Translations under genes and position numbers: made by a program
The notes under the pieces: generated by a model
Databases searched by the model: none
Seen by the model: only the letters and a program-made list of their open reading frames with translations
Told to the model about the DNA's origin: nothing
Part shown: one piece after another, positions 1 to 64,000 of the stretch
Position numbering within the stretch: position 1 is the first letter of the stretch
How the letters are laid out: every line of letters starts with the position of its first letter
NCBI GenBank assembly: GCA_025765595.1
Contig: JAIVFH010000126.1
Location: 24,633 to 88,632, forward strand
Reading direction: 5' to 3'
Origin: Obelidium mucronatum
Taxonomy: Eukaryota; Chytridiomycota; Chytridiomycetes; Chytridiales; Chytriomycetaceae
DNA: 64,000 nt

Positions 1-1
1 A

Positions 2-776
2 GCAGTTAGTAAAGGCTATAGAATCCGTGGAATCGAACAATACACATCAGAATTAATTGATCCAGCTCAACAGCTCTCTGCGTCCATGGATGCTCTCCGT
101 TATGTATTCCATACCCGTTTATCGCGCTCACCACTCCCACCGCACCACGATCTCCATGGTGTCCTCAAAGACTTTGATACCTCCTGGACCGCGTTTGAGA
201 AAAAGATTTGCTTCTTTTATTTTTCATCAACATATAACGGAATCCCTGGTCGGATAGACGAGACTCATTTGTTTCAGGTTTCCTTCAACTTTGACTTTCT
301 ATATCGACTGAACACCTTCAACCACTCAGGTTCTGATGAGTGAAACAATTCTCCGAGCACTCGACTCCAAATACATTTCCCTTGACCAAGTTCAGAGTTT
401 CGACCCTTCATTGATTCTCGCAATACCGCGGCTGTCCCTCTTCTCAGCCTTATACCACACACCAGACATGGTTAACGTCACGGATTCGCAGAATGCATTT
501 CGATGGTTCAGAGCCAAGTCGGAACTACTCAAAAGCGTCAAGGAACGGGTGTCTGGGTTGGATGTGGATCGGATCTACATTCTAGAACGGATGCTGGTAG
601 ATGCTGAAGGTGGGAACGGTCAGGGGACTGTAAATGATTCGATTTTGCAATCTGTTTTCGTGGATATATGCAGCGTGTCGGATCAGCTAATGAGAAATAA
701 GGAGGTTGTTGGAATGCTCTCAAAAGTGTTTTCAATGTATAGAGAAATGCCGGAAGAAGTCACTCAAGTTATATAA
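2..776 (+). CDS. LST2-like (lateral signaling target 2 / ZFYVE28) protein, 5' partial
   Basis: Two exons are visible: 2-277 (open at the window edge) and 330-776, joined across a 52-nt GT-AG intron (278-329) that keeps frame. The second exon (VLMSETILRALDSKY, then FDPSLILAIPRLSLFSAL) aligns by eye with the conserved region of animal LST2 (CETVERALDFGY, then YEPALMFSIPRL). In animals LST2 is an endosomal phosphoinositide-binding regulator of EGF-receptor signalling. The N-terminus lies outside the window. The product ends without a FYVE domain, so it resembles only the N-terminal LST2 half. The family call rests on remembered motifs, not on a search. Confidence 0.7.
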
Positions 777-849
777 ATTATTTGTCAGGTTTTACTCGTC
801 TATTAATGCTCTCTTTTACACCATGAAACAAATGGAACACTGGTCAAAA

Positions 850-922
850 CGAGCGTACCAGGGGTCGAACCTGGAATCTCTTGATTCGTAGTCAAGCGCG
901 GTAACCATTTTGCCATACGCCC
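850..922 (-). tRNA. tRNA-Arg (anticodon ACG)
   Basis: On the minus strand a 73-nt cloverleaf can be folded. The acceptor arm GGGCGTA pairs with TACGCTC, the anticodon stem CTTGA/TCAAG holds loop CTACGAA (anticodon ACG), and the T arm CCAGG/CCTGG encloses TTCGACC. No intron is present. It lies about 75 bp past the LST2-like stop codon. Confidence 0.95.
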
Positions 923-1340
923 ATATAATTCTCCTTATTTTTAGATTATAATAATCCTAAAAAATTATGGAATAGCTGGAACAGTCTATCTAATTGCAAT
1001 TTACTTTTCTGTGTCGCTCTGGCGTTTTTCGAAAGCTCTTTGTTTCAATTTTGAGAAAAACTTGAGCGAGCGGAATTGCCAATTTGATCAGGAAAGAAGA
1101 AATAAAACACAAAATCGCAAGTAGCAAGAGAGTTTCCATGACTGAGTTTATGGCCGAACTGTGTAAAGTAATATGATACTGTCATCAATTTAAGCCATCA
1201 AGTATTTTTTATTTCAAGCTGAAAAAGGCTGTAACAAAGAAAGGATATCAAAACATCTCGGTATATAATGAACACAATAGGAGAAATTTAAAGTTGTGGA
1301 GCGATTACTTTGTTTGAAAAATAACGAGTCAGTCAGCAAT
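923..1340. other. Intergenic, no gene seen
   Basis: AT-rich spacer between tRNA-Arg and the 3' end of histone H1. I see no coding region, RNA gene or repeat. It probably holds the H1 3' UTR and terminator. Confidence 0.5.
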
Positions 1341-2331
1341 TTAACAAATTAAAGACAGAAATACCTTCTTGGTCGCGGCGGCCCGTCTAGGAGTTTTCTT
1401 TGGAACAGCAGATCGTGGAGTTGGCGCCTTTCTTTCGACCTTCTTTGGGGCAGCAGCTTTCTTTGGAGGAGCAGCCTTCTTTTTTGGGGCTGCAGCCTTC
1501 TTGGCTGGAGCTTTAGCAGCAGCAGCCTTATTTTTGGCGGCAACTGCAATGACAGGTTTTGCGGCGGCCTTTTTCGCAGTAGATTTAGCTTTTGCGGCGG
1601 TGGTCTGAAGAAAAACATATTAATGAGGAAGCGCGGAATAAACTGAAAGATTTGACAAAGCCACCTTTTTCGCAAAAAGCTTCTTCTTTGGTGTGGCAGC
1701 GGCTGGTTTAACAGACACCCTCTTCCCTGGGGCTCTCTTGAAACAGAACCAAGTCAGTTGACGCGTTTTCCACAAAAATGCTTGAAAAATATTTAAACCT
1801 TTTTAGTTGCAGCGGGAATATCATCTTCCTCCTTTGGAGCCGAACGGGCAGGCCTTTTCTTTGCGGTGGCGCTATCCGATGAAGGTGCCTCAATCTTCAC
1901 AAGTTTAACCGGACCAGATGCCCCTTTGGGCTGACTGAACAAGCCAGCATCAACTCCCTTCTTAATGGCTTGGTTGATTAAATGATCTTTGATGTCCTAA
2001 ACCAACAATGAAGTGAATAAGATCAATAATGAAAAAAAATAGCAGCAACTGATTGGTTAATACCTCAAAGTTGGTGCTAATGTACTTCTTGATTGCTTGG
2101 CGGGACGATCCATTGCGTTCTTTCTGGGTATGGTTGGGCGTTCAGTTGTTTCCTGGCGGGGTTTTTTGTTTTAAAACATACCAGGCTGGCAATAGACGCA
2201 ATAACCATCTCCTTGTAGCTTGGATGAAGTGGGGCAGCAGCGGGAGCTCTCTTTTTTGGAGCAGTCTTCTCTGCAGTTTTTGGGTCTGTGGCAGTGGGCG
2301 AGGCAGCCTTCTTATCCGATGCAGCAGCCAT
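1341..2331 (-). CDS. Linker histone H1
   Basis: Binds linker DNA and compacts chromatin. Exons read on the minus strand are 2331-2182, 2123-2064, about 1987-1799, 1736-1665 and 1604-1341. The start MAAASDKKAA is followed by an H15 winged-helix domain (HPSYKEMVIASIASL, KERNGSSRQAIKKYI, NQAIKKGVDAGLFSQPKG, ASGPVKL) and a long Lys/Ala/Pro tail (KKAAAPKKVERK). The acceptor with the best homology for exon 3 (1997, giving DIKDHLINQ) leaves the frame one base out in a run of four T. Acceptor 1987 keeps frame. The 3' end may instead be spliced (donor near 1365) so that TAA follows the acceptor directly, ending in KK. Confidence 0.9.
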
Positions 2332-2640
2332 ATTGGTTTTCCCTGTTTTTAAAGTTGCGAGGTTAGCAACGCGTATCACGGGTGAAAGTTAAGCTAGCTG
2401 CTGTGGCGGGAGAGCTTGGAGAAACAGCTGTCAAAATAAATGTGGGGAGACTCACTTGTTTGTTTGCAGAATGTTTTTTCCTTCGTCCGTGATGGACAAT
2501 TTTGTCTGACCTGCCCTTCTGGACAAAAGCCTCAAAGAACAAGAACGACTGCAAAATTGATTTATTTGTTATTGTCGTATCTAGCTGTAATTGATTTTCT
2601 TTCACTGTAATAACTTAACTTAAAATAAATACTGTTAATT
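2332..2640. promoter_or_regulatory. Divergent intergenic region between histone H1 and the macro-domain gene
   Basis: A gap of about 310 bp separates two divergent start codons (H1 at 2331 minus, macro gene at 2641 plus), so it must hold both promoters and 5' UTRs. I do not see a clear TATA or other defined motif. Small ORFs here look fortuitous. Confidence 0.5.
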
Positions 2641-3525
2641 ATGTCAAGAGCCATTAACATTGAATTGAACAAGAAAGTCCGTCTATGGTAAGCCACTTCG
2701 TTGCGCATCATAATAATTGCTTATATATGCTTAGGCGCGGAGACATAACATCACTCGCTATCGATGCAATAGTCAACGCTGCAAATAACTCTCTCTTGGG
2801 AGGCGGAGGTGGGTCTCCACAGAATTCGCCCATTGTCTCTGATTGGATATTTAACAGGAGTGGATGGCGCTATTCACAGGGCAGCTGGCCCAGATTTGAA
2901 GAAGGAATGTCGCAAGCTGAATGGGTGTGAAACGGGAAACGCAAAGATGACAAGGGCCTACTCACTGCCTTGCAAACGAATCATTCATACAGTTAAGAAA
3001 GTTCTTTCGGATATCCTGCAAAGCAACAGCTGAAATGTGGACAAATAGGTTGGACCTGTTGGGGAGAACGAGCGAGATTTGGCGTCTTGCTACACCAAAT
3101 CCCTCTCCTTAATGATTCCAAATGGTCTTAAATCAATTGCGTTTCCCTGTATCTCTACTGGAATCTATGGCTATCCCAATGAACCTGCTGCTCATGTCGC
3201 ACTGAGAAGCGTTCGAGAGTTTCTGGAGAGTGAAGTTGGAGACCAAGTTGAAAACGTAACATTTTGCATCTTTATGCCTCAGGATTGGGAGATTTACGAA
3301 AGGTTGATGGGTGTGTATTTTCCAACACAACTTGGACCGTCAGCCGAATCAGTTGGTGGAGAAGGGAACGGCAATGATCGTGACGAGGAACGATCAAAAA
3401 AGGCGGAAAGCAATGCGGTAAAAGATGCAGCGGCGGAAGACAGCAGCGGAAGCATCGCCGCAGCGCCCAGCCTGAATGCAACTTCGCGCAACTGGACGAT
3501 CTCCGCAAAGAAATCAAAGAAATAA
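2641..3525 (+). CDS. Macro-domain (ADP-ribose-binding) protein, possibly the N-terminal part of a macro-TBC fusion
   Basis: Exons are 2641-2687, 2735-2808, 2858-2991 and 3049 onward, with introns of 47, 49 and 57 nt that keep frame. Macro-domain hallmarks are plain: [19 protein letters not shown], then [18 protein letters not shown] (substrate loop) and [11 protein letters not shown] (second phosphate-binding loop). Members bind or hydrolyse ADP-ribose derivatives; NAAN and GGGVDGAIH resemble MacroD-type hydrolases. Read straight through, exon 4 ends at TAA 3525 after an Ala/Lys/Glu-rich tail. A GTAAAAG donor at 3418 and an acceptor ending at 3470 would instead splice it in frame into the RabGAP gene downstream. 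Confidence 0.85.
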
Positions 3526-5016
3526 AACAAAAACGCGACAGCCAAATGAGCCACCACCTGCACTCGCCCGCGCACGCGGCGGCGCACAAGGAGAGCATCT
3601 CGATCAAAAACCCGCAGGCCGTCAAGGGCGCCGACCCGCCCGGCTCGCCAGGTCTGTTGGTGTTTTGCGGTGTTTCGGTCTTTTCTCACCGCTGAAAGCC
3701 AGGCCGCCCGAAGAGCGCAGAGGCCGAAATGCTCGGCGCAGTTGCCGAACTCAACAGCAAAGCGATCCGCTTCAAGAAGTTCGAGGCGCTGCTCGAGCTG
3801 CCGCTGGTGGACATGGAGCAGCTCAAGAAGCTGTCGTGGATGGGCGTGCCCGAAGAGATCCGCCACACCGTGTGGAAGCTGCTTATGGTGTGTGGCTGTG
3901 GTGTGCTGGCGTGCGTGTGGGTTGCTGATCGGATGTTTTGGCTCTTGATGACAGGGGTACTTGCCTACAAACTCAACGCTCAGAGACAAGATCCTGGCGC
4001 AGAAACGAAGTGAATACGAAGAATACTGCTCTCAGCAATTTTCAGATGATGGGAAATCTGGCCTCGATCAATCACTGGTGCATCAAGTCCACATTGATAT
4101 TCTAAGGACCAACGCAAACATTCCTCTATATCAGAATAAAACCATACAGGAAGTACGTGAAAGCGCCTAGTCTGTTTTAAGTCGCATCACTTACGTATAT
4201 TTGTGTATTTTTTTCACCCATCCAGTCACTGGAGCGAATTCTGTACATTTGGGCTATTCGTCACCCTGCGTCTGGTTACGTTCAAGGAATCAATGACCTC
4301 GCTACACCCTTCTTTCAGGTTTTTCTTCAATCACATGTATCCGATGACGTTGAGAAAACGGACGTGTCCCTGATTACTCCTCAAATTCTGGCGGAAGTGG
4401 AAGCAGATACATATTGGTGCCTGACTAGACTGCTGGACGGTATTCAGGACAATTATACTCACGCTCAACCTGGAATTCAGAGGCAAATTGCTCGGCTTAA
4501 AGAACTTATAAATCGGATTGATTGTGAGTGTTTTGGTTGTATACTTTGTACTCGAGCTAAAAACGAAAACGAAAAATATTCGAAGCTCAATTATATGCTC
4601 ATTTTCAAAAGGAAGGCGTAGAATTTATTCAGTTTGCGTTTCGGTGGATGAATTGTCTGCTTATGCGAGAGCTTCCCCTCAAATCAACGGTGCGAATGTG
4701 GGATTCATACCAAGCGGAAGGCATTGAAGGTCTAAATGAGTTTCATTTGTACGTATGTGCCGCGTTCCTCGTGAAATGGTCGGCAGAGCTGAAAAAGATG
4801 GAGGTACTGAAGGATGTATGTTTGGAACGAAAACTCGCTCATTCAATTTTTTTTGAATTCTTTTAGTTTCAAGATATAATTCAGTTCTTGCAATCGACGC
4901 CTACAGCATCATGGGGCGATCGGGATATTGAGCTCCTGTTGTCGGAAGCATTCATGTGGAAATCACTATTTGGATCGTCACCCCAACATTTAAAAAATAA
5001 CAATCCAAATGCGTAG
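3471..5016 (+). CDS. TBC-domain RabGAP, TBC1D22/Gyp1-like
   Basis: Exons are 3471-3651, 3703-3887, 3955-4152, 4226-4523, 4586-4815 and 4867-5016, all joined in frame by short GT-AG introns. Order of motifs: AIRFKKFEALLE, LKKLSWMGVPEEIRHTVWKLL, VHIDILRT (the IxxDxxR arginine finger, Ile replaced by Val), SGYVQGIND (YxQ glutamine finger), LLDGIQDNYTHAQPGIQ, FAFRWMNCLLMRE, FHLYVCAAFLVKW. Both catalytic fingers are present, so it should stimulate Rab GTP hydrolysis, in Golgi/ER traffic by family analogy. The only in-frame ATG in the first exon is 3546, yet frame-consistent coding (coiled-coil-like [16 protein letters not shown]) extends upstream of it to 3471. This suggests a further upstream exon, possibly the macro-domain gene. 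Codons of 3471-3890 are much more GC-rich than their surroundings. Confidence 0.88.
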
Positions 5017-5100
5017 CGACCTGAAAAATAAAACCTGGATTTTCTTGTCTGGGCTTCTTTAGTTTTGAAAATAAAGGAATAAACCACAGGGTCAGCACAA

Positions 5101-8100
5101 ATGCAATCGCCAAAGAAGAAAGACGCCGCGGGAATCATACAAATCAAGCAGGCGCTATATACATTGCCAGGCATCTTGGTCGCCTTGGCTTTCGCTGCTC
5201 TATACGCATATTCTCGATCCCGAGGAAATTCACCCATGCTGCCACCCGTCAAAGCGGCCTCAATACAGCAACTAGCAAGTTGAGACTTTGTTTAATTCGC
5301 AGCGCAATTCGCGTTGATTTACATGATACTCACCAATAGATCAATTTGCACAAGTCAATCGCGTTCTCACTCAACGAAGTAAAGACCCATTTTTGACAGA
5401 CCTGCAATGAGCACTTGTTCTTAACAGTTCAACTATTAGAATCTCCAACTATCCATTTAATGTGGACGACTCCTCCGGACACTTTCACTTCACTCCACTA
5501 TAAAGTCCTTGACAGCTATTTTTACCATGATCCGACAACCACTCTCGTTATCCACGCCACATATCTGAATGACACCCACTTTTTCATCCTATTCTAATGT
5601 GGGATATAATATTCGTGTCAGTCCCATCACTGATGCTTCCCTCTTGGCTCTGGCCACAACACCAACTCCCGATGTACCAGAACCATGCCCTGGCGTTAAA
5701 TGGCTCGAAAAAATCAACGAATATCGACGTGGCCCATATTTCTACTCTCATCTCACAGATTACCTTCGCTTCTGTATTCTCTTCAAACATGGTGGTGTTT
5801 ACAGTGACTTTGACGCGATCCAGCTGTCCAAATGGAATCACCCCAATGATCCGATAGCGCCACCTGTCGGAGAATCATTTATCGGCGCCGACAGTGCAAC
5901 AGGAAATCCTGCCCGAAAACTTGGTACATTCACGCCTCTGTCAGAGACAAGTGCCTGTCCTTGGTGCTTCAATGGAGAAGATAAATACTTGGCTCCTGGT
6001 GTTATGGGAAGCGTGGCTGGAAGCATCTTGGTGAAAACTGCTCTTGAAATTGGTTTCGAAAGGACAGAGTATGACCCTCTTGTCTTTAATGCTGTGGGAC
6101 CGAAAGCCGTGACGCTTGCGTATCAGGAGCTGGAGAAAAAGCGAAGACTTGAAAACGTTCAAGTGTTGAAGAGGGATGTACTTTATCCGTATTCTTACTT
6201 GACAAGTTTGAAAGTTTTCCAAGCGGGTGCCAGTAAAGAAGATGGGGAAGCGGGCGGAGAGGCTTTGGCACGCAAGGGATTGTCTTTGCATCTATATGGC
6301 CACAAAACAAAAGGGATGGTTCCAGAGCCTGGCAGTATTTTGGACTACCTGGTCCGTAAACAGACTGTCGTCAAGACAAACTCTTCAATTCTCGAATCAT
6401 CGGAAGACGAGAGAGAAACTCCGCAACATGAGATACATGTTCCACGATTCCTGGGGATTTCAAAGTACATTCAAGAAGTTCCAGATATAAGGGTTGTGGC
6501 AGATGTTCGACAACTTGAATTACATTATTCTACAACCCAAGAATTCGACGAAAATATTCTCTTAAGCCTTCAAATTTCCGCTAGACATGGAAGACTACGC
6601 CTTGCAGCAGTCAATAGCTCTTCTTCATTAACTGGAAAGGAATGGAATTCCGTCTTATCGTTCCAGAGACTAACACCTGCAGCTGCCAACAAGAAACTGT
6701 CTCTACTCATGTACTTTGCATCGCCATCGGCCCAATCTCACATTGATTGCGTCACCGTTACTGTTAAATTCCCCACTCAAACAATCACCAAATCAATACC
6801 AATCTACATCCTTCCCAACCTCGTCACAGTCATGATTAAAACAACCGACCGAATCTCCAAAGTCTTCACTCTCGTCTCTTCTATCCGCCAGCACTACCCA
6901 AACATGACAATCATTGTTGCAGACGATGGACACTTGGACCCGTCGAAATCCACGAAACCCGAGGGCCCCCAACGCGGGTTCTACTACCTGCCACTTCCAC
7001 ACGATGTAGGTCTCAGCGCCGGGCGAAACCGTATGGTCAGTAAAATCCGTACAAAGTACGTCTTGACTTTGGACGATGACTTTACAGTCAACCAAGACGG
7101 GCAAATCGCGCATCTTATACATGCCCTGGAAACAGCCCCCAAAATCAATCCAGAGAAACAGTTTGACATTGCTGCGGGAAAAATTCCCGCTGATGAAGGA
7201 CGCTTCGGTGTGGATTACTGTGGTCTCATGACAGCAAGCCATCCAGGCCGAACACTCCGTCTCGACCCCGGGAGAGTCACCCCAGGAATCGACCACGAAG
7301 GCTGCGTGGAAGTAGATTTCGTGCCAAATGTGTTTGTTGCGCGGACTCAGTTTTTGAGGGAAACGCTGCAATGGGATGAGACTCTCAAGTTGGGAGAACA
7401 TGAAGACTTTTTCTGGAGGGCAAAGCAGCTGGGCGCAAGGACTTTGACTTGTCCAGGTGTCACGTTTTATCATGATCAAGTGGAGCATTGGAAAGGTGTG
7501 ACGGAGTATGATCGGAAGCGGGCTCGGGTTTTTGACTTTTTTAAAGTGTCGTTGAGGAAGCATGGGTTCGTTCGGTTGGTTAGCTTTGGTAGAACGATCA
7601 TGGATTTAGTTTGTGAGTTTTTTTTTCAGAATTACATGATTGCTCTTTTTCGTGCTCAACAACCCTTGCTTCGCAAATAGTACCCAAACCAGTTGAAGAT
7701 CTGGAAGCAACAAATATTCTGTCTCGTTCTGTATTTCTCACATGGAAATCAGCAGCTGCCTCTTTCAAAATCCTACAATCCAGTGATACCGGTCTGAGCT
7801 GGAGCCCAATCAACCACGGACAAGGAGAAAACTATGAACATGAGCCACATCGGCCATCCAAGCATCCCGACGGATTCCAGCGTAAACCAAACAGCGAGAA
7901 CTGGATCACGGTATACGGGCTAAAACCAGGAACTTCATATATTTTCAGGCTGCACGCTGGAAATCGATTTAATTTTCTGGAAGCCGGTGTTGAAGTCTAT
8001 TTGACAACCTTGACGGCAGAGCAGGAACTAGGTTAGAGCTTTCTCAAATGTTAGCTCTCTTCGACTAAACAACCCTCCAACCCACAGCAAACAATCTCCT

Positions 8101-8770
8101 GGAAAACCCTTCATTTGAGGCCTCATCCATCGATCCGTATACTGTATCTCCAAAAAACAGCTTCAAAATTGTTCCAGTATTGCATCAGGACGACTACGTT
8201 GCCTCGTCACTTCTTAAATACACGCTCCACGGAGGCGAGTCTCGTAAACTAGGATTTCGCAGTGAAATTACGACAGTGGGATACCTTCTACCACACCGTA
8301 GTCTTGCAAGTGTATCGCAATTTATACCCGGTGCTCGCGTTCGAGCTGCAACCGAAGCAGCAGCATCAGCACCTGTGGCCAAGATCCTTGTTAGTATGCA
8401 AAGTAAAATTGATGCGCTATTCGACATTGAAGAGGGTATGAGTTGGCGCGTTAACGTTAAAGTTTGGTTTAGCAACTTGAACCCATCTGTGAATCAGAGT
8501 GATTTATTCGATTGGATTGGGGCTGTTTCCAATGATGAAGGAATAGCGGATACTGGAAAGGAGATGCTTCCATTATTGGAATGGGGAGAAGCCCTTGTGG
8601 AGGTGAAACAAGAATTTGATCGATCAAATGTGGAATGGCAAGGCCGAACTGTTTGTATATGTGTGGCTGATGGTTGGATGCAGCGAGTTCGAGGAGTCTT
8701 GGTTTCTGGAATTCTAGAGACTTATCGAGGGAGTGTTACTTGGGATGATTGGGTTGTGGCTGTTCAGTGA
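5101..8770 (+). CDS. Type II membrane bifunctional glycosyltransferase: GT32-like, then B4GALNT/GT2-like, FN3 and a C-terminal lectin-like domain
   Basis: Exons are 5101-5278, 5340-5378, 5428-about 7612, 7681-8031 and 8088-8770. The N-terminus has a Lys-rich cytosolic tail and one membrane segment (LPGILVALAFAALYAYS). A GT32/alpha-1,4-glycosyltransferase-like domain follows (IHLMWTTPP, then LRFCILFKHGGVYSDFDAI with a DxD). Next is a GT2-like domain resembling GM2/GD2 synthase (TIIVADDG, GLSAGRNRMVS, YVLTLDDDFTV, LGEHEDFFWRAKQLGA), then a fibronectin III domain (LEATNILSRSVFLTWKS, WITVYGLKPGTSYIFRLHA). The last region opens with NLLENPSFEA, typical of galactose-binding-like jelly rolls. It probably acts on glycans in the Golgi. 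A run of five T at about 5580 shifts the frame by one; four T would join NDTHF to SSYSNVGYN. Acceptor and donor choices at 7612/7681 restore frame. Confidence 0.8.
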
Positions 8771-9024
8771 GTGATTCAAAAGAATATTGAGGTTGGAGTG
8801 TCATCAAGCCAAAACACAGGAAAAGCAAGAGTGAGCTCATTGAAATGTGTGGAACAGAGCATTAAAATTCATAAAAGCATCAATCTGGTTTCTGCATCTT
8901 CTCCTAATAGAGGTCTCTAAGAAACCAGCTAATCCACATAACTTGACTGCTGTTGTCAGGAGCGGAAAAATAGATAATTTTTTAATTTTTCTTTATTATA
9001 AGACTATAATACAGCAGGTGACAA

Positions 9025-9097
9025 GGGGATCTAGCTCAAATGGCAGAGCGCTCGCTTAGCATGCGAGAGGCACTGGGATCAATGCCCAGGTTCTCCA
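9025..9097 (+). tRNA. tRNA-Ala (anticodon AGC)
   Basis: 73-nt cloverleaf. Acceptor GGGGATC against GTTCTCC with one mismatch and one GU, D arm GCTC/GAGC, anticodon stem CTCGC/GCGAG with loop TTAGCAT (AGC), T arm CTGGG/CCCAG with loop ATCAATG. The A at position 54 is normal for eukaryotic tRNA-Ala, and the genomic A at 9097 is the discriminator. It sits at the edge of the mobile-element island. Confidence 0.95.
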
Positions 9098-9118
9098 CGT
9101 ACTTTGATCTGTTTTTCA

Positions 9119-10400
9119 GGGCTATGTAATGTATCTGCAGTTGTCATTTTTGTTAAACCTTGGACTCGTTGGCTTGTATATGTTTTGGATGCAGCCGGAT
9201 GTGTTTTGGTTGTGTTTTGGTTTGTTTTTGTGGCTTTTGTATGAAAGCAATGTTGAACAATGTTTTATTGTGAAGAGATCATTAGGGGGTTTCAAAGTTG
9301 ACCGATTTTTTCCGATTTCTCGTTCGAAATCTTGCCAACAAAACTTGAAAAAACGAAAATAAAAACTGAGTTTTTTTATGTTTTTCAGGAGAGGGGTTTC
9401 AAAGTTAAAGACCCTATATCCTTCCCTCAAGCACATGCCACCTGTGAGAGCGATTTAGTGTACATCTACTTCGAAATTAGAAAGTTACAGAAGAGTAAGG
9501 CTTTGTGTTGGTCGGCAAGATTGCATTGAATGGCAGGCCACAGGAGGACTTTTTGCTGACAAGCACTAACAATTTGGCAGTAGCCACTATTGATTGCAGC
9601 TGATTGCAATATCCTGGCTGTTTCGGAATACTGTACCCCTCAGAGAGAACATAAGGGATTTGCTGCTTCAACTAGTACATCAAGGTTAGTATCCCAAAAG
9701 ACAGTCAACACCATCAGGATTGTTATCATAGATCTGTATATATCAAACTAAATAAAGAAAAGGGCTGTGTCATCTGAATTAGGTGGAGCTCTAGTTTGGG
9801 TAAGAAAAAACTCGGTTTTTTGACGAAATCGGAGAAATCGGTTTTTTTGACCGATTTCTCCAAAAAACGGAGTTTTCTTGCCAACAAAACCACAATTTTT
9901 GTTGTTGAAAAATCTGAACTTTGAAACCCCCTATTGTAATTGATTAAAAGTTTCTTTATTTTTTATTGATCAATATCGCAAGTTACCAATAATTACCATA
10001 CAACTCAAAACATTGATGAACTATTGCAATAAAGCAATGTTTATTACTATTTGAAAAACTCTGGCACATGTCTGGTGTATAAGAAGAAAGAATTGAGGGG
10101 AGTTGTCTTTGTGGTCTTTGAAATTCTTGGGTGCTACATTTGGGCTATGTAATACTATCTGCTGAGGGAATTTTGTGTGATTTCTCGAATTAAAACAGTG
10201 TTTTGGATCAAGGTGGATATGTTTCAGTTGTGTCTTGGTGTGTTTTCTTAGCTTTCACATGATAGCGATTGTGACCATATCTCAAAATAAAGAGATCATT
10301 ATAATTGATCATAAGTTTCTTAATTTATTGATAGAAATATCCTAAGCTACCAATAATTACGGTACAGCTCAAAACATTGATGAACAATTGCAATTGGCTT
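9119..10400 (+). repeat. Two tandem copies of a roughly 373-bp unit (first copy interrupted by a MITE)
   Basis: The unit beginning GGGCTATGTAATGTATCTGC near 9120 recurs diverged near 10,141. Shared blocks include AAGAGATCATTA, AAGTTTCTT, ACCAATAATTAC and AAAACATTGATGAAC. Removing the MITE at 9285-9931 plus one TA leaves about 373 bp between copies. No protein is recognisable. It may be a decayed element or local satellite. Confidence 0.7.
9285..9931. mobile_element. MITE with 15-bp perfect TIRs and TA target duplication
   Basis: Ends are GGGGGTTTCAAAGTT and its exact reverse complement, flanked by TA on both sides (9283-9284 and 9932-9933). The related unit at about 10,305 carries the empty site (GATCATTATAATTGAT), which confirms insertion at TA. 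The interior has a strong hairpin (GGAGAAATCGGT against ACCGATTTCTCC near 9830-9875) and no coding capacity. TA duplication suggests mobilisation by a Tc1/mariner-type transposase. Confidence 0.8.
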
Positions 10401-11166
10401 GCTTCCCCAATTGTTCATTCTTTTTACTTAATCAATTTTCCAGCTCTTGAATCTTGAAGTGGCCCTGTTAAACCTGAAAACATGTTCACATAATTCTTTT
10501 TCCTACACCAGCCAACGCACAAATTCTGGAACCTCAAAAGAAAACAAGATTAAGAAGTAGCTATCTGATCAATTCTGCGTAAGCAAAAATATTGCAGTCA
10601 TGATGAAAAACTGTTGGTTTGATGTTGGAATTGCTGTATTAGCTTTTAAAACAAGAAGGTAGCCTTAGATTTTCTGGCAATAATAAGAGAAAAGCCACTT
10701 AAAAATTCTTCTAAGCATTCTGGAAGAGTCTCAAAACAAAGCTCCTCAAGTTGAAATTTTCTGCTTCCTGTGTTGAATGAAAACCTGCACTGCCAGCAAG
10801 CAAAGTGACTGAGCATCTCTAGTACATGTCTTCAGCTTTTTAAACCCAGCAGCTTCAGCTCTTGGGACAGTCCTTGTAATCTGATGAAGAATCCCTCATC
10901 AACTTCCTGAGAATCTTTGCTTTTGCTGAGAATCTTTGCTTTCGCTACCAGTGTTTCCTTTTCATGTTTTCATCATTACTGACAGATAAAATTAGGACTT
11001 TCACTTTATGTTGGGCTATTGCAGGCTGCTTGTCAAGCTGTCATGTTACGGGGGGGGGGGGTTTAGGGGTTGGGCCAATTTCTTGTAGTTCTATTAAAAG
11101 CAAATGTGTTTCTCCTTTGTTGAAATGGTTTGCAGGTTAAAAAGAATTTTCTTCATTGTTATATTT
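10401..11166. other. AT-rich non-coding stretch
   Basis: No gene found. It contains an 11-G homopolymer near 11,050 and a repeated GAGAATCTTTGCTTT block near 10,910-10,940. Confidence 0.5.
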
Positions 11167-12213
11167 TTAGAAAATGGACAATTTCAAGCCTGTTGGAATC
11201 TGTAGGCCTGCGGAGCATGGCTGGAAACAATTTGGAGCTTGACTAGGGTCCAATTTGGCTCCAAATAGGAGCAACCCCGAATCGGGGTCCATTTGGAATG
11301 GGCAATAGACATGACATTCTCCACATGAATGCTTCCATTTTACTGCAAAGTGCACATTCATCCACTCCACATATTCCTTCATTGCCGACTGCAAATCTTC
11401 TACATTATCAGACACTTGATTGCTTGAGTATTCTCCAAGATGTAGGGAATATGGAAACAACCGTCTGCCCTTCTCCCCCCAAGATGGTTGGAAGCAGGAG
11501 TAATCAAATTCTTCTTGAGCTGCTTGAAGCACCTCTGAAACAGCAGGATCTTGAATGTACTCTTGCAATAGGAGCATCTGGTACAAGTAATACGCCCGCT
11601 TGAAAATAGATGATGATGCAGCTGAGGGAATCCCTGAATACTGTTCAGTATCAGATGAAACAGAAGGAAATGCAGAATGGTATGCATTCTGCAGAGTATA
11701 CATTTTGCATCTAAATAGCAGAACAGTCTGTCAGTAAAAGGCAAAGAAGGGAAACGGTCCTAATGGTGAACAAGTTGTGGTGCTCCCATTTGCGGCCGAT
11801 TCGGCTCCTAATCAGAGCAAATCGGGCCTCCTATTCGCGCCCGATTTGCGGCCGATTCGGCTCCTAATCAGAGTGCAAATCGGGCTTCCTATTTGCGGTC
11901 AATTCGCAGCCGATTTGGGCCTCCTATTCGGAGCCGAATCGGCTGCAAATCGGAGCACCACAAATTGGTCACCATTAGTAACAACACTTACAGCATTACT
12001 GACAGCACATTCTTCAGCCACAAATTTGCAAATGCAACAGTCATGTAGTATTTAGAATTGATTCCAATGACTTTTTGCTTTCTGATTGTATTCATTGGGT
12101 GATGGTAATCTCTGATACTGAATCACCATCATACAACTGAATACTGTAGCTCAAATTCACACAGCTGGATTTGAACAGAAGACCCGATTTAGCTGAATCT
12201 GCATCCAAGACTG
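11167..12213 (-). pseudogene. KDZ-1 transposase fragment (CxC5 end to CxC6 part)
   Basis: The minus strand reads the same protein as the KDZ copy at 32,978-34,430. Around 12,200-11,990 is the end of the CxC5 region (KYYMTVAFANLWLKNVLSVML). An intron near 11,990-11,710 follows, then YTLQNAYHSAFPSVSSDTEQY and DYSCFQPSWGEKGRRLFPYS, KEYVEWMNVHFAVKWKHSCGEC. It breaks off at 11,300 into a word array. The matching upstream part lies at 22,060-22,379, so this copy was split by a 9.85-kb block. It lacks the transposase core and most of the CxC6 histidine/cysteine cluster, so it is not functional. Confidence 0.8.
11760..11990. repeat. Degenerate word array inside a KDZ-1 intron
   Basis: Dense alternation of words such as CCGATTCGG, CTCCTAATC, GCAAATCGG and CCTATTCGG. 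It occupies the intron that in the copy at 33,539-33,765 is filled by quite different words (mostly CTCCTAATAGCG), while the flanking exons of the two copies are closely similar. Confidence 0.75.
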
Positions 12214-13462
12214 AGGTGCGCCGTACCGTTGCTAGGACCTTTTTAGCTACCCAATTTAATGAATATGTAATTAATTTAATTTAAATAAAAGCAATATAAA
12301 GATGCAAGGGTATTATAATCAAAGAACATGATGATGCAAGGCTTCCAGTCATCAAATTGACTGGCCTGCATATGCAGTAATGCATACCAGTCCAATTATA
12401 TGCATCATTTTCGCAATTGCCTGCCTAACAGGAGTTTAACATCAGAGGTTGGTAGTAACTAAGGTGAGAACGGGGCAGGGGTTGTCAAAGATCACGGTGA
12501 GTGGTCAGTGTGATTAGCACACTTGTCTCCTGGAAGGTTCTCTCTCTTTCTATTCTAACACTTTCTTCTATTTATACCTGGAGTTAGTCTGAAACACACG
12601 TTTCACCCCAGAACACACTAACGCCTCATTTCACACTGACACCCTTATTCTAATTATACCATGGTCCACGAGTGAATACCATTCACGAGTCTTTCTTCCA
12701 AAGTTGTACATCTGGCTAAGGAAAGCTGACCACGTATCAACCTTAGAATCCAGATGGGATAAGTTATATTACGCGTTGTATCAATTAAATAAAGCTAGTG
12801 TGTTTATTATATTCTACATACAATTTAGTTCATTAGAATAAGTTAGGTTGTTGTGCGTATTGGATTAAGAGTCTTTTCATGTGTAGCACACATGAGATTT
12901 ATTGACAACAAAATACCACACATCATAACGGGGCATGCCTGCCCCGATGCTCTGGGGTTCAGAGTAGGAGTCAGCTCAAACCCTGCCCCGCAAACCCCAC
13001 TGAGTAAACCCCACATACCCCCAAGGGAAGAGAAAAGATCTATTAAAAGCCAATTTAGCTAACATTATAGTGGAATTTCGGCTGCTTACATGGTTACGGA
13101 CAGCAGTTTGACTCAGTTAGGTGGTTTTTAAATTTATTTTCACTATTTTTTATCTTCCAAAAAAAAATATAGAGAAAATTTTTTGTCTGTTTTTGTTACA
13201 AAAACGCATACATATTACCAAAACGCACACACTAGAGGTAAGCCACAGCCCCGAGGCACGGGAAAATCAATTCCCTGACCCCCAAAGATGCGGGGAAATG
13301 CCAGCCCCGACCCCAACCTGGCCCATTCTAAACTTAGTAGTAACAGCAGTGTCTGTTGGTGCCACTGTTTGGGAATTAGTGCCACTGTTTGGGAATTCAT
13401 CAAAGTAAAAAGTCCCTTGCAACCAAGACAAAAAAGCCAGACATCGGGGATCATTACATTTA
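12214..13462. other. Non-coding flank left of the Harbinger element
   Basis: No coding region supported. It includes a short palindrome (CATGTGTAGCACACATG, about 12,878), GC-rich hairpins (GGGGCATGCCTGCCCC) and a 20-bp tandem duplication (GTGCCACTGTTTGGGAATT, 13,360-13,400). Part may be a solo LTR, but I could not define ends. Confidence 0.4.
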
Positions 13463-13700
13463 GGCCCCGTTCAGCCCCAAAAAGTAGAAAATGACCTACT
13501 TATCAATAAACTACTTATGACGGCAATTGCCAACTTATGCATAATTTGGTCGAAGCTACTTATCAATAATGAGCTCTAACCGACTTATCAATAATTAGCA
13601 CCGGTTTATTGCCGATAAATCCATAAATCACACATAAATCACAAAAAGAGCAACAAAAATCATGAAAATTCACGAAAACCGAAAACTTGCACATAAACAA

Positions 13701-14964
13701 TTATGAATATCTTTTTATTATTGACCTCTTCCTCTCAACACCCTCTGATAATCTGCCCACATGGCATTGGCAATTTCGTCCCGCCAAGTTTCTGCCATCC
13801 CCATCCACGCCACCAGCAACAGCATCATTGCCCCCATCTTCTTCAACTATATCCACAAATGAGTCCAACCCAAAGTAACGAATGATATTGAATAGAATTG
13901 GCAATGCGATCGCCAAATCCCGTTGTGTCTCAAAAGAATATGACCGCATAAACTTCAAGATGGGGAATTGCTTTGCCATACAGCCGAAGATTTGCTCGAC
14001 AACATTTCGCAATGTTGCATGTCTCAAGTTGAAGAGTTCCTGCTTGGTTTTTATAACAATAGCAACAACAAAAAAATTCACCGATGTTCGCGAACTTGAG
14101 CAAACTCTTTCAAATGGTAGCATACTCCACGATAAGGAACCAATACTTTCTTGGAGAGTGAGTAGCCGGCATCTCCCAGGTAGAATCTTCCTTCAGGAAT
14201 GTCGAAACCGTTTCTTCTTGCATCATCGAGCACCCGGCCATCATGGGCAGACCCTTCCCAACCAGCGTAGATAAAGAGAAATAGCATACTGAAACTGCAA
14301 ACTCCCAATGCATTCTGGGAGAGAGTGCCTTTTTGGCTTCGAAATGGGGCGCTCTCTGTTTCAGGAACAAAGGCACTCACATGGGTTCCATCCAATGCTC
14401 CGAGACACCCAGTGAACCGCTTGAACTTGTCATAGTTCAGCATTGGATGGTCAGGAGAATCGGCAGTCGGTAGAGTCATGAAGCGGGGTTGAAGATGAAG
14501 TACGGCCTTCAAGATACCATTGAAGGACCGAGAGATGGTTCCAGCTGCATGTTGAAAGCGCTCCTGCGCAGAGCGGTTGGAATGATTGCCCCCAACCACG
14601 TACAGGAAGATTGCCACTTGCTCAGAAGGAAGCATGTAGCGAGTTGGTGGCAACTTCCCAGTTTGCGCCAAGAGCAGTACAAGGGCACTATCAGAGGCAT
14701 CAGGAGATTAGAAGAAAATAAAGGGTACACTGGTTTGGTATTCACTCACTCAAATGTGGCCACATCCATGCGTAGATTGTCATGCATTCGGGACTTGTGT
14801 CCAAGACGCAATTCCTGCAACCACATTGCACCCTTCAATCTTGACGTATGGCGTGGTATCTTGCAGTATTGTCTTCTGAGATGCGCTAAGGCAAGCTTCA
14901 CTTGTGCGATGGTCATGGCAAGCACCAGGCGGGCCAAGAGACGCCTCCTAGCTCGAGCACTCAT
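13701..14964 (-). CDS. PIF/Harbinger DDE transposase
   Basis: Exon 1 is 14964-14750, then a 62-nt intron, then exon 2 from 14687, joining VATF to DALVLLLAQTGKLPPTRYML in frame. The DDE_Tnp_4-type catalytic domain shows D in GCLGALDGTHV, D in EGSAHDGRVLDDAR and E in LRNVVEQIFG, so the triad is present. YHLKEFAQ and KQELFNLRHATLRN are family signatures around a last intron near 14,100-14,030 whose exact borders I could not fix. The C-terminal tail is Asp/Gly-rich. The product excises and inserts the element together with the Myb-like partner. Confidence 0.85.
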
Positions 14965-15267
14965 TAGGAATTTTTGAGGACTTTGCGAAAAAAAGAAGAG
15001 GAAGGCTCTGCGTGCCCTTGTAAGAGGAAGTCATGGGACCAGTCTTGGGACCAGTCACGGGACCAGGTGTCTTGTCTTGTTTTACTTTCCTTGCCCTTCT
15101 CTTCTCACATTCAGCAGCGTTCGATAGACACCTTGAAATCACAGCAGTGGAGTGCATGTGTCTCATTCATGTGCCGTTCCTGTTTCAGTGAGTTGCTGAG
15201 TTGCAAATTGCTTGTCTGCAGAATTTTTCCATCCTGAACTTCGAAAATATTTTCATCTTGAAATTGC

Positions 15268-16620
15268 ATGTCTCGCAAACGGAAGGGGGCTACAGTCACC
15301 GCTGCCGCCAGCCCTCAAGTCCTCGCTACGCCGCTGACAACTCGGACCTCCCCTGAGCAATCTGCTGGTGGGGAGGTTGCTGCTTTGATGGGACCACCCC
15401 CAACACCCCCAACTCTGCCTCCTGCAAACGCTGGTGCCGGCACTACCGCCAACTGGTCGCCTGAAATGACAACATTCACGCTCAATCGAATGCTGCTGCA
15501 GGCTCAAGGCGGACAAAGAGCTGGAACTGGCTTCAAGCCAACTGCTTGGTCTTCTGTTGCCAATGACGTCAACTCCACATTTGGTGTCTCGCTCACAGTC
15601 GTTCAAGTCAAAAACAAGCTTGGTACTTTGAAAGCTATGCTTAGCTGGGTATTCAAGCTGGAGTCGTTGAGTGGATGGGGGTGGAACTCAGAAATCAATG
15701 CCCCAACTGCCCCAGCCGACGTTGTTGCTGCATACATAGAGGTATTTGGTACTCTTCTTATCTCTCTTCATGCCTGTGCCCTGTGTTGATTCTTTCTTCA
15801 TAGCCCTTGAAGCCTGTTGACAAGGGTACTGTCAAGAATCTTGTACTTCGTGGTTGCCCCAACTTCCGTCTCCTGTGCGATCTCTACGAGAAGAACTTGG
15901 CCACAGGTCGCTTTGCAGCAGCATCTGTCCAAGCCGATGCATCTAACAAACAAGAAGATTACGCCGATGCGGATGAGGCTTTTGACAATGACGAATCCAT
16001 CCTTCAAGACACCAGTGTTGACGACCTCCTGTTTGAAGTAACACCAGTGTCCCACCCATCTCTATATACCTCTCGTGGCGAGGAGTCCTCACCTCCTTCT
16101 GTCTCTACATCAAGCTCTTCTACTGCTGCAACACCTTTGCGATCCAACACAGCTGTGTTGAACCAGTCTTTTCCCAGATCCGAGTCATCTACAACTACTA
16201 CAGCTTCACTCAAGAAACGCGTTGCTTCCTACAGCCTCAACAACGGAGAGCGCCCAAAAAGGTCTCACACAAGCAAGGATAGTTCTATGGAAGGCATTCA
16301 ACGAGGGATTGAAAACGCAATGGCCCTGTACAAAACCGAAACTGCCCCTGCTGTAGCCCTCCCTGCTCCAGTTGACCGGTTTGCTGCCATTCCAGAATCC
16401 CACCAGCTGTCACTGCGTGTTGCTGAGCACTTGGGATCCCTTCTCACACAATTGGACGGACATTTTGAGGGCAGGGAATGCGCCTGGCTGTCTCGGCGAT
16501 TGTTGCCAAGTATTCAACGCCACTCCTTTCCATGCAGCAATCTTCTACGGGCTTTCAAACAATGAAGAAGCCGCTGTTTCATACTTGCAGGAGTTGTACG
16601 ATTCCTCTGCGATGGATTAG
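15268..16620 (+). CDS. Myb/SANT-like DNA-binding protein of the Harbinger element
   Basis: Exon 1 is 15268-15741, then a 62-nt intron, then exon 2 from 15804. Residues about 65-160 are a Myb/SANT-like domain (Myb_DNA-bind_3 type): NWSPEMTTFTLNRMLLQAQ, FKPTAWSSVANDVNSTFG, VVQVKNKLGTLKAML, LESLSGWGWN. A Ser/Thr-rich acidic linker follows. In Harbinger elements this protein brings the transposase to the subterminal repeats and the nucleus. One frame stops at 16,565 (AFKQ). Another frame continues to 16,620 with a helical-looking end (AAIFYGLSNNEEAAVSYLQE), so a late frame break or missed splice is possible. Confidence 0.82.
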
Positions 16621-16983
16621 ATTGTCAGTTCCTCATTTATTCCTTTTTTTCTATATACCAAATAAAAACCAGTTGATGAAGATATTTGTTTTTTCCATCT
16701 TTTTCTTTTTTTTTTTGTTGAAAAGTGGTATTAATGAGCTCAAAAGTAGCTCAGGACCTACTTTTCAAATTTATTGAATTTATGGCCAATAATGAGTTTT
16801 GATAAGCTACTTATGAGATTTGACAAAAAAGCTACTTATCAATAATCTGTTTATTGGCCAATAATGAGTTTTTCGAAATTATTTCAATAAGCTACTTATG
16901 CATAAGTAGCTCGTCATAATTTCTCATAATTTTTGTTTTTTTTAGGTGCATAAATTTCCGATTTTTCGGGGCTGAACGGGGCC

Positions 16984-17875
16984 TTACTATTGGAAAGGAA
17001 TATAATATAAAAGAAATAATATCTTTATGAGAAAAGCAACCAAACTCTCCCAGAATCGTCTCCTCCCACTGCATTTACCTTGTTTAGTTGTTCATCCAAT
17101 AATTTTGCTTCATTGGATGGATGTATGGGCCCTCCTAATAAAGCCTGGGAAATGCTGCTGAGGAAATCCCAATGCCGTAACACTCATTTAGCCACTCAAA
17201 ACCAAATGAATAATGAAAGGAAGTGCATTTACGTTTTTGGGTGAGCCATATGGAAAGTCAGACTAAAGAGTTGCATCATCCATCTCCCTGGGCTTTAACA
17301 TCTCAGATTCAGTGTACTTTGTGGATACATATTGGGGCTGGATTCATATTGGGGCCTGCTTTTCTATTTGCATTTGTAAAGTAGTTATTCAATTTTGCTT
17401 TGGTTTGTTATGTTTTTATTGTCAGGAAATTGCTTGGCGGGAAATTGCTTGGCAGGAAATTGCTTGGACAGTTTTCCTTTTTTTAAAACTACTCTAGAGA
17501 CGTATCCAACCCCTTCCTCCCAATCCCTCCACTCCAAACTGGATATAATGGAATGTCTGGGAAGAAGCATCAAAGTGGCACAGCCACATGTATGGAGGAG
17601 CCCTTTGACAATGCCTTTGCATCCCAAGCAATCACATCACAGGGCTGGCATTGTAAGCCTACTTGCATGAGTGTTTGTGGCTTCTTTTATAGTTAGGTTT
17701 ATTTCTGTCAGGCAAGATATTTGTCCAATATTTCAGTTTTATTGGATGGCTGACACTTCTAACTAAAATTTTACTTCCACATTACCGCCGTCTCTACTTA
17801 TTTCATTTTTGAAATTGCCTCGCATCTTAAATAGTTACATCAAAGAGCTGGCATTGTAGGTCAATACTTGTCTGA
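16984..17875. other. Non-coding, satellite-like repeats
   Basis: No gene supported. It holds a short tandem AAATTGCTTGGC(G/A)GG (three copies, 17,425-17,467) and the first copy of a module (CAAGATATTTGTCCAATATT, then CAGTTTTATTGGATG) that recurs at 19,020. Confidence 0.5.
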
Positions 17876-18986
17876 GGGTGACTTTATAAACAATGTTGGA
17901 TCGAGAAAAAAATGACATTTTTTCACGAAATTTCTTGCCATTTCTGTTGACTTTTTTTCAGAAAAACAACACTTTTTTTTTCATTTTTTTAACTCGATGT
18001 TGCTCCAGAGCAACATTGAGATTTCAAAATTGCAAAAAAAACAGAAAAAAAACGACAGAAATGACAAAACGCAAACTCTGCAGTTTCTCCCAACACCAAG
18101 CACAAGCAACAGATTGCAGAGAGGAAGAGAAAGCTGGATTAAGAAGAAGATGATTGTCTGCTCAAGGAACAGGCAGAAGAATAATAAGATATCTCAGTTC
18201 CGATTTATATTATAGTTGAATTATTGAAAGATTGACTGATAAAACTCATCTGTAATAATTTTTTGTTTTCTATTACTCTAATGTTAAATAAATCTTCTCG
18301 GAATAATGCCTGTTTAGTGATCTTGTTGGACGCTTGCAGTTGGGATTCATTTTAATGAAGAATGGCGGTTCGAACCCCGAAGACAACATTTTTGGGATCC
18401 ATATAATCACTAACTAAATATTCCAAAATACTATGAGGTGGGCCATAACAATATTGTATTTTATTAGTACAGCCAATCAGCCAATCTCTTTGGCCCATCA
18501 TTGTGTCCCACTGATAAATCAAATCTTCTTAATGCGTTGTTCGACCCAACATCAGCATCTGTTGCAAGATGATTGCCAGTTGCTTCTCGGCATAGATCGG
18601 GTTTCCACGACCTGACGGAAGCACTCAATCATCAATAGGGTTCTTTTAAAAGAAACCTGTCTTTCGCAGGGGGTCAAGTTCTTCACAGAGCCAATTGAAT
18701 GTGGAACGACCTACCCGAAGGCGTTCCTTAGTCAGGTAGAACATTGAGGAGGAGTAGTTGAGAGAGGTAATGCCTAGACTGCAGTCGCTTCCGTTGCAAG
18801 ACAAGTGCAAATAGACCAAGATTGATGGAAATCCAATTGTGTTTATAAGTGAAAAATCGTATTTCTTCTAAAAAAAACGTCACAAAGTAACAAAAAAAAC
18901 CAGTGAAAAGGCCGAAGAAAATGTGCGAAAAATGCCAACTTTTTTATTTTTTTTTTGCTGCTTCAAAATTGTTTATAAAGTCACCC
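17876..18986. mobile_element. Non-coding TIR element, 1,111 bp, TGA duplication
   Basis: Perfect 19-bp inverted ends GGGTGACTTTATAAACAAT and ATTGTTTATAAAGTCACCC, flanked by TGA (17,873-17,875 and 18,987-18,989). The interior is AT-rich without a plausible gene. It interrupts a satellite-like module whose halves continue on either side. Confidence 0.75.
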
Positions 18987-19469
18987 TGAGTGTTTGTGAG
19001 TGATGTTTATTTGGTTTAGGCAAGATGTATGTCCAATATTTCAGTTTTATTGGATGACCGACACTTTCTAACAAAAAATTATACTTTTACAAATTAGCCT
19101 TTTTGCTCAATGTTTCACATTTGACAGTGCCTCCCATCGCAAAGAACAAAGACCTGTCATTTCAAGCAATACTTGCCTTAGTATTTGTTGCCACTTACAT
19201 ACTTATTTTCAGGCAAGAGGTCCAATAGACATGTGCCGGTTTTTACCGGCGATCGATACATCGATAATAAGCTATAATAAACTATAATGTTTTACCGTGT
19301 TTTATTGCTATTTAGCGCTCATCATATCGCGGCATATTTTATCGCTAAATAAAATAAATAAATAACATAAAAATAAACTGTCATAAAAATTATACTCCTA
19401 GCAATAGAATAGTTAAATAATTAAAATAAAACTTTATTTATATTTCCGTCACTCATTTTCCTCAGTTCT

Positions 19470-20463
19470 CTACGGGTATCGCTGCTGGTTTCTGAAGGTA
19501 TACATTGTGGTTGAATGAATAATCACTTTGACGATGTTCCATAGATAGGAGTGGGTCATTTGACCCCTGTCAAACGATTCGGGAATTCTTCGAACGCGAT
19601 TCGTATGTTTGATGGCTGTGTATCGTTTGGCAAACCCAAAGGAGTGTTCCACAACAATACGTTTGACTGAATGCATCTGGTTGTATGCAAGCTTGAACGG
19701 TGTCAGAGGGCTCCTTGCCGTTGCCTTGAAAGGCACTATCAGACTCAATCCGCGTCCACGCGGCCCTACGTAGCCCTTATCTGCCAAGACCAGCTCTCCT
19801 GGATCCAACTGCGGATGATCTTGTGCGTACATTGTCATGTCATGTACTGAGCCTTTGAACATCTGGTAAAAGTGAGCAGTCTAACAACCACACCTCCACC
19901 ATCACTCACCCTATCACCCATCCAGCAAATGTTCCCGCGATTGTCTGTAAGACATTGAATTTTGACGCAATGCCTCTTGTATTTACCAGAGAAAAACCTT
20001 CTCTGTTTTCGATGAGGAGGTCTTTGGATGTAAACCTAGAAAAAGACAGACTTAAAGACAAGTATAGAAGAAAATAAAGAAAAATCAAAGATTTAACTTA
20101 GTAACTTACTGGAAAAGCGTCAAGCGAAAGGCGGTGGCGTAGGTCAAAAGATCCATCAGAGATGTCATTGGCATCACACCAGCGATCATCCCACACCTCC
20201 TCCAGTTCGTTAATGACGCTTCCCAAATAAATTATACCCTTTTTAATCTTTCCAGCCAAGGATCCGTAGGACTTTCGGGTTTTGTATTCAGCAGAGGCCC
20301 GTTTAGTTGTATCTGTTTTCAAACTCTGAAAACAATCGAACAGGCACTTGCGGGTCTTGATGGGGGTATTTCTGCCGCAATACTTGAGAAAAAGGGACTC
20401 CATCGTATCTTGATCCAGCCCTGTTGACGCCCGTAAGCTCCCAATGACAAAACTCCATGACAT
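19470..20463 (-). CDS. DDE_Tnp_4-type transposase (Harbinger/ISL2EU-like)
   Basis: Three exons, 20463-20110, 20035-19910 and 19862-19470, with canonical introns (GTAAGT, GTGAGT) that all keep frame, giving about 290 residues. Motifs in order: RHRLSLDAFPVYIQRP (first D), FSGKYKRHCVKIQCL, WMGDRMFKGSVHDMTMYAQ (second D), LVLADKGYVGPRGRGLSLI, VKRIVVEHSFGFAKRYTAIK (E). The triad is complete and no stop interrupts it, so activity is plausible. The start ATG follows a non-coding 5' region next to the accessory gene. Confidence 0.88.
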
Positions 20464-20597
20464 TTTTTAAGTTAAAACCTACACCAAGTTAGAAAACCAA
20501 ATTAAAAAGCGAAATTAGAAAGCAAAATTAGAAAACCAAATTAGATTTATGTTTATTTGTATAAGAGAAGTACTTGAACCAAGTAAAGTCCCACAAA

Positions 20598-21404
20598 ATG
20601 TCCGAAAAACTCTCAAAGGTCCAAAAATCCCCCAAAACTCCCAGCGCAGCCAAGAAATCCAAATCTCCCACTCCATTTGATGATATTAAACCACTCTTCT
20701 TGTCTCCAAGAAAGAGAAAGCTGATGGGAGGATGGTAAGCTCCAACATTCCAGTCTTCCTGACCCCACCCCAATTTTAACTCTGCACTTTCATTCAGGTT
20801 CTTCAAGACTAGTGCGTCGGAACGTACAAAATTTACTGGGTTAGCGGCGGTCATCAAAAACAAGTTAAACCTTACTGTGGACTCAAAGGCACTCAAGCTG
20901 AAGGGAAAAGATCTGGACGAGCTTGCAAAACAACATGGAGTAAGTGAAAGTGATGATGAGGGGGAAGGGGTTGAAGCAGATGCACTCTTGGCAGATATCC
21001 AAGAGTCTGCAGCAGGAACTTCAAGTGACCATCTTACCAGATACGTCAAGCAGATTGCCGGCAGTCTCAGCAGGATTGCGGCTTCCCAAGAGTCCCTGGT
21101 GAAACAAAACGCTGCCCAGTCGTTGCGCCAGAATATTGCTGCTGTGTCTCGGGCGGGACTTTCGCATGATGACGTAGAGGCCATGAAGCTGTCAAAAACG
21201 GACCTCGCAAAGGTTGCTGCCAACAAAAGAAAATCAGCAAAGGCGGCGATCACCAAGAAAACAACCAAGAAATCAAAGGGGAATGTGGTTGTTGAGGAAG
21301 AAGAGGAAGACATACTTGATGAGGAGGAGAGTGACGAAGAGGATGAAGAGAACCATAATAATGCGGATGAGGATGATCAAAGTGGGGGATTTGATACTTC
21401 CTAG
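20598..21404 (+). CDS. Accessory protein of the 19.2-21.7 kb transposon, function unknown
   Basis: Exon 1 is 20598-20734, then a 63-nt intron, then exon 2 20798-21404, giving about 247 residues. The N-terminus is Lys/Ser/Pro-rich (KSPKTPSAAKKSKSP, PRKRKLMGGW), the middle helical (HLTRYVKQIAGSLSRIAAS) and the C-terminus strongly acidic (VVVEEEEEDILDEEESDEE) after a basic patch. It is transcribed away from the transposase across a short shared promoter. Position suggests the role played by Myb-like partners in Harbinger elements, but I see no SANT signature. Confidence 0.7.
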
Positions 21405-21673
21405 AACAATAGGGACTGGTCGGGTGGTTGAGGGCAGCGTTTCTTTGTTCTTTTTTTTTCGATCGAGAGTTATTGCATTGTCACGATAATTTATCGTGTG
21501 GTTATTGTCAAATAAAGAGAATTATGATATTTTCTTATTTATTGCTATAAAACTCTATAAATATCGATGAGAATACCGTGGTTTAGCGATAATTACGGTA
21601 AACCTATATCCAACGATCATCGATAGTTGAACATCGATGATAATTGCTAAATAAAAAAAAACGGCACATGTCT

Positions 21674-22059
21674 AATATAGCACTTTCATTGGAATACCGA
21701 CATGTCACACCACTTTTTAATATAAAATTTGCAGATGTCCTATATCTTGTTGATCATCAAAACGTGACTACCGCACCTTATGTAAAGTGTCCTGTCTTTG
21801 ACTCTCTGCAAGAACACAGTATTGATGATACAGACTTGTGGAAGGTATTGTTATTTTGTTTTATTTCATGCAATGGAACATCAACACCTGATTGGCAAAT
21901 CTCGGTAATCACACACATTTAACCCCATCCAATAGTACTAAATTATTGGATGAGATAGTGGGATTGTACTAAAATGCAGATGCTTTGTAGCGCTGTGCCA
22001 CCCAATGTCGCCGTACAGAGAAAAAGGGGTACTAGCTTTTAGCTAGCTAGCTAAAAAGG
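21674..22059. other. Non-coding right flank of the composite block
   Basis: It continues the satellite-like module interrupted at 19,226. A short reading frame (PYVKCPVFDSLQEHSIDDTD) is coding-like, but I cannot assign it. It ends in CTAGCTAGCTAAAAAGG at the junction with KDZ-1 sequence. Confidence 0.4.
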
Positions 22060-22379
22060 ATTGTGACTTCTTGCCATCTCCCAATCTTTAGATGGCTCTG
22101 ACACTTGATGCAGTATGTAAACGGAGCTGACAGGATAATAGGTACATTTGGGGTAATTGTTTCGTGAATTCTTGAATCAAACACAGCCTCTGCAGTTTGT
22201 TTGGCTGCAAGGATGGGAGTGCCAAAAGAAGTGGCAATAAGCTGAATGAAATCCTGCAAACGGAGTGTCTTGTTGTAAGTCTTTTCAAAACTGCTGTAAA
22301 TTGAAAACTCAGCTTGGAAGGCTGGAAACTGTTCTGCCAGCTGAGCTCCCATCTTGACATGTGAGGCAGGGATTTTCAT
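22060..22379 (-). pseudogene. KDZ-1 transposase, N-terminal CxC5 fragment
   Basis: Minus-strand start MKIPASHVKMGAQLAEQF matches the other KDZ-1 copy (32,978), continuing to APFTYCIKCQSHLKIGRWQE, where it is cut at the junction with the composite block. The rest of this gene is at 11,167-12,213. It is divergent to ORF2 at 22,569, the same arrangement as in the 29.4-34.8 kb element. Confidence 0.8.
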
Positions 22380-22568
22380 TTTTTTCGGCAAAGTTTTTTC
22401 CACATGCAATCACCACCACCACTGCCAGGTACACTGCAATCCCTCAGAGTCACCAACAACCCAAACCGGCTGTCCATCCAGTTCTCTTTCGATGAGATCA
22501 AGAATGGCTTGTGGAAACAAAGCCTTGGACGACAAGAAGACCATCTTCATCTTGTGGAGTGATCTGTC

Positions 22569-24020
22569 ATGGAAACCAAAGGGTCTCCTAAAGAGCTTGT
22601 AGAGGAGGCCACTGAGGCATTGGACAAGATGTTGAGGTTTGGGTTTATTTGTTTGTGTTTGACATGTGATTGCTGACACACCACTCCCAACCACAACAGA
22701 TACATCAACTCCAACAACACATTGAAGCTAGTGTTTTTGGATAAAACCAAATGTGCAATCCACATCCCTGGGCTGAAGAACAAATCCCTGGCAGAAGTGT
22801 ACAAGTGGATCAAAGACACAAACCAGGATTTAACAGCACTGGAGGACCTCTGCTTCAGTGGGATTGTGGATCTAGATGGAAATCATTCCGAAAATGATGA
22901 GGAACGCGTATATGGTGTCTGATTATTTTTGCTGTGATGCGGTATTTGTCTCCGATTCGCGATCCGATTTGGAGCTGATTTGGAGCACTAATAGTAACCA
23001 ATTTGGAGCACTAATAGGAATCGATTTGGAGCGCTAATAGGTGCGCACTTAGAGCCAACCTCACCCTCTTTAATGTTCTAATCATCTAACACTTTTTTAT
23101 TATTTTTTTATCTTTCAGCTAGAAAAGTTTCAAACAACAAGTACCATGTTGTTTTTGCTCCTACTCCTGCAGACACCAATGCCACCAAGATTGCCAAGAA
23201 GGCTACTGCTTGTGCCGCAAGACAACAGGCTGCTCATGAGGTTAGGTCTGATAGTGAACCTGATATTCCTCCTATCAGCCAGCTTCCAGGCTCTGCTGCA
23301 GAAAACGAGCCTAGAAGAGCTATCAAGTCTAAAATTTCATTTCCACTCTTGGGATCTGATGATCTGATTGGTTTGGGTATTTATAGTCTCATTTTTTTTG
23401 ATTGAATTACAAATATTTTATTTAATTATGTGATAGGAACTCCATCCAAGCAAGCTGGTTCTTCTTCTGATTCCACAATTCCGGCTCATACTTCTCCAAG
23501 TCCTTCAAAGGCTAATCCTACTCCAGCTCCTCCTGGTTCTGCTAAGACTACTCCTGGTGCTGGCAAGACTGCTTCTGGTCCCCCATCTGTTTCCCCCAAG
23601 ACTTTGACCAGTTCTGCTTCCAAGGCTACTACAGTTCCCAAGGCCACTACAGTTCCCAACACTGCTACAAAAAATTTTCGGGCTTATGCTGGAGTCTTCT
23701 TTGCTGATTTGGCATTCCAAAGAGTAAGTTTTTATTTTAGCATCAGTTCAAGCAATTTCTTTTAATAATCCTTTATTTAATTATACTAGCTCTTTCCAAA
23801 AACGTACACAAGCTACTTTGACAAAGAAGATTGCATCTTCTCTTACAGCGATGTTAGGAAGCACATGTCAAAGTTCAATGCAAGATTGGTCCCTAGGCAT
23901 CAAATATATGCTTGGAGTACTACAGGTTTTCAAGATGTTGAAAAGTACTTTCAAGGGTACCAGGAGGGTGTATTGGGAAACTCTTGGAAGAGGCAACCTG
24001 TTCAGAAGAAATCCATGTGA
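22569..24020 (+). pseudogene. ORF2 of KDZ-1, internally deleted copy
   Basis: It starts METKGSPKELVEEATEALD and is spliced to YINSNNTLKLVFLDKTKCA, LVFLDKT, DLCFSGIVDLDGNHSEN. An intron (about 22,918-23,118) holds word arrays, then KVSNNKYHVVFAPTPADTNA and a Ser/Thr/Pro/Ala-rich linker follow. After PNTATK it jumps straight to FRAYAGVFFADLAFQR and the C-terminal end. The copy at 29,894-32,788 has about 1.45 kb more at that point, including the acidic region. Function is unknown; see that entry. Confidence 0.75.
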
Positions 24021-24480
24021 TATTTTGTGTGTTGTTTTTCTTTGATTTTTCTTTGATTTTTCTGGGTTTTTTGGGGGGTTTTTCTGGTTTTTTTGGATTT
24101 TTCTTTGATATGTGGATAGTTGAATAAAAAAATTCTTGGAAAATTTTGTTGACCCTTTAAATGAATTTATTTTAGATTTCTCTTGGAATAAAAAAATTCT
24201 TGGAAAATTTTGCTTGGTGTTTTAAGTTTAATAGTGCTAATAGGGCCTCAATAGGAGTCCTACCAGGAGTTGTATTAAAGCTATTTGGTTTCCAATTGGC
24301 AGAGCAAAATGCTATTAGGAGTCCTACTAGGAGCAGACAAACACTACTAGGAGCGGTCCTATTTGCTCATTTGCAATAAGGAGCGCTACTAGAGCCCCTA
24401 ATCGGCCCTGATTAGGCTCCAAATCGGACTAAATCCTAATTGGACCCAATTAGGAGCCCCAAATAGTGCCTGAATTGGAT
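24021..24480. repeat. A-type subterminal word array of KDZ-1 (degraded end)
   Basis: After the ORF2 stop come TTTGATTTTTC repeats, then words such as CCTAATCGG, CCTGATTAGG and GGAGTCCTACTAGGAG. It is homologous to 29,410-29,715 (inverted) and 40,860-41,150. The expected tip GTGCCGCTCGGACCCC is not intact; sequence after GAATTGGATCCC is unrelated. Confidence 0.7.
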
Positions 24481-24641
24481 CCCGTGCTGACGCTGCCCAT
24501 TATGGATGTCCCGTCCTTGTTTGTTGAGACTGTGATCACAGCATGCAGGTAACCAGAAGGAATGACGGAGAGATCACCAGGCCTCTTTACAAAGCAGATC
24601 CTTGCTGTGTATGTGCAGAAAGGATCCGCCTTCAAAGCCAT
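24450..24641 (-). pseudogene. Possible JmjC/cupin-like fragment
   Basis: The minus frame reads CFVKRPGDLSVIPSGYLHAV followed by ITVSTNKDG, which resembles the C-terminal metal-binding strand of JmjC/cupin proteins (PGD, then PSG, then H). It is about 60 codons long with no flanking domain. It sits between a KDZ-1 end and family X sequence, so it may be cargo or a cut host gene. Weak evidence. Confidence 0.35.
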
Positions 24642-24669
24642 GGAATTTTTCTTTGATTTTTCTTTGATT

Positions 24670-25030
24670 TTTGCTCAAGGACGCCATGGGGCACATCCAC
24701 AACCAACCTCACAGCAATATTTTGAAGGCGCGCGGCAATATGAAAGTCATTATAACCTGTGCTCCTGGACAGGAGTTGCAGTCGGCATCAAGGACAAAAA
24801 AGTAGCCAACAGGCTGGCTGTATTTGGAAAGGAGATCATCAAGCCAGAGCTGTTGCCCCACTTTGAGGGCCTTCAGCGGCTGTCTTTGGGATCTTCATGT
24901 CCTTGTTTCTCAAGTGCTCAAACGACGGGGACTTTAAGTTCCACCTGGACAGCAAGAATTCAACCTTCGGGATCAACTTTAGTGTTGTGGTGGATGAGGA
25001 AGACGCGGTTGAGCAATATGTATTTATTTA
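24670..25030 (+). pseudogene. Family X ORF fragment (unknown protein)
   Basis: Coding-like pieces in two frames: WTGVAVGIKDKKVANRLAVF, then FKFHLDSKNSTFGINFSVVV ending in DEEDA. The DEEDA end recurs at 41,160, where it runs on into a longer ORF. The piece ends in a duplicated TTGAGCAATATGTATTTATT block shared with the 3' ends at 36,553 and 41,534. The frame break shows it is dead. I do not recognise the protein. Confidence 0.55.
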
Positions 25031-25617
25031 CGCAGTTGAGCAATATGTATTTATTTACTATCCATTTATTTAATTATATTAATAATAAACAGCTGTTTTC
25101 CTTATTTTATACATTTTTTGCGATTTATTCTTGAGTTTTAGTGATGGTTGAGGGGTAGCGGCCTGTGAACCAGTGGCTTGCAGCTTGTTCCCCATCCATG
25201 TGCAAGTTGGTCTTTTGAAAGTGTGTGCATGATGAAAAGATCAAAAGAGGTGGCACCATGACATTGTATTTTATGTAAGTGGAGAAAATTGTACTGGGAA
25301 ATCTCATTTCACAACATGTGGACTTCCATGAATTCTGGAAGCGTCGGAGTGAAAACGCCTTCTTGGCACGCTCTGAACAAAAAACTGGAAAAAAGAATGC
25401 GAGTACACCCTAGTATATGGCGTTGAATGGGTCCCCATAGCAAGCCGGACCTTGCGAGCCACTAACAGGCCGCTTAGCAGGCCAGCTCGCAACCTGTGGG
25501 CGCCCCGCGTGCAAGCCGCTATCCAGTGGAAAGCCAGCTGCGTCGCAGCTAGTTCACAGGCCGCAAGCCAGTTGACAGCCAGTGGAGAGCCAGTTGAAAG
25601 CTAGTCCTTACTTTATT
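25030..25617. repeat. Family X 3' end and its GC-rich word array
   Basis: The AT-rich 3' segment (TTATTTAATTAT, AATAATAAACAGCTGTTTTC, GTGATGGTTG) is the same as at 36,560 and 41,535. It is followed by words such as GGCCTGTGAACCAGTGGCTTGC, GCAAGCCGCT, CAGGCCGC and CCAGTTGACAGCCAGTGGAGAG. The array is split by a copia remnant. Confidence 0.65.
25318..25413 (+). pseudogene. Ty1/copia pol C-terminal remnant
   Basis: The frame VDFHEFWKRRSENAFLARSE matches the C-terminal end of the copia remnant at 52,680-52,750 (VDFHEFWKRQSEYAFSARLG) and stops at 25,413. Only about 32 codons survive. Confidence 0.65.
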
Positions 25618-25789
25618 TCAAAAAAGGTTAGAAACAATGAGCAGAAAAGTTTTAAAACCATAACATATGGTATTTAAAGTAATAAACAAAATCCAAAGTA
25701 ACCAACAATAAACAAAAACAAAGAAAGGATGCGCGAAGTTGAAAATAACAAAATATTGAAGAAACAATAAATAAAAAAAAACCCCCCAA

Positions 25790-28501
25790 TCAGCGCTTTG
25801 CCTTCTTGCTTGCGCTTTCTTCCTGAAGCGGCTCCCGCCAATACGCCTTCTTGACATGTTGGTTGTTTGCAAAGGCCTGAACCACTGTGTACGTCTGTGT
25901 GTGGTTTGCGCTGATGGCGGCTTTGCCCAGCCTTGTAGAAGTGCAGGTGGTTGAATGCTTGGATGAAGCTGCCAGAATTGTGGTTTTTGTCAGGAACACC
26001 AGTATAGAACAACAGCTTTTTGGTCCATTCAGCAAAATGACGTTTTGCTAATTCAAAAGTAAACGTCATTCCGCTGTATGTCGCGAAGAAGCACTTGTAC
26101 TTCAAGAAGATCTATAGCAAAGTCAGAAAACGCAGATAACAATCAATAAACATGCAATCACCTTTTTCATCTCCTCATTGTACAAGTGGAGCCCAACGTA
26201 TGCATGTCCAGACTCCTTCTTGTCAGGGAAGTTGACCAACCCAGTCTCCTGCTTGACCATTGCCCGGATCTTGTCCTTCCATATGTTCCCTTCAGCCAAC
26301 AGCTTGCAGTAGATGATCGCATACTTCATCACATCATTGACTTGCTTCTCCTTCACTCCTCCCAAACGTCCCACTGGTCGAAACACAATTGACGACTGCG
26401 TCGAAGTTGATTCCATTGAATCACGGCGGGAGCTGCCGGAGCCAGAGCTTGGAAGCATTGGAGTTGAGTCACAACGGCAGGGCGAGCAAACACCAGCCCG
26501 GGGTCCGAGCGGCACGCGCGATTCGGGGTCCGATTAGGGCCCGAATAGGAGGCCGACTAGGAGTCCTAATCGGACCCTATTAGGAGCTGGACCGATTAGG
26601 CGTCTAATAGGGCGCTATTAGGGGTCCTAGTGGCACTCCTAATCGCAAATGAGCCAATCGGACCTGTCCTTATAGCATTTGTTAGCTCTTAATAGGAGTT
26701 CTAATAGCCATCTTTTAAAAGGTTTTCAGTAGTTAATGTGCATTTTCTCATTTAATGCTATGTCCTATTCGGAAGTCCGACTAGGAGAAAGAAAACCCCT
26801 TCAAATAAAAGGAAAAAATAGAAATCTCCTACTGGAAACAGGTTAGGAGTACATTAAGGGGCGGCTAGGAGCGCCAATCGGCGTATTGGCCATTCCGATT
26901 CGGCCCCTTTTCGGGACTGCTCCTAATAGGGCCCTATTAGGACCCTAGTCGGACTCCGAATCGTTTCCCGACTAGGAGTCCAAATCGGGATCCGAATCGG
27001 GAGTGCCGCTCGCTATAGTACGTGGCAAACACTGGTTGCGAGACTATCAATAGAAAGGCAGTTGGTACCCCTTCCCCTGCTCAAACAAATCACAACACAC
27101 TTACTGCTTCTGGCTTTGATGTCGATCTGTCCAAAGACAGCTGTGTATTGAATTACAAATGACAATCGTCCAAAGCCATCTTCGTCAACAAGCTCCACGT
27201 AGTCGCAGCGGATCCGGAATGCTGCGTGACCTGAGAGGACCTTGATGATGTCACTTGGACCTAAAACAGAGTTAATACTCAGAGGATTTGAAGTCTTTCC
27301 GATCCAGCACATACGGAATTTCAACAAGCAGTTTCGTGACTTGTCGGCAATAAGAGTGACTCCGATTTTGGCTTTCGGCAGTTCTGGTGCTGGACTTTCA
27401 ACGACTTCATCTGCTGAATGTTGTTAGCCAAGCAATAAAAACAAATCTCTCACCATCATCGTAATCCAAAGAAAAAGGCTGTGTATCACTAATGGAGCTG
27501 CGGATAGAGCCAGACGACTGCGGCTGGCTTGACGCTCGTTCGTCTTTGTCGTCATCTTTGTCTTCATCATCCAAGTCTTCGTCATCATTGCGAGCGTCCC
27601 GTTTATCAGACTCGCTTGAGGTTGCATGGACATCATCATCATCAGCGCTATTGTCTGCGTCACTTTCAGATTGGATTCCCCGTTCGTCTAGTGAACTTAC
27701 AGACCCTGTTGTGTGATTTAAATGATTAAAATTAAAGAAACCACTTTTAATGACACTTATGTCTTCTGCGCCTTTCCACAGCTGTCTCATCGCGTTTAGC
27801 AGAGCTGGGCGTCTTGCTGTAGGTTTTGCGTGCAGGCTGTTTGGCTGGTGTTGGTGATGCTTGGCGCTTAGTCTTGGACATTAAAAATAAAGAAACATAC
27901 CTGCAATCGTTGGACCAACAATTACAACATTGTCGTCGCTTTCCTTTTCTTCGTCATCGGAACTGTGGAGAATAAAGCCACTCTCACTCCCATCTTCGCG
28001 TTGACGTTGCTCCCTGCGAACTTCATTCCGGATCGCTTCCTGCAGGTTGATCCGCGACTCCCGCAGTAAAACCCTCTGCAAGCGCTCCGCGTTCTTTGAT
28101 CCATCCACGTTTGTTTTGCTGGGTTCTGGGTACAGCTGTGTGGTAAACCGCACCTTGAACATGTTGTTCACATTCTTGCGATCTATAACAGCAAAAAACA
28201 GAGCCTTAGCAATGCATATACACTTAAAGTCAAATAAAACATTACCGTAGATGAATTGCGGCATGAGTTTTCTTGCTGTGTCAAGGTCCAGCTCTTTTCC
28301 GTCAGGATACATGACACCAAACCCCACTTGTCCAGCCAGAGCTGCGAGGTCATCGTCTGTAAGAAACTGAAAAGACTCAACGGTTTTTTTCAGTGTTTTT
28401 AAGACAATCAGGAAGTCCAGGTGTACTACAGTCATAAGCTGATTGTCGTTTTCTTTCAGATGGTAGTTGTACACCACTGGCGCAAAGTTAGTATTCAACA
28501 T
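25790..28501 (-). pseudogene. ORF2-b: diverged ORF2 homologue of a second KDZ family, interrupted by a MITE
   Basis: Minus-strand exons: VVYNYHLKENDNQLMTVVHL, LTDDDLAALAGQVGFGVMYP, RKNVNNMFKVRFTTQLYP, RESRINLQEAIRNEVRREQ, an acidic stretch (DDEDLDDEDKDDDKDE), then PSDIIKVLSGHAAFRIRCDY and HAYVGLHLYNEEMKK, FAKRHFAEWTKKLL-like blocks. Block order and spacing match ORF2 of KDZ-1 (TLKLVFLDKT, ALEDLCFSG, NKYHVVFAPTP, the acidic region, AYVGVYFADLEF), though identity is low. The gene is cut at 26,486-27,032 by a 531-bp non-autonomous KDZ-1 element. The C-terminal end is coding-like in two frames. Function unknown. Confidence 0.6.
26494..27024. mobile_element. 531-bp non-autonomous KDZ-1 element built of word arrays
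   Basis: Left tip CAGCCCGGGGTCCGAGCGGC, right tip GCTCGCTATAGTACGTG, flanked by the perfect 8-bp duplication GCAAACAC (26,486-26,493 and 27,025-27,032). The same tips and 8-bp duplication length mark the 5.35-kb element. The interior is almost wholly CCKAWTMGG-type words with spacers such as GTCC and AGTC. It has no coding capacity. Confidence 0.9.
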
Positions 28502-28503
28502 AC

Positions 28504-28960
28504 TTAAATAAGTCCTGTTAGATATAGTGGGTAGGATAGTGTAGAATGATGAATTAACATTACATGATTATATGCGGCACCAGCTCTCGCATTGCATCTG
28601 TGCATGTGTTGGGCGCCAATTTTGAGATGTTTGGGTAAAACACGTGCCCATGGATTGTAGAAACAATAAATAAAAATACCCCCAGTCAGCACTTTGCCTT
28701 CTTGCTCGCTTTCTTGACATGTTGGTTGTTTGCGAAGGCCCAAACCACTGTGTACGTCTCTGGCTTGCACTGATGGCGGCTTTGCCCAGCCTTGTAGAAG
28801 TGCAGGTGGTGGAACACTTGGATGAAGCTGCCAGAATTGGCTTGCATCGCAACTGGTAGTGTCCCCATAGCCAGACCTTCGCTCCATTGAATTTAACACA
28901 AATGAATTGTGCTTGAATAGTGGGACTTGCTTTGCAACGCGTCCATTTGTCATTCAAAAA
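28504..28960 (-). pseudogene. Extra copy of the ORF2-b C-terminal end
   Basis: Minus-strand sequence at about 28,650-28,880 (STTCTSTRLGKAAISA, QTTNMSRK) duplicates 25,780-26,000 in the same orientation. It is a truncated second copy lying just upstream of the ORF2-b start. Confidence 0.6.
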
Positions 28961-29409
28961 TTAAAATGGAAGACTATAAGAGAAACCAAAGGAAAATTTA
29001 GACTAGACCTCACCATTGTTTGCAAGTTTGTCTGTGTTGAATTAATATTCCAGCAAATTGGAGCGGCACCAGGTCTTACTGGGACAACAGCACAAAAAGC
29101 AGAGAGAAAGAGAAAGCCCTTTCATCATCTGCTTTTTATCTGCAATTCAAGCATTGTCTTTTTCTGTAACTGATGCATTGATGTATTTAGGAGAGAGAGT
29201 GAGTGTGTGGCATAGCGGCAGTTCCACAGGATGGCAATCTTGCAGACAGAACAGCAGACAAGAAGCCAGAGAGAAAGAGAAAGCCCTTTCATCATCTGAT
29301 TTTCATCATTTTCGAGTGTCTGTTTTAATAGAGGTGGCAGAAGTGAATGGCTGGCAATGCGGCAAACCAACTACTGGTACAAAAGACATCAATTTAACAC
29401 CAGATTCGA
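28961..29409. repeat. AAAGCCC-TTCATCATCTG repeats (KDZ-2-type end)
   Basis: Two copies of AGAGAAAGCCCTTTCATCAT near 29,104 and 29,275. The same motif (GAGAAAGCCCATTCATCATC) occurs twice near 34,890-34,960 and, inverted, four times at 37,890-38,080 beside the second KDZ gene. This suggests terminal repeats of that family. No gene. Confidence 0.55.
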
Positions 29410-29429
29410 CAGCGCGGGGTCCGAGCGGC

Positions 29430-29710
29430 ACGCGCGATTCGGGGTCCGATTAGGGCCCTATTCGGGGTCCGAATCGGGCTCCTAATCGGATCCGATTAGG
29501 ATCTAGTCCGATTCGGAGCCTAATCAGGGCCGAATAGGGGACCTAGTAGCACTCCTAATTGCAAATGAGCAAATAGGACTGCTCCTAGTAGCATTTGTCT
29601 GCTCCTAGTAGGACTCCTAATAGCATTTTGCTCTGCGAATTGGAAACCAAATGGCTTTAATACAACTCCTAGTAGGACTCCTATTGGGGCCCTATTAGCA
29701 CTATTGAATG
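29430..29710. repeat. A-type subterminal word array of KDZ-1
   Basis: Words CCGATTCGG, CCTAATCGG, CCTATTCGG, CCTAGTAGG and similar, spaced by GTCC/AGTC/GCCC. The word family CCKAWTMGG is its own reverse complement. The same array in diverged form ends the copies at 24,480 and 41,150. Confidence 0.8.
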
Positions 29711-29893
29711 TAAAACATCTAAAATAAATGCATTTAAAGGGTAAATAAAATTTTACACAATTTTTTTATACAACTATGCAAAAATCAAAGAAAAATCCAA
29801 AAATCCAAGAAAAATTCAAAAAAAAAAACCCAGATAAATCCAAAAAACCAAAAAAAATCAAAGAAGTATCAAAGAAAAACAACACTCAAAATA

Positions 29894-32788
29894 TCACTGG
29901 GTTTTCTTCTGAACAGGTTGCCTCTTCCAAGAATTTGCCAACACTCCCTCCTGGCACCCTTGAAAGTACTTTTCAACATCTTGAAAACCTGTAGTACTCC
30001 AACTATATATTTGATGCCTAGGGACCAATCTTGCATTGAACTTTGACATGTGCTTCCCAACATCGCTGTAAGAGAAGATGCAATCTTCTTTGTCAAAGTA
30101 GCTCGTGTACGTATTTGGAAAGAGCTAGTATTATAAATAAAGGATTATTAAAAGAAATTGCTTGAAGTGATACTAAAATAAAAACTTACTCTTTGGAATT
30201 CCAAATCAGCAAAGTAGACTCCAACATAAGCCCGAAAAATTTCCACAGTATTTCCAAAGTTGGGGAATTCCTTTGACAAGGTTGCAGCAGCAAGAGTTTT
30301 GGTCATTGGTGGCTCTCGATCCTGTGTCAGGTAAGAAAAGCGGATACCAACTTCTTTCACTTGACTAATGAACTTGTCTTGGGTGCCGGTGCGTCCTTTG
30401 GCTTTGGCAACAACTTCAGCAACAGACGTGGGGACTTGGCGACGCTGTTTGGATGAGATGGAAGATGGCTTTTCTTGCAGAGATGGCCCAGTCACAGGTG
30501 AATTAATCAATGGAGAACTTGCAAATGGATCAAACATTGCTCCTAAATACCAAAAATACTGAGAAATATGTTTAAACAAAATGGCATCCTACCAGAATCA
30601 GTGTAGGCAACATCAAAGTAATCAGGGCTGTGTGGATCCAAAGCAATGTCCACCAAAACTGATTCGTCAAAGATGTACTCCTCTTGGCAGAACCAACTAA
30701 CACTGTGGACCTTCCTGCGAAAGTGGGTTGTGGCTGGATGGACTTTTGCAGCAGCCAAAACATCAGCAAGAAAAACTAATAATGGATTGATTGTTAAAAA
30801 TGCACAATAAAGACAACAACTTGGTCTCACCTTTTGCCTTGTTTCCCTCAGCAAGTGTCCCTTCCACATTACAACGAAAAACTGCTCCTTGATTCTGAAA
30901 CTTGCATTTAACAGAAACCATCTTTTTCACCTCTGCTTCTTCTTCTCCATCACTGCCCAAAAGATTCATGACACGTCGCTTCTTTTTGGGATGAGCCTGC
31001 ACTTCTTCTTCTTCATCCACCACATCCTCATCATCCTCAACTTCATCTTCCTCCTCATCTATGTTCTCCACACGACGCTTCTTTCTGTGTACAACTGGCT
31101 CCACCACCTCAATTTCATCATCATCATCATCTTCAATCACAATTGCTTGAACCTTCTTTCTTTGCTGGACTGGTACCTCCCGCTCCTCTCCTGCTCCTCT
31201 TCCTCTTCAGCATCAAGCTCATTTTCTCCACCATCAACATCTTCAATGTCATCATCTTCATCAGCTTCAGACACTTCAGGCGCATTGTCAAGTGGTGTTA
31301 ACTCACTTTCTGAATCGTCAGCATCTGTTGACTTTCTGTGAGTTTCTGCCCAAGCCTTTAGGCTAGCCTTGAGATTATCAATGCTTTCAGCAACTGCGGG
31401 AGATACCACCGTAGAAGCCTGAGATTCGAGAACAGACATTGACTTGGATAAAGCAGTCTTGGAGGCACCAGCAGATCTTGGCTTGAGGACAGCTGTTTTT
31501 GGCACTGGCTTGGAACTGGAATCAGCTGTCTTGTCTGCTTTCTTGGGAGCTGGCATTGCCTTGGACACTTTGGGAGCTGGCATTGCCTTGGACACTTTGG
31601 AAGCTGAAGTAGCCATGGGAACAGTAGTGGCCTTGGACCCAGAAGTGGTACTTTTTGGGGAACCAGATTGAGAAGCAGGAGTAGTATTTGTAGCAGTGCT
31701 GGGAACTGTAGTGGCCTTGGGATCTGTAGTAGCCTTGGAAGCAGAGCTGGTCAAAGTCTTGGGGGAAACAGATGGGGGACCAGAAGCAGTCTTGCCAGCA
31801 CCAGGAGTAGTCTTAGCAGAACCAGGAGGAGCTGGAGTAGGATTAGCCTTTGAAGAACTTGGAGAAGTATGAGCAGGAATCGTGGAATCCGAAGTAGAAC
31901 CAGCTTGCTTGGTTGGTGTTCCTATCACATAATTAAATTAAATATTTGTAATTCAATCAAAAAAATGAGACTATAAATACCCAAACCAATTGGATCATCA
32001 GATCCCAAAAGTGGAAATGAAATTTTAGACTTGATAGCTCTTCTAGGCTCATTTTCTGCAGCAGAGCCTGGAAGCTGGCTGATAGGAGGAATATCAGGTT
32101 CACTATCAGACCTAACCTCATGAGCAGCCTGTTGTCTTGCGGCACAAGCAGTAGCCTTCTTGGCAATCTTGGTGGCATTGGTGTCAGCAGGAGTAGGAGC
32201 AAAAACAACATGGTACTTGTTGTTTGAAACTTTTCTAGCTGAAAGATAAAAAAATAATAAAAAAGTGTTAGATGATTAGAACATTAAAGAGGGTGAGGTT
32301 GGCTCTAAGTGCGCACCTATTAGCGCTCCAAATCGATTCCTATTAGTGCTCCAAATTGGTTACTATTAGTGCTCCAAATCAGCTCCAAATCGGATCGCGA
32401 ATCGGAGACAAATACCGCATCACAGCAAAAATAATCAGACACCATATACGCGTTCCTCATCATTTTCGGAATGATTTCCATCTAGATCCACAATCCCACT
32501 GAAGCAGAGGTCCTCCAGTGCTGTTAAATCCTGGTTTGTGTCTTTGATCCACTTGTACACTTCTGCCAGGGATTTGTTCTTCAGCCCAGGGATGTGGATT
32601 GCACATTTGGTTTTATCCAAAAACACTAGCTTCAATGTGTTGTTGGAGTTGATGTATCTGTTGTGGTTGGGAGTGGTGTGTCAGCAATCACATGTCAAAC
32701 ACAAACAAAGAAACCCAAACCTCAACATCTTGTCCAATGCCTCAGTGGCCTCCTCTACAAGCTCTTTAGGAGACCCTTTGGTTTCCAT
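29894..32788 (-). pseudogene. ORF2 of KDZ-1: large acidic protein of unknown function
   Basis: The first exons are 32788-32721, 32657-32443 and from 32238, with a 204-nt intron full of words. Later exons end in EFQR, LFPNTYTSYFDKED and VEKYFQGCQEGVLA, with a stop at 29,894. Layout: an N-terminal domain of about 110 residues, a Ser/Thr/Pro/Ala linker (about 31,930-31,400), an acidic region with basic NLS-like patches (HRKKRRVEN, HPKKKRRVMN), then two C-terminal blocks (VSVKCKFQNQGAVFRCNVEG; AYVGVYFADLEF). A one-base frame break in the Glu/Arg-rich stretch near 31,160 disconnects the two halves. A homologue (25,790-28,501) keeps the same order. A nuclear transposition partner is my inference. 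Confidence 0.65.
32300..32412. repeat. Word array inside an ORF2 intron
   Basis: Words around GATTTGGAGC, GCACTAATAG and CCAATTTGGAGC lie wholly within the intron 32,442-32,239. The same intron in the copy at 22,918-23,118 is nearly identical, unlike the KDZ intron array. Confidence 0.75.
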
Positions 32789-33540
32789 GACAGATCACTC
32801 CACAAGATGAAGATGGTCTTCTTGTCGTCCAAGGCTTTGTTTCCACAAGCCATTCTTGATCTCATCAAAAGAGAACTGGATGGACAGCCGGTTTGGGTTG
32901 TTGGTGACTCTGAGGGATTGCAGTGTACCTGGCAGTGGTGGTGGTGATTGCATGTGGAAAAAACTTTGCCGAAAAAAATGAAAATCCCTGCCTCACATGT
33001 CAAGATGGGAGCTCAGCTGGCAGAACAGTTCCCAGCCTTCCAAGCTGAGTTTTCAATCTACGGCAGTTTTGAAAAGACTTACAACAAGACACTCCGTTTG
33101 CGGGATTTCATTCAGCTTGTTGCTACTTCTTTTGGCGTTCCCATCCTGGCAGCCAAACAAACTGCAGAGGCTGTCTTTGATTCAAGAATTCACGAAACAA
33201 TTACCCCAAATGTACCTATTATCCTGTCAGCTCCGTTTACATACTGCATCAAGTGTCAGAGCCATCTAAAGATTGGGAGATGGCAAGAAGTCACAATCTT
33301 GGATGCAGATTCAGCTAAATCAGGTCTTCTGTACAAATCCAGCTGTGTGAATTTGAGCTGCAGTATTCAGTTGTATGATGTTGATTCAGTGTCAGAGATT
33401 ACCGAAGGAAACAGCAGCATAGAACATTACCCAATGAATACAATCAGAAAGCAAAACGTCATTGGAATCAATTCTAAATACTACATGACTGTTGCATTTG
33501 CAAATTTGTGGCTGAAGAATGTGCTGTCTGTAATGCTGTA

Positions 33541-33735
33541 AGTGTTGGTCCTAATAGCACTACTAATAGCGCTCCTAATAGCGCTCCTAATAGCGCTCCT
33601 AATAGCGCTCCTAATCGCGCTCCTAATAGCGTTCCGAATCGGAAGCGAATCGGAAGCGAATCGGAAAGCAATTAGGAGCGCGAATTGGAGCGCTATTAGG
33701 AGTGCTATTAGGAGTGCTATTAGTAGTGTTTGTTG
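33541..33735. repeat. Word array inside the KDZ-1 transposase intron
   Basis: Mostly CTCCTAATAGCG repeated about six times, then GGAAGCGAATC and GGAGTGCTATTA. The homologous intron at 11,760-11,990 has different words although the exons on both sides are closely similar. Confidence 0.75.
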
Positions 33736-33889
33736 CTTGTCATTTACTGACAGACTATTCCTTAGATGTAAAATGTATACTCTGCAGAATGCATACCATT
33801 CAGCATTTCCTTCTGTTTCATCAGATACTGAGGGGTTAGGATTCCTTCAGCTGCATCATCATCCATTTTCAAGCGGGCTTATTACTTCT

Positions 33890-33987
33890 TAAGGGATTGA
33901 TCCAAGGACCCAAAGGAACTCTTAAGGGATTGATCCAAGGACCCAAAGGAACTCTTAAGGGATTGATCCAAGGACCCAAAGTACATT
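33890..33987 (+). repeat. 33-bp tandem repeat, nearly three copies
   Basis: Unit starts TTAAGGGATTGATCCAAGG. It replaces the stretch that in the copies at 11,600 and 40,150 encodes the YQMLLLQEYIQDP region, and it brings a TGA into the reading frame in each unit. Confidence 0.8.
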
Positions 33988-34479
33988 CAGGATCCAGCAG
34001 TTTCAGAGGCGCTTCAAGCAGCTCATGAAGATTTTGATTATTCCTGCTTCCAACCTTCTTGGGGGGAGAAGGGCAGACGGCTGTTTCCGTATTCCCTACA
34101 TCTTGGAGAATACTCAAGCAATCAAGTGTCTGATAATGTAGAAGATTTGCGGTTGGCAATGAAGGAATATGTGGAGTGGATGAATGCGCACTTTGCAGTA
34201 AAATGGAAACATTCATGTGGAGAATGTCATGTTGTTGATAGCAAAGGCCAGGAGTATAGTGCGGCTGTGATGGATGGAAAAGTGATGGGGCACTTGCTGT
34301 GCAGAGTGATTGGATGCAATTTGGACATCATTGGGATCAATACAAAATTCTGTATCAATCATGCAGGATTGAAGGGGAAATGCATCATTTCAGGATGTGC
34401 AAATCAAAAACGAGAAGGTGAGTAATTTTTGGGAATTTTTTTAGAGTGTTTTGCAGTTGACAGTTATTTTCATAGGATG

Positions 34480-34745
34480 TTAAGTCCTAGTCTGTTGTCC
34501 TAATAGGACTGAGTAGCTCCTAATAGGACAATGCTCAAACTGCAGGAAAAAGTTGTTTCCTCCTAATGAGAAGTGATTAGGACTCCATTAGGAGGCGGCT
34601 AGGAGCGCCAATAGCCCTATTGGTCATTCCGAGTGGAGCCCGATTCGGGGTTACTCCTATTCGGACCCGAATCGGACCCTAGTCGGACTCCGAATCATTT
34701 CCCGAATCGGAGTCCGAATCGGAGTCCGAATCGCGCGTGCCGCTC
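34480..34745. repeat. B-type subterminal word array of KDZ-1
   Basis: Words such as CCTAATAGG, CCGATTCGG, CCGAATCGG and repeated GAGTCCGAATCG lead to the tip GTGCCGCTCGCTATAG. It is followed by the duplication AGATTCGA. Confidence 0.8.
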
Positions 34746-34767
34746 GCTATAGTACGTGAGATTCGAT

Positions 34768-36360
34768 ACAGAGAGAGTTGAATAAAAACAAGGAAAATAC
34801 AAATATGCGTGTTTTCAGCGGCAGGCAGGTAGGACATTGTGTGGAGACCCCAAGGCTGAAAACACCAAGACCAGAGCAGCCCCACAGCAGAGAGAATGAG
34901 AAAGCCCATTCATCATCTGGTTGATTGTGGAATGGGAGAATGAGAAAGCCCATTCATCACCACAGACTGCTCAGAGTGGTTTTGTACTAGAGACATACGC
35001 TCAGTTGCTTTGCTTCTTCGCAGTGCAGGTTGCGACTCCAGAGAAATTAGGGCTTTATGGGATTGCAACACTTGTAAGCAGAAAATTTTTTTAGGGTGTT
35101 TGAAATTAGTCAGAATTTTTATTTTGATTGCCAGAAAATTAGAAGAGGCTGTCTTCTTTGTTTCAAAATTTTAAATCTTGGGGGATAACCAGAAGACGTC
35201 AAACAAGCCAAAGGCAGATAGATTCTCATCATGAGTCTGCCTACAATCCTTTCAATCTGGCCTTGAGCCACTTCTTATTTTGCCTTCTTTAAGAGCTTCC
35301 ATTATTTGTGTTAGTTGATGAAATCAATTAGAGGAAAGCTTATTCTCCTTTTCAGATGGACAAGCATGACATGACAGCAGCTAGAAAATTAAATAAGTAA
35401 AACATGATTACTCAGGTCAAAAAACCCTTCTTGAGACTTATGTGTTGTCTGGAGTTACTTTGGTTTACAAGTCAATTTTTCTTTAATTGCCAGGGAAGCA
35501 ACAGCTTGAACATGTCCAATTTCTAAAAATAGAACTATTGAAAACCCCCTTCTTAAACCTCAAACCATTTGAACAAAGTAGGAACATCTTTTCTATAAAT
35601 AGAACTACAAGGAATTGGCCTCCAACCCCCTCAAACTCCCCCTTAACATGACAGGTTGACAAGCAACCTGCAATTTTTTGTTTAATTTTTTTTTGACAGG
35701 AGCGGTGGGAAATGAAAAACAAACAACACTCTCATCCAGCAGGCAACACCTTCATCAAGACAGATCTTTGCAGGGTGTTATTTTAAAAGGCAGTTCTGGT
35801 TTATATGTTTAGTTTGGTCTTCTGTGATTTTATTATTTCTTTTTTACAATTCCAGCCAGGGAATATGAAAAGACAGTGGTTTCCAACGCGTTCAAGTTGT
35901 AAAAACAACATTTACTACCTTTCCAATTGATTGTGTAGACAGTTTTAATTTTCCTCTTATCCTTTGTTTTTTTCTTTTCTTTTGTTACAAAATCCTGCAC
36001 CAATCTTCTGCAACTTGTTGGCCAGCCCAACTGCAGCTCTTGCTATATCTATGAAGGTCGTGTTGGTTGTTTGTTTTTATTTTTCTTGTTTGTTTCAGTC
36101 CAGAATGCGTGTCTTCTTTCTAATTCAGTTTTAATAGGTTTGCGTTCAGCCTGGTGGGGCAAAGCAGCCAGTTACAGTCAACACAACGCTGTAGGTCCAA
36201 TGTATTGGCAAGAAAAATCCCTTAATTGTGTCAGAGGGTTTTCCTTTATTGCATGCGCTTCTGTACTTGGTGATATCACTTTCTCTTTGATCCCACTTTT
36301 GCCTGCCTCATCCTTTCCATCTTCTTGTTTGCTTGTTTTACTTTCAGCCTTTTTGCAACA
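34768..36360. other. No intact gene; second-KDZ end repeats and copia-like flank
   Basis: At 34,890-34,965 are two GAGAAAGCCCATTCATCA repeats. At about 35,490-35,680 a block (AAATAGAACTATT, ACAGGTTGACAAGCAACCTG) recurs at 51,650-51,835 beside the copia reverse-transcriptase remnant, so this is probably old copia sequence. Nothing else is recognised. Confidence 0.5.
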
Positions 36361-36870
36361 GATACTAGAAAGCAGAGAATCCGGCTGATTCTGGCAGATG
36401 GAATGGGAACAGCGAGCTGGGCAGTGAAGAATAGCCAGGAAAGTTTGCAGAAAGTGCTGTGGTGGAGAAGCGGGGGGTTACCTTCAACATCAATTGCAAT
36501 GCCACAGATTGCAATCGGAAGATACGGGAATCAGTTTTGCAAGCTTTGGGTTGAGCAATGTGCATTTATTTACTGTCCATTTATTTAATTATTAATTAAT
36601 AATAAACAGCTATTTTCCTTATTTTATCCATTTTTTGTGACTTATTCTTGAGTTTTAGTGATGGTTGGGGGGTAGCGGCCTGTGAACCAGTGGCTTGTGG
36701 CTTGTTCCCACATAAAAAGGTACAGAGCGGCCTGCTCATAGGCCATGGCACAGGTCGCAAGCGGCTCGTTTGCGGCTCGTCAACAGGTCGCAAGCAGCCC
36801 GTGAGCGGCTCGTGACGCAACCAGTATCGCGACTCGCGAGGTCCGGCTCGCTTCCCCAATTGCCGCTAAT
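36361..36870 (+). mobile_element. Family X 3' end, second copy (ORF end, AT-rich tail, GC-rich word array)
   Basis: The ORF end (RIRLILADGMGTASWAVK, then RKIRESVLQALG, stop at 36,554) has a frame break. It is followed by the shared AT-rich tail and a word array (GCGGCTCGT, GGTCGCAAGC, GAGCGGCTCGTGACG) ending GAGGTCCGGCTCGCTTCCCC. The 41,155-41,848 copy has the same order. Confidence 0.65.
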
Positions 36871-37005
36871 CCATGTCCCGTCTGCAACTGAGGGGAGCGA
36901 AAACGGAACATTGATGAAGTGTCTGCAGTCACGACTGTTGCAGATACAGTCCAGCAGATCTGCAACTGTGCTGGCGTCACCTGGGGCTAATGGATGTTCG
37001 GACAT
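36871..37005 (-). pseudogene. Unknown protein fragment cut by family X
   Basis: Starts MSEHPLAPGDASTVADLLD, continues to PSVADGTWISGN and is then cut by the family X boundary at CCCCAATTG. Not recognised. The geometry matches the alpha-kinase fragment cut at 41,848. Confidence 0.4.
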
Positions 37006-37127
37006 TGTAAATCTTCTTTATTTTTAAATAAACCAAATTTTTTTTAAAAACAACCCAAAGTTTCTTTATTCGTGAAAAGACAAACAGAGAGTAGGGAAGG
37101 AAGGGAATAAAGAACCCACATATACAC

Positions 37128-37698
37128 TCAGAAGTCTGCCCTGTATTGCCCAGGCGTGTACAACTCCCCATCAACAATTGGGAGCCCTTCCATGAGTTCC
37201 CCATCAACCAAAACCATCCGATCGGGTCCCCAATCCGATCCCACGTCCAAACATGAATACGACAGTATTTCATCATCATCGTCCTCCGCTTTTGGTGTTG
37301 GTCCAGGAGATCCACCAAATCTGTCATCCCCATGATTCCATCCAGCGCCAACAGGTTCCATCTTCACCTGTTCTTTTGATTTGTATAATCCTTTTGGCCT
37401 TTGGCTTAGTGTTGCTTGGTCCTGCATTGATGTACTCCACATCTGTTGATCTCCTTGACGCTGTCACTCGATCAAGCTGAATTGTTGTCTTTGTTTTCTT
37501 CAAGTTAACTCCGTTGGACAGGACCACCTGTGAGGCCGTGATTGCCTTGGTTTGTTCTGTTGCTTTAGTCTGATGACCCTGCTTCCATTTCGGTGCTTGT
37601 TGACGTGATCCGGGTTTGGCACAGCAGCTCGGCCACGGTGCCTTGGTTGGATCCACGATTTCCAGAGGATTGGCTCGCAATTGTGTTAATGGGGACAT
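37128..37698 (-). pseudogene. Unknown ORF, frame-broken
   Basis: From ATG 37,698 (MSPLTQLRANPLEIVDPTKA) a Lys/Thr/Gln-rich frame runs to about 37,390. The downstream half (MEPVGAGWNHGDDRFGG, EDDDDEILSYSCLDVG, stop at 37,128) is in another frame. Together they would give about 185 residues. Not recognised; it may belong to family X or the second KDZ family. Confidence 0.45.
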
Positions 37699-37884
37699 AA
37701 TATTAAAAATAAATAATAAGAGAAGAAAACACACATACCACAATCAGCAATCAATGAATCATGCTTGCTGTTTCAGCAGGGAGGCCAACAAAGATTAATG
37801 CAGCGATAGGGGGATACAGGTGCAGTTTGACATAATTTCGTCCCGCCGAAAGAGACTTCACAAAAAAATGGCAAAAATGCGCAG

Positions 37885-38085
37885 TTGGTAGTGATGAATG
37901 GGCTTTCTCATTCTCCTACTTTGCAGATACGCAGATGATGAATGGGCTTTCTCATTCTCTCTGTCCTGCGGCACAAGTTTGTTGTTTGATTCAGTGGTGA
38001 TGAATGGGCTTTCTCGTTCTCCCGCTCCCAAACACTTCTATGCAGATGGGCTTTCTCATTCTCTCTGTACTGTGTTTCTCACTGT
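37885..38085. repeat. Four inverted ATGGGCTTTCTCATTCTC repeats
   Basis: The motif (GATGAATGGGCTTTCTCATT) recurs at about 37,893, 37,937, 38,000 and 38,044, just beyond the stop codon of the KDZ-2 gene. It is the reverse complement of the motif at 29.1-29.3 and 34.9 kb. Confidence 0.7.
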
Positions 38086-38133
38086 CGACGCAAGGGGCAC
38101 AAAAACCAAGATCGTAAATGTGAGTTTTGTTAT

Positions 38134-40121
38134 TTATTCATCCTCTTCTTCCTCATCCCCTTCCACTCCTTCACCATCATCTTTGTTGTCATCTTCATCA
38201 TCCTCCTCGTCATCCTTTTCTTGTTGTTCCCCCTCCGCTTCCATTTGGTCTTTGCTTTCATTTCTAATAACTCTTTTCTTCTTTGAAATTCTGTTCTGGA
38301 TGCCGGCGTTTCTCAAGTCTGCGAGACACCACATAATGAAATCCGCTTGGACAGGCTCGTGGAAGCGAATCAGGTGAGCGGTTTGATCAAACCACTTGGC
38401 ACAGTGTTCGGACGTGTTAAACCTCCCCTTTCCATTTGCAGGCCCTCCTGACGTCAATTCCTTGAATTTTGCTGGATCGCAATGCTCTGTACAGAAGTCG
38501 TCCCTGTGCATCCGAAAGTGGAACCTGTCAACCACAAACGTAACAGTCTTGTACAAGAACCTGATTCCAACAAAGATTGGTGGTAAGTATAAGAGCAGAA
38601 CACTATATAATGAACAGAGCGCGTAATAATAAATAAGTAAAGTGCACCTTTCATATATTGTGAATTTTCCTGCTACGTGCCGGGCGCGTAGGGATTGGAG
38701 CAAGCGGCAGGCTCTATTGTAGAAAACAAAGGTCGGTACTTCGCCCATTCGCGCAAAACAGTGGCATAAGAAGCGAGAAATAAAGGTAGAAGACTCAAAA
38801 GAGTACATCTTAGATATTCCAATGATCATGCCGCAGCTCCACACAGCCATAAATATTCCAGGCAGGAACCGCTGCTTCAGACTGTACTTGAACCGCTGAT
38901 CCGCTACTAACTCTTTTTCTTGTGTATCAATATGCACTGTAGATGTTCGCGTTTTTTTGGACTTTCGCGTCGCTTTAAAGTCCTTGTTCCACTGTTTCCC
39001 AATGATCTCCTGGACAGTTGCGTTGTGAGAGCTGAGTCCGCAGGTATGCAAAACAGTGTCTGTCTTTTTTTGCTTGCAGCCAGAGATGATGCACTCATTC
39101 TTCAGGGGCGCATGCGATGAGCAGAACAATGTGTTCACACCAAGAATAGGCAACACACAGCCAGGCACAGAACACAAGAGATGTCCCATAACTTTCCCAT
39201 GCATTACACTGCCAGAGATTTGTTTTCCATTGTAAAACTGGTGGCACCTGTCGCAGCGGTGACACCATTTCTTGCTAAAGTAATCAGTCATGAACGTGAC
39301 GTATTCCCGCATTGCGAGCCTGATGTCATGAATAGAATTACCTGTTTTTGGTAAGTACGGACCCAGAAACAGGGAGTTGCTCCACACATGTGTTGTTTTG
39401 GGGGCCCAGGAAGGTCTGAAGTGAGTGAACCGCATATGTTCATAGTCATCATTGGCAGGGATCTTGGAGATGTACTGCTGAAGTAGTAGCATAAAATCCA
39501 TGTTTGAAGATCACTGCGCTGTCTGGATCAGGCACTTTGATGGTTGGGAAGGCCAGTGAATATGCAGGTGAGTTGTTACACACTCCTTAGCGGATTCCGA
39601 CTTCCATGGCCACCGTCCTGCTGTCTAGATGAACTAACACCTTTTGTGGTGTCTACATGAGCGTGTATTTAGGCACTTTAACTCGACGCGCTGCTCACAA
39701 TACAGCTTCACCCTATGTGCGAGGCATGAGTAAATAAGCAATTTAGTATTTACCATGCAAGAAAATACCAACAGAAGGCCAGATGGCAGGTGCTTTAGCC
39801 AGAGATCTGCAAAAGGTATGGTGACGTAGTACTGCTCATTGATCTTGAGGAACCCAACTGACAGGATTGTTTCAAGCGGATACATCTCTATCAAGCTGCT
39901 TCTGTTTGTCTTCGCTCATGTACGCGACAGGAATCCACATTGTACCACATGCGGCATTTAGTGCAGTTGCCCTTGAACAGCAACGCGTGGTATGGGCCTT
40001 CCATCCCCAACACCACTACTTGTGTGCTGCTGAAAGTCAAGTTTTTGGTGCACCTGTGGCATTGCGAGAATGGAGTCTGATACTGAACAGTATTCAGGGA
40101 TTCCCTCAGCTGCATCATCAT
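38134..40121 (-). pseudogene. KDZ-2 transposase with CxC5, CxC6 and catalytic core
   Basis: The main exon 39501-38134 encodes 455 residues: HFRPSWAPKTTHVWSNS, KWCHRCDRCHQFYNG, CxC6 (HLLCSVPGCVLPILGVNTLF, SSHAPLKNECIISGC), then the core FLPGIFMAVWSCGMIIG, TFVFYNRACRLLQSL, FVVDRFHFRMHRDDFCTEHC, FNTSEHCAKWFDQTAHLI and an acidic tail. Upstream minus-strand pieces (40,121-39,754) carry CxC5 (CHRCTKNLTF, KGNCTKCRMWYNV, YYVTIPFADLWLKHLPSG) with a frame break near 39,895. The family core usually has Asp in YDxAC; here it is Asn. The 5' end abuts an unrelated KDZ-1 fragment at 40,070. Confidence 0.75.
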
Positions 40122-40640
40122 CTATTTTTAAGCGGCGTATTACTTGTACCAGATGCTCCTATTGCAAGAGTACATTCAGGATCCAGTTCTATCAGAGGCG
40201 CTTCAAGCAGCTCAAGAAGAATTTGATTACTCCTGCTTCCAACCATCTTGGGGGGAGAAGGGCAGACGGTTGTTTCCATATTCCCTACATCTTGGAGAAT
40301 ACTCAAGCAATCAAGTGTCTGATAATGTAGAAGATTTGCGGTTGGCAATGAAGGAATATGTGGAGTGGATGAATGCACACTTTGCAGTAAAATGGAAGCA
40401 TTCATGTGGAGTATGTCATGTTGTTGATAGCGAAGGCCAGGAGTATAATGGGGCTGTGATGGCTGGAAAAGTGATGGGGCACTTGCTGTGCAGAGTGATT
40501 GGATGCAATTTGGACATCAGTGGGATCAATATAAAATTATGTATCAATCATGCAGGATTGAAGGGGAAATGCATTATTGGAAGAGGCAACCTGTTTAGAA
40601 GATATCCATGTGATATTTTGAGTGTTGTTTTTCTTTGATT
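40070..40640 (+). pseudogene. KDZ-1 transposase fragment fused to the ORF2 C-terminal end
   Basis: Plus frame YQMLLLQEYIQDPVLSEALQ through SCGVCHVVDSEGQEYNG and the CxC6 start, then at KGKCII it switches to GRGNLFRRYPCDILSVV, which is the 3' end of ORF2. In the intact layout these two pieces lie at opposite ends and on opposite strands, so the join marks a deletion plus inversion. Confidence 0.7.
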
Positions 40641-41152
40641 TTTCTTTGATTTATCTTTGATTTTCTTTGAAATATCTTTGATCTATTTTTGATCTATCTT
40701 TGATTTATCTTAGATAAATATTTGTTTGATTTTTGTTTGATTTTTTTTGGATTTTTCTTGGTTTTTTGGATTTTTCTTTGATATTGGAGAGTTGCATAAA
40801 ATCTCTTGTAAAATTTTATTTACCCTTTAAATGCATTTATTTTAGATGTTTTACATTCAATAGTGCTAACAGGGCCCCAATAGGAGTCCTACTAGGAGTT
40901 GTATTAAAGCCATTTGGTTTCCAATTAGCAGAGCAAAATGCTATTAGGAGTCCTACTAGGAGCAGACAAATGCTACGAGGAGCGGTCCTATTTGCTCATT
41001 TGCAATTAGGAGCGCTACTAGGGGCCCTAATTGGCCCTGATTAGGCTCCGAATTGGACTAAATCCTAATCGGACCTGATTAGGAGCCCGATTCGGACCCC
41101 GAATAGGGCCCGAATCGGACCCTGAATTGCGCGTGCCGCTCGGACCCCGGGC
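40641..41152. repeat. A-type subterminal word array with intact tip
   Basis: TTTGATTTATC-type repeats are followed by words (AGGAGTCCTACTAGGAG, CCGAATAGG, CCTGATTAGG) and the tip GCGTGCCGCTCGGACCCC. The tip joins family X sequence (GTGGTGGATGAGGAAGACGC) that is uninterrupted at 24,990. Confidence 0.75.
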
Positions 41153-41535
41153 TGTGGTGGATGAGGAAGACGCGGAACCGCCCGTGTTATGGCCAGCGCT
41201 GTACCTACCAGATCGAAACGTGGTGATCCCAGCGGTGCATAGGGAGGCGATTGTTTCCATGTTCAAGCATGAAAAACATGGTACCAGGATGTGGCATTCA
41301 GGGAAGCGACGATTTGTGGAGGCAGCGGAGTTGGCGGCGGAGGCGGATACTAGAAAGCGGAGAATCTCGCTGATTCTGGCAGATGGAATGGAAACAGCAA
41401 GTTGGGCGGTGCAACCAGGACAGGTTTGTGGGAAGCGCTGTGGTGGAGAAGCGGGGACTTACCTTCAACATTAATCGCGATGCCACAGATCGCAATCGGA
41501 AGATACGGGAATCGGTTTTGCAAGCTTTGGGTTGA
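41153..41535 (+). pseudogene. Family X ORF fragment, longest copy
   Basis: VVDEEDAEPPVLWPALYLPD, RNVVIPAVHREAIVSMFKHE, RRISLILADGMETASWAVQ, then after a frame break NINRDATDRNRKIRESVLQ and a stop at 41,535. The upstream half is represented at 24,670-25,030. Unknown family; the IRESVLQALG end is shared with 36,554. Confidence 0.55.
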
Positions 41536-41848
41536 GCAATGTGCATTTATTTACTATCCATTTATTTAATTATTTATTAATAATAAACAGCTGTTTTCCT
41601 TATTTTACATATTTTTTGTGATTTCTTCTTGAGTTTTTGTGATGGTTGGGGGGGTAGCGGCTTGCGAACCAGTGGCTTGCGGCTCGCGCCCCACAAAAAA
41701 AGGTACAGAGCGGCCTGCCAGCAGGCCGTGGCACAGGTTGCAAAAGCCCGCTAGCGGCTTGTCAGCAGGTCGCAAGCGGCCCGTGAGCGGCTCGAGACGC
41801 GACCGGTATCGCGACTCGTGAGGTCCGGCCTGCATCCCCAATTGTATA
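41536..41848. repeat. Family X AT-rich tail and GC-rich word array
   Basis: After the shared tail (AATAATAAACAGCTGTTTTC) come words GCGGCTTGCGAACCAGTGGC, GCGGCCTGCC, GGTCGCAAGCGGCC and GACGCGACCGGTATCGCGAC, ending GAGGTCCGGCCTGCATCCCC. The array abuts the alpha-kinase fragment at CAATTG. Confidence 0.7.
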
Positions 41849-43170
41849 ATGCGAGAAACAATCCATGATTTGAGCTGCTGTTGTTTGCTGGCCAAACTTG
41901 GCGTTGCTTTGGTACTTTGTGAAAGTGCCAGGGATACAAGCCTCCACAAAAACAACAGGGAACGAGTAGCTGCCCTCCAATTCATAAACACTCCCATCCA
42001 CGAAAGAAACCCCATCCATGGATTCAAGAATATTGCCTGCTCCTGCCTGTCCCTGATCTGCACATGTGCGGGCATGCTCTAAGAACGCAACCCAGCTCTG
42101 ATTTGCAACCCACAAGCATTGTGCATCTGATTGATGGACATAATTCGTATTTTGACTGTGATTCTTGTAAATTTTGGCAACAAGATCAATAGCCCTGCCT
42201 TTGACTGGTTCAGTAATTATAAGAGATGACAAATCAAAAACACTACCTTGAACTTGACAGGGGTGTGCCACTCTTGCGGAACCTTTGGCCAATGATTTTG
42301 GATCAATGGAGATGTTTCGGGTCTTTTCCTCAAATTCACACTCCTTGAAGTCCAATTTACACACACTTAAGTCATAAGAGCGACATGACACCCATACAAC
42401 ATCTCCACAAACCCTTTTTGAGGTGGAGTACAGGGTTCTGAGACTTTCTTGCTTGCTGACGTCAAAAAAAAAACCCATTTTGCCTTCGGCTCCACGTTTT
42501 GACGCCTTGAATGTAATTCTTGGGCGTTTCGAAATGTGGACAAATCTTGAGTGGAACCATTGAATGCCGTCAGAAAACAAGCTTCCAGCTTTGGAACACC
42601 ATACTTTGCCAAATCCGCTCAATTCATTGCTTCTAATTTGAAGTGATTGAAAGTGGCTTGCTTTACTTCATTGACGGCAGCATCAGAATCAAAGAGGATA
42701 TGCTGTAGTTTGAAATCAGGATCATTGTCGAAAGTTAGAAGTAATAAAAAGCCCTACATGATCCATTATTCCAGATGGGCCAGGTTTCTTATCATGAATC
42801 TTGAATATGAAGGTTATCTTGGTTTTTGATGGAGGGTTTCCAGCCCTAGCAGAGCTGGATGTTCTCACTGCTGCATTCGCATGCTGCTGGATCATTTCTG
42901 CCTGGCTAGAGTCTGTATTTGTTTCAAAAGTCCATCAAAAGAGTCGTCTCTGTTGTGGTGTAATAATGTCATGAACACTTACAGTGTCAGTGTTTCTGTA
43001 CCTTGTGTTGTACCGCTTGAGCTCCCAAAAGCCTATGCCAGAATGGCAGCTTTCTGTTCCTTAAAATTGGATTCATCAATAATATTTTTGTCTCTTAGAG
43101 CCTCACTGACATTTGATGGTCCTTTTTGGGGGGGACAAAAAAATTTAATTTGGAGATTTTATTTGTGACC
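41849..43170 (-). pseudogene. Alpha-kinase (EF2K/MHCK-type) gene, truncated
   Basis: The minus frame from about 42,620 reads GFGKVWCSKAGSLFSDGIQW, IDLVAKIYKNHSQNTNYVH, then SYSFPVVFVEACIPGTFTKY, QSNAKF, Q and MDCFSHYTI. FVE...PGxFxKY followed by AxQxMxCFSHxT is the alpha-kinase signature. The sequence stops just before the expected DLQG segment, where family X begins. Upstream exon-like pieces (NEVKQATFNHFKLEAMN, KTKITFIFKIHDKKPGPSG, SNVSEALRDKNIIDES) extend to about 43,150 in changing frames. Probably a host gene destroyed by insertion. Confidence 0.7.
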
Positions 43171-43196
43171 GGAGCCGCCTCCGTTGCTGTAAGATA

Positions 43197-43282
43197 TACT
43201 CAGACCAGGAAAGCAACTACTCAGACCAGGAAAGCAACTACTCAGACCAGGAAAGCAACTACTCAGACCAGGAAAGCAACTT
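43197..43282 (+). repeat. 21-bp tandem repeat, four copies
   Basis: CTCAGACCAGGAAAGCAACTA is repeated four times almost perfectly. It directly precedes the copia integrase fragment. Confidence 0.9.
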
Positions 43283-43408
43283 CACGGGATCCACGCTAAG
43301 AGACGCATGCCAAGATGCAGGCATCAGGCTAATAACAACCTCCACTGGAGCCCACCACCAGCACAGAGAAATCAATGGATGGTTCAGAACAGCAATGAAC
43401 GGCGTAAG
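43283..43408 (+). pseudogene. Ty1/copia integrase fragment
   Basis: The frame CQDAGIRLITTSTGAHHQH then REINGWFRTAMNGV resembles the copia integrase segment that normally reads T-x-PxxPQQNG-xxER-xNRT. It ends at the tip of a KDZ-1-type element (43,409). Confidence 0.5.
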
Positions 43409-43725
43409 CACGTACTACAGCGAGCGGCACTCCCGATTCGGACCCTATTTGGACTTCTATTTGGAAAACAATTTGGAGTCCGAATAGGGCCCGATTCGGG
43501 TCCGAATCGGAGTCTGAATCGGTCTAGGCTGTCCGTTAGGCCTAACGGCACTCCAAACGGACTCCAATTGAGCTCTGAATGCGCTTCCAATTGGATTTAC
43601 AGGTCCTAACAGCTTTTTCAGCCCATCGCTAAAAGCGCGTTGATAGTCCTAGTCAGAAAGCTAGTCAAACGCGGCTAGGGGTCCTACTAGGATCCCTGTT
43701 AGGACTCCAAATCTCAAAAACTTTG
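43409..43725. repeat. B-type KDZ-1 end and word array
   Basis: Tip CACGTACTACAGCGAGCGGC, then CCGATTCGG, CCTATTTGG, CCGAATAGG, CCTAACGGC, TCCTACTAGGATCCC and related words. Its interior side (43,430-43,830) is homologous in inverted orientation to 51,010-51,535. Confidence 0.75.
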
Positions 43726-44146
43726 TGCATCTGACTTGTGTCTCACATATGTTTCAAATCATTATTATTCCATTGTTATTTCTATTTGACTGAACTACCT
43801 TTTGAATTCAAATCAAGTTAATTAATGCTTCAGATTGCACAATCCGGAATTTATTCACTGCAAAATAAGTAGCTATGTTTGCATGCAATCGAGAATTAAT
43901 ATAAGTTGACATAGAGCAGTTAAGAAATGGCAGTGGCTTTGAAGATGATCTGGTGAGGCAAGTATTCAAAGTTAGGCTTGTGTGATAAATTTTAAATTTT
44001 CTCTCTCACACAGCAAATCGATCCTCCAGAATTTTTCAAGAAATCTAGGAGAACTTGGACAAATCTACAGAATTCTTAGGATCTTCCTTTGTTCTTTATT
44101 GCAATAAAACAGTATTAACCATGGAACGCTCACTTTAAAATAAGGC

Positions 44147-47096
44147 TCAGAGTAATTCTTCCACAATGTCAACCACAAGAATGCCGCCATCATCATTTAC
44201 AATTGTCTTGAGCTTTCGAATGAGCCCGTCTCTTGTCTCAGTAATGTATAGTCTATCCTTTTCGACCTCATTACTGAACAGCAACCACTGTAACGCTCCA
44301 TCCTGTCTACCTTCTCTCAAAATCTGTCCTGCTGGTTTTCGAAAAAGCATCAAATCAGAGGGATTTCCAAGCTTTTCTGACGCAACACAGGAATAAATCC
44401 CGATAATGGCGTTTCCACCAGTATTTAAGAGAATCCAGTCCCCCTCGGCAATGTCTTGCCAGTTCAAACGCGTGGTGCCACCAGAGTTTGTGAACAAGGT
44501 TTGGACTGGCCATTCGCTATCACCATCGGAATCAATCAGAACGTCTCCACCCAAGCGCAAACTGATAGTTGCAAACGGGATGTTATCTCTGTTCAAGAGG
44601 CATCAATGTAACAATGCAGAAACTCAAATGCAGCTTACTTTTTAGGGCATGAGTGCTGGCCTCCGTCTATCTGTTTCAATAACTCAATGAACAAGCCAAT
44701 CAAACATCGACTGTATACTCCGTAAGACACATGTTGGTTGTTGGTGTTGGCGTAACAAGCCTTCAATATTCCAATGACATGTTCATAAACAAAACACCAA
44801 TGATAACGCAGCAATCCATACTCTTCAATATACTGAATAACATGGTGAAGAAAGTGCACGTTGCATGTGACCAGGCGCGGATGTTGTTGTCCATAAAAGG
44901 CCAAGATTTGGTTGATTCGGGTTTTCAACTCTGCAAAGAGTGTGGAAGAAATGGAATGCTTACAAAGGATCCGAAAGATACGAATTCGGACACAAAACAT
45001 TTGGAACTCATATAGCAAGTGAGCATTGGCTCCCTCCATAAATCCGCAGACAATAATCAAATATGGAACAACCAAATAAAACTCTTTCAAGCCATTCCCC
45101 TTCAACCCCTTCAGACTATTCAACGAGTTGAAGTCATATCGTGCAGATAAGTTGTTTCGCTTCCCAAACGCGTGGAATGCCTTGCTCAACTTGCGCCAGA
45201 ATGATGATTTGTGTTTGAATAAATCGGCCAAGACTGCAAAATGAGGGGCAAGTGACCCAAGGGGATCGGAATGCATCAAGTCCATCACGCCACCGTGAGG
45301 GACAATGGCGCCTGGCCAATTCGCCACTACAGAGATTTCGTCAATGCCAAGGCTTTTTGCAATTCCTCTGTTGGCTCCTTTAATGACACCTGGCTCTCCA
45401 TCATTTGAGGCCAATAGCTCTGCAAAAAAAGCAGGAGACCGATTTGGAGCAAGAGACAAAGGATTCAATGCACACTGTGCAAATTCGTTTACTGGCGTCT
45501 CACATGTTGGACAAGGGAAACGATGGACAACTGAGACATTTTCGCCAAACCAACGTTTCCTGGCTGGGGTGTCACCGTGTGCCTGATAAACAAATAGGAA
45601 TACCAAGTACTTGAGCCCATCTAGCTCAAACTCCACACCTTTTGCAAACTGCTGAAGCTCCTGCGTATATTCCCCAAGAACGCGATTTAAGCCTAATTCC
45701 TTGACAACTGCTGATTTGGTCAACAACAGTGGAATATTTCCCAATCCAATTGGAGATGCGCGTATTCCTGCATGGATTTCCGCAGCGGACACAATAACTA
45801 CTGTTTGACCTTTTTTTGAATTTACAAGGTTCATCCAACCAAAGTCATCTTGATACATAAAGGCATGCAGAAAAACGGCAGTGGACCCTAATCTTCCAAG
45901 TGCTAAATTCCGTTGATATCGTGGCATCCACAGCTTTTCCTCCCTCAAAAGAATATTTAAAAATTCAGAACACTTTTCGAGACCATCCACTCCATACGTT
46001 GATGCATAGTTTTTGTACTCTGCAATTCGGAATTTCAATGAGGCGATTGGATTTGCAGTTGTGATATACGGAAATATTGCTCTTTGGTTTGAAGCTTGAA
46101 TGGAGTCTCGTATTGGTGGCGACAGGAGCCATATCAAAACAACTGAATGCAGAGAAAGAAAGGGAGTTCGATGGGATTTGCCATCAATTTCTATTTGAAT
46201 TGACTGAAGCGGAAGAACAGCTTGAACTAATTTGGTGATGCGGCGCTGGAGTGTCTGAAACACAGCAGGAGCTTGAGACAATTTGAGAATAGAAGTCACA
46301 CCGCCTTCAGCGACATTCGGAATCTCCATATGGATTAATTCGAAGTATTCTGCATGTGTGACCTTTCTTTTCATGCAATGAGCAAACAGGTTGAATTGGT
46401 ACTTGAGGGATGGGTCATTGCGTAGGAGCTCATTGAGTTCCACCAGCTTGCTGTATACTGAACAGAGGGAGATCAATAAAGGCTTAAAATTACGAATAAA
46501 AGCATACCTTCATTTGGTGTGTGATTGTTTTCAAGCAGCAAGCCGTCGTCATTGTCTTCAACATCATTATCATCACCCCCTTCACTCTCCTCTTCACTCT
46601 CCATTATGTTATATTCCTCATTGTTTTCGTCGTAATTCCCTCTCATGCTTTCATTTTCATCCTCTGTTTCGCCCCGTGTGAGACCATTATCTGATGAAGT
46701 GACACTTGACTGTTCCATTTCGTCCTCCACGGGTTCTGCGATTGAATTTTCAAGATTGCTTTCAACAGATATCGGAGGTGATAGCTCGGTGGACCCTGTT
46801 GTCTCATCATCTGACTCATGTTCTAGTCCAAAGTTTTCTTGTGCTTCTGCTGCTCGAGCTAAAACAGCTTCAAGAATCGGAGGGGAAATAATGCGAAGTT
46901 TCTCAACGCGTTTAACATGGGTTTCAAGGTGTGCTGCCATTATTGCTGAAATAACAACATTTGGGAATTGGTCACGACAGCGAGGACACTCCCACCCAAC
47001 TATGGACTGATTTGCGTGTATCCCTCTGTGAATATGAACTATTAACTTGTCCACTGAAGCAAGTTTGGCACCACAAGAAGGGAAGGGGCACTCCAT
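44147..47096 (-). CDS. CACTA/EnSpm-like (TNP2-type) transposase with N-terminal zinc fingers
   Basis: Exons 47096-46508, 46457-44639 and 44588-44147 join in frame across canonical introns, giving about 950 residues without stops. The N-terminus has two C2H2-like fingers (CPFPSCGAKLASVDKLIVHI, then CPRCRDQFPNVV, AHLETH) and an acidic linker. Core: AFMYQDDFGWMNLVNSKKG, YQAHGDTPARKRWFG with CPTC, GGVMDLMHSDPLGS, and a DUF4218-like end VHFLHHVIQYIEEYGLLRY, WCFVYEHVIGILKACYANTN. The D/D/E candidates are in YQDD or HGDT, VMDLMH and VYEHV. It looks intact. Confidence 0.8.
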
Positions 47097-47113
47097 CCTT
47101 TTATTCTTCCAAA

Positions 47114-49440
47114 ATGTCTATGTCATTGTCACCACTACCAGCAGAGCAATCATCACCCATCACCGCCCCAGTTTCAGCTTTTAGCCCCGGCTTTATTACA
47201 CCAATGTCCACGAGAATCCGCGAGCTGGAAGACTGCAACCGTGTTTTGGAGGCATTGGTGGCATCCAAGCAACAGGATATCAACCGTCTCCAAAACTACA
47301 TTGACACTGACCACAATGAGCACAAGAAAAGGTTCTATTCCTTGCGCGAGTAAGTTTTATTATTAGACCTCCAACTCATGTGATTGCTAATGCACCCACA
47401 ATAGGAATCTCCCAGTTGCTGCTGTTGCTACATTCAAACCGTCTAGTACTCCTTTCAAGCCTTTACAATCACCTCTGAGTGATTATCCTTCTATTGAAAT
47501 CATGAAACGTGATGTGTTGAGTGTTAGTATTTCACTCATCCTTTTCAATTTTCAAACTGCTGACTCTTCTCGCCAACAGACTGTAACCACCACTTGCCGC
47601 TTGTTTGCTGCTGACAAAGCCCGCAATCACAAGGGTTCTATACGCTTGAAGAGTGCCCCTGGGGACCAAAATCTGATTTTGGATTTCCGAAACGCAATGA
47701 CTATTGTGGTTGAGTCAGCCACAAAGGCATTCATCAGCCTGAGTGCAACAACAGCCGCTTCAAATCATGAAATTGTTATCTATTGTATCAAAGGCTGTTT
47801 TGAAAATCTCTCGGAACCTGTCTTGAAGTATGCGTACAGTTTGCTATCCCTGAAGTTGGATGCAATGAACCCCTCCTTTTCTACACTGCAATCCATGGTG
47901 TGGGCAGCTTTGGTCCATGGATTGAGTGCTGTGGTTGCATTTGCAAAGCCTCTTCGAGCTGCTTTCGGGAAAGGTACAGTTTCTTGATGTTGAGCCTTGT
48001 TCCAATTGCTTAGCAACCTTATATAGAACAAACAAGGGACGCTATTACAACAAGCTTGGCAACATCAGCAACCGGCAACACTTCAAAAACAGTAGCATCT
48101 AGAAGCGCTTCTGGAATCCAAAATGAAGATGCAGCAATACCAGTTAGTGACGATGATGAACCAGACCTGAAGAAGTCTTCATTTCTATGGCGAAAGGCAA
48201 TCCTTGTGTATGATCCGCCATCCATTCTTTCAAATGTTGTGTTGGGCCGGTATATCCAACGGCTGCAAGCTGTGACTCCAATACCTGGCCCGGAACTGCT
48301 GCTGTCGTTGGCGGCAATTGAGAAAGGAATGCTGGACAGAATTGTGAGTGAATATCTGTACTTTTTTTCTTAATGTGGGATCAGATTGCAACAGACTGTG
48401 CCACGCATCTACAATGTTTCAAGCCTGCCATTATGCAACTTGTGATGCGATTGAATGGAAGGGGGCACCAATGCAGCGTGAGCTCTTTCTTGGAGAATAT
48501 TGTTCCAAGGCTTCTTGGTTTGGTATACACTGTCCATTGCTCTGACTCCAGTGGTCTCGTATCTGCCTGTATTAAACAGAAGGCATTCAAACATGGCGCT
48601 GATGCCAATTTGACAGTCTCTGGTATCCTTCTCCACATCAACAGTGTTGGGAACTCAACAGTGCTGCCTCAACTTCTCCAGACACTTGTAAAATCTCTGC
48701 TTCCCGCCTACTGTAACCCCACGCTACTTGGAGATCCTCACATGTGGATTCAAGGTCTGATGGATGACTTGGACTTGAGCTCAAGAGAATCAGAAACTTC
48801 AAATAAGAAAACGGTCTGGGATGATTCCGTTCATATCTTGTGCAAGGTTTTGCTTCACCCAGACCTGGACAATATCACGACGGAAGCTGCAGATCCTATA
48901 GTTGGGGATTTGACTTATTTGAACAATGATATTCGAGTATTCTGGGCATTGCGTGTAATTGGGAACACTATTCTTTGCCTTTTTCCACATGCGTGAGTTT
49001 TTTGTCTTTTACCTTGTCCAAACTGAATTGATGACAACAGCGCCACTGTCAGCTTCTGGTCGACGTGGCCAATCCTTCCCACAAAACCGATGAAGTCTTC
49101 TGTAATGCAAATCTTCCATTTGCCACCATATTGTGCTTCGGCCATCAATTCTGCCATCGCTTCCACTACCAATGCTGCAGTTTTGCTGTCTCAACCACCA
49201 CCATTGTCACCGGGACTTGTCGACGAACCAATTCCACAAACGAAATCAAAGGTGGGCACTTCAAAAGCAGTACAAAAGCCGAAACCAAAGCAACCTGCAA
49301 ATGCAAAAAAACCGAAGATATCGCAAGTTGCTGCCACACGAACAGACAGCACCATGACTACACAATTTGTGGATAGTAGACATCCAAGAAGGCCTGTAGC
49401 AAAGAGGGGATATGAGGAAGTTTCAGGATCAGATAGTTAG
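47114..49440 (+). CDS. Second gene of the CACTA/EnSpm-like element, unknown function
   Basis: ATG 47,114, only 17 bp from the transposase start, so the two genes share a very short divergent promoter. Exon 1 ends near 47,349 (GTAAGT) and is spliced to NLPVAAVATFKPSSTPFK. Features: an N-terminal coiled coil (RIRELEDCNRVLEALVASKQ), a helical middle (FRNAMTIVVESATKAFISL, SLLSLKLDAMNPSFSTLQ, AILVYDPPSILSNVVLGRY, LVMRLNGRGHQCSVSSFLEN) and a basic Pro/Lys-rich tail ending KRGYEEVSGSDS. Later splice sites near 47,510, 47,970, 48,345 and 49,000 are approximate. A DNA-binding or regulatory partner is my inference. Confidence 0.65.
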
Positions 49441-49694
49441 AACCGAATCTTATTGGGTGCTTTATTATTGGCGTTACGTATATTGCATACATGCACGAGA
49501 ATTGAAAGAAATAAAGGAATAATATTGGAGAATACAGCAGTTTTTCTTTCGTATTTCTCTCGAATATCTGATTACAGCATAAATTCTCCTAGAATTCTCT
49601 TAGAATTCCCTTTTATTTCTTTGAGATTCCTAGAAGAATTCTATTCAAGTTCTCCTAGATTTCTTGAAGAATTCTGGATGATCGATTTGCTGTG

Positions 49695-50184
49695 CAGGCA
49701 TGTATTAAAATTGTTAATAAACATGCAGGGTGAAAAGTTGATGATGGGAAAAAAATTGCATGAAATTTTAATTGGGATGGAAATATGTACAAGTGCAGAG
49801 TTGAGAAAATTTTCATTTGATAATTATGTTAAGTTAAATATTCTCATAGTTTCTAAGTTTATATTGCAATGGAAGAGATTTCTGCCTTTATGTCCACCGG
49901 TGCGAAGGGTCCTTATCAGTGAAAACTCCCCATTAGGGCTCCTAATGGCCCAATTAGGGCTCCTAATGGCCCAATTAGGGCTCCTAATCTAATGGGTCCA
50001 ATTGGTTTGCTATTAGGGTGAAAAATGCTAGTAGCGCTCCTAATAGGAGCAAAAAATCCGATTAGGAGCAACGAAAAAATGCGTTTTTTTTCAATCAGAA
50101 TTCCTATTGGAGCTCCAATTGGGGCCAAAAAGGCTCCGAATCGCTCTCAGTCCGATTTGCTTGTGCCGCTTGGACCCCAGGCTG
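49695..50184. repeat. A-type KDZ-1 end with word array
   Basis: Words AGGGCTCCTAATGGCCCA, CCAATTGG, GCTCCTAATAGGAGC and CTCCGAATCG lead to the tip GTGCCGCTTGGACCCC. The block at 49,870-49,945 (GAAGGGTCCTTATCAGTG) recurs inverted at 50,845-50,900. Confidence 0.7.
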
Positions 50185-50835
50185 CTTTCATTCCTGGAGG
50201 CAGCAAGACCCAAGACAGAGCAAGAAGGGGAAGATTCATATTGTACGCCTATCCAGACAGACAAGCAAACGCCCAGCAAGGATACCAAATCCTTTTTGAC
50301 AACAGCAGCACGCTTGTCAGCAGAGATGTTTTCTTTGTTGAGAACCAATTCGACGTCGAGAACCCAAAGTTCCATTAACTCAATACAACAAACACCATGA
50401 CAACAATGGGTGGGATGAAGACAAAGACTTAAGAAAAAGTGCATGACAAAGAAAAGGGTAAAGAAAGGCTTGATAGGATGGAAGTAGAGAAAAACGTCAA
50501 GGAACTGGAGAGCATAACACAAGATAATGGGATGGACGTCAAAGATGTGAACACAGAACCTTACCAGGAAGACTCCAGTTCCAACTACAAACCTCAAGAC
50601 AAAGACATGTCAGAGACATCCTCCACTTGCAGTGAATTGCCAAGCACCACCTCTCTGCCACCCCTTGACTCAAGCAGCGCAACCTCTCCACCACACCCAG
50701 AAAATCTCCACAAGAATTAAAACTACCCAACTGTCTTGCACTCTTTGCTGGACTTGCAAGGACAACACCAGATACATGATCCACAAACCAACATTCTTAG
50801 CTTTCATTGCTTTGAAAAGAGGCCTCGTTTTTTAC
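50185..50835 (+). pseudogene. Ty1/copia integrase C-terminal part and linker
   Basis: RARRGRFILYAYPDRQANAQ, then YQILFDNSSTLVSRDVFFVE, is the copia signature G-x-F-V-G-Y ... SRDVxFxE at the integrase end. A Glu/Lys/Ser-rich linker follows (KNVKELESITQDNGMDV, SETSSTCSELPSTTSLP), as usual before reverse transcriptase. It is interrupted at 50,836. Confidence 0.65.
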
Positions 50836-51540
50836 TCCTAATGGGGAGTTTTCCACCAATAAGGACCCTTCGTACAGGTGAACATAAAGCAACCAAGAAC
50901 AAATATTTACGCGGCTGCAAGATGCAGACTATGGCAACTTTACTGCAAAAATCTCTTCCATTGCAATTGAAACTTTGAGAATTTTCAACTTCGCATAAAA
51001 AAGGGAATATGCTTTCCCACAGCAGTTGCAGGTAGCTTAGTCAAATTGAAATAACAATGGAATAATAATTAGCATACATGCGACACAAGTTTGTATTACG
51101 TCATTCATTAAACCCATTGAGAGGACTGGGCGACAACTTTTTTAATTTGAGTGAAAATTTTGTTTGAAAATTTCAGGATGAAGGCTCAGAAAATTTTTCT
51201 GATGGCTTCAAACCCCCCTATGTTCACCAAGTTTTTGAGATTTAGAGTCCCAATAGGGATCCTATTCGGACCCCTATCCGCTTTTGACTAGCATTCCGAG
51301 TAGGACTGTCAACTTGCATTTAGCAATGGGATCAAAAAGCTCTTAGGAGCTGTAAATCCAATTGGAAGCGCATTTGGAGCTCAATTGGAGTCTGTTTGGT
51401 GCGCCGTTAGGCCTAACAAACAGCCTAGTTCAATTTGGACTCCAATTAGGACCTGAATTGGGCCCTAGTTGGAACTCCGAATCGTTTTCCATATAGGAGT
51501 CCAAATCGGGTCTGAGTCGGGAGTGCCACTTGCTAGAGCC
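50836..51540. repeat. Inverted copy of a KDZ-1 B-type end
   Basis: 51,010-51,535 is the inverted homologue of 43,430-43,830 (GGATTTACAG, CCAATTGGAAGCGC, AACAATGGAATAATAAT shared). It ends in a degraded tip GTGCCACTTGCTAGAG. The left edge (CTCCTAATGGGGAGTTTTCC) is the inverse of 49,930. Confidence 0.65.
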
Positions 51541-51842
51541 AGAAAATTGAATCCTTAAATCCTGATCACTCCAGTCAAAAACCCTTCTTGTTGTCTGTGA
51601 GTGATTAAGCATGACTATTGTTTCTAAGTCAGTTTTCTGCTAATTGTCAGGGAAATAACATCTTGAACCGGGCCATTTTCTAAAAATAGAACTATTAAGA
51701 AACCCCTTCTTAGCCCTAAAACCATTTGAACAAGGTAGTAACACTTTTTCTAAATAGAAGTACAAGTAATTGACCTACAACCCCTTCAAACTCCCCCTTA
51801 ATATGACAGGTTGACAAGCAACCTGCAATTCACATCGGAATC
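51541..51842. other. Copia-associated non-coding block
   Basis: 51,650-51,835 repeats 35,490-35,680 with substitutions (ACAGGTTGACAAGCAACCTG). It directly precedes reverse-transcriptase sequence. Confidence 0.5.
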
Positions 51843-52787
51843 CCACAAGGAATGCACCTAGGGGATGATGAAAAACAAAAAGTATTGCCAGCCTTTAAGG
51901 GAATTTACGGCCTAAAACAGGGGGCTTACCTCTGGGAGTGTCTTAAAAACAAATTCCTTGCTGGGTATGGATTTGTAGAATGCCTGGCTTGCCATGTCTC
52001 TTCAAAGCCACATCAAAGAAGACCGGAGGAATCATATACACTCTTTTTAGCACTCTGACGACGGAAAGCTTGGCTGCCAATTCAAGGAAGACACCCTAGA
52101 GTTTTGGAAGTGGTTAGCTACAAAAGTCGAAGTGAAGTGGCAAGAAGGAATCGGAATGTGGGCTGGAATCAACTGCAACTACTACAAGGGGTACTCTACC
52201 ATGGACCAGATTGTGTACATTCAAAGCATCATAGACAAATTTCTGGAAGAAAATTTTTTTTCAGCAAACAAGCCAATTTCAAGATTGACTCCATGGAACT
52301 CAAAATTGGAAGACACCTTCGACACAGACCAACCAACTCCAAGTGAGGACATCGTGTTCTTTGAGGGGAGATGGATGAGACTGCTAGAACTACTACAATT
52401 CACATGCCTCACAAGAGGGGACATCGGATGTCCACAACCAAAGCCAACCGTGCTGCATTGTGACAACGCCGTAGCTGCGCGAAATACACAGGAAGGAGCA
52501 GACAGGCACAAAACAAAACACATGGATACAAAGTATATGATGATGAGATGCATGGTGAAGAGGGGAGTAATTGAAGGGCGGAAGATTCACATGTCAATAA
52601 ATGTGGCAGACGTGATGACAAAGAGTCTGGGTAAAAGTAAGCACAGAGACTTCACGCACAAGATGGGCCTGTTCAAGGGGAGCGTGGACTTTCATGAATT
52701 CTGGAAACGTCAGAGTGAATACGCCTTCTCGGCACGTCTCGGAACATTTTCGAAAAACCGGAACAAAACAGAAATCTTGGTGATTTG
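51843..52787 (+). pseudogene. Ty1/copia reverse transcriptase-RNase H remnant
   Basis: IPQGMHLGDDEK, FKGIYGLKQGAYLWECL (the copia YGLKQ motif), then after frame breaks VKWQEGIGMWAGINCNYYKG, and an RNase H end LHCDNAVAARNTQEGADRHK with KHMDTKYMMMRCMVKRG and VADVMTKSLGK. The YVDD catalytic segment is damaged (HSDDGK at best), and about 70 residues are missing before the RNase H end. Not functional. Confidence 0.8.
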
Positions 52788-52946
52788 AGATAGATAACAC
52801 TTTGTGTTTCAATTCACCATTAACATATTTTACTTCGTTTATGTTATCAGTATGGGTTTATTAAATAAACACTTTGTGTTCCAAATCACCAGTACAAAAG
52901 AACACACGCAGCATATCACAGACAAGCACTAGCTTTCAAGGGGGTT

Positions 52947-55900
52947 CTATGCATAGTATGACGACGAAATGAGTAAATCAGAGAGAATAGACAACTGGTC
53001 CTCAGTGAATGCCTTTGACCCTTCCTCCTTCCAGTTATCCTGATGTGTACGTCTAAAATCTGCAAATGTTTTAGCTACTGTTTCTCCGATTGGTGCTTGA
53101 TCTGATATACAAGAAGATAGCGTGATGAGAACTGCTGGCATCCAAGATGGGACATCATATGGAAATGCCAAAATAAGGGAGCTTAATCCAATCACTGAAG
53201 CATGTCGTTGGAGCACCAACGGGTGCAAACTTCCAGTTGTTGGTGAGGTGGAGGGATTTGGAGGGAGTGTTGTCTTCTTTTTTGCAGATTTGCTTGCTTT
53301 CAATGAGCCTTCAAATTTAGTCTGAAGAAAAACACATAAGTTCAGGATTGGTATCTATCAAGAACAAACCTTCAATACAGAAATTGAGGCTCTCTCCGAA
53401 CAAAGAACTAATCCTGAAAGAGTGACACCAGCCAAATTACGAATTTCCACTTGAGGGTGTAACAGTAACGTTGACACAGTGTCCAGAATAACCACCTTCA
53501 TCTCACTTGTCAAAAACAGCAAGTTCTTGAAGAATAGGATTTGGAGACAAGGGATCAACTTCAACTTGACTTGCCATTTCAAGTCCGGGTCTGCCAGAAG
53601 GGCGAGAATTCGATCAAGCACTTGTGGAAGGAATTGCAGCGGAAATGGAAGATTACTATACATGGTAGCAATTCCAGCAGCCTTCTTTTGCAATTCCAAA
53701 TCGTCATAATCAATCATTTTGAAAAGTTCTGGAATTTGCAGGTGGAAGCAAGTAAACTTTGCAGTTGTGGCGTTCCAAGCCATAGACCCCAAAATCCATG
53801 CGATAACTACAGTTCAATAGGATTAGCCTGAGGTAATTTTGTTTTCCAATAAATGTACCTGTTTTACTGGCGTTTCCATAATCACTGGGACCAATCTTGT
53901 TTACGCGCTCAATTGCACGCCATTTTTTCATGTCAATGAAAAGATTCTCTACAAGTAATTTCACTGATTCATGCAGAACAACAGGTACAACACCGTTGAA
54001 AGAATTTGCGCTATATATGTCAGGGTGCAAGCTTCCTCCCGAAAAGATGCTCCACTGAATAATTTCCTCGATAGAGTTTGCAGAAGGGTGCCACAAAAGC
54101 TGCATAATCATATCAATCACCACTCCCAGAACATCGCGTACTTGCTGGTATGGATGCCTGATTTGGCTGACAAGTTCCGCCAAGAGTGGAGGATATAAGG
54201 GTAAGAGACGCCATTTGAAGCAAGACACTACAATCTTGATCAGAGTCAACTTTTTGGCTTCTGTGAAGAACGATTGGGCTACTGGATCTAACTTCCAATT
54301 GAATACAAACTGAATGATGGGAAGAACTCTTCTAGGGTCACGGTTCACCTGTGCCATCAAAGAGTTAGGCATGAATTAAAAATAAAAAACGTACCAAAAC
54401 CGCATTCAAAAAGTCTATCCAAAATCGAACAGTCTCGGTGGATGAAGTCTGAAAAGCTGTTTCAAGAATAGGCATCACCCAACCCCATAATTTCTCAGTC
54501 TTCGGAATGCTCCAATTCTTTGATCCCCTCACAAGACCAGCCAAAAACTCAGCGGCAGCCCTTTGCTTTGATTTGTCTTTTGGATCCTTTACCAGTTCAA
54601 CAACAGCGTGTTTCAAATGCCCAACAAACGAATCCTCAAATTGTCCCGCCAAAACACGCACTAGATTAAATAAGTCAGAGTTAAAGGCCTCCGCCCCTTT
54701 CGAAGATTCTTGAGAGTGATACAAAGAAAGTTTTTCCCAAAAGCTTGCTTGATTTATGGTAAGAGACAGCAACTCCAACGATTCTCGAGATTCCTTATCA
54801 TAATAAGGAAGCGATTCAAGAGTGTCTCCACCGACATCAAATTCGCTTCCAACTAGAGTGTAGAATTTCTCTTTCGTTGGCCAGCAATACCATCCGACTA
54901 TCGAAGAGTCATGAATATTGCTACAGCGAAATTAACACTCATATTTAAAATTTAAAAGGAAATGCGGGCATCTTACGTTGCCCCTGAAACAACACTGTTC
55001 TTCAAATAAGTATCAGTGTCGACAACGTCTCCACTGGTTCGGATAACTTCGCGCCTACAAACTTTTGTTCGATCCGTTCCGGCCGTTTTGGCACGGGCTT
55101 TAAGACTTCTCAATACTCGAGCCAATAACGAAATAGTCACATCGCGAAGAGTAGGATGAGGCGAGATGACACCCTCCAAAAGAACTCTTGTGAGGATAGT
55201 GGGTTGCACATCCTGTGGTCGCCAAACAACTTCCAAAAGATTTACAGCCATTGCTCGGGCTCTCCAATGAGTAGAAGGGTTTTCAATGAGGGCAACCATG
55301 TCGACCAACTGAAAGTATACAGTGAGAAAAACATAGTTACAGAGTTTCAACAGCTCTTACAAATTTCGAATACAGCTCCATTAAATTTTTAGCCTCATTT
55401 CTAGAAGTCATTATTCCATTGAGCAGAGTTGCCTGGTCCACCACAACGTATTTCCGAATCGATTCTACTAGACTGGGGGAAGCAGACAACCCAATTGACA
55501 ATTGACACATATTTTCTAAATAGCTAACAAAGATATTTCTGACAAGCTCTTGAATTGATGGCTGATAAAATCATCAATAAACTCGAATCAACATTTGCTT
55601 TCAAACCCACCTTGTCTCCAAATGGTAAGCAAATTCTCTGAACAAACAGAAAACAGCACTCAACATCACGCCTCGCCAACTCTCCGACCATAGGGCTATT
55701 GCAAACGTGGAGACATCCCTTGATAACGTGTTCAGGTGTTCCATCAGCTGCTAGTTTGTTCAAATATGATTTATAGAACTTCTTCTTCAGCGCTTCAAAT
55801 GGCACCATTGTCTGATTTAAAGCTGATTGCGCTTCAATTCTTACAGCAGAGTAACGCGACAATGACAAATTGAACAACGATGTTAAAATCTCCTCGGTTT

Positions 55901-58900
55901 GAATGGTTAAAACACTTTCATGGGAGAAGCAGAATCGAAGACGATGCTGATGGAGAACTAATAACAAATCACATTGCCTTAAAAATGACGCAAAGGATCA
56001 GAAAAACACTTACTGTGGCTTCTCTTGACGTGCAAATAACGTGGCAAACGTTTTCCGTTTTCCACACTCCCGACAATTCCTTTGATGTACTTGTACCCAC
56101 TAATCTGCTTTGCAAGAGTTGATGCTTTCACGCCCCGAAACGAAACAAAAGATGTGACGGCTTTAATGAGTTGCTTCAACGGTTCCACGTCGTCTTCTCT
56201 TTGAGATTCGAAATGAACCATCAGTTGATTGAGAAGTTCACCAATTTTGTGGCGGATCTGCGAGGCGGTGGTATAATGAGGGCTGTTTTGCAAAAGATAG
56301 CCACAAGAAGGATGGACTTCACTTTTCTCCATCGGGCAAGAAAGGTCCATGAGTGGAGTTTCGCTAACAGGCGAATTCAAATTGTCGTCCCAAGGCGGCA
56401 ACAACCCTCCAATTGATAGAATGAGGCTCCTCAAAATCATGACCCAACGAGTAAATTCAAACGACTGATCGCGACGGAGATCGCTAGCCGACACTGGAGT
56501 GCTTTGGGAGACTTCAAGCAACTTTTCCAGATTAAGCATAGTAAGTTTGGCGTACTTTGATAATAAACCCATGGCGAATTCAAGTTCGGGTCCAGTTGGA
56601 ATATGCCAATCGACGGCAACCCCGGCGATTTGTTGCTGCTCGCCCCAATATTGATACGAGGAGGACATGAAAGATGAGTCATCCCATCGAACACCTTCAA
56701 AGCTTCGAAGTTCTTTGGGATATACACTAATGCAGTTCATAATTGCCACATGGATTGATTTTGCTGCCCATTTAATGCCGCGATAGCTTTTGCAGCCCAG
56801 AATCATCTCCTCAATTACAATAGAAACTAGCTTTTGGTGTACAAGCAAGGAATCCCCTGTGTTTGAAAGCGTGCATAAAAATGCGTATTGATGCCAATGA
56901 AGGGCGGCATCGGATAGGGATGCAAAACTGAACGGAAAGGAGGTTTTTGGAAGGGATGGTTTGGATGACGCATGTGAAGCAAGTTCTTCGCGGATTCGGG
57001 AGCTTGTAAGCTGCAAAAAATGATGCAGTTTCTTGGATGGGAATGAACCACCAGCAATAGACAGGATTTTCCCAACAGCTTTTGTTGCACTCGGAATCAC
57101 AGTTGTCGATACAAACTTGGCCAACGACTTCAGAGCAACTTCATGAATACTGGAACTTGTTTGTTGAAAGATAATTTGAAGGGCGTATGTGGCCATTGAA
57201 AGAAGAACATTCTCCATATTGTTTTCGTTGGAAGATCCATGAATTTGCGGAAGGTTTTCAAACTGTGGATGCTCTCATTAGAGATAACATAAATGACAAG
57301 AGAATACGCTGTACCATAAGATAAATCCGGTTCAAAAAGAGAATCAGCCATTCCTCCAATCCGGCAGTACTGAGCCTTACTTCCCGATCATCTTCATTCT
57401 CATCATCGACCATACTGTTGCTTAAATCCGCAATTGGAACACCCATAAACGCGCTGCTAATGAAAACCAATGTGCTGGTTGTCTTCATTGGGTCATTCAT
57501 GTCAATACCCGGAAGACTCAAATTCAGAAGCTCCACAAAATTTTTAGCCCCTGGTGGAAACAAGTTGCGGTTCAAAATTGGAAGAATTGTAAGCCCCAAA
57601 TTTGACAAGCAAGCAGAAGTCCTGTGGGTCTGAGTTTTTTTTTGGTCAGTCGTCAATAAATATCAACACTTATACCTCAGTCAACGTTTCCAACGCAGGA
57701 AAAACTCTCTCCAGAACTTTTGGCAGGACTACCCCAGGATTTAAGTAAGCCAATGCTTTGATTGCTCCGTTTGCTTCATTCACAGCTCGCGGGTCTTTTG
57801 CAAACATTGACAAAAATGCACAGGCCTGAATGGCATCGACGAAAGTATCTCTCAATTCTTTTGTGAGACGTAGTCTTTGAGGTGTTTTACAATCAGGGTC
57901 CATCTCTTTTCTAGATCGTTTCAAGAAGCCAACACACAAGTGATGCAAAAGAGATGCGAGTTTCAGGGACCATGGTCCATAGTTTGACGGATGAAAATAT
58001 GTTTCAGCCGCTTGAAGTAGGGTTTGAAGGAGACTCAGTGAGTTTGTTGGAGGAATATAACCGTCAATAGCGTCCACCTGCACTGGGTAAATAGTATTGA
58101 CAATAAACCTTGCAAAGTATGGTATCAATTGCTAAAAACAATGTTGATTGTGAGTAAATTCCAACTAACAGCGACTTTGCTTACCAAGTTTGCTTTTCCT
58201 CTTCCTCCACTTTTAGCAGACGCTGATCCAACTGGCATTTCTAAATCCCTCAGACCGCATTCAAACACCACTTTCATCATGTCGTCTGTCCAGCCACACA
58301 ATTCAGGACTCCCATTCTGATCTTCAGCGAGACGAGCTAAAACGCTAAGAATTGATTTATCCAAGTGATGAGCTCCTGTTGCCAGCGACCAAATGGAAAA
58401 CAATGTGGGTACCCAAAAGAAAGCAGGCGCGTCAGGAGAAATGCTGGAGGGGGTTTTGGGGGGGCGGTTCGTTGGAAGGAAGACAGTCATATGCCCCACA
58501 ATATTCAAAAAATGAGAGATATTGTGTGGATTGATGTCCGGCATGAACTCCTCCAGTATTTCAAATGTCGCAGTCACAGGGAACAAACGCCTGACTGTGC
58601 GAACCAACTTCAAAATTTCCTGGGCATAGCTGGCGTCCGCATTGAAGACTCGCTCCCTTCCTCTAGGAAAAGATGCTCGTCGGATCTAAGATGTTGATTA
58701 AGTAGACATACTCATGATATGTGGCCGGCTTACCAGTTCCCAAAGAGGTTTCCAGTCAATCTCCAACATATCAGGTGTCAATAACTTGTCTTTTTTTGCT
58801 AATCGAACAGCAGTTGATGCAAAAGTATGAGCTAAATGCATGTCGATGTTTGGCTCAGAGACAAGTCCAACAAGAAGTTTAACCAGAAACCCTCGATCGC

Positions 58901-59139
58901 TGTCGTCGGGCACATAGCGAAGAGTCAAAAACCTGTTATTTGAACTGGGTTAGCTTTCATGCATTTATAACCTCAGTTGCTCACACGTTGGCCTTTCTTG
59001 TCCACATTATCGCGGCTGCGACATCGCCAGTTACCACGGCGTTCACAAGACCGATCTTTATATTTTTCATAAGTGCACTTCTGTGCTCAATGTCACCCGG
59101 CGGCGCCCCATTGAACGAGGGCAAAGTTGATGGATACAT
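52947..59139 (-). CDS. BLM10: Proteasome activator Blm10/PA200 (PSME4)
   Basis: A large multi-exon HEAT-repeat protein, about 1,850 residues. It starts MYPSTLPSFNGAPPGDIEHR (ATG 59,139); exon 1 ends at 58,985 and is spliced to FLTLRYVPDDSDRGFLVKL. PA200-like blocks: LVRTVRRLFPVTATFEILEE, FMPDINPHNISHFLNIVGHM, LLQAAETYFHPSNYGPWSLK, and near the end FADFRRTHQDNWKEE, FTEDQLSILSDLL. The last residues SSSYYA carry the C-terminal YYx (HbYX-type) motif that docks into the 20S proteasome and opens its gate, as in yeast Blm10. Many short introns. It caps the core particle and promotes ATP-independent peptide or protein degradation. Confidence 0.92.
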
Positions 59140-59379
59140 TTTATTTACTTGAATCCAACGCGTCCAAAGTTTAGGATTTGAATTGGATTTGAAATGGCTT
59201 TTGAAATAGTCTGCTTCTTAGCGTGTGTCCAACTTAAATGAATGACGAAATCGTCGGTGACTCGATGACATCGAATCAGTATTGACGAGATCCCAATTTT
59301 CTGTATAATGTAAGTGGAGCCAGCCACAGTACCAGCCACAATCACAAAACGTGATCATTATCCCAGAAAACTTCCGTAA

Positions 59380-60099
59380 AATGAACCTCATTAATCTGGC
59401 CATTGCCTGTACTTTCTCTTGTATGCTCTGCCTCTGCGGCACCCGTCCAGTCCAACAAGCTGGTTCCATGGAACCAAACCAACCTATTTCCAAAAGGCCA
59501 TGCCTCGATTGAAAGAGTCTCGGGATCTCCGAATGCAATCTTTGCATCAGACCTCATGAGTAACTGCTGCCGAATCAAGTTCGACTGAGAATTCAGACTT
59601 GCGCAAAGTTTGGTTTGGATTTGACAACACCGAGTTGGCCTTCGTCAGTTTCGGCGCTGATTGGAGTCAGTTTGACCTTGAACCAGTATATGTCGGATCT
59701 GCGCCACAAGGTATCTTCATAGGAGATGGCTACCAAAGAATCACCCAATGTTTTCGGGAAGCAAAGAAGCGCTGGCAGTCTTTCTTCACGTACAACGCAT
59801 ACAATGGACTCTGCTGGATTAAAGCACCAACGCCAAACATGCTTCCATCCGATTTCTCTGGCGTTCTTATTGGAAACTCTGATATGGTTGCACCACGTGC
59901 AGATTTTAGAGGCCGGTTCGATTATGGTGATTATGACATGCCCGACGTTATTGAATGCTGGAATGCATGTACCGTGGATACCGTTTGCCTGGCAGCTACA
60001 TGGGTTTTCGATCCTGCTCGCCAAAGAGGCAATTGCTATTTTAAAGCACCAGAATATAAAGGCGGTCTCATTTATTCTGGGGTTGTCACGTACGCTTGA
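59380..60099 (+). CDS. Secreted PAN/Apple-domain protein
   Basis: The main exon 59,597-60,099 encodes SFFTYNAYNGLCWIKAP and ECWNACTVDTVCLAATW, GNCYFKAP, a Cys pattern typical of PAN/Apple modules that bind carbohydrate or protein. Upstream, 59,403-59,559 reads PVLSLVCSASAAPVQSNKL (signal-peptide cleavage-like) through SPNAIFASDLM and splices in frame over a 37-nt intron. The nearest ATG (59,380, MNLINLAIACTFSCML) is one base out of frame with it, so a start exon or a one-base error is unresolved. Extracellular or wall role inferred. Confidence 0.65.
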
Positions 60100-60258
60100 A
60101 AAGTTGAAATGAATAAACCAAAGTTATAAGTCTCTTGAACTTTTGCGTGATGAAAGGCGATGATCCGTTGTCAAAACGCAGAGTTAAGAAAATACCTCAA
60201 AATTGAATTGTAATGTTTATTGCACATTCTTGCTGAACAGCTATCATTGACTTTGAAG

Positions 60259-61605
60259 TCAACCAATAATCCTAATACACTCTCCTACCGCATCTTCAGT
60301 ATCAGCCTTCTCTTTAAATTCTTTACACTTTGCTTTCGTGATTGGAAGCTCCTTAACAGCAAGCTCAAGAGCAGCCTTAAACTTCACAGGCGTAATTCCC
60401 TTCATTTCAAATCCCCTCGTTCCAAACTGCATATTAACAATCACATTGGCCCAGAATGGTTGATCAGATTCAAGACCACAGGGTAACACTATACTAGGAC
60501 AACCTGCCAAAAGAGCCGCGTGTGTTGTTCCTGCGCCTCCATGATGAATCACCAGATCGATTTTCTGAAATAACGTCGTATGGGGTGCCGGTTTCGTCAA
60601 GCAGAAAATATAAGATCCATAAACAGTCGTGTCGAATTCAAGGTCAATCGACTGGGATGCATTCAAAACCGTGTGAATGATAATGTTGACACGCGGATCT
60701 GCCGTTATGACTTGTTGGGACGCCCGCAGAATGTGGTTCAGCGCTTGTTTGGCAAAGGCGTGGTCAAAAAGGGATCCCAACATGGATCCAATCCCAAAGT
60801 AAACAACTATAGAATCTTTTGACTTGTTGCGACAGTGTGTAATCCACTCGTTTAAATCTGAAGCAAGTGGAGATTCGTGCTTTTCATCAACGACTAATGG
60901 GCCAACGACGTGTGCGTTAGCAGGCCAATCAAAAGGACGGGGAAGGAGGTATTTCGAGTATGCATGGATGATTTGGATGTTGTGACGACGTGTTGTTTGT
61001 GGGTAAAAGTCAGTTGCTGGTTGTAAACCAACTTTTGCGCGTGCCGGGTTCTCCAAGCGAGCCGTCATTGATCCCATCATTGTCATCATCATGGACCATG
61101 CGAGGGTGTTCAGAAAGGGCATTCCAAGCGACATTGATCCTCCTGCGATAAGAGCTGGAGCGTAGACTGAGGTGGGGACGAATGGAATGACATGAAGGAT
61201 GCTGATTTTGATTGTTGGGTGGCTTTCTGCAATTAAGAGGGCCCCACAACCAATCGCCTGAGTAGACAGAACCAAGTGAGTTGGACTTAAAGTAGCAATG
61301 GCAGACTGTATATCATTCAAGTAGCTGGTAAAGACGGGCCCCATAAACTCAGCCATTTTCTTTCCACGTTGGAAGAACCAAGTGTTGTTGGCTGCTTTTG
61401 CTTCAGGTGACTGCAGTACGTCTGTGATAGATGGTCGCAGCGGAGAAAATCCAAAGCCGTAAGATATAACGAACTTTTCATACTCTTCATGGGCCGCAAG
61501 TGTGATGGCTGCTTCGGGGTTGTTGTTGCGAAGACCCTGCGCAATTGCGACAAAAGGCTGAACGTCGCCACGAGTTCCAATACAAGTAAGCAAATACCGA
61601 GACAT
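60259..61605 (-). CDS. UDP-glycosyltransferase, sterol 3-beta-glucosyltransferase-like (GT1)
   Basis: Single exon, 448 residues, from ATG 61,605 (MSRYLLTCIGTRGDVQPFVA). The N-terminal GTRGDVQPFVAIAQGL is the acceptor-side glycine loop of this family. The C-terminal donor domain has DLVIHHGGAGTTHAALLAGC, then PSIVLPCGLESDQPFWANVI, the UDP-sugar signature with HHGGAGTT and DQPFWA. An in-frame non-ATG extension to 61,695 is unlikely to be used. It probably transfers glucose to sterols or other lipophilic acceptors in the cytosol. Convergent with the PAN gene (160 bp between stops). Confidence 0.9.
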   Translation of the reverse strand: MSRYLLTCIGTRGDVQPFVAIAQGLRNNNPEAAITLAAHEEYEKFVISYGFGFSPLRPSITDVLQSPEAKAANNTWFFQRGKKMAEFMGPVFTSYLNDIQSAIATLSPTHLVLSTQAIGCGALLIAESHPTIKISILHVIPFVPTSVYAPALIAGGSMSLGMPFLNTLAWSMMMTMMGSMTARLENPARAKVGLQPATDFYPQTTRRHNIQIIHAYSKYLLPRPFDWPANAHVVGPLVVDEKHESPLASDLNEWITHCRNKSKDSIVVYFGIGSMLGSLFDHAFAKQALNHILRASQQVITADPRVNIIIHTVLNASQSIDLEFDTTVYGSYIFCLTKPAPHTTLFQKIDLVIHHGGAGTTHAALLAGCPSIVLPCGLESDQPFWANVIVNMQFGTRGFEMKGITPVKFKAALELAVKELPITKAKCKEFKEKADTEDAVGECIRIIG

Positions 61606-62344
61606 GATGATAATGACTTTGCAGCGAGATCGGGCAGGGGGAGTTGCTTCCTTATGTATCAGTTGTTGACAAATCAATTCTCCCAAGGTAGACAATGAAA
61701 CGATAAGCGCATTAGATCCTGCAGCTTGCTATCAATTCTAAAGATATGATCGTGAAGGGATGGATGTGCGAGCTAGTTACGTATTTTGCTCATTTGCAGT
61801 TCCATTTTTTCAACAGGCGAAAGACAAAACGTAGAATTCCGTCTCCAGTTTTTCAAGGTGGAGGAGACTAAATTCAAAAGAACCTTCTTAAGCCTCTCGA
61901 ATTTCAAAACGTTTCTGAAAAACGTGTCGGAGAATTTAAACAATTCTTTGGTTATTAATATAAGTAGGAGAAAAATAATTTTAAAAATCCAAACAAAAAA
62001 CATCGCAAAAACAGAACTCCCTCTTGTCCGACCAGCATCCACCCTCTTCTTAAACATCAAATACTTTCTCGTGTATGGTGCGTATACACGCCATCTACTA
62101 CGTCCACGGCCTATCGGGCTTCAATCAACTTCTGTGCTGTCAAACAAATCCGTCGTCTATGGCCTCTGTCGTGGCTCTTCGGCCACTCTCGAGCGCGTTT
62201 TCTCAGCATTAAATAGCAGAGCATATCGTCGTTTTCAATCCGACAGTCGCGTGGCATGTGGGTAAGTTTCCGTGTTTTCATGCTGTATAATTTCAAACTC
62301 CGATATTATTAACAACAACAATATACAAACCACAGGTCCTCCAG
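61606..62344. other. Upstream region, no gene supported
   Basis: ORFs of 60-159 codons are present, but none shows a recognisable motif. Probably the GT1 promoter and unassigned sequence leading into the repeat array. Confidence 0.4.
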
Positions 62345-63830
62345 CATATGGGTGGCCTCTTCGAGAGTACTGTGGAAAGCTGTGTGCCAAACATTCATTG
62401 CGTGAGCACAAGGTGTGTAGCAGTCTCGGATCTGACTATTGATGGTGCTCACAGTGTTGAGTTCCTGTGAAAAACCGATTCTGCAGTACTTGCTCCGTGT
62501 CCTCCTACTTCTGGTTAGCTTTTACTTTGCTTTTGCTTTTTTTTCCTCGCTGATGACAAGCGGTATTCCAGACTCTCTTTGGCTATTTGGTTCCGGTGGT
62601 TCGTCCCAGAGTCCTGCGGAAAACTGTGTGCCAACCTTTCATTGCGCGGGCACGGGGTGTGTTTTGCTGCCTCGAACCTGTTCTAAGCTACGTCTGTCCG
62701 GGGATGAGGCACTGGCGGCACACCACCTTGCAGTACTCGCAGCGTTTTCTCCTATTTTTATTTATTTACCGTTTTCAATTACTTCTAACCAAAGCTGATA
62801 ATATAGGTACCCATCGGCTGGTCTGTTCGACTTGGCGTCTAACGTAGTACTGTAGAAAACGGTGCCAGCCATTCTTGCGCGGGCAAGGGGTGTTGCGCCT
62901 CGTAATTGTGCGGACAAACCGCAAGGACGGATATGGGCATAACCGCTCTACAAGTACTTGGTTGTCGTTGGTAGTTCTTGTTTTTTTGTTTGCACTTTTT
63001 TGATTCTTCAGTATGAAAAACATTTCTTCAGATACCGTTTTCGCGATACTGTGGAGAGCTGGTGCCAACCATTCCTTGCGCGGGCACAGTGGTGTGTTTG
63101 CGGCCCCTTAGAATTGTGCGGATCAAACCGTCAAGGACGGGATACTGCGGCACAACCGCCTCTACAGTAACTTGGTCGTCGTAGTTCTCCTGTTTTTTGT
63201 AAGTTCATTTTTTTTGTTTTGCATTCTTCACTTATCGAAAACAATTTCTTCAGGTATACCCGTTCAGTTCGCGATATTACTGTGGAGAGCTGTGTGCCAA
63301 CCATTCCTTGCGCGGGCACAGTGGTGTGTTTGCGGCCCCTTAGAATTGTGCGGATCAAACCGTCAAGGACGGGATACTGCGGCACAACCGCCTCTACATA
63401 ACTGGTTCGTCGTTTTCCTCCGTGTTTATTGGTAAGCCTTCGTTTCTTTTTCTTTTTTATTGCTTCTTCAGTTTATCGAAAAACATTTTCCTTCAGAAGA
63501 CCCTTCAGTTCGCGATATACTTTGTGGGAGACTGTGTGCCAACCATTCCTTGCGCGGCACAGTGGTGTGTTTTCGGACCCCTTAAATTGTGCGTTAAAAT
63601 GTCACGGACGGGATAATTCGCAACAACCGCCTCTACAGTACTTTGTCGTCGGTTATTTCTCCGGTTATGGTACTGGTCTCTTTTTTTTTTTTATGTATTG
63701 CATTCTTCACTTATCGAAAACAATTTCTTCAGGATTACCACTTTTCAGTTTGCGATATACATTCTTTTCGCGGGAACAGTGGGGCCCCTTAGATTGCAAC
63801 CTCCACGTAACTTGTCTTTTGTGAGGATCG
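62345..63830 (+). repeat. Decayed tandem array of about 235-bp units (at least six)
   Basis: Marker CCAACCATTCCTTGCGCGGG recurs, diverged, at about 62,387, 62,631, 62,865, 63,065, 63,298 and 63,539, with a last partial near 63,766. Spacings are 200-245 bp. Each unit also holds GGATCAAACCGTCAAGGACGGG-like sequence and, in the later units, a pyrimidine-rich GTAAGTT...TTCTTCAG block that looks like an intron. No conserved reading frame across units. Possibly a satellite or an amplified gene fragment. Confidence 0.75.
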
Positions 63831-64000
63831 ATAGAAACTACTTTTCGAATAAACGCCATTTTTTTTTTCGAAATATATCAAACAACCTTGGAATTTGCAA
63901 ACAGATTTTTTTGTTTTAAATGTTTGTTGTGGTTTGTTTGTTTTGGATAGACTGACCCATGAAAGAAACACATCAAAAAAATACCCGTTAATATTCCAAC
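63831..64000. other. AT-rich end of window
   Basis: No feature recognised after the last repeat unit. Confidence 0.4.

Follow-up and report, generated by a model that had tools for sequence, protein, structure and literature searches.

Arrays of a short self-complementary word, CCKA-N-TMGG, fill the subterminal regions of a transposon group in the chytrid Obelidium mucronatum. We propose that these terminal arrays are multi-site docking platforms for a DNA-binding protein encoded by the element, a reading of the sequence patterns to which we give a probability of roughly 0.55. The binder would most likely be the transposase-like CxC6 protein, which as a dimer would recognise the inverted site YCCKA-N-TMGGR. 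Several dimers could pack side by side on each subterminal region, and this packing may both confer specificity on a short word and help in the pairing of the ends. The arrays thus suggest an explicit, testable recognition code, consisting of the half-site CCKA, one free centre base and 11-12-bp packing. In the literature searched, we found no description of such a code for this transposon group.

Word arrays at the transposon ends

The window, i.e. the whole 64,000-nt stretch of DNA analysed, contains 42 exact copies of CCKAWTMGG, compared with a mean of 0.80 and a maximum of 3 in 100 dinucleotide shuffles. All 11 tracts named beforehand are enriched at up to two mismatches, and in each the observed count was reached by none of 200 shuffles. 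In six control stretches, it was reached by 15 to 200 of 200. Together, the shuffles of window and tracts exclude base-composition chance as the origin of the words, and confirm the earlier note in that the word is more frequent than local composition predicts and forms dense tracts at the named positions. The tracts at 24.2, 32.3, 33.5, 49.9 and 51.2 kb are based on degenerate words, with 2, 0, 1, 2 and 2 exact copies of CCKANTMGG, respectively. The whole genome holds 1789 words versus 629 matches to the reversed pattern, and 397 close pairs (words 1-6 bp apart) versus 1. For all 50 listed pairs among the 397, a right terminus or a CxC6 match is at most 15 kb away, and for 41 of them at most 5 kb.

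The features of the window are collected in Table 1. The elements terminate in CAGC...CGTG. When the outer 150 bp of both ends are compared in inverted orientation, they are 73% alike in the MITE and 71% in element A, with 56% in a letter-shuffled control. The word arrays therefore sit within a long imperfect TIR, and the statement of the earlier note that they are no normal TIR is partly wrong. Exact 8-bp target duplications flank 16 of the 27 two-ended MITE loci and all 4 further loci that were fetched; 3 of 30 loci, including L055 even after refetching, lacked one end and were left out of the 27. Genome-wide there are 151 right termini, which permit a direct reading of word-by-word evolution within one genome, and at least one exact word was present in 7 of 9 right ends fetched by their terminus alone.

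Element A, whose listing is also based on tblastn pieces, is probably an internally deleted copy. No partner for the left-type end at 40850..41154 was found within the window. The flank of the left-type end at 49905..50184, AATGAAAG, is unlike that of the 43.4-kb end, so that no target duplication joins these two. The array at 24200..24500 has no recognisable terminus. Arrays had been thought to fill the ends and introns of the elements. This holds for the termini and for the introns at 33.5-33.7 and 11.8-12.0 kb. In the 32.3-kb tract, for which an intron is only conjectural, folding against shuffles revealed no hairpin (z 0.1). Common termini, 8-bp duplications and CxC6 genes bear out the earlier suggestion that one transposon group carries the arrays.

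Table 1. Transposon ends, word arrays, introns and CxC6 genes in the window.
Feature	Position	Strand	Details
Intron, 281 nt, same place in another gene copy	11711..11991	-	frame; fold z -14.1
Degenerate left-end array	24200..24500	-	87% to 40847-41124; 2 exact words
MITE, 531 bp, non-autonomous, word arrays at both ends	26494..27024	+	termini, flanks; 14 exact CCKANTMGG
MITE, 8-bp target duplication	26486-26493 and 27025-27032		GCAAACAC
Element A, 5.35 kb, termini as MITE	29410..34758	+	termini, flanks; CxC6 gene fragment inside
Element A, 8-bp target duplication	29402-29409 and 34759-34766		AGATTCGA
Element A, left subterminal word array	29410..29730	+	9 exact words; alignment of 30 copies
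Degenerate word tract inside element A	32290..32415	.	0 exact words; 8 at <=2 mismatches, 1.36 expected
GT-AG intron of CxC6 gene, 228 nt, word hairpin	33538..33765	+	word CCKAWTMGC, 12-bp period; splicing restores frame
CxC6 part of presumed transposase gene, element A	33967..34422	+	PF18721 45.2 bits, cut-off 27.5
Element A, right subterminal word array	34470..34758	+	8 exact words; right-end alignment
CxC6 open frame, second gene type	38137..39510	-	PF18721 45.4 bits; P0001 90% identity, 91% of query
First-gene-type fragment, weak CxC6	40132..40635	+	PF18721 23.4 bits, below cut-off 27.5
Left-type end with word array	40850..41154	-	terminus 41133-41154, flank ATCCACCA; 94% to 29.4-kb end
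Right-type end with word array	43409..43720	-	terminus with 1 substitution, flank CTTACGCC
Left-type end, degenerate array	49905..50184	-	terminus with 2 substitutions; 17 words at <=2 mismatches
Degenerate right-end array	51225..51540	+	85% inverted match to 43479-43727; 2 exact words

Architecture of the word

The word was initially described as the self-complementary consensus CCKAWTMGG. Its dyad symmetry stands, whereas the central W does not: 12 more words in the window are centred on C or G (0.51 expected), which makes the centre N. The better notation is hence CCKA-N-TMGG, two inverted half-sites with one free base between them. Perfect 4-bp inverted pairs flanking one base occur 54 times, compared with about 12.6 expected from composition, and their commonest half-sites are CCGA (17) and CCTA (12). 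The four K/M combinations are seen 17, 13, 12 and 11 times, meaning that K and M are independent. Inverted pairs with three bases between them are no fewer (56). This means that the spacer is symmetric too, and that taking CCKA-N-TMGG as the unit is our choice. In dense runs, the usual distance from one word centre to the next is 11 bp (12 cases) or 12 bp (6 cases), which leaves spacers of 2-3 bp instead of the 3-5 bp given previously. A simple tandem repeat is ruled out, as had been recognised from the start, since the K, N and M letters vary from word to word and spacings of 11, 12, 16 and more are mixed.

CxC6 genes and relation to known transposons

The family protein P0001 matches CxC6 with 49.9 bits (cut-off 27.5), and its score for CxC5 is 21.8 bits, under the cut-off of 26.9. 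Its C-terminus carries what we take to be DDE-like residues; no relative of solved structure was found at E<=1. It is CxC6, together with the 8-bp duplication, that underlies the label KDZ. Of the traits of a KDZ family, the assignment made in the earlier note, we find the CxC cluster (CxC6), the 8-bp duplication and TIRs, but the catalytic domain PF18758 had no match at E<=1 in six family proteins (P0001, P0002, P0005, P0007, P0008 and P0010). None of the 16 places in the genome that match PF18758 is on the contig of the window. These 16 loci (~54 kb, including flanks of ~1.5 kb either side of the domain) contain 0 words where about 1 is expected by chance, a weak negative that leaves word arrays as a trait of all KDZ elements unsupported. 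As for ORF2 as the binder, a scan of six relatives found no Pfam family at its cut-off.

Elements of the CACTA (En/Spm) superfamily have CACTA termini and a short (2-3 bp) target duplication. With termini of CAGC...CGTG and duplications of 8 bp, the chytrid elements fall outside this superfamily. They share with subterminal-array transposons the concentration of a repeated motif in both subterminal regions. In En/Spm and other CACTA elements, the subterminal repeats are bound by TNPA (PMC2613891). Here too, many short subterminal motifs are retained in non-autonomous copies, and the motif varies among element families; TNPA also regulates its own element, a likeness that in the chytrid extends to a binder that is only proposed (PMC2613891). 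The chytrid elements differ in their self-complementary site with a degenerate K or M letter in each half, in their 8-bp duplications and CxC6 genes, and in that the binder is putative. Galileo has long TIRs with multiple THAP-domain sites, to which binding was shown and which were proposed to supply specificity (PMC3688188). Many short transposase sites, putative in our case, in long and internally repetitive TIRs are common to both, whereas superfamily and domain differ and binding has been shown in Galileo only (PMC3688188).

A further comparison is with the KDZ elements of Cryptococcus. KDZ1 is ~11 kb long with 241-bp TIRs and 8-bp duplications, and the TIRs of KDZ2 and KDZ3 measure 139 and 169 bp (PMC12810828). 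The chytrid elements likewise belong to a fungus, have long TIRs and 8-bp duplications, and carry presumed transposase genes with a cysteine cluster, which is CxC6 in place of CxC1 (PMC12810828). The main text of that paper nowhere uses 'subterminal', and its single 'palindrom' refers to a restriction site (PMC12810828).

Evolution of the word

Within families, 16 in-word changes keep the word and 56 break it (12 and 52 when the small second MITE family is omitted). CpG transitions account for 34 of the 56, i.e. single copies lose the word largely through CpG transitions. Between families, 17 changes keep the word and 2 or 4 break it. Fisher tests of within- versus between-family changes give p values of 1e-7 and 2e-6, or 0.0006 and 0.006 without CpG transitions, all of which are rough because the change events are related by descent. 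The between-family test consists of two comparisons only, and other comparisons give less clean counts. Two MITE consensuses yield 6 kept and 4 broken in one direction, and 3 and 0 in the other; the 43.4-kb end compared with the element A end yields 2 and 1, or 3 and 2. Changes common to at least two copies within one family mostly break the word (4 kept/8 broken, 3/16 and 0/1), and recurrent CpG hits could be the source of these. Many words are broken in single right-end copies in the aligned comparisons. The claim that the word is kept while its arrangement drifts is upheld, as between families letters, word number and spacers vary yet the word remains. We read this retention as probable selection for a multi-site docking platform.

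Alternatively, the arrays may be a functionless by-product of mutation, in which self-complementary words slip, fold, switch template, multiply and convert each other. We consider this unlikely, though worth serious attention. Word-to-word conversion alone would yield seemingly word-preserving changes, and among the 30 left ends entire words have been gained or lost, through deletions of 11-12 bp and one insertion of 23 bp. Conversion should however spread broken words too, and yet ends that are only ~80% alike still have the word in common. The intron arrays speak to the same question. In favour of a mutational origin, their cores differ by about 12 bp, and the two arms resemble each other in word order (17 of 18 fall under the mean of order shuffles, with a combined z of -5.9) and in alignment score (169 of 20000 permutations). 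In duplex energy, on the other hand, there was no copy-specific match of the arms (4835 of 20000 permutations). The evidence for copy-specific pairing is therefore mixed.

Intron hairpins

The earlier note had missed that the arrays in the introns form long hairpins, and that their word, CCKAWTMGC, departs slightly from the terminal one. The intron at 33538..33765 folds with z values of -16.7 (core) and -18.6. The intron at 11711..11991 contains a word hairpin that differs from this one, and the genome offers 6 further candidate places. Adding the window copy to the best 20 of 39 scored places outside the window gave 21 copies with 18 distinct cores, a sample that favours relatives of the window copy. 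All 18 cores form long hairpins, with z values of -5.9 to -22.7 versus shuffles. Nine terminal tracts fold much more weakly than the intron arrays, at z -3.2 to -7.8 (-0.4 to +1.9 in six controls).

These values would also suit a model in which the folded form, a DNA cruciform or a single-strand hairpin, is what counts and the words are kept for pairing rather than for their letters. This appears quite improbable. Pairing requires neither CC ends nor A and T around the centre nor a restriction of K to G or T, but K fits at 194 and M at 185 of 206 intron sites, and inspection of the terminal folds by eye revealed no single long hairpin. That the words are host transcription factor sites, captured by the element to drive or insulate its genes, is very improbable: single words do occur elsewhere (24 of 45 on contigs C1 and C2 are more than 1 kb away from a right terminus), but much of this scatter is chance, judging by the genome-wide count of the reversed pattern, and gene-less MITEs have full arrays at both ends.

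Returning to the docking platform, the intron array would most likely control the expression of its own gene, either as DNA bound by protein or as an RNA hairpin that affects splicing. More speculatively, the binder of the terminal words might also dock on the intron words of its own gene, with the hairpin switching transcription or splicing, and so form a self-limiting sensor, an idea we regard as doubtful. In that case, each word gained or lost, at the ends or in the intron, would adjust mobility together with self-repression, and the distinct word hairpins that related gene copies hold at one and the same intron could be a trace of selection for such an intron. A hairpin of nearly the same words as the ends would make transposon self-regulation testable in a simple fungus. 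The stwintrons of Hypoxylaceae are likewise internally symmetrical spliceosomal introns of fungi (PMC8469720). The chytrid intron differs from these in that it occupies one place in a transposon gene and is made of transposon-end words (PMC8469720). In the second CxC6 gene, the intron at 39540-39790 holds 0 exact words and has a raw fold energy of -72.1 kcal/mol.

Composition and abundance of the word arrays

The 9-bp word CCKAWTMGG occurs 42 times in the window against 0.80 in shuffles, which bears out the enrichment proposed in the earlier note, and words with C or G at the centre contribute an additional 12 (0.51 expected). The 11 tracts that had been picked out there as word-rich are all so: allowing up to two mismatches, none of 200 shuffles reached the count in any of them (11/11), compared with 15 to 200 of the 200 for six control stretches. 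Exact words are scarce, 0-2 each, in the tracts at 24.2, 32.3, 33.5, 49.9 and 51.2 kb. Across the genome (48.3 Mb, 694 contigs), in which the window occupies C126:24633-88632, 397 word pairs lie 1-6 bp apart; the reversed pattern gives one.

Array sequence totalling 3,222 bases contains 54 perfect 4-bp inverted pairs with a single base between the halves, versus about 12.6 expected from composition; CCGA (17) and CCTA (12) are the commonest half-sites. Pairs separated by 0, 2 and 3 bases number 16, 25 and 56. The last are TAGG, TCCT and TCGG, which overlap the CCKA words and derive from word flanks and spacers, so that the spacer is symmetric too. Among 53 words, all four bases occur at the centre, the K/M combinations are found 17, 13, 12 and 11 times, and the outer neighbours are a pyrimidine on the left and a purine on the right in 47/53 each. 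Because the centre is free, K and M mix and the flanks are biased, we write the unit as YCCKA-N-TMGGR. Where words are dense, the distance from one centre to the next is 11 bp in 12 cases and 12 bp in six, and at 11 bp neighbouring 11-bp units abut.

The arrays belong to a CxC6, KDZ-like transposon family

Two elements in the window, a non-autonomous MITE and element A, which carries a CxC6 gene fragment, have word arrays at their ends (table below). Over 150 bp their two ends show inverted likeness of 73% (MITE) and 71% (element A), against 56% in a shuffled control. The right terminus occurs 151 times in the genome at up to three mismatches, and its reversed control never. Of 30 MITE loci fetched, 27 were two-ended and 16 of these have an exact 8-bp duplication, L043 and L044 having one in common; a further four loci all have one (4/4), that of L101 being identical to that of L064. 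For the window ends at 41.1, 43.4 and 50.2 kb, no pair with matching flanks was found.

Features of the transposon family in the window
Feature	Position	Strand	Remarks
MITE, 531 bp	26494-27024		both termini; exact 8-bp duplication GCAAACAC
Element A, 5.35 kb	29410-34758		both termini; exact 8-bp duplication AGATTCGA
GT-AG intron, 228 nt, CxC6 gene of element A	33538-33765		splits the reading frame
Intron at the identical gene place, other copy	11711-11991	-	different hairpin, words of like kind, z -14.1

The genome holds 86 CxC6 matches, 84 of which exceed the cut-off, and a CxC6 open frame in the window matches an Obelidium mucronatum protein (90% identity, 91% of length). For the 50 listed of the 397 word pairs, the nearest right terminus or CxC6 match is at most 5 kb away in 41 cases, 10 kb in 49 and 15 kb in all 50. 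When right ends were fetched by the terminus alone, seven of nine carried 1-7 exact words; in the two word-free ends, changed words such as CCGATTTGG stand at the corresponding aligned places, as judged by eye.

CxC6, 8-bp duplications and long TIRs agree with KDZ elements (PMC12730594, PMC12810828), but the KDZ catalytic profile PF18758 was unmatched in the six family proteins scanned, and we therefore speak of a CxC6, KDZ-like family. PF18758 loci elsewhere in the genome have no words within ~1.5 kb on each side of the domain, where chance would give ~1.

Several other arrangements were also seen. Two opposite-facing MITEs, L042 (G000:C155:6044-6575, +) and L045 (2542-3072, -), have swapped 8-bp flanks, CTTCAAAT and GTTTGAGT, which points to a recombination that inverted the roughly 3 kb between them. 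Three right termini at G000:C11:324378, 324601 and 324824 follow each other in 223-bp steps, suggesting a tandem array derived from an element end. In the window, 22059-23398 and 31959-33298 are inverted 1340-bp copies, 99% alike and 8.6 kb apart, one of them within element A. An open frame with an alpha-kinase domain (41765-42667, -; PF02816, 46.1 bits, cut-off 21.3) adjoins transposon ends, and sequence related to 41346-41844 lies at 36361-36862.

Selection or drift

The pattern of changes inside words suggests that the word is likely maintained by selection. Within families (30 left ends, 26 MITE copies and 5 MITE copies, scored for distinct changes), the motif was kept 16 times and broken 56 times, whereas between families it was kept 17 times and broken 2 times (4 with the other anchor). 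Comparing element A with the MITE, kept/broken counts are 9/2 or 8/1 at the left end and 8/0 or 9/3 at the right. Fisher tests of within versus between families, on events that are related by descent, give p = 1e-7 and 2e-6, or 0.0006 and 0.006 when CpG transitions are left out. The main rival is conversion and slippage between words. The kinship of events cuts against selection, as do the comparison of the two MITE consensuses (6/4 from one side, 3/0 from the other), the 43.4-kb end (2/1 or 3/2) and the changes common to several copies of one family, which mostly break the motif. Whole words were gained or lost by 11-12-bp deletions and one 23-bp insertion.

CpG transitions make up 34 of the 56 breaking changes in MITE and left-end copies, a decay which suggests cytosine methylation of these chytrid elements.

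The terminal arrays are probably multi-site docking platforms for an element-encoded DNA-binding protein. In their mode of action they would resemble those of En/Spm, where TNPA recognises subterminal arrays (PMC2613891), and of Galileo, whose long TIRs hold repeated THAP sites (PMC3688188).

A near-copy of the word forms an intron hairpin

With the intron of element A removed, the joined frame matches that of the 11.7-kb copy; read unspliced, both copies meet a stop in the first intron codons. Additional stops lie close by in both, and both genes are probably dead. In the window copy and the best 20 of 39 places outside it (21 loci, 18 distinct copies), the intron core is far more stable than dinucleotide shuffles (z -5.9 to -22.7). 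Its unit, TCCKAWTMGCR, replaces the last G of the terminal word by C and recurs with a 12-bp period in 144/174 spacings. When K and M were left free, the scan found 206 units; G or T stands at K in 194 of them, and A or C at M in 185. Six other genome places resemble the second intron. Folding is weaker in the terminal tracts, with z of -3.2 to -7.8 for nine of them and -0.4 to +1.9 for six controls, as self-complementary words would lead one to expect.

Whether the intron arms match beyond their common words receives a mixed answer. Under word-order shuffling, 17/18 copies fall under the shuffled mean (combined z -5.9), with 0/100 shuffles as low in just 4/18; alignment score supports a match (169 of 20,000) and duplex energy does not (4,835 of 20,000).

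Among the titles and abstract openings listed on KDZ, Zisupton, Kyakuja/Dileera and Obelidium mucronatum transposons, in a survey of mainly open literature, none reports comparable arrays. The platform is of a familiar kind, whereas no earlier description is known of the self-complementary lattice or of its near-copy in an intron hairpin. A public gene model, P0009, translates an intron array as protein (...APNRAPNSVPNRK...), so that intron arrays are misannotated as coding.
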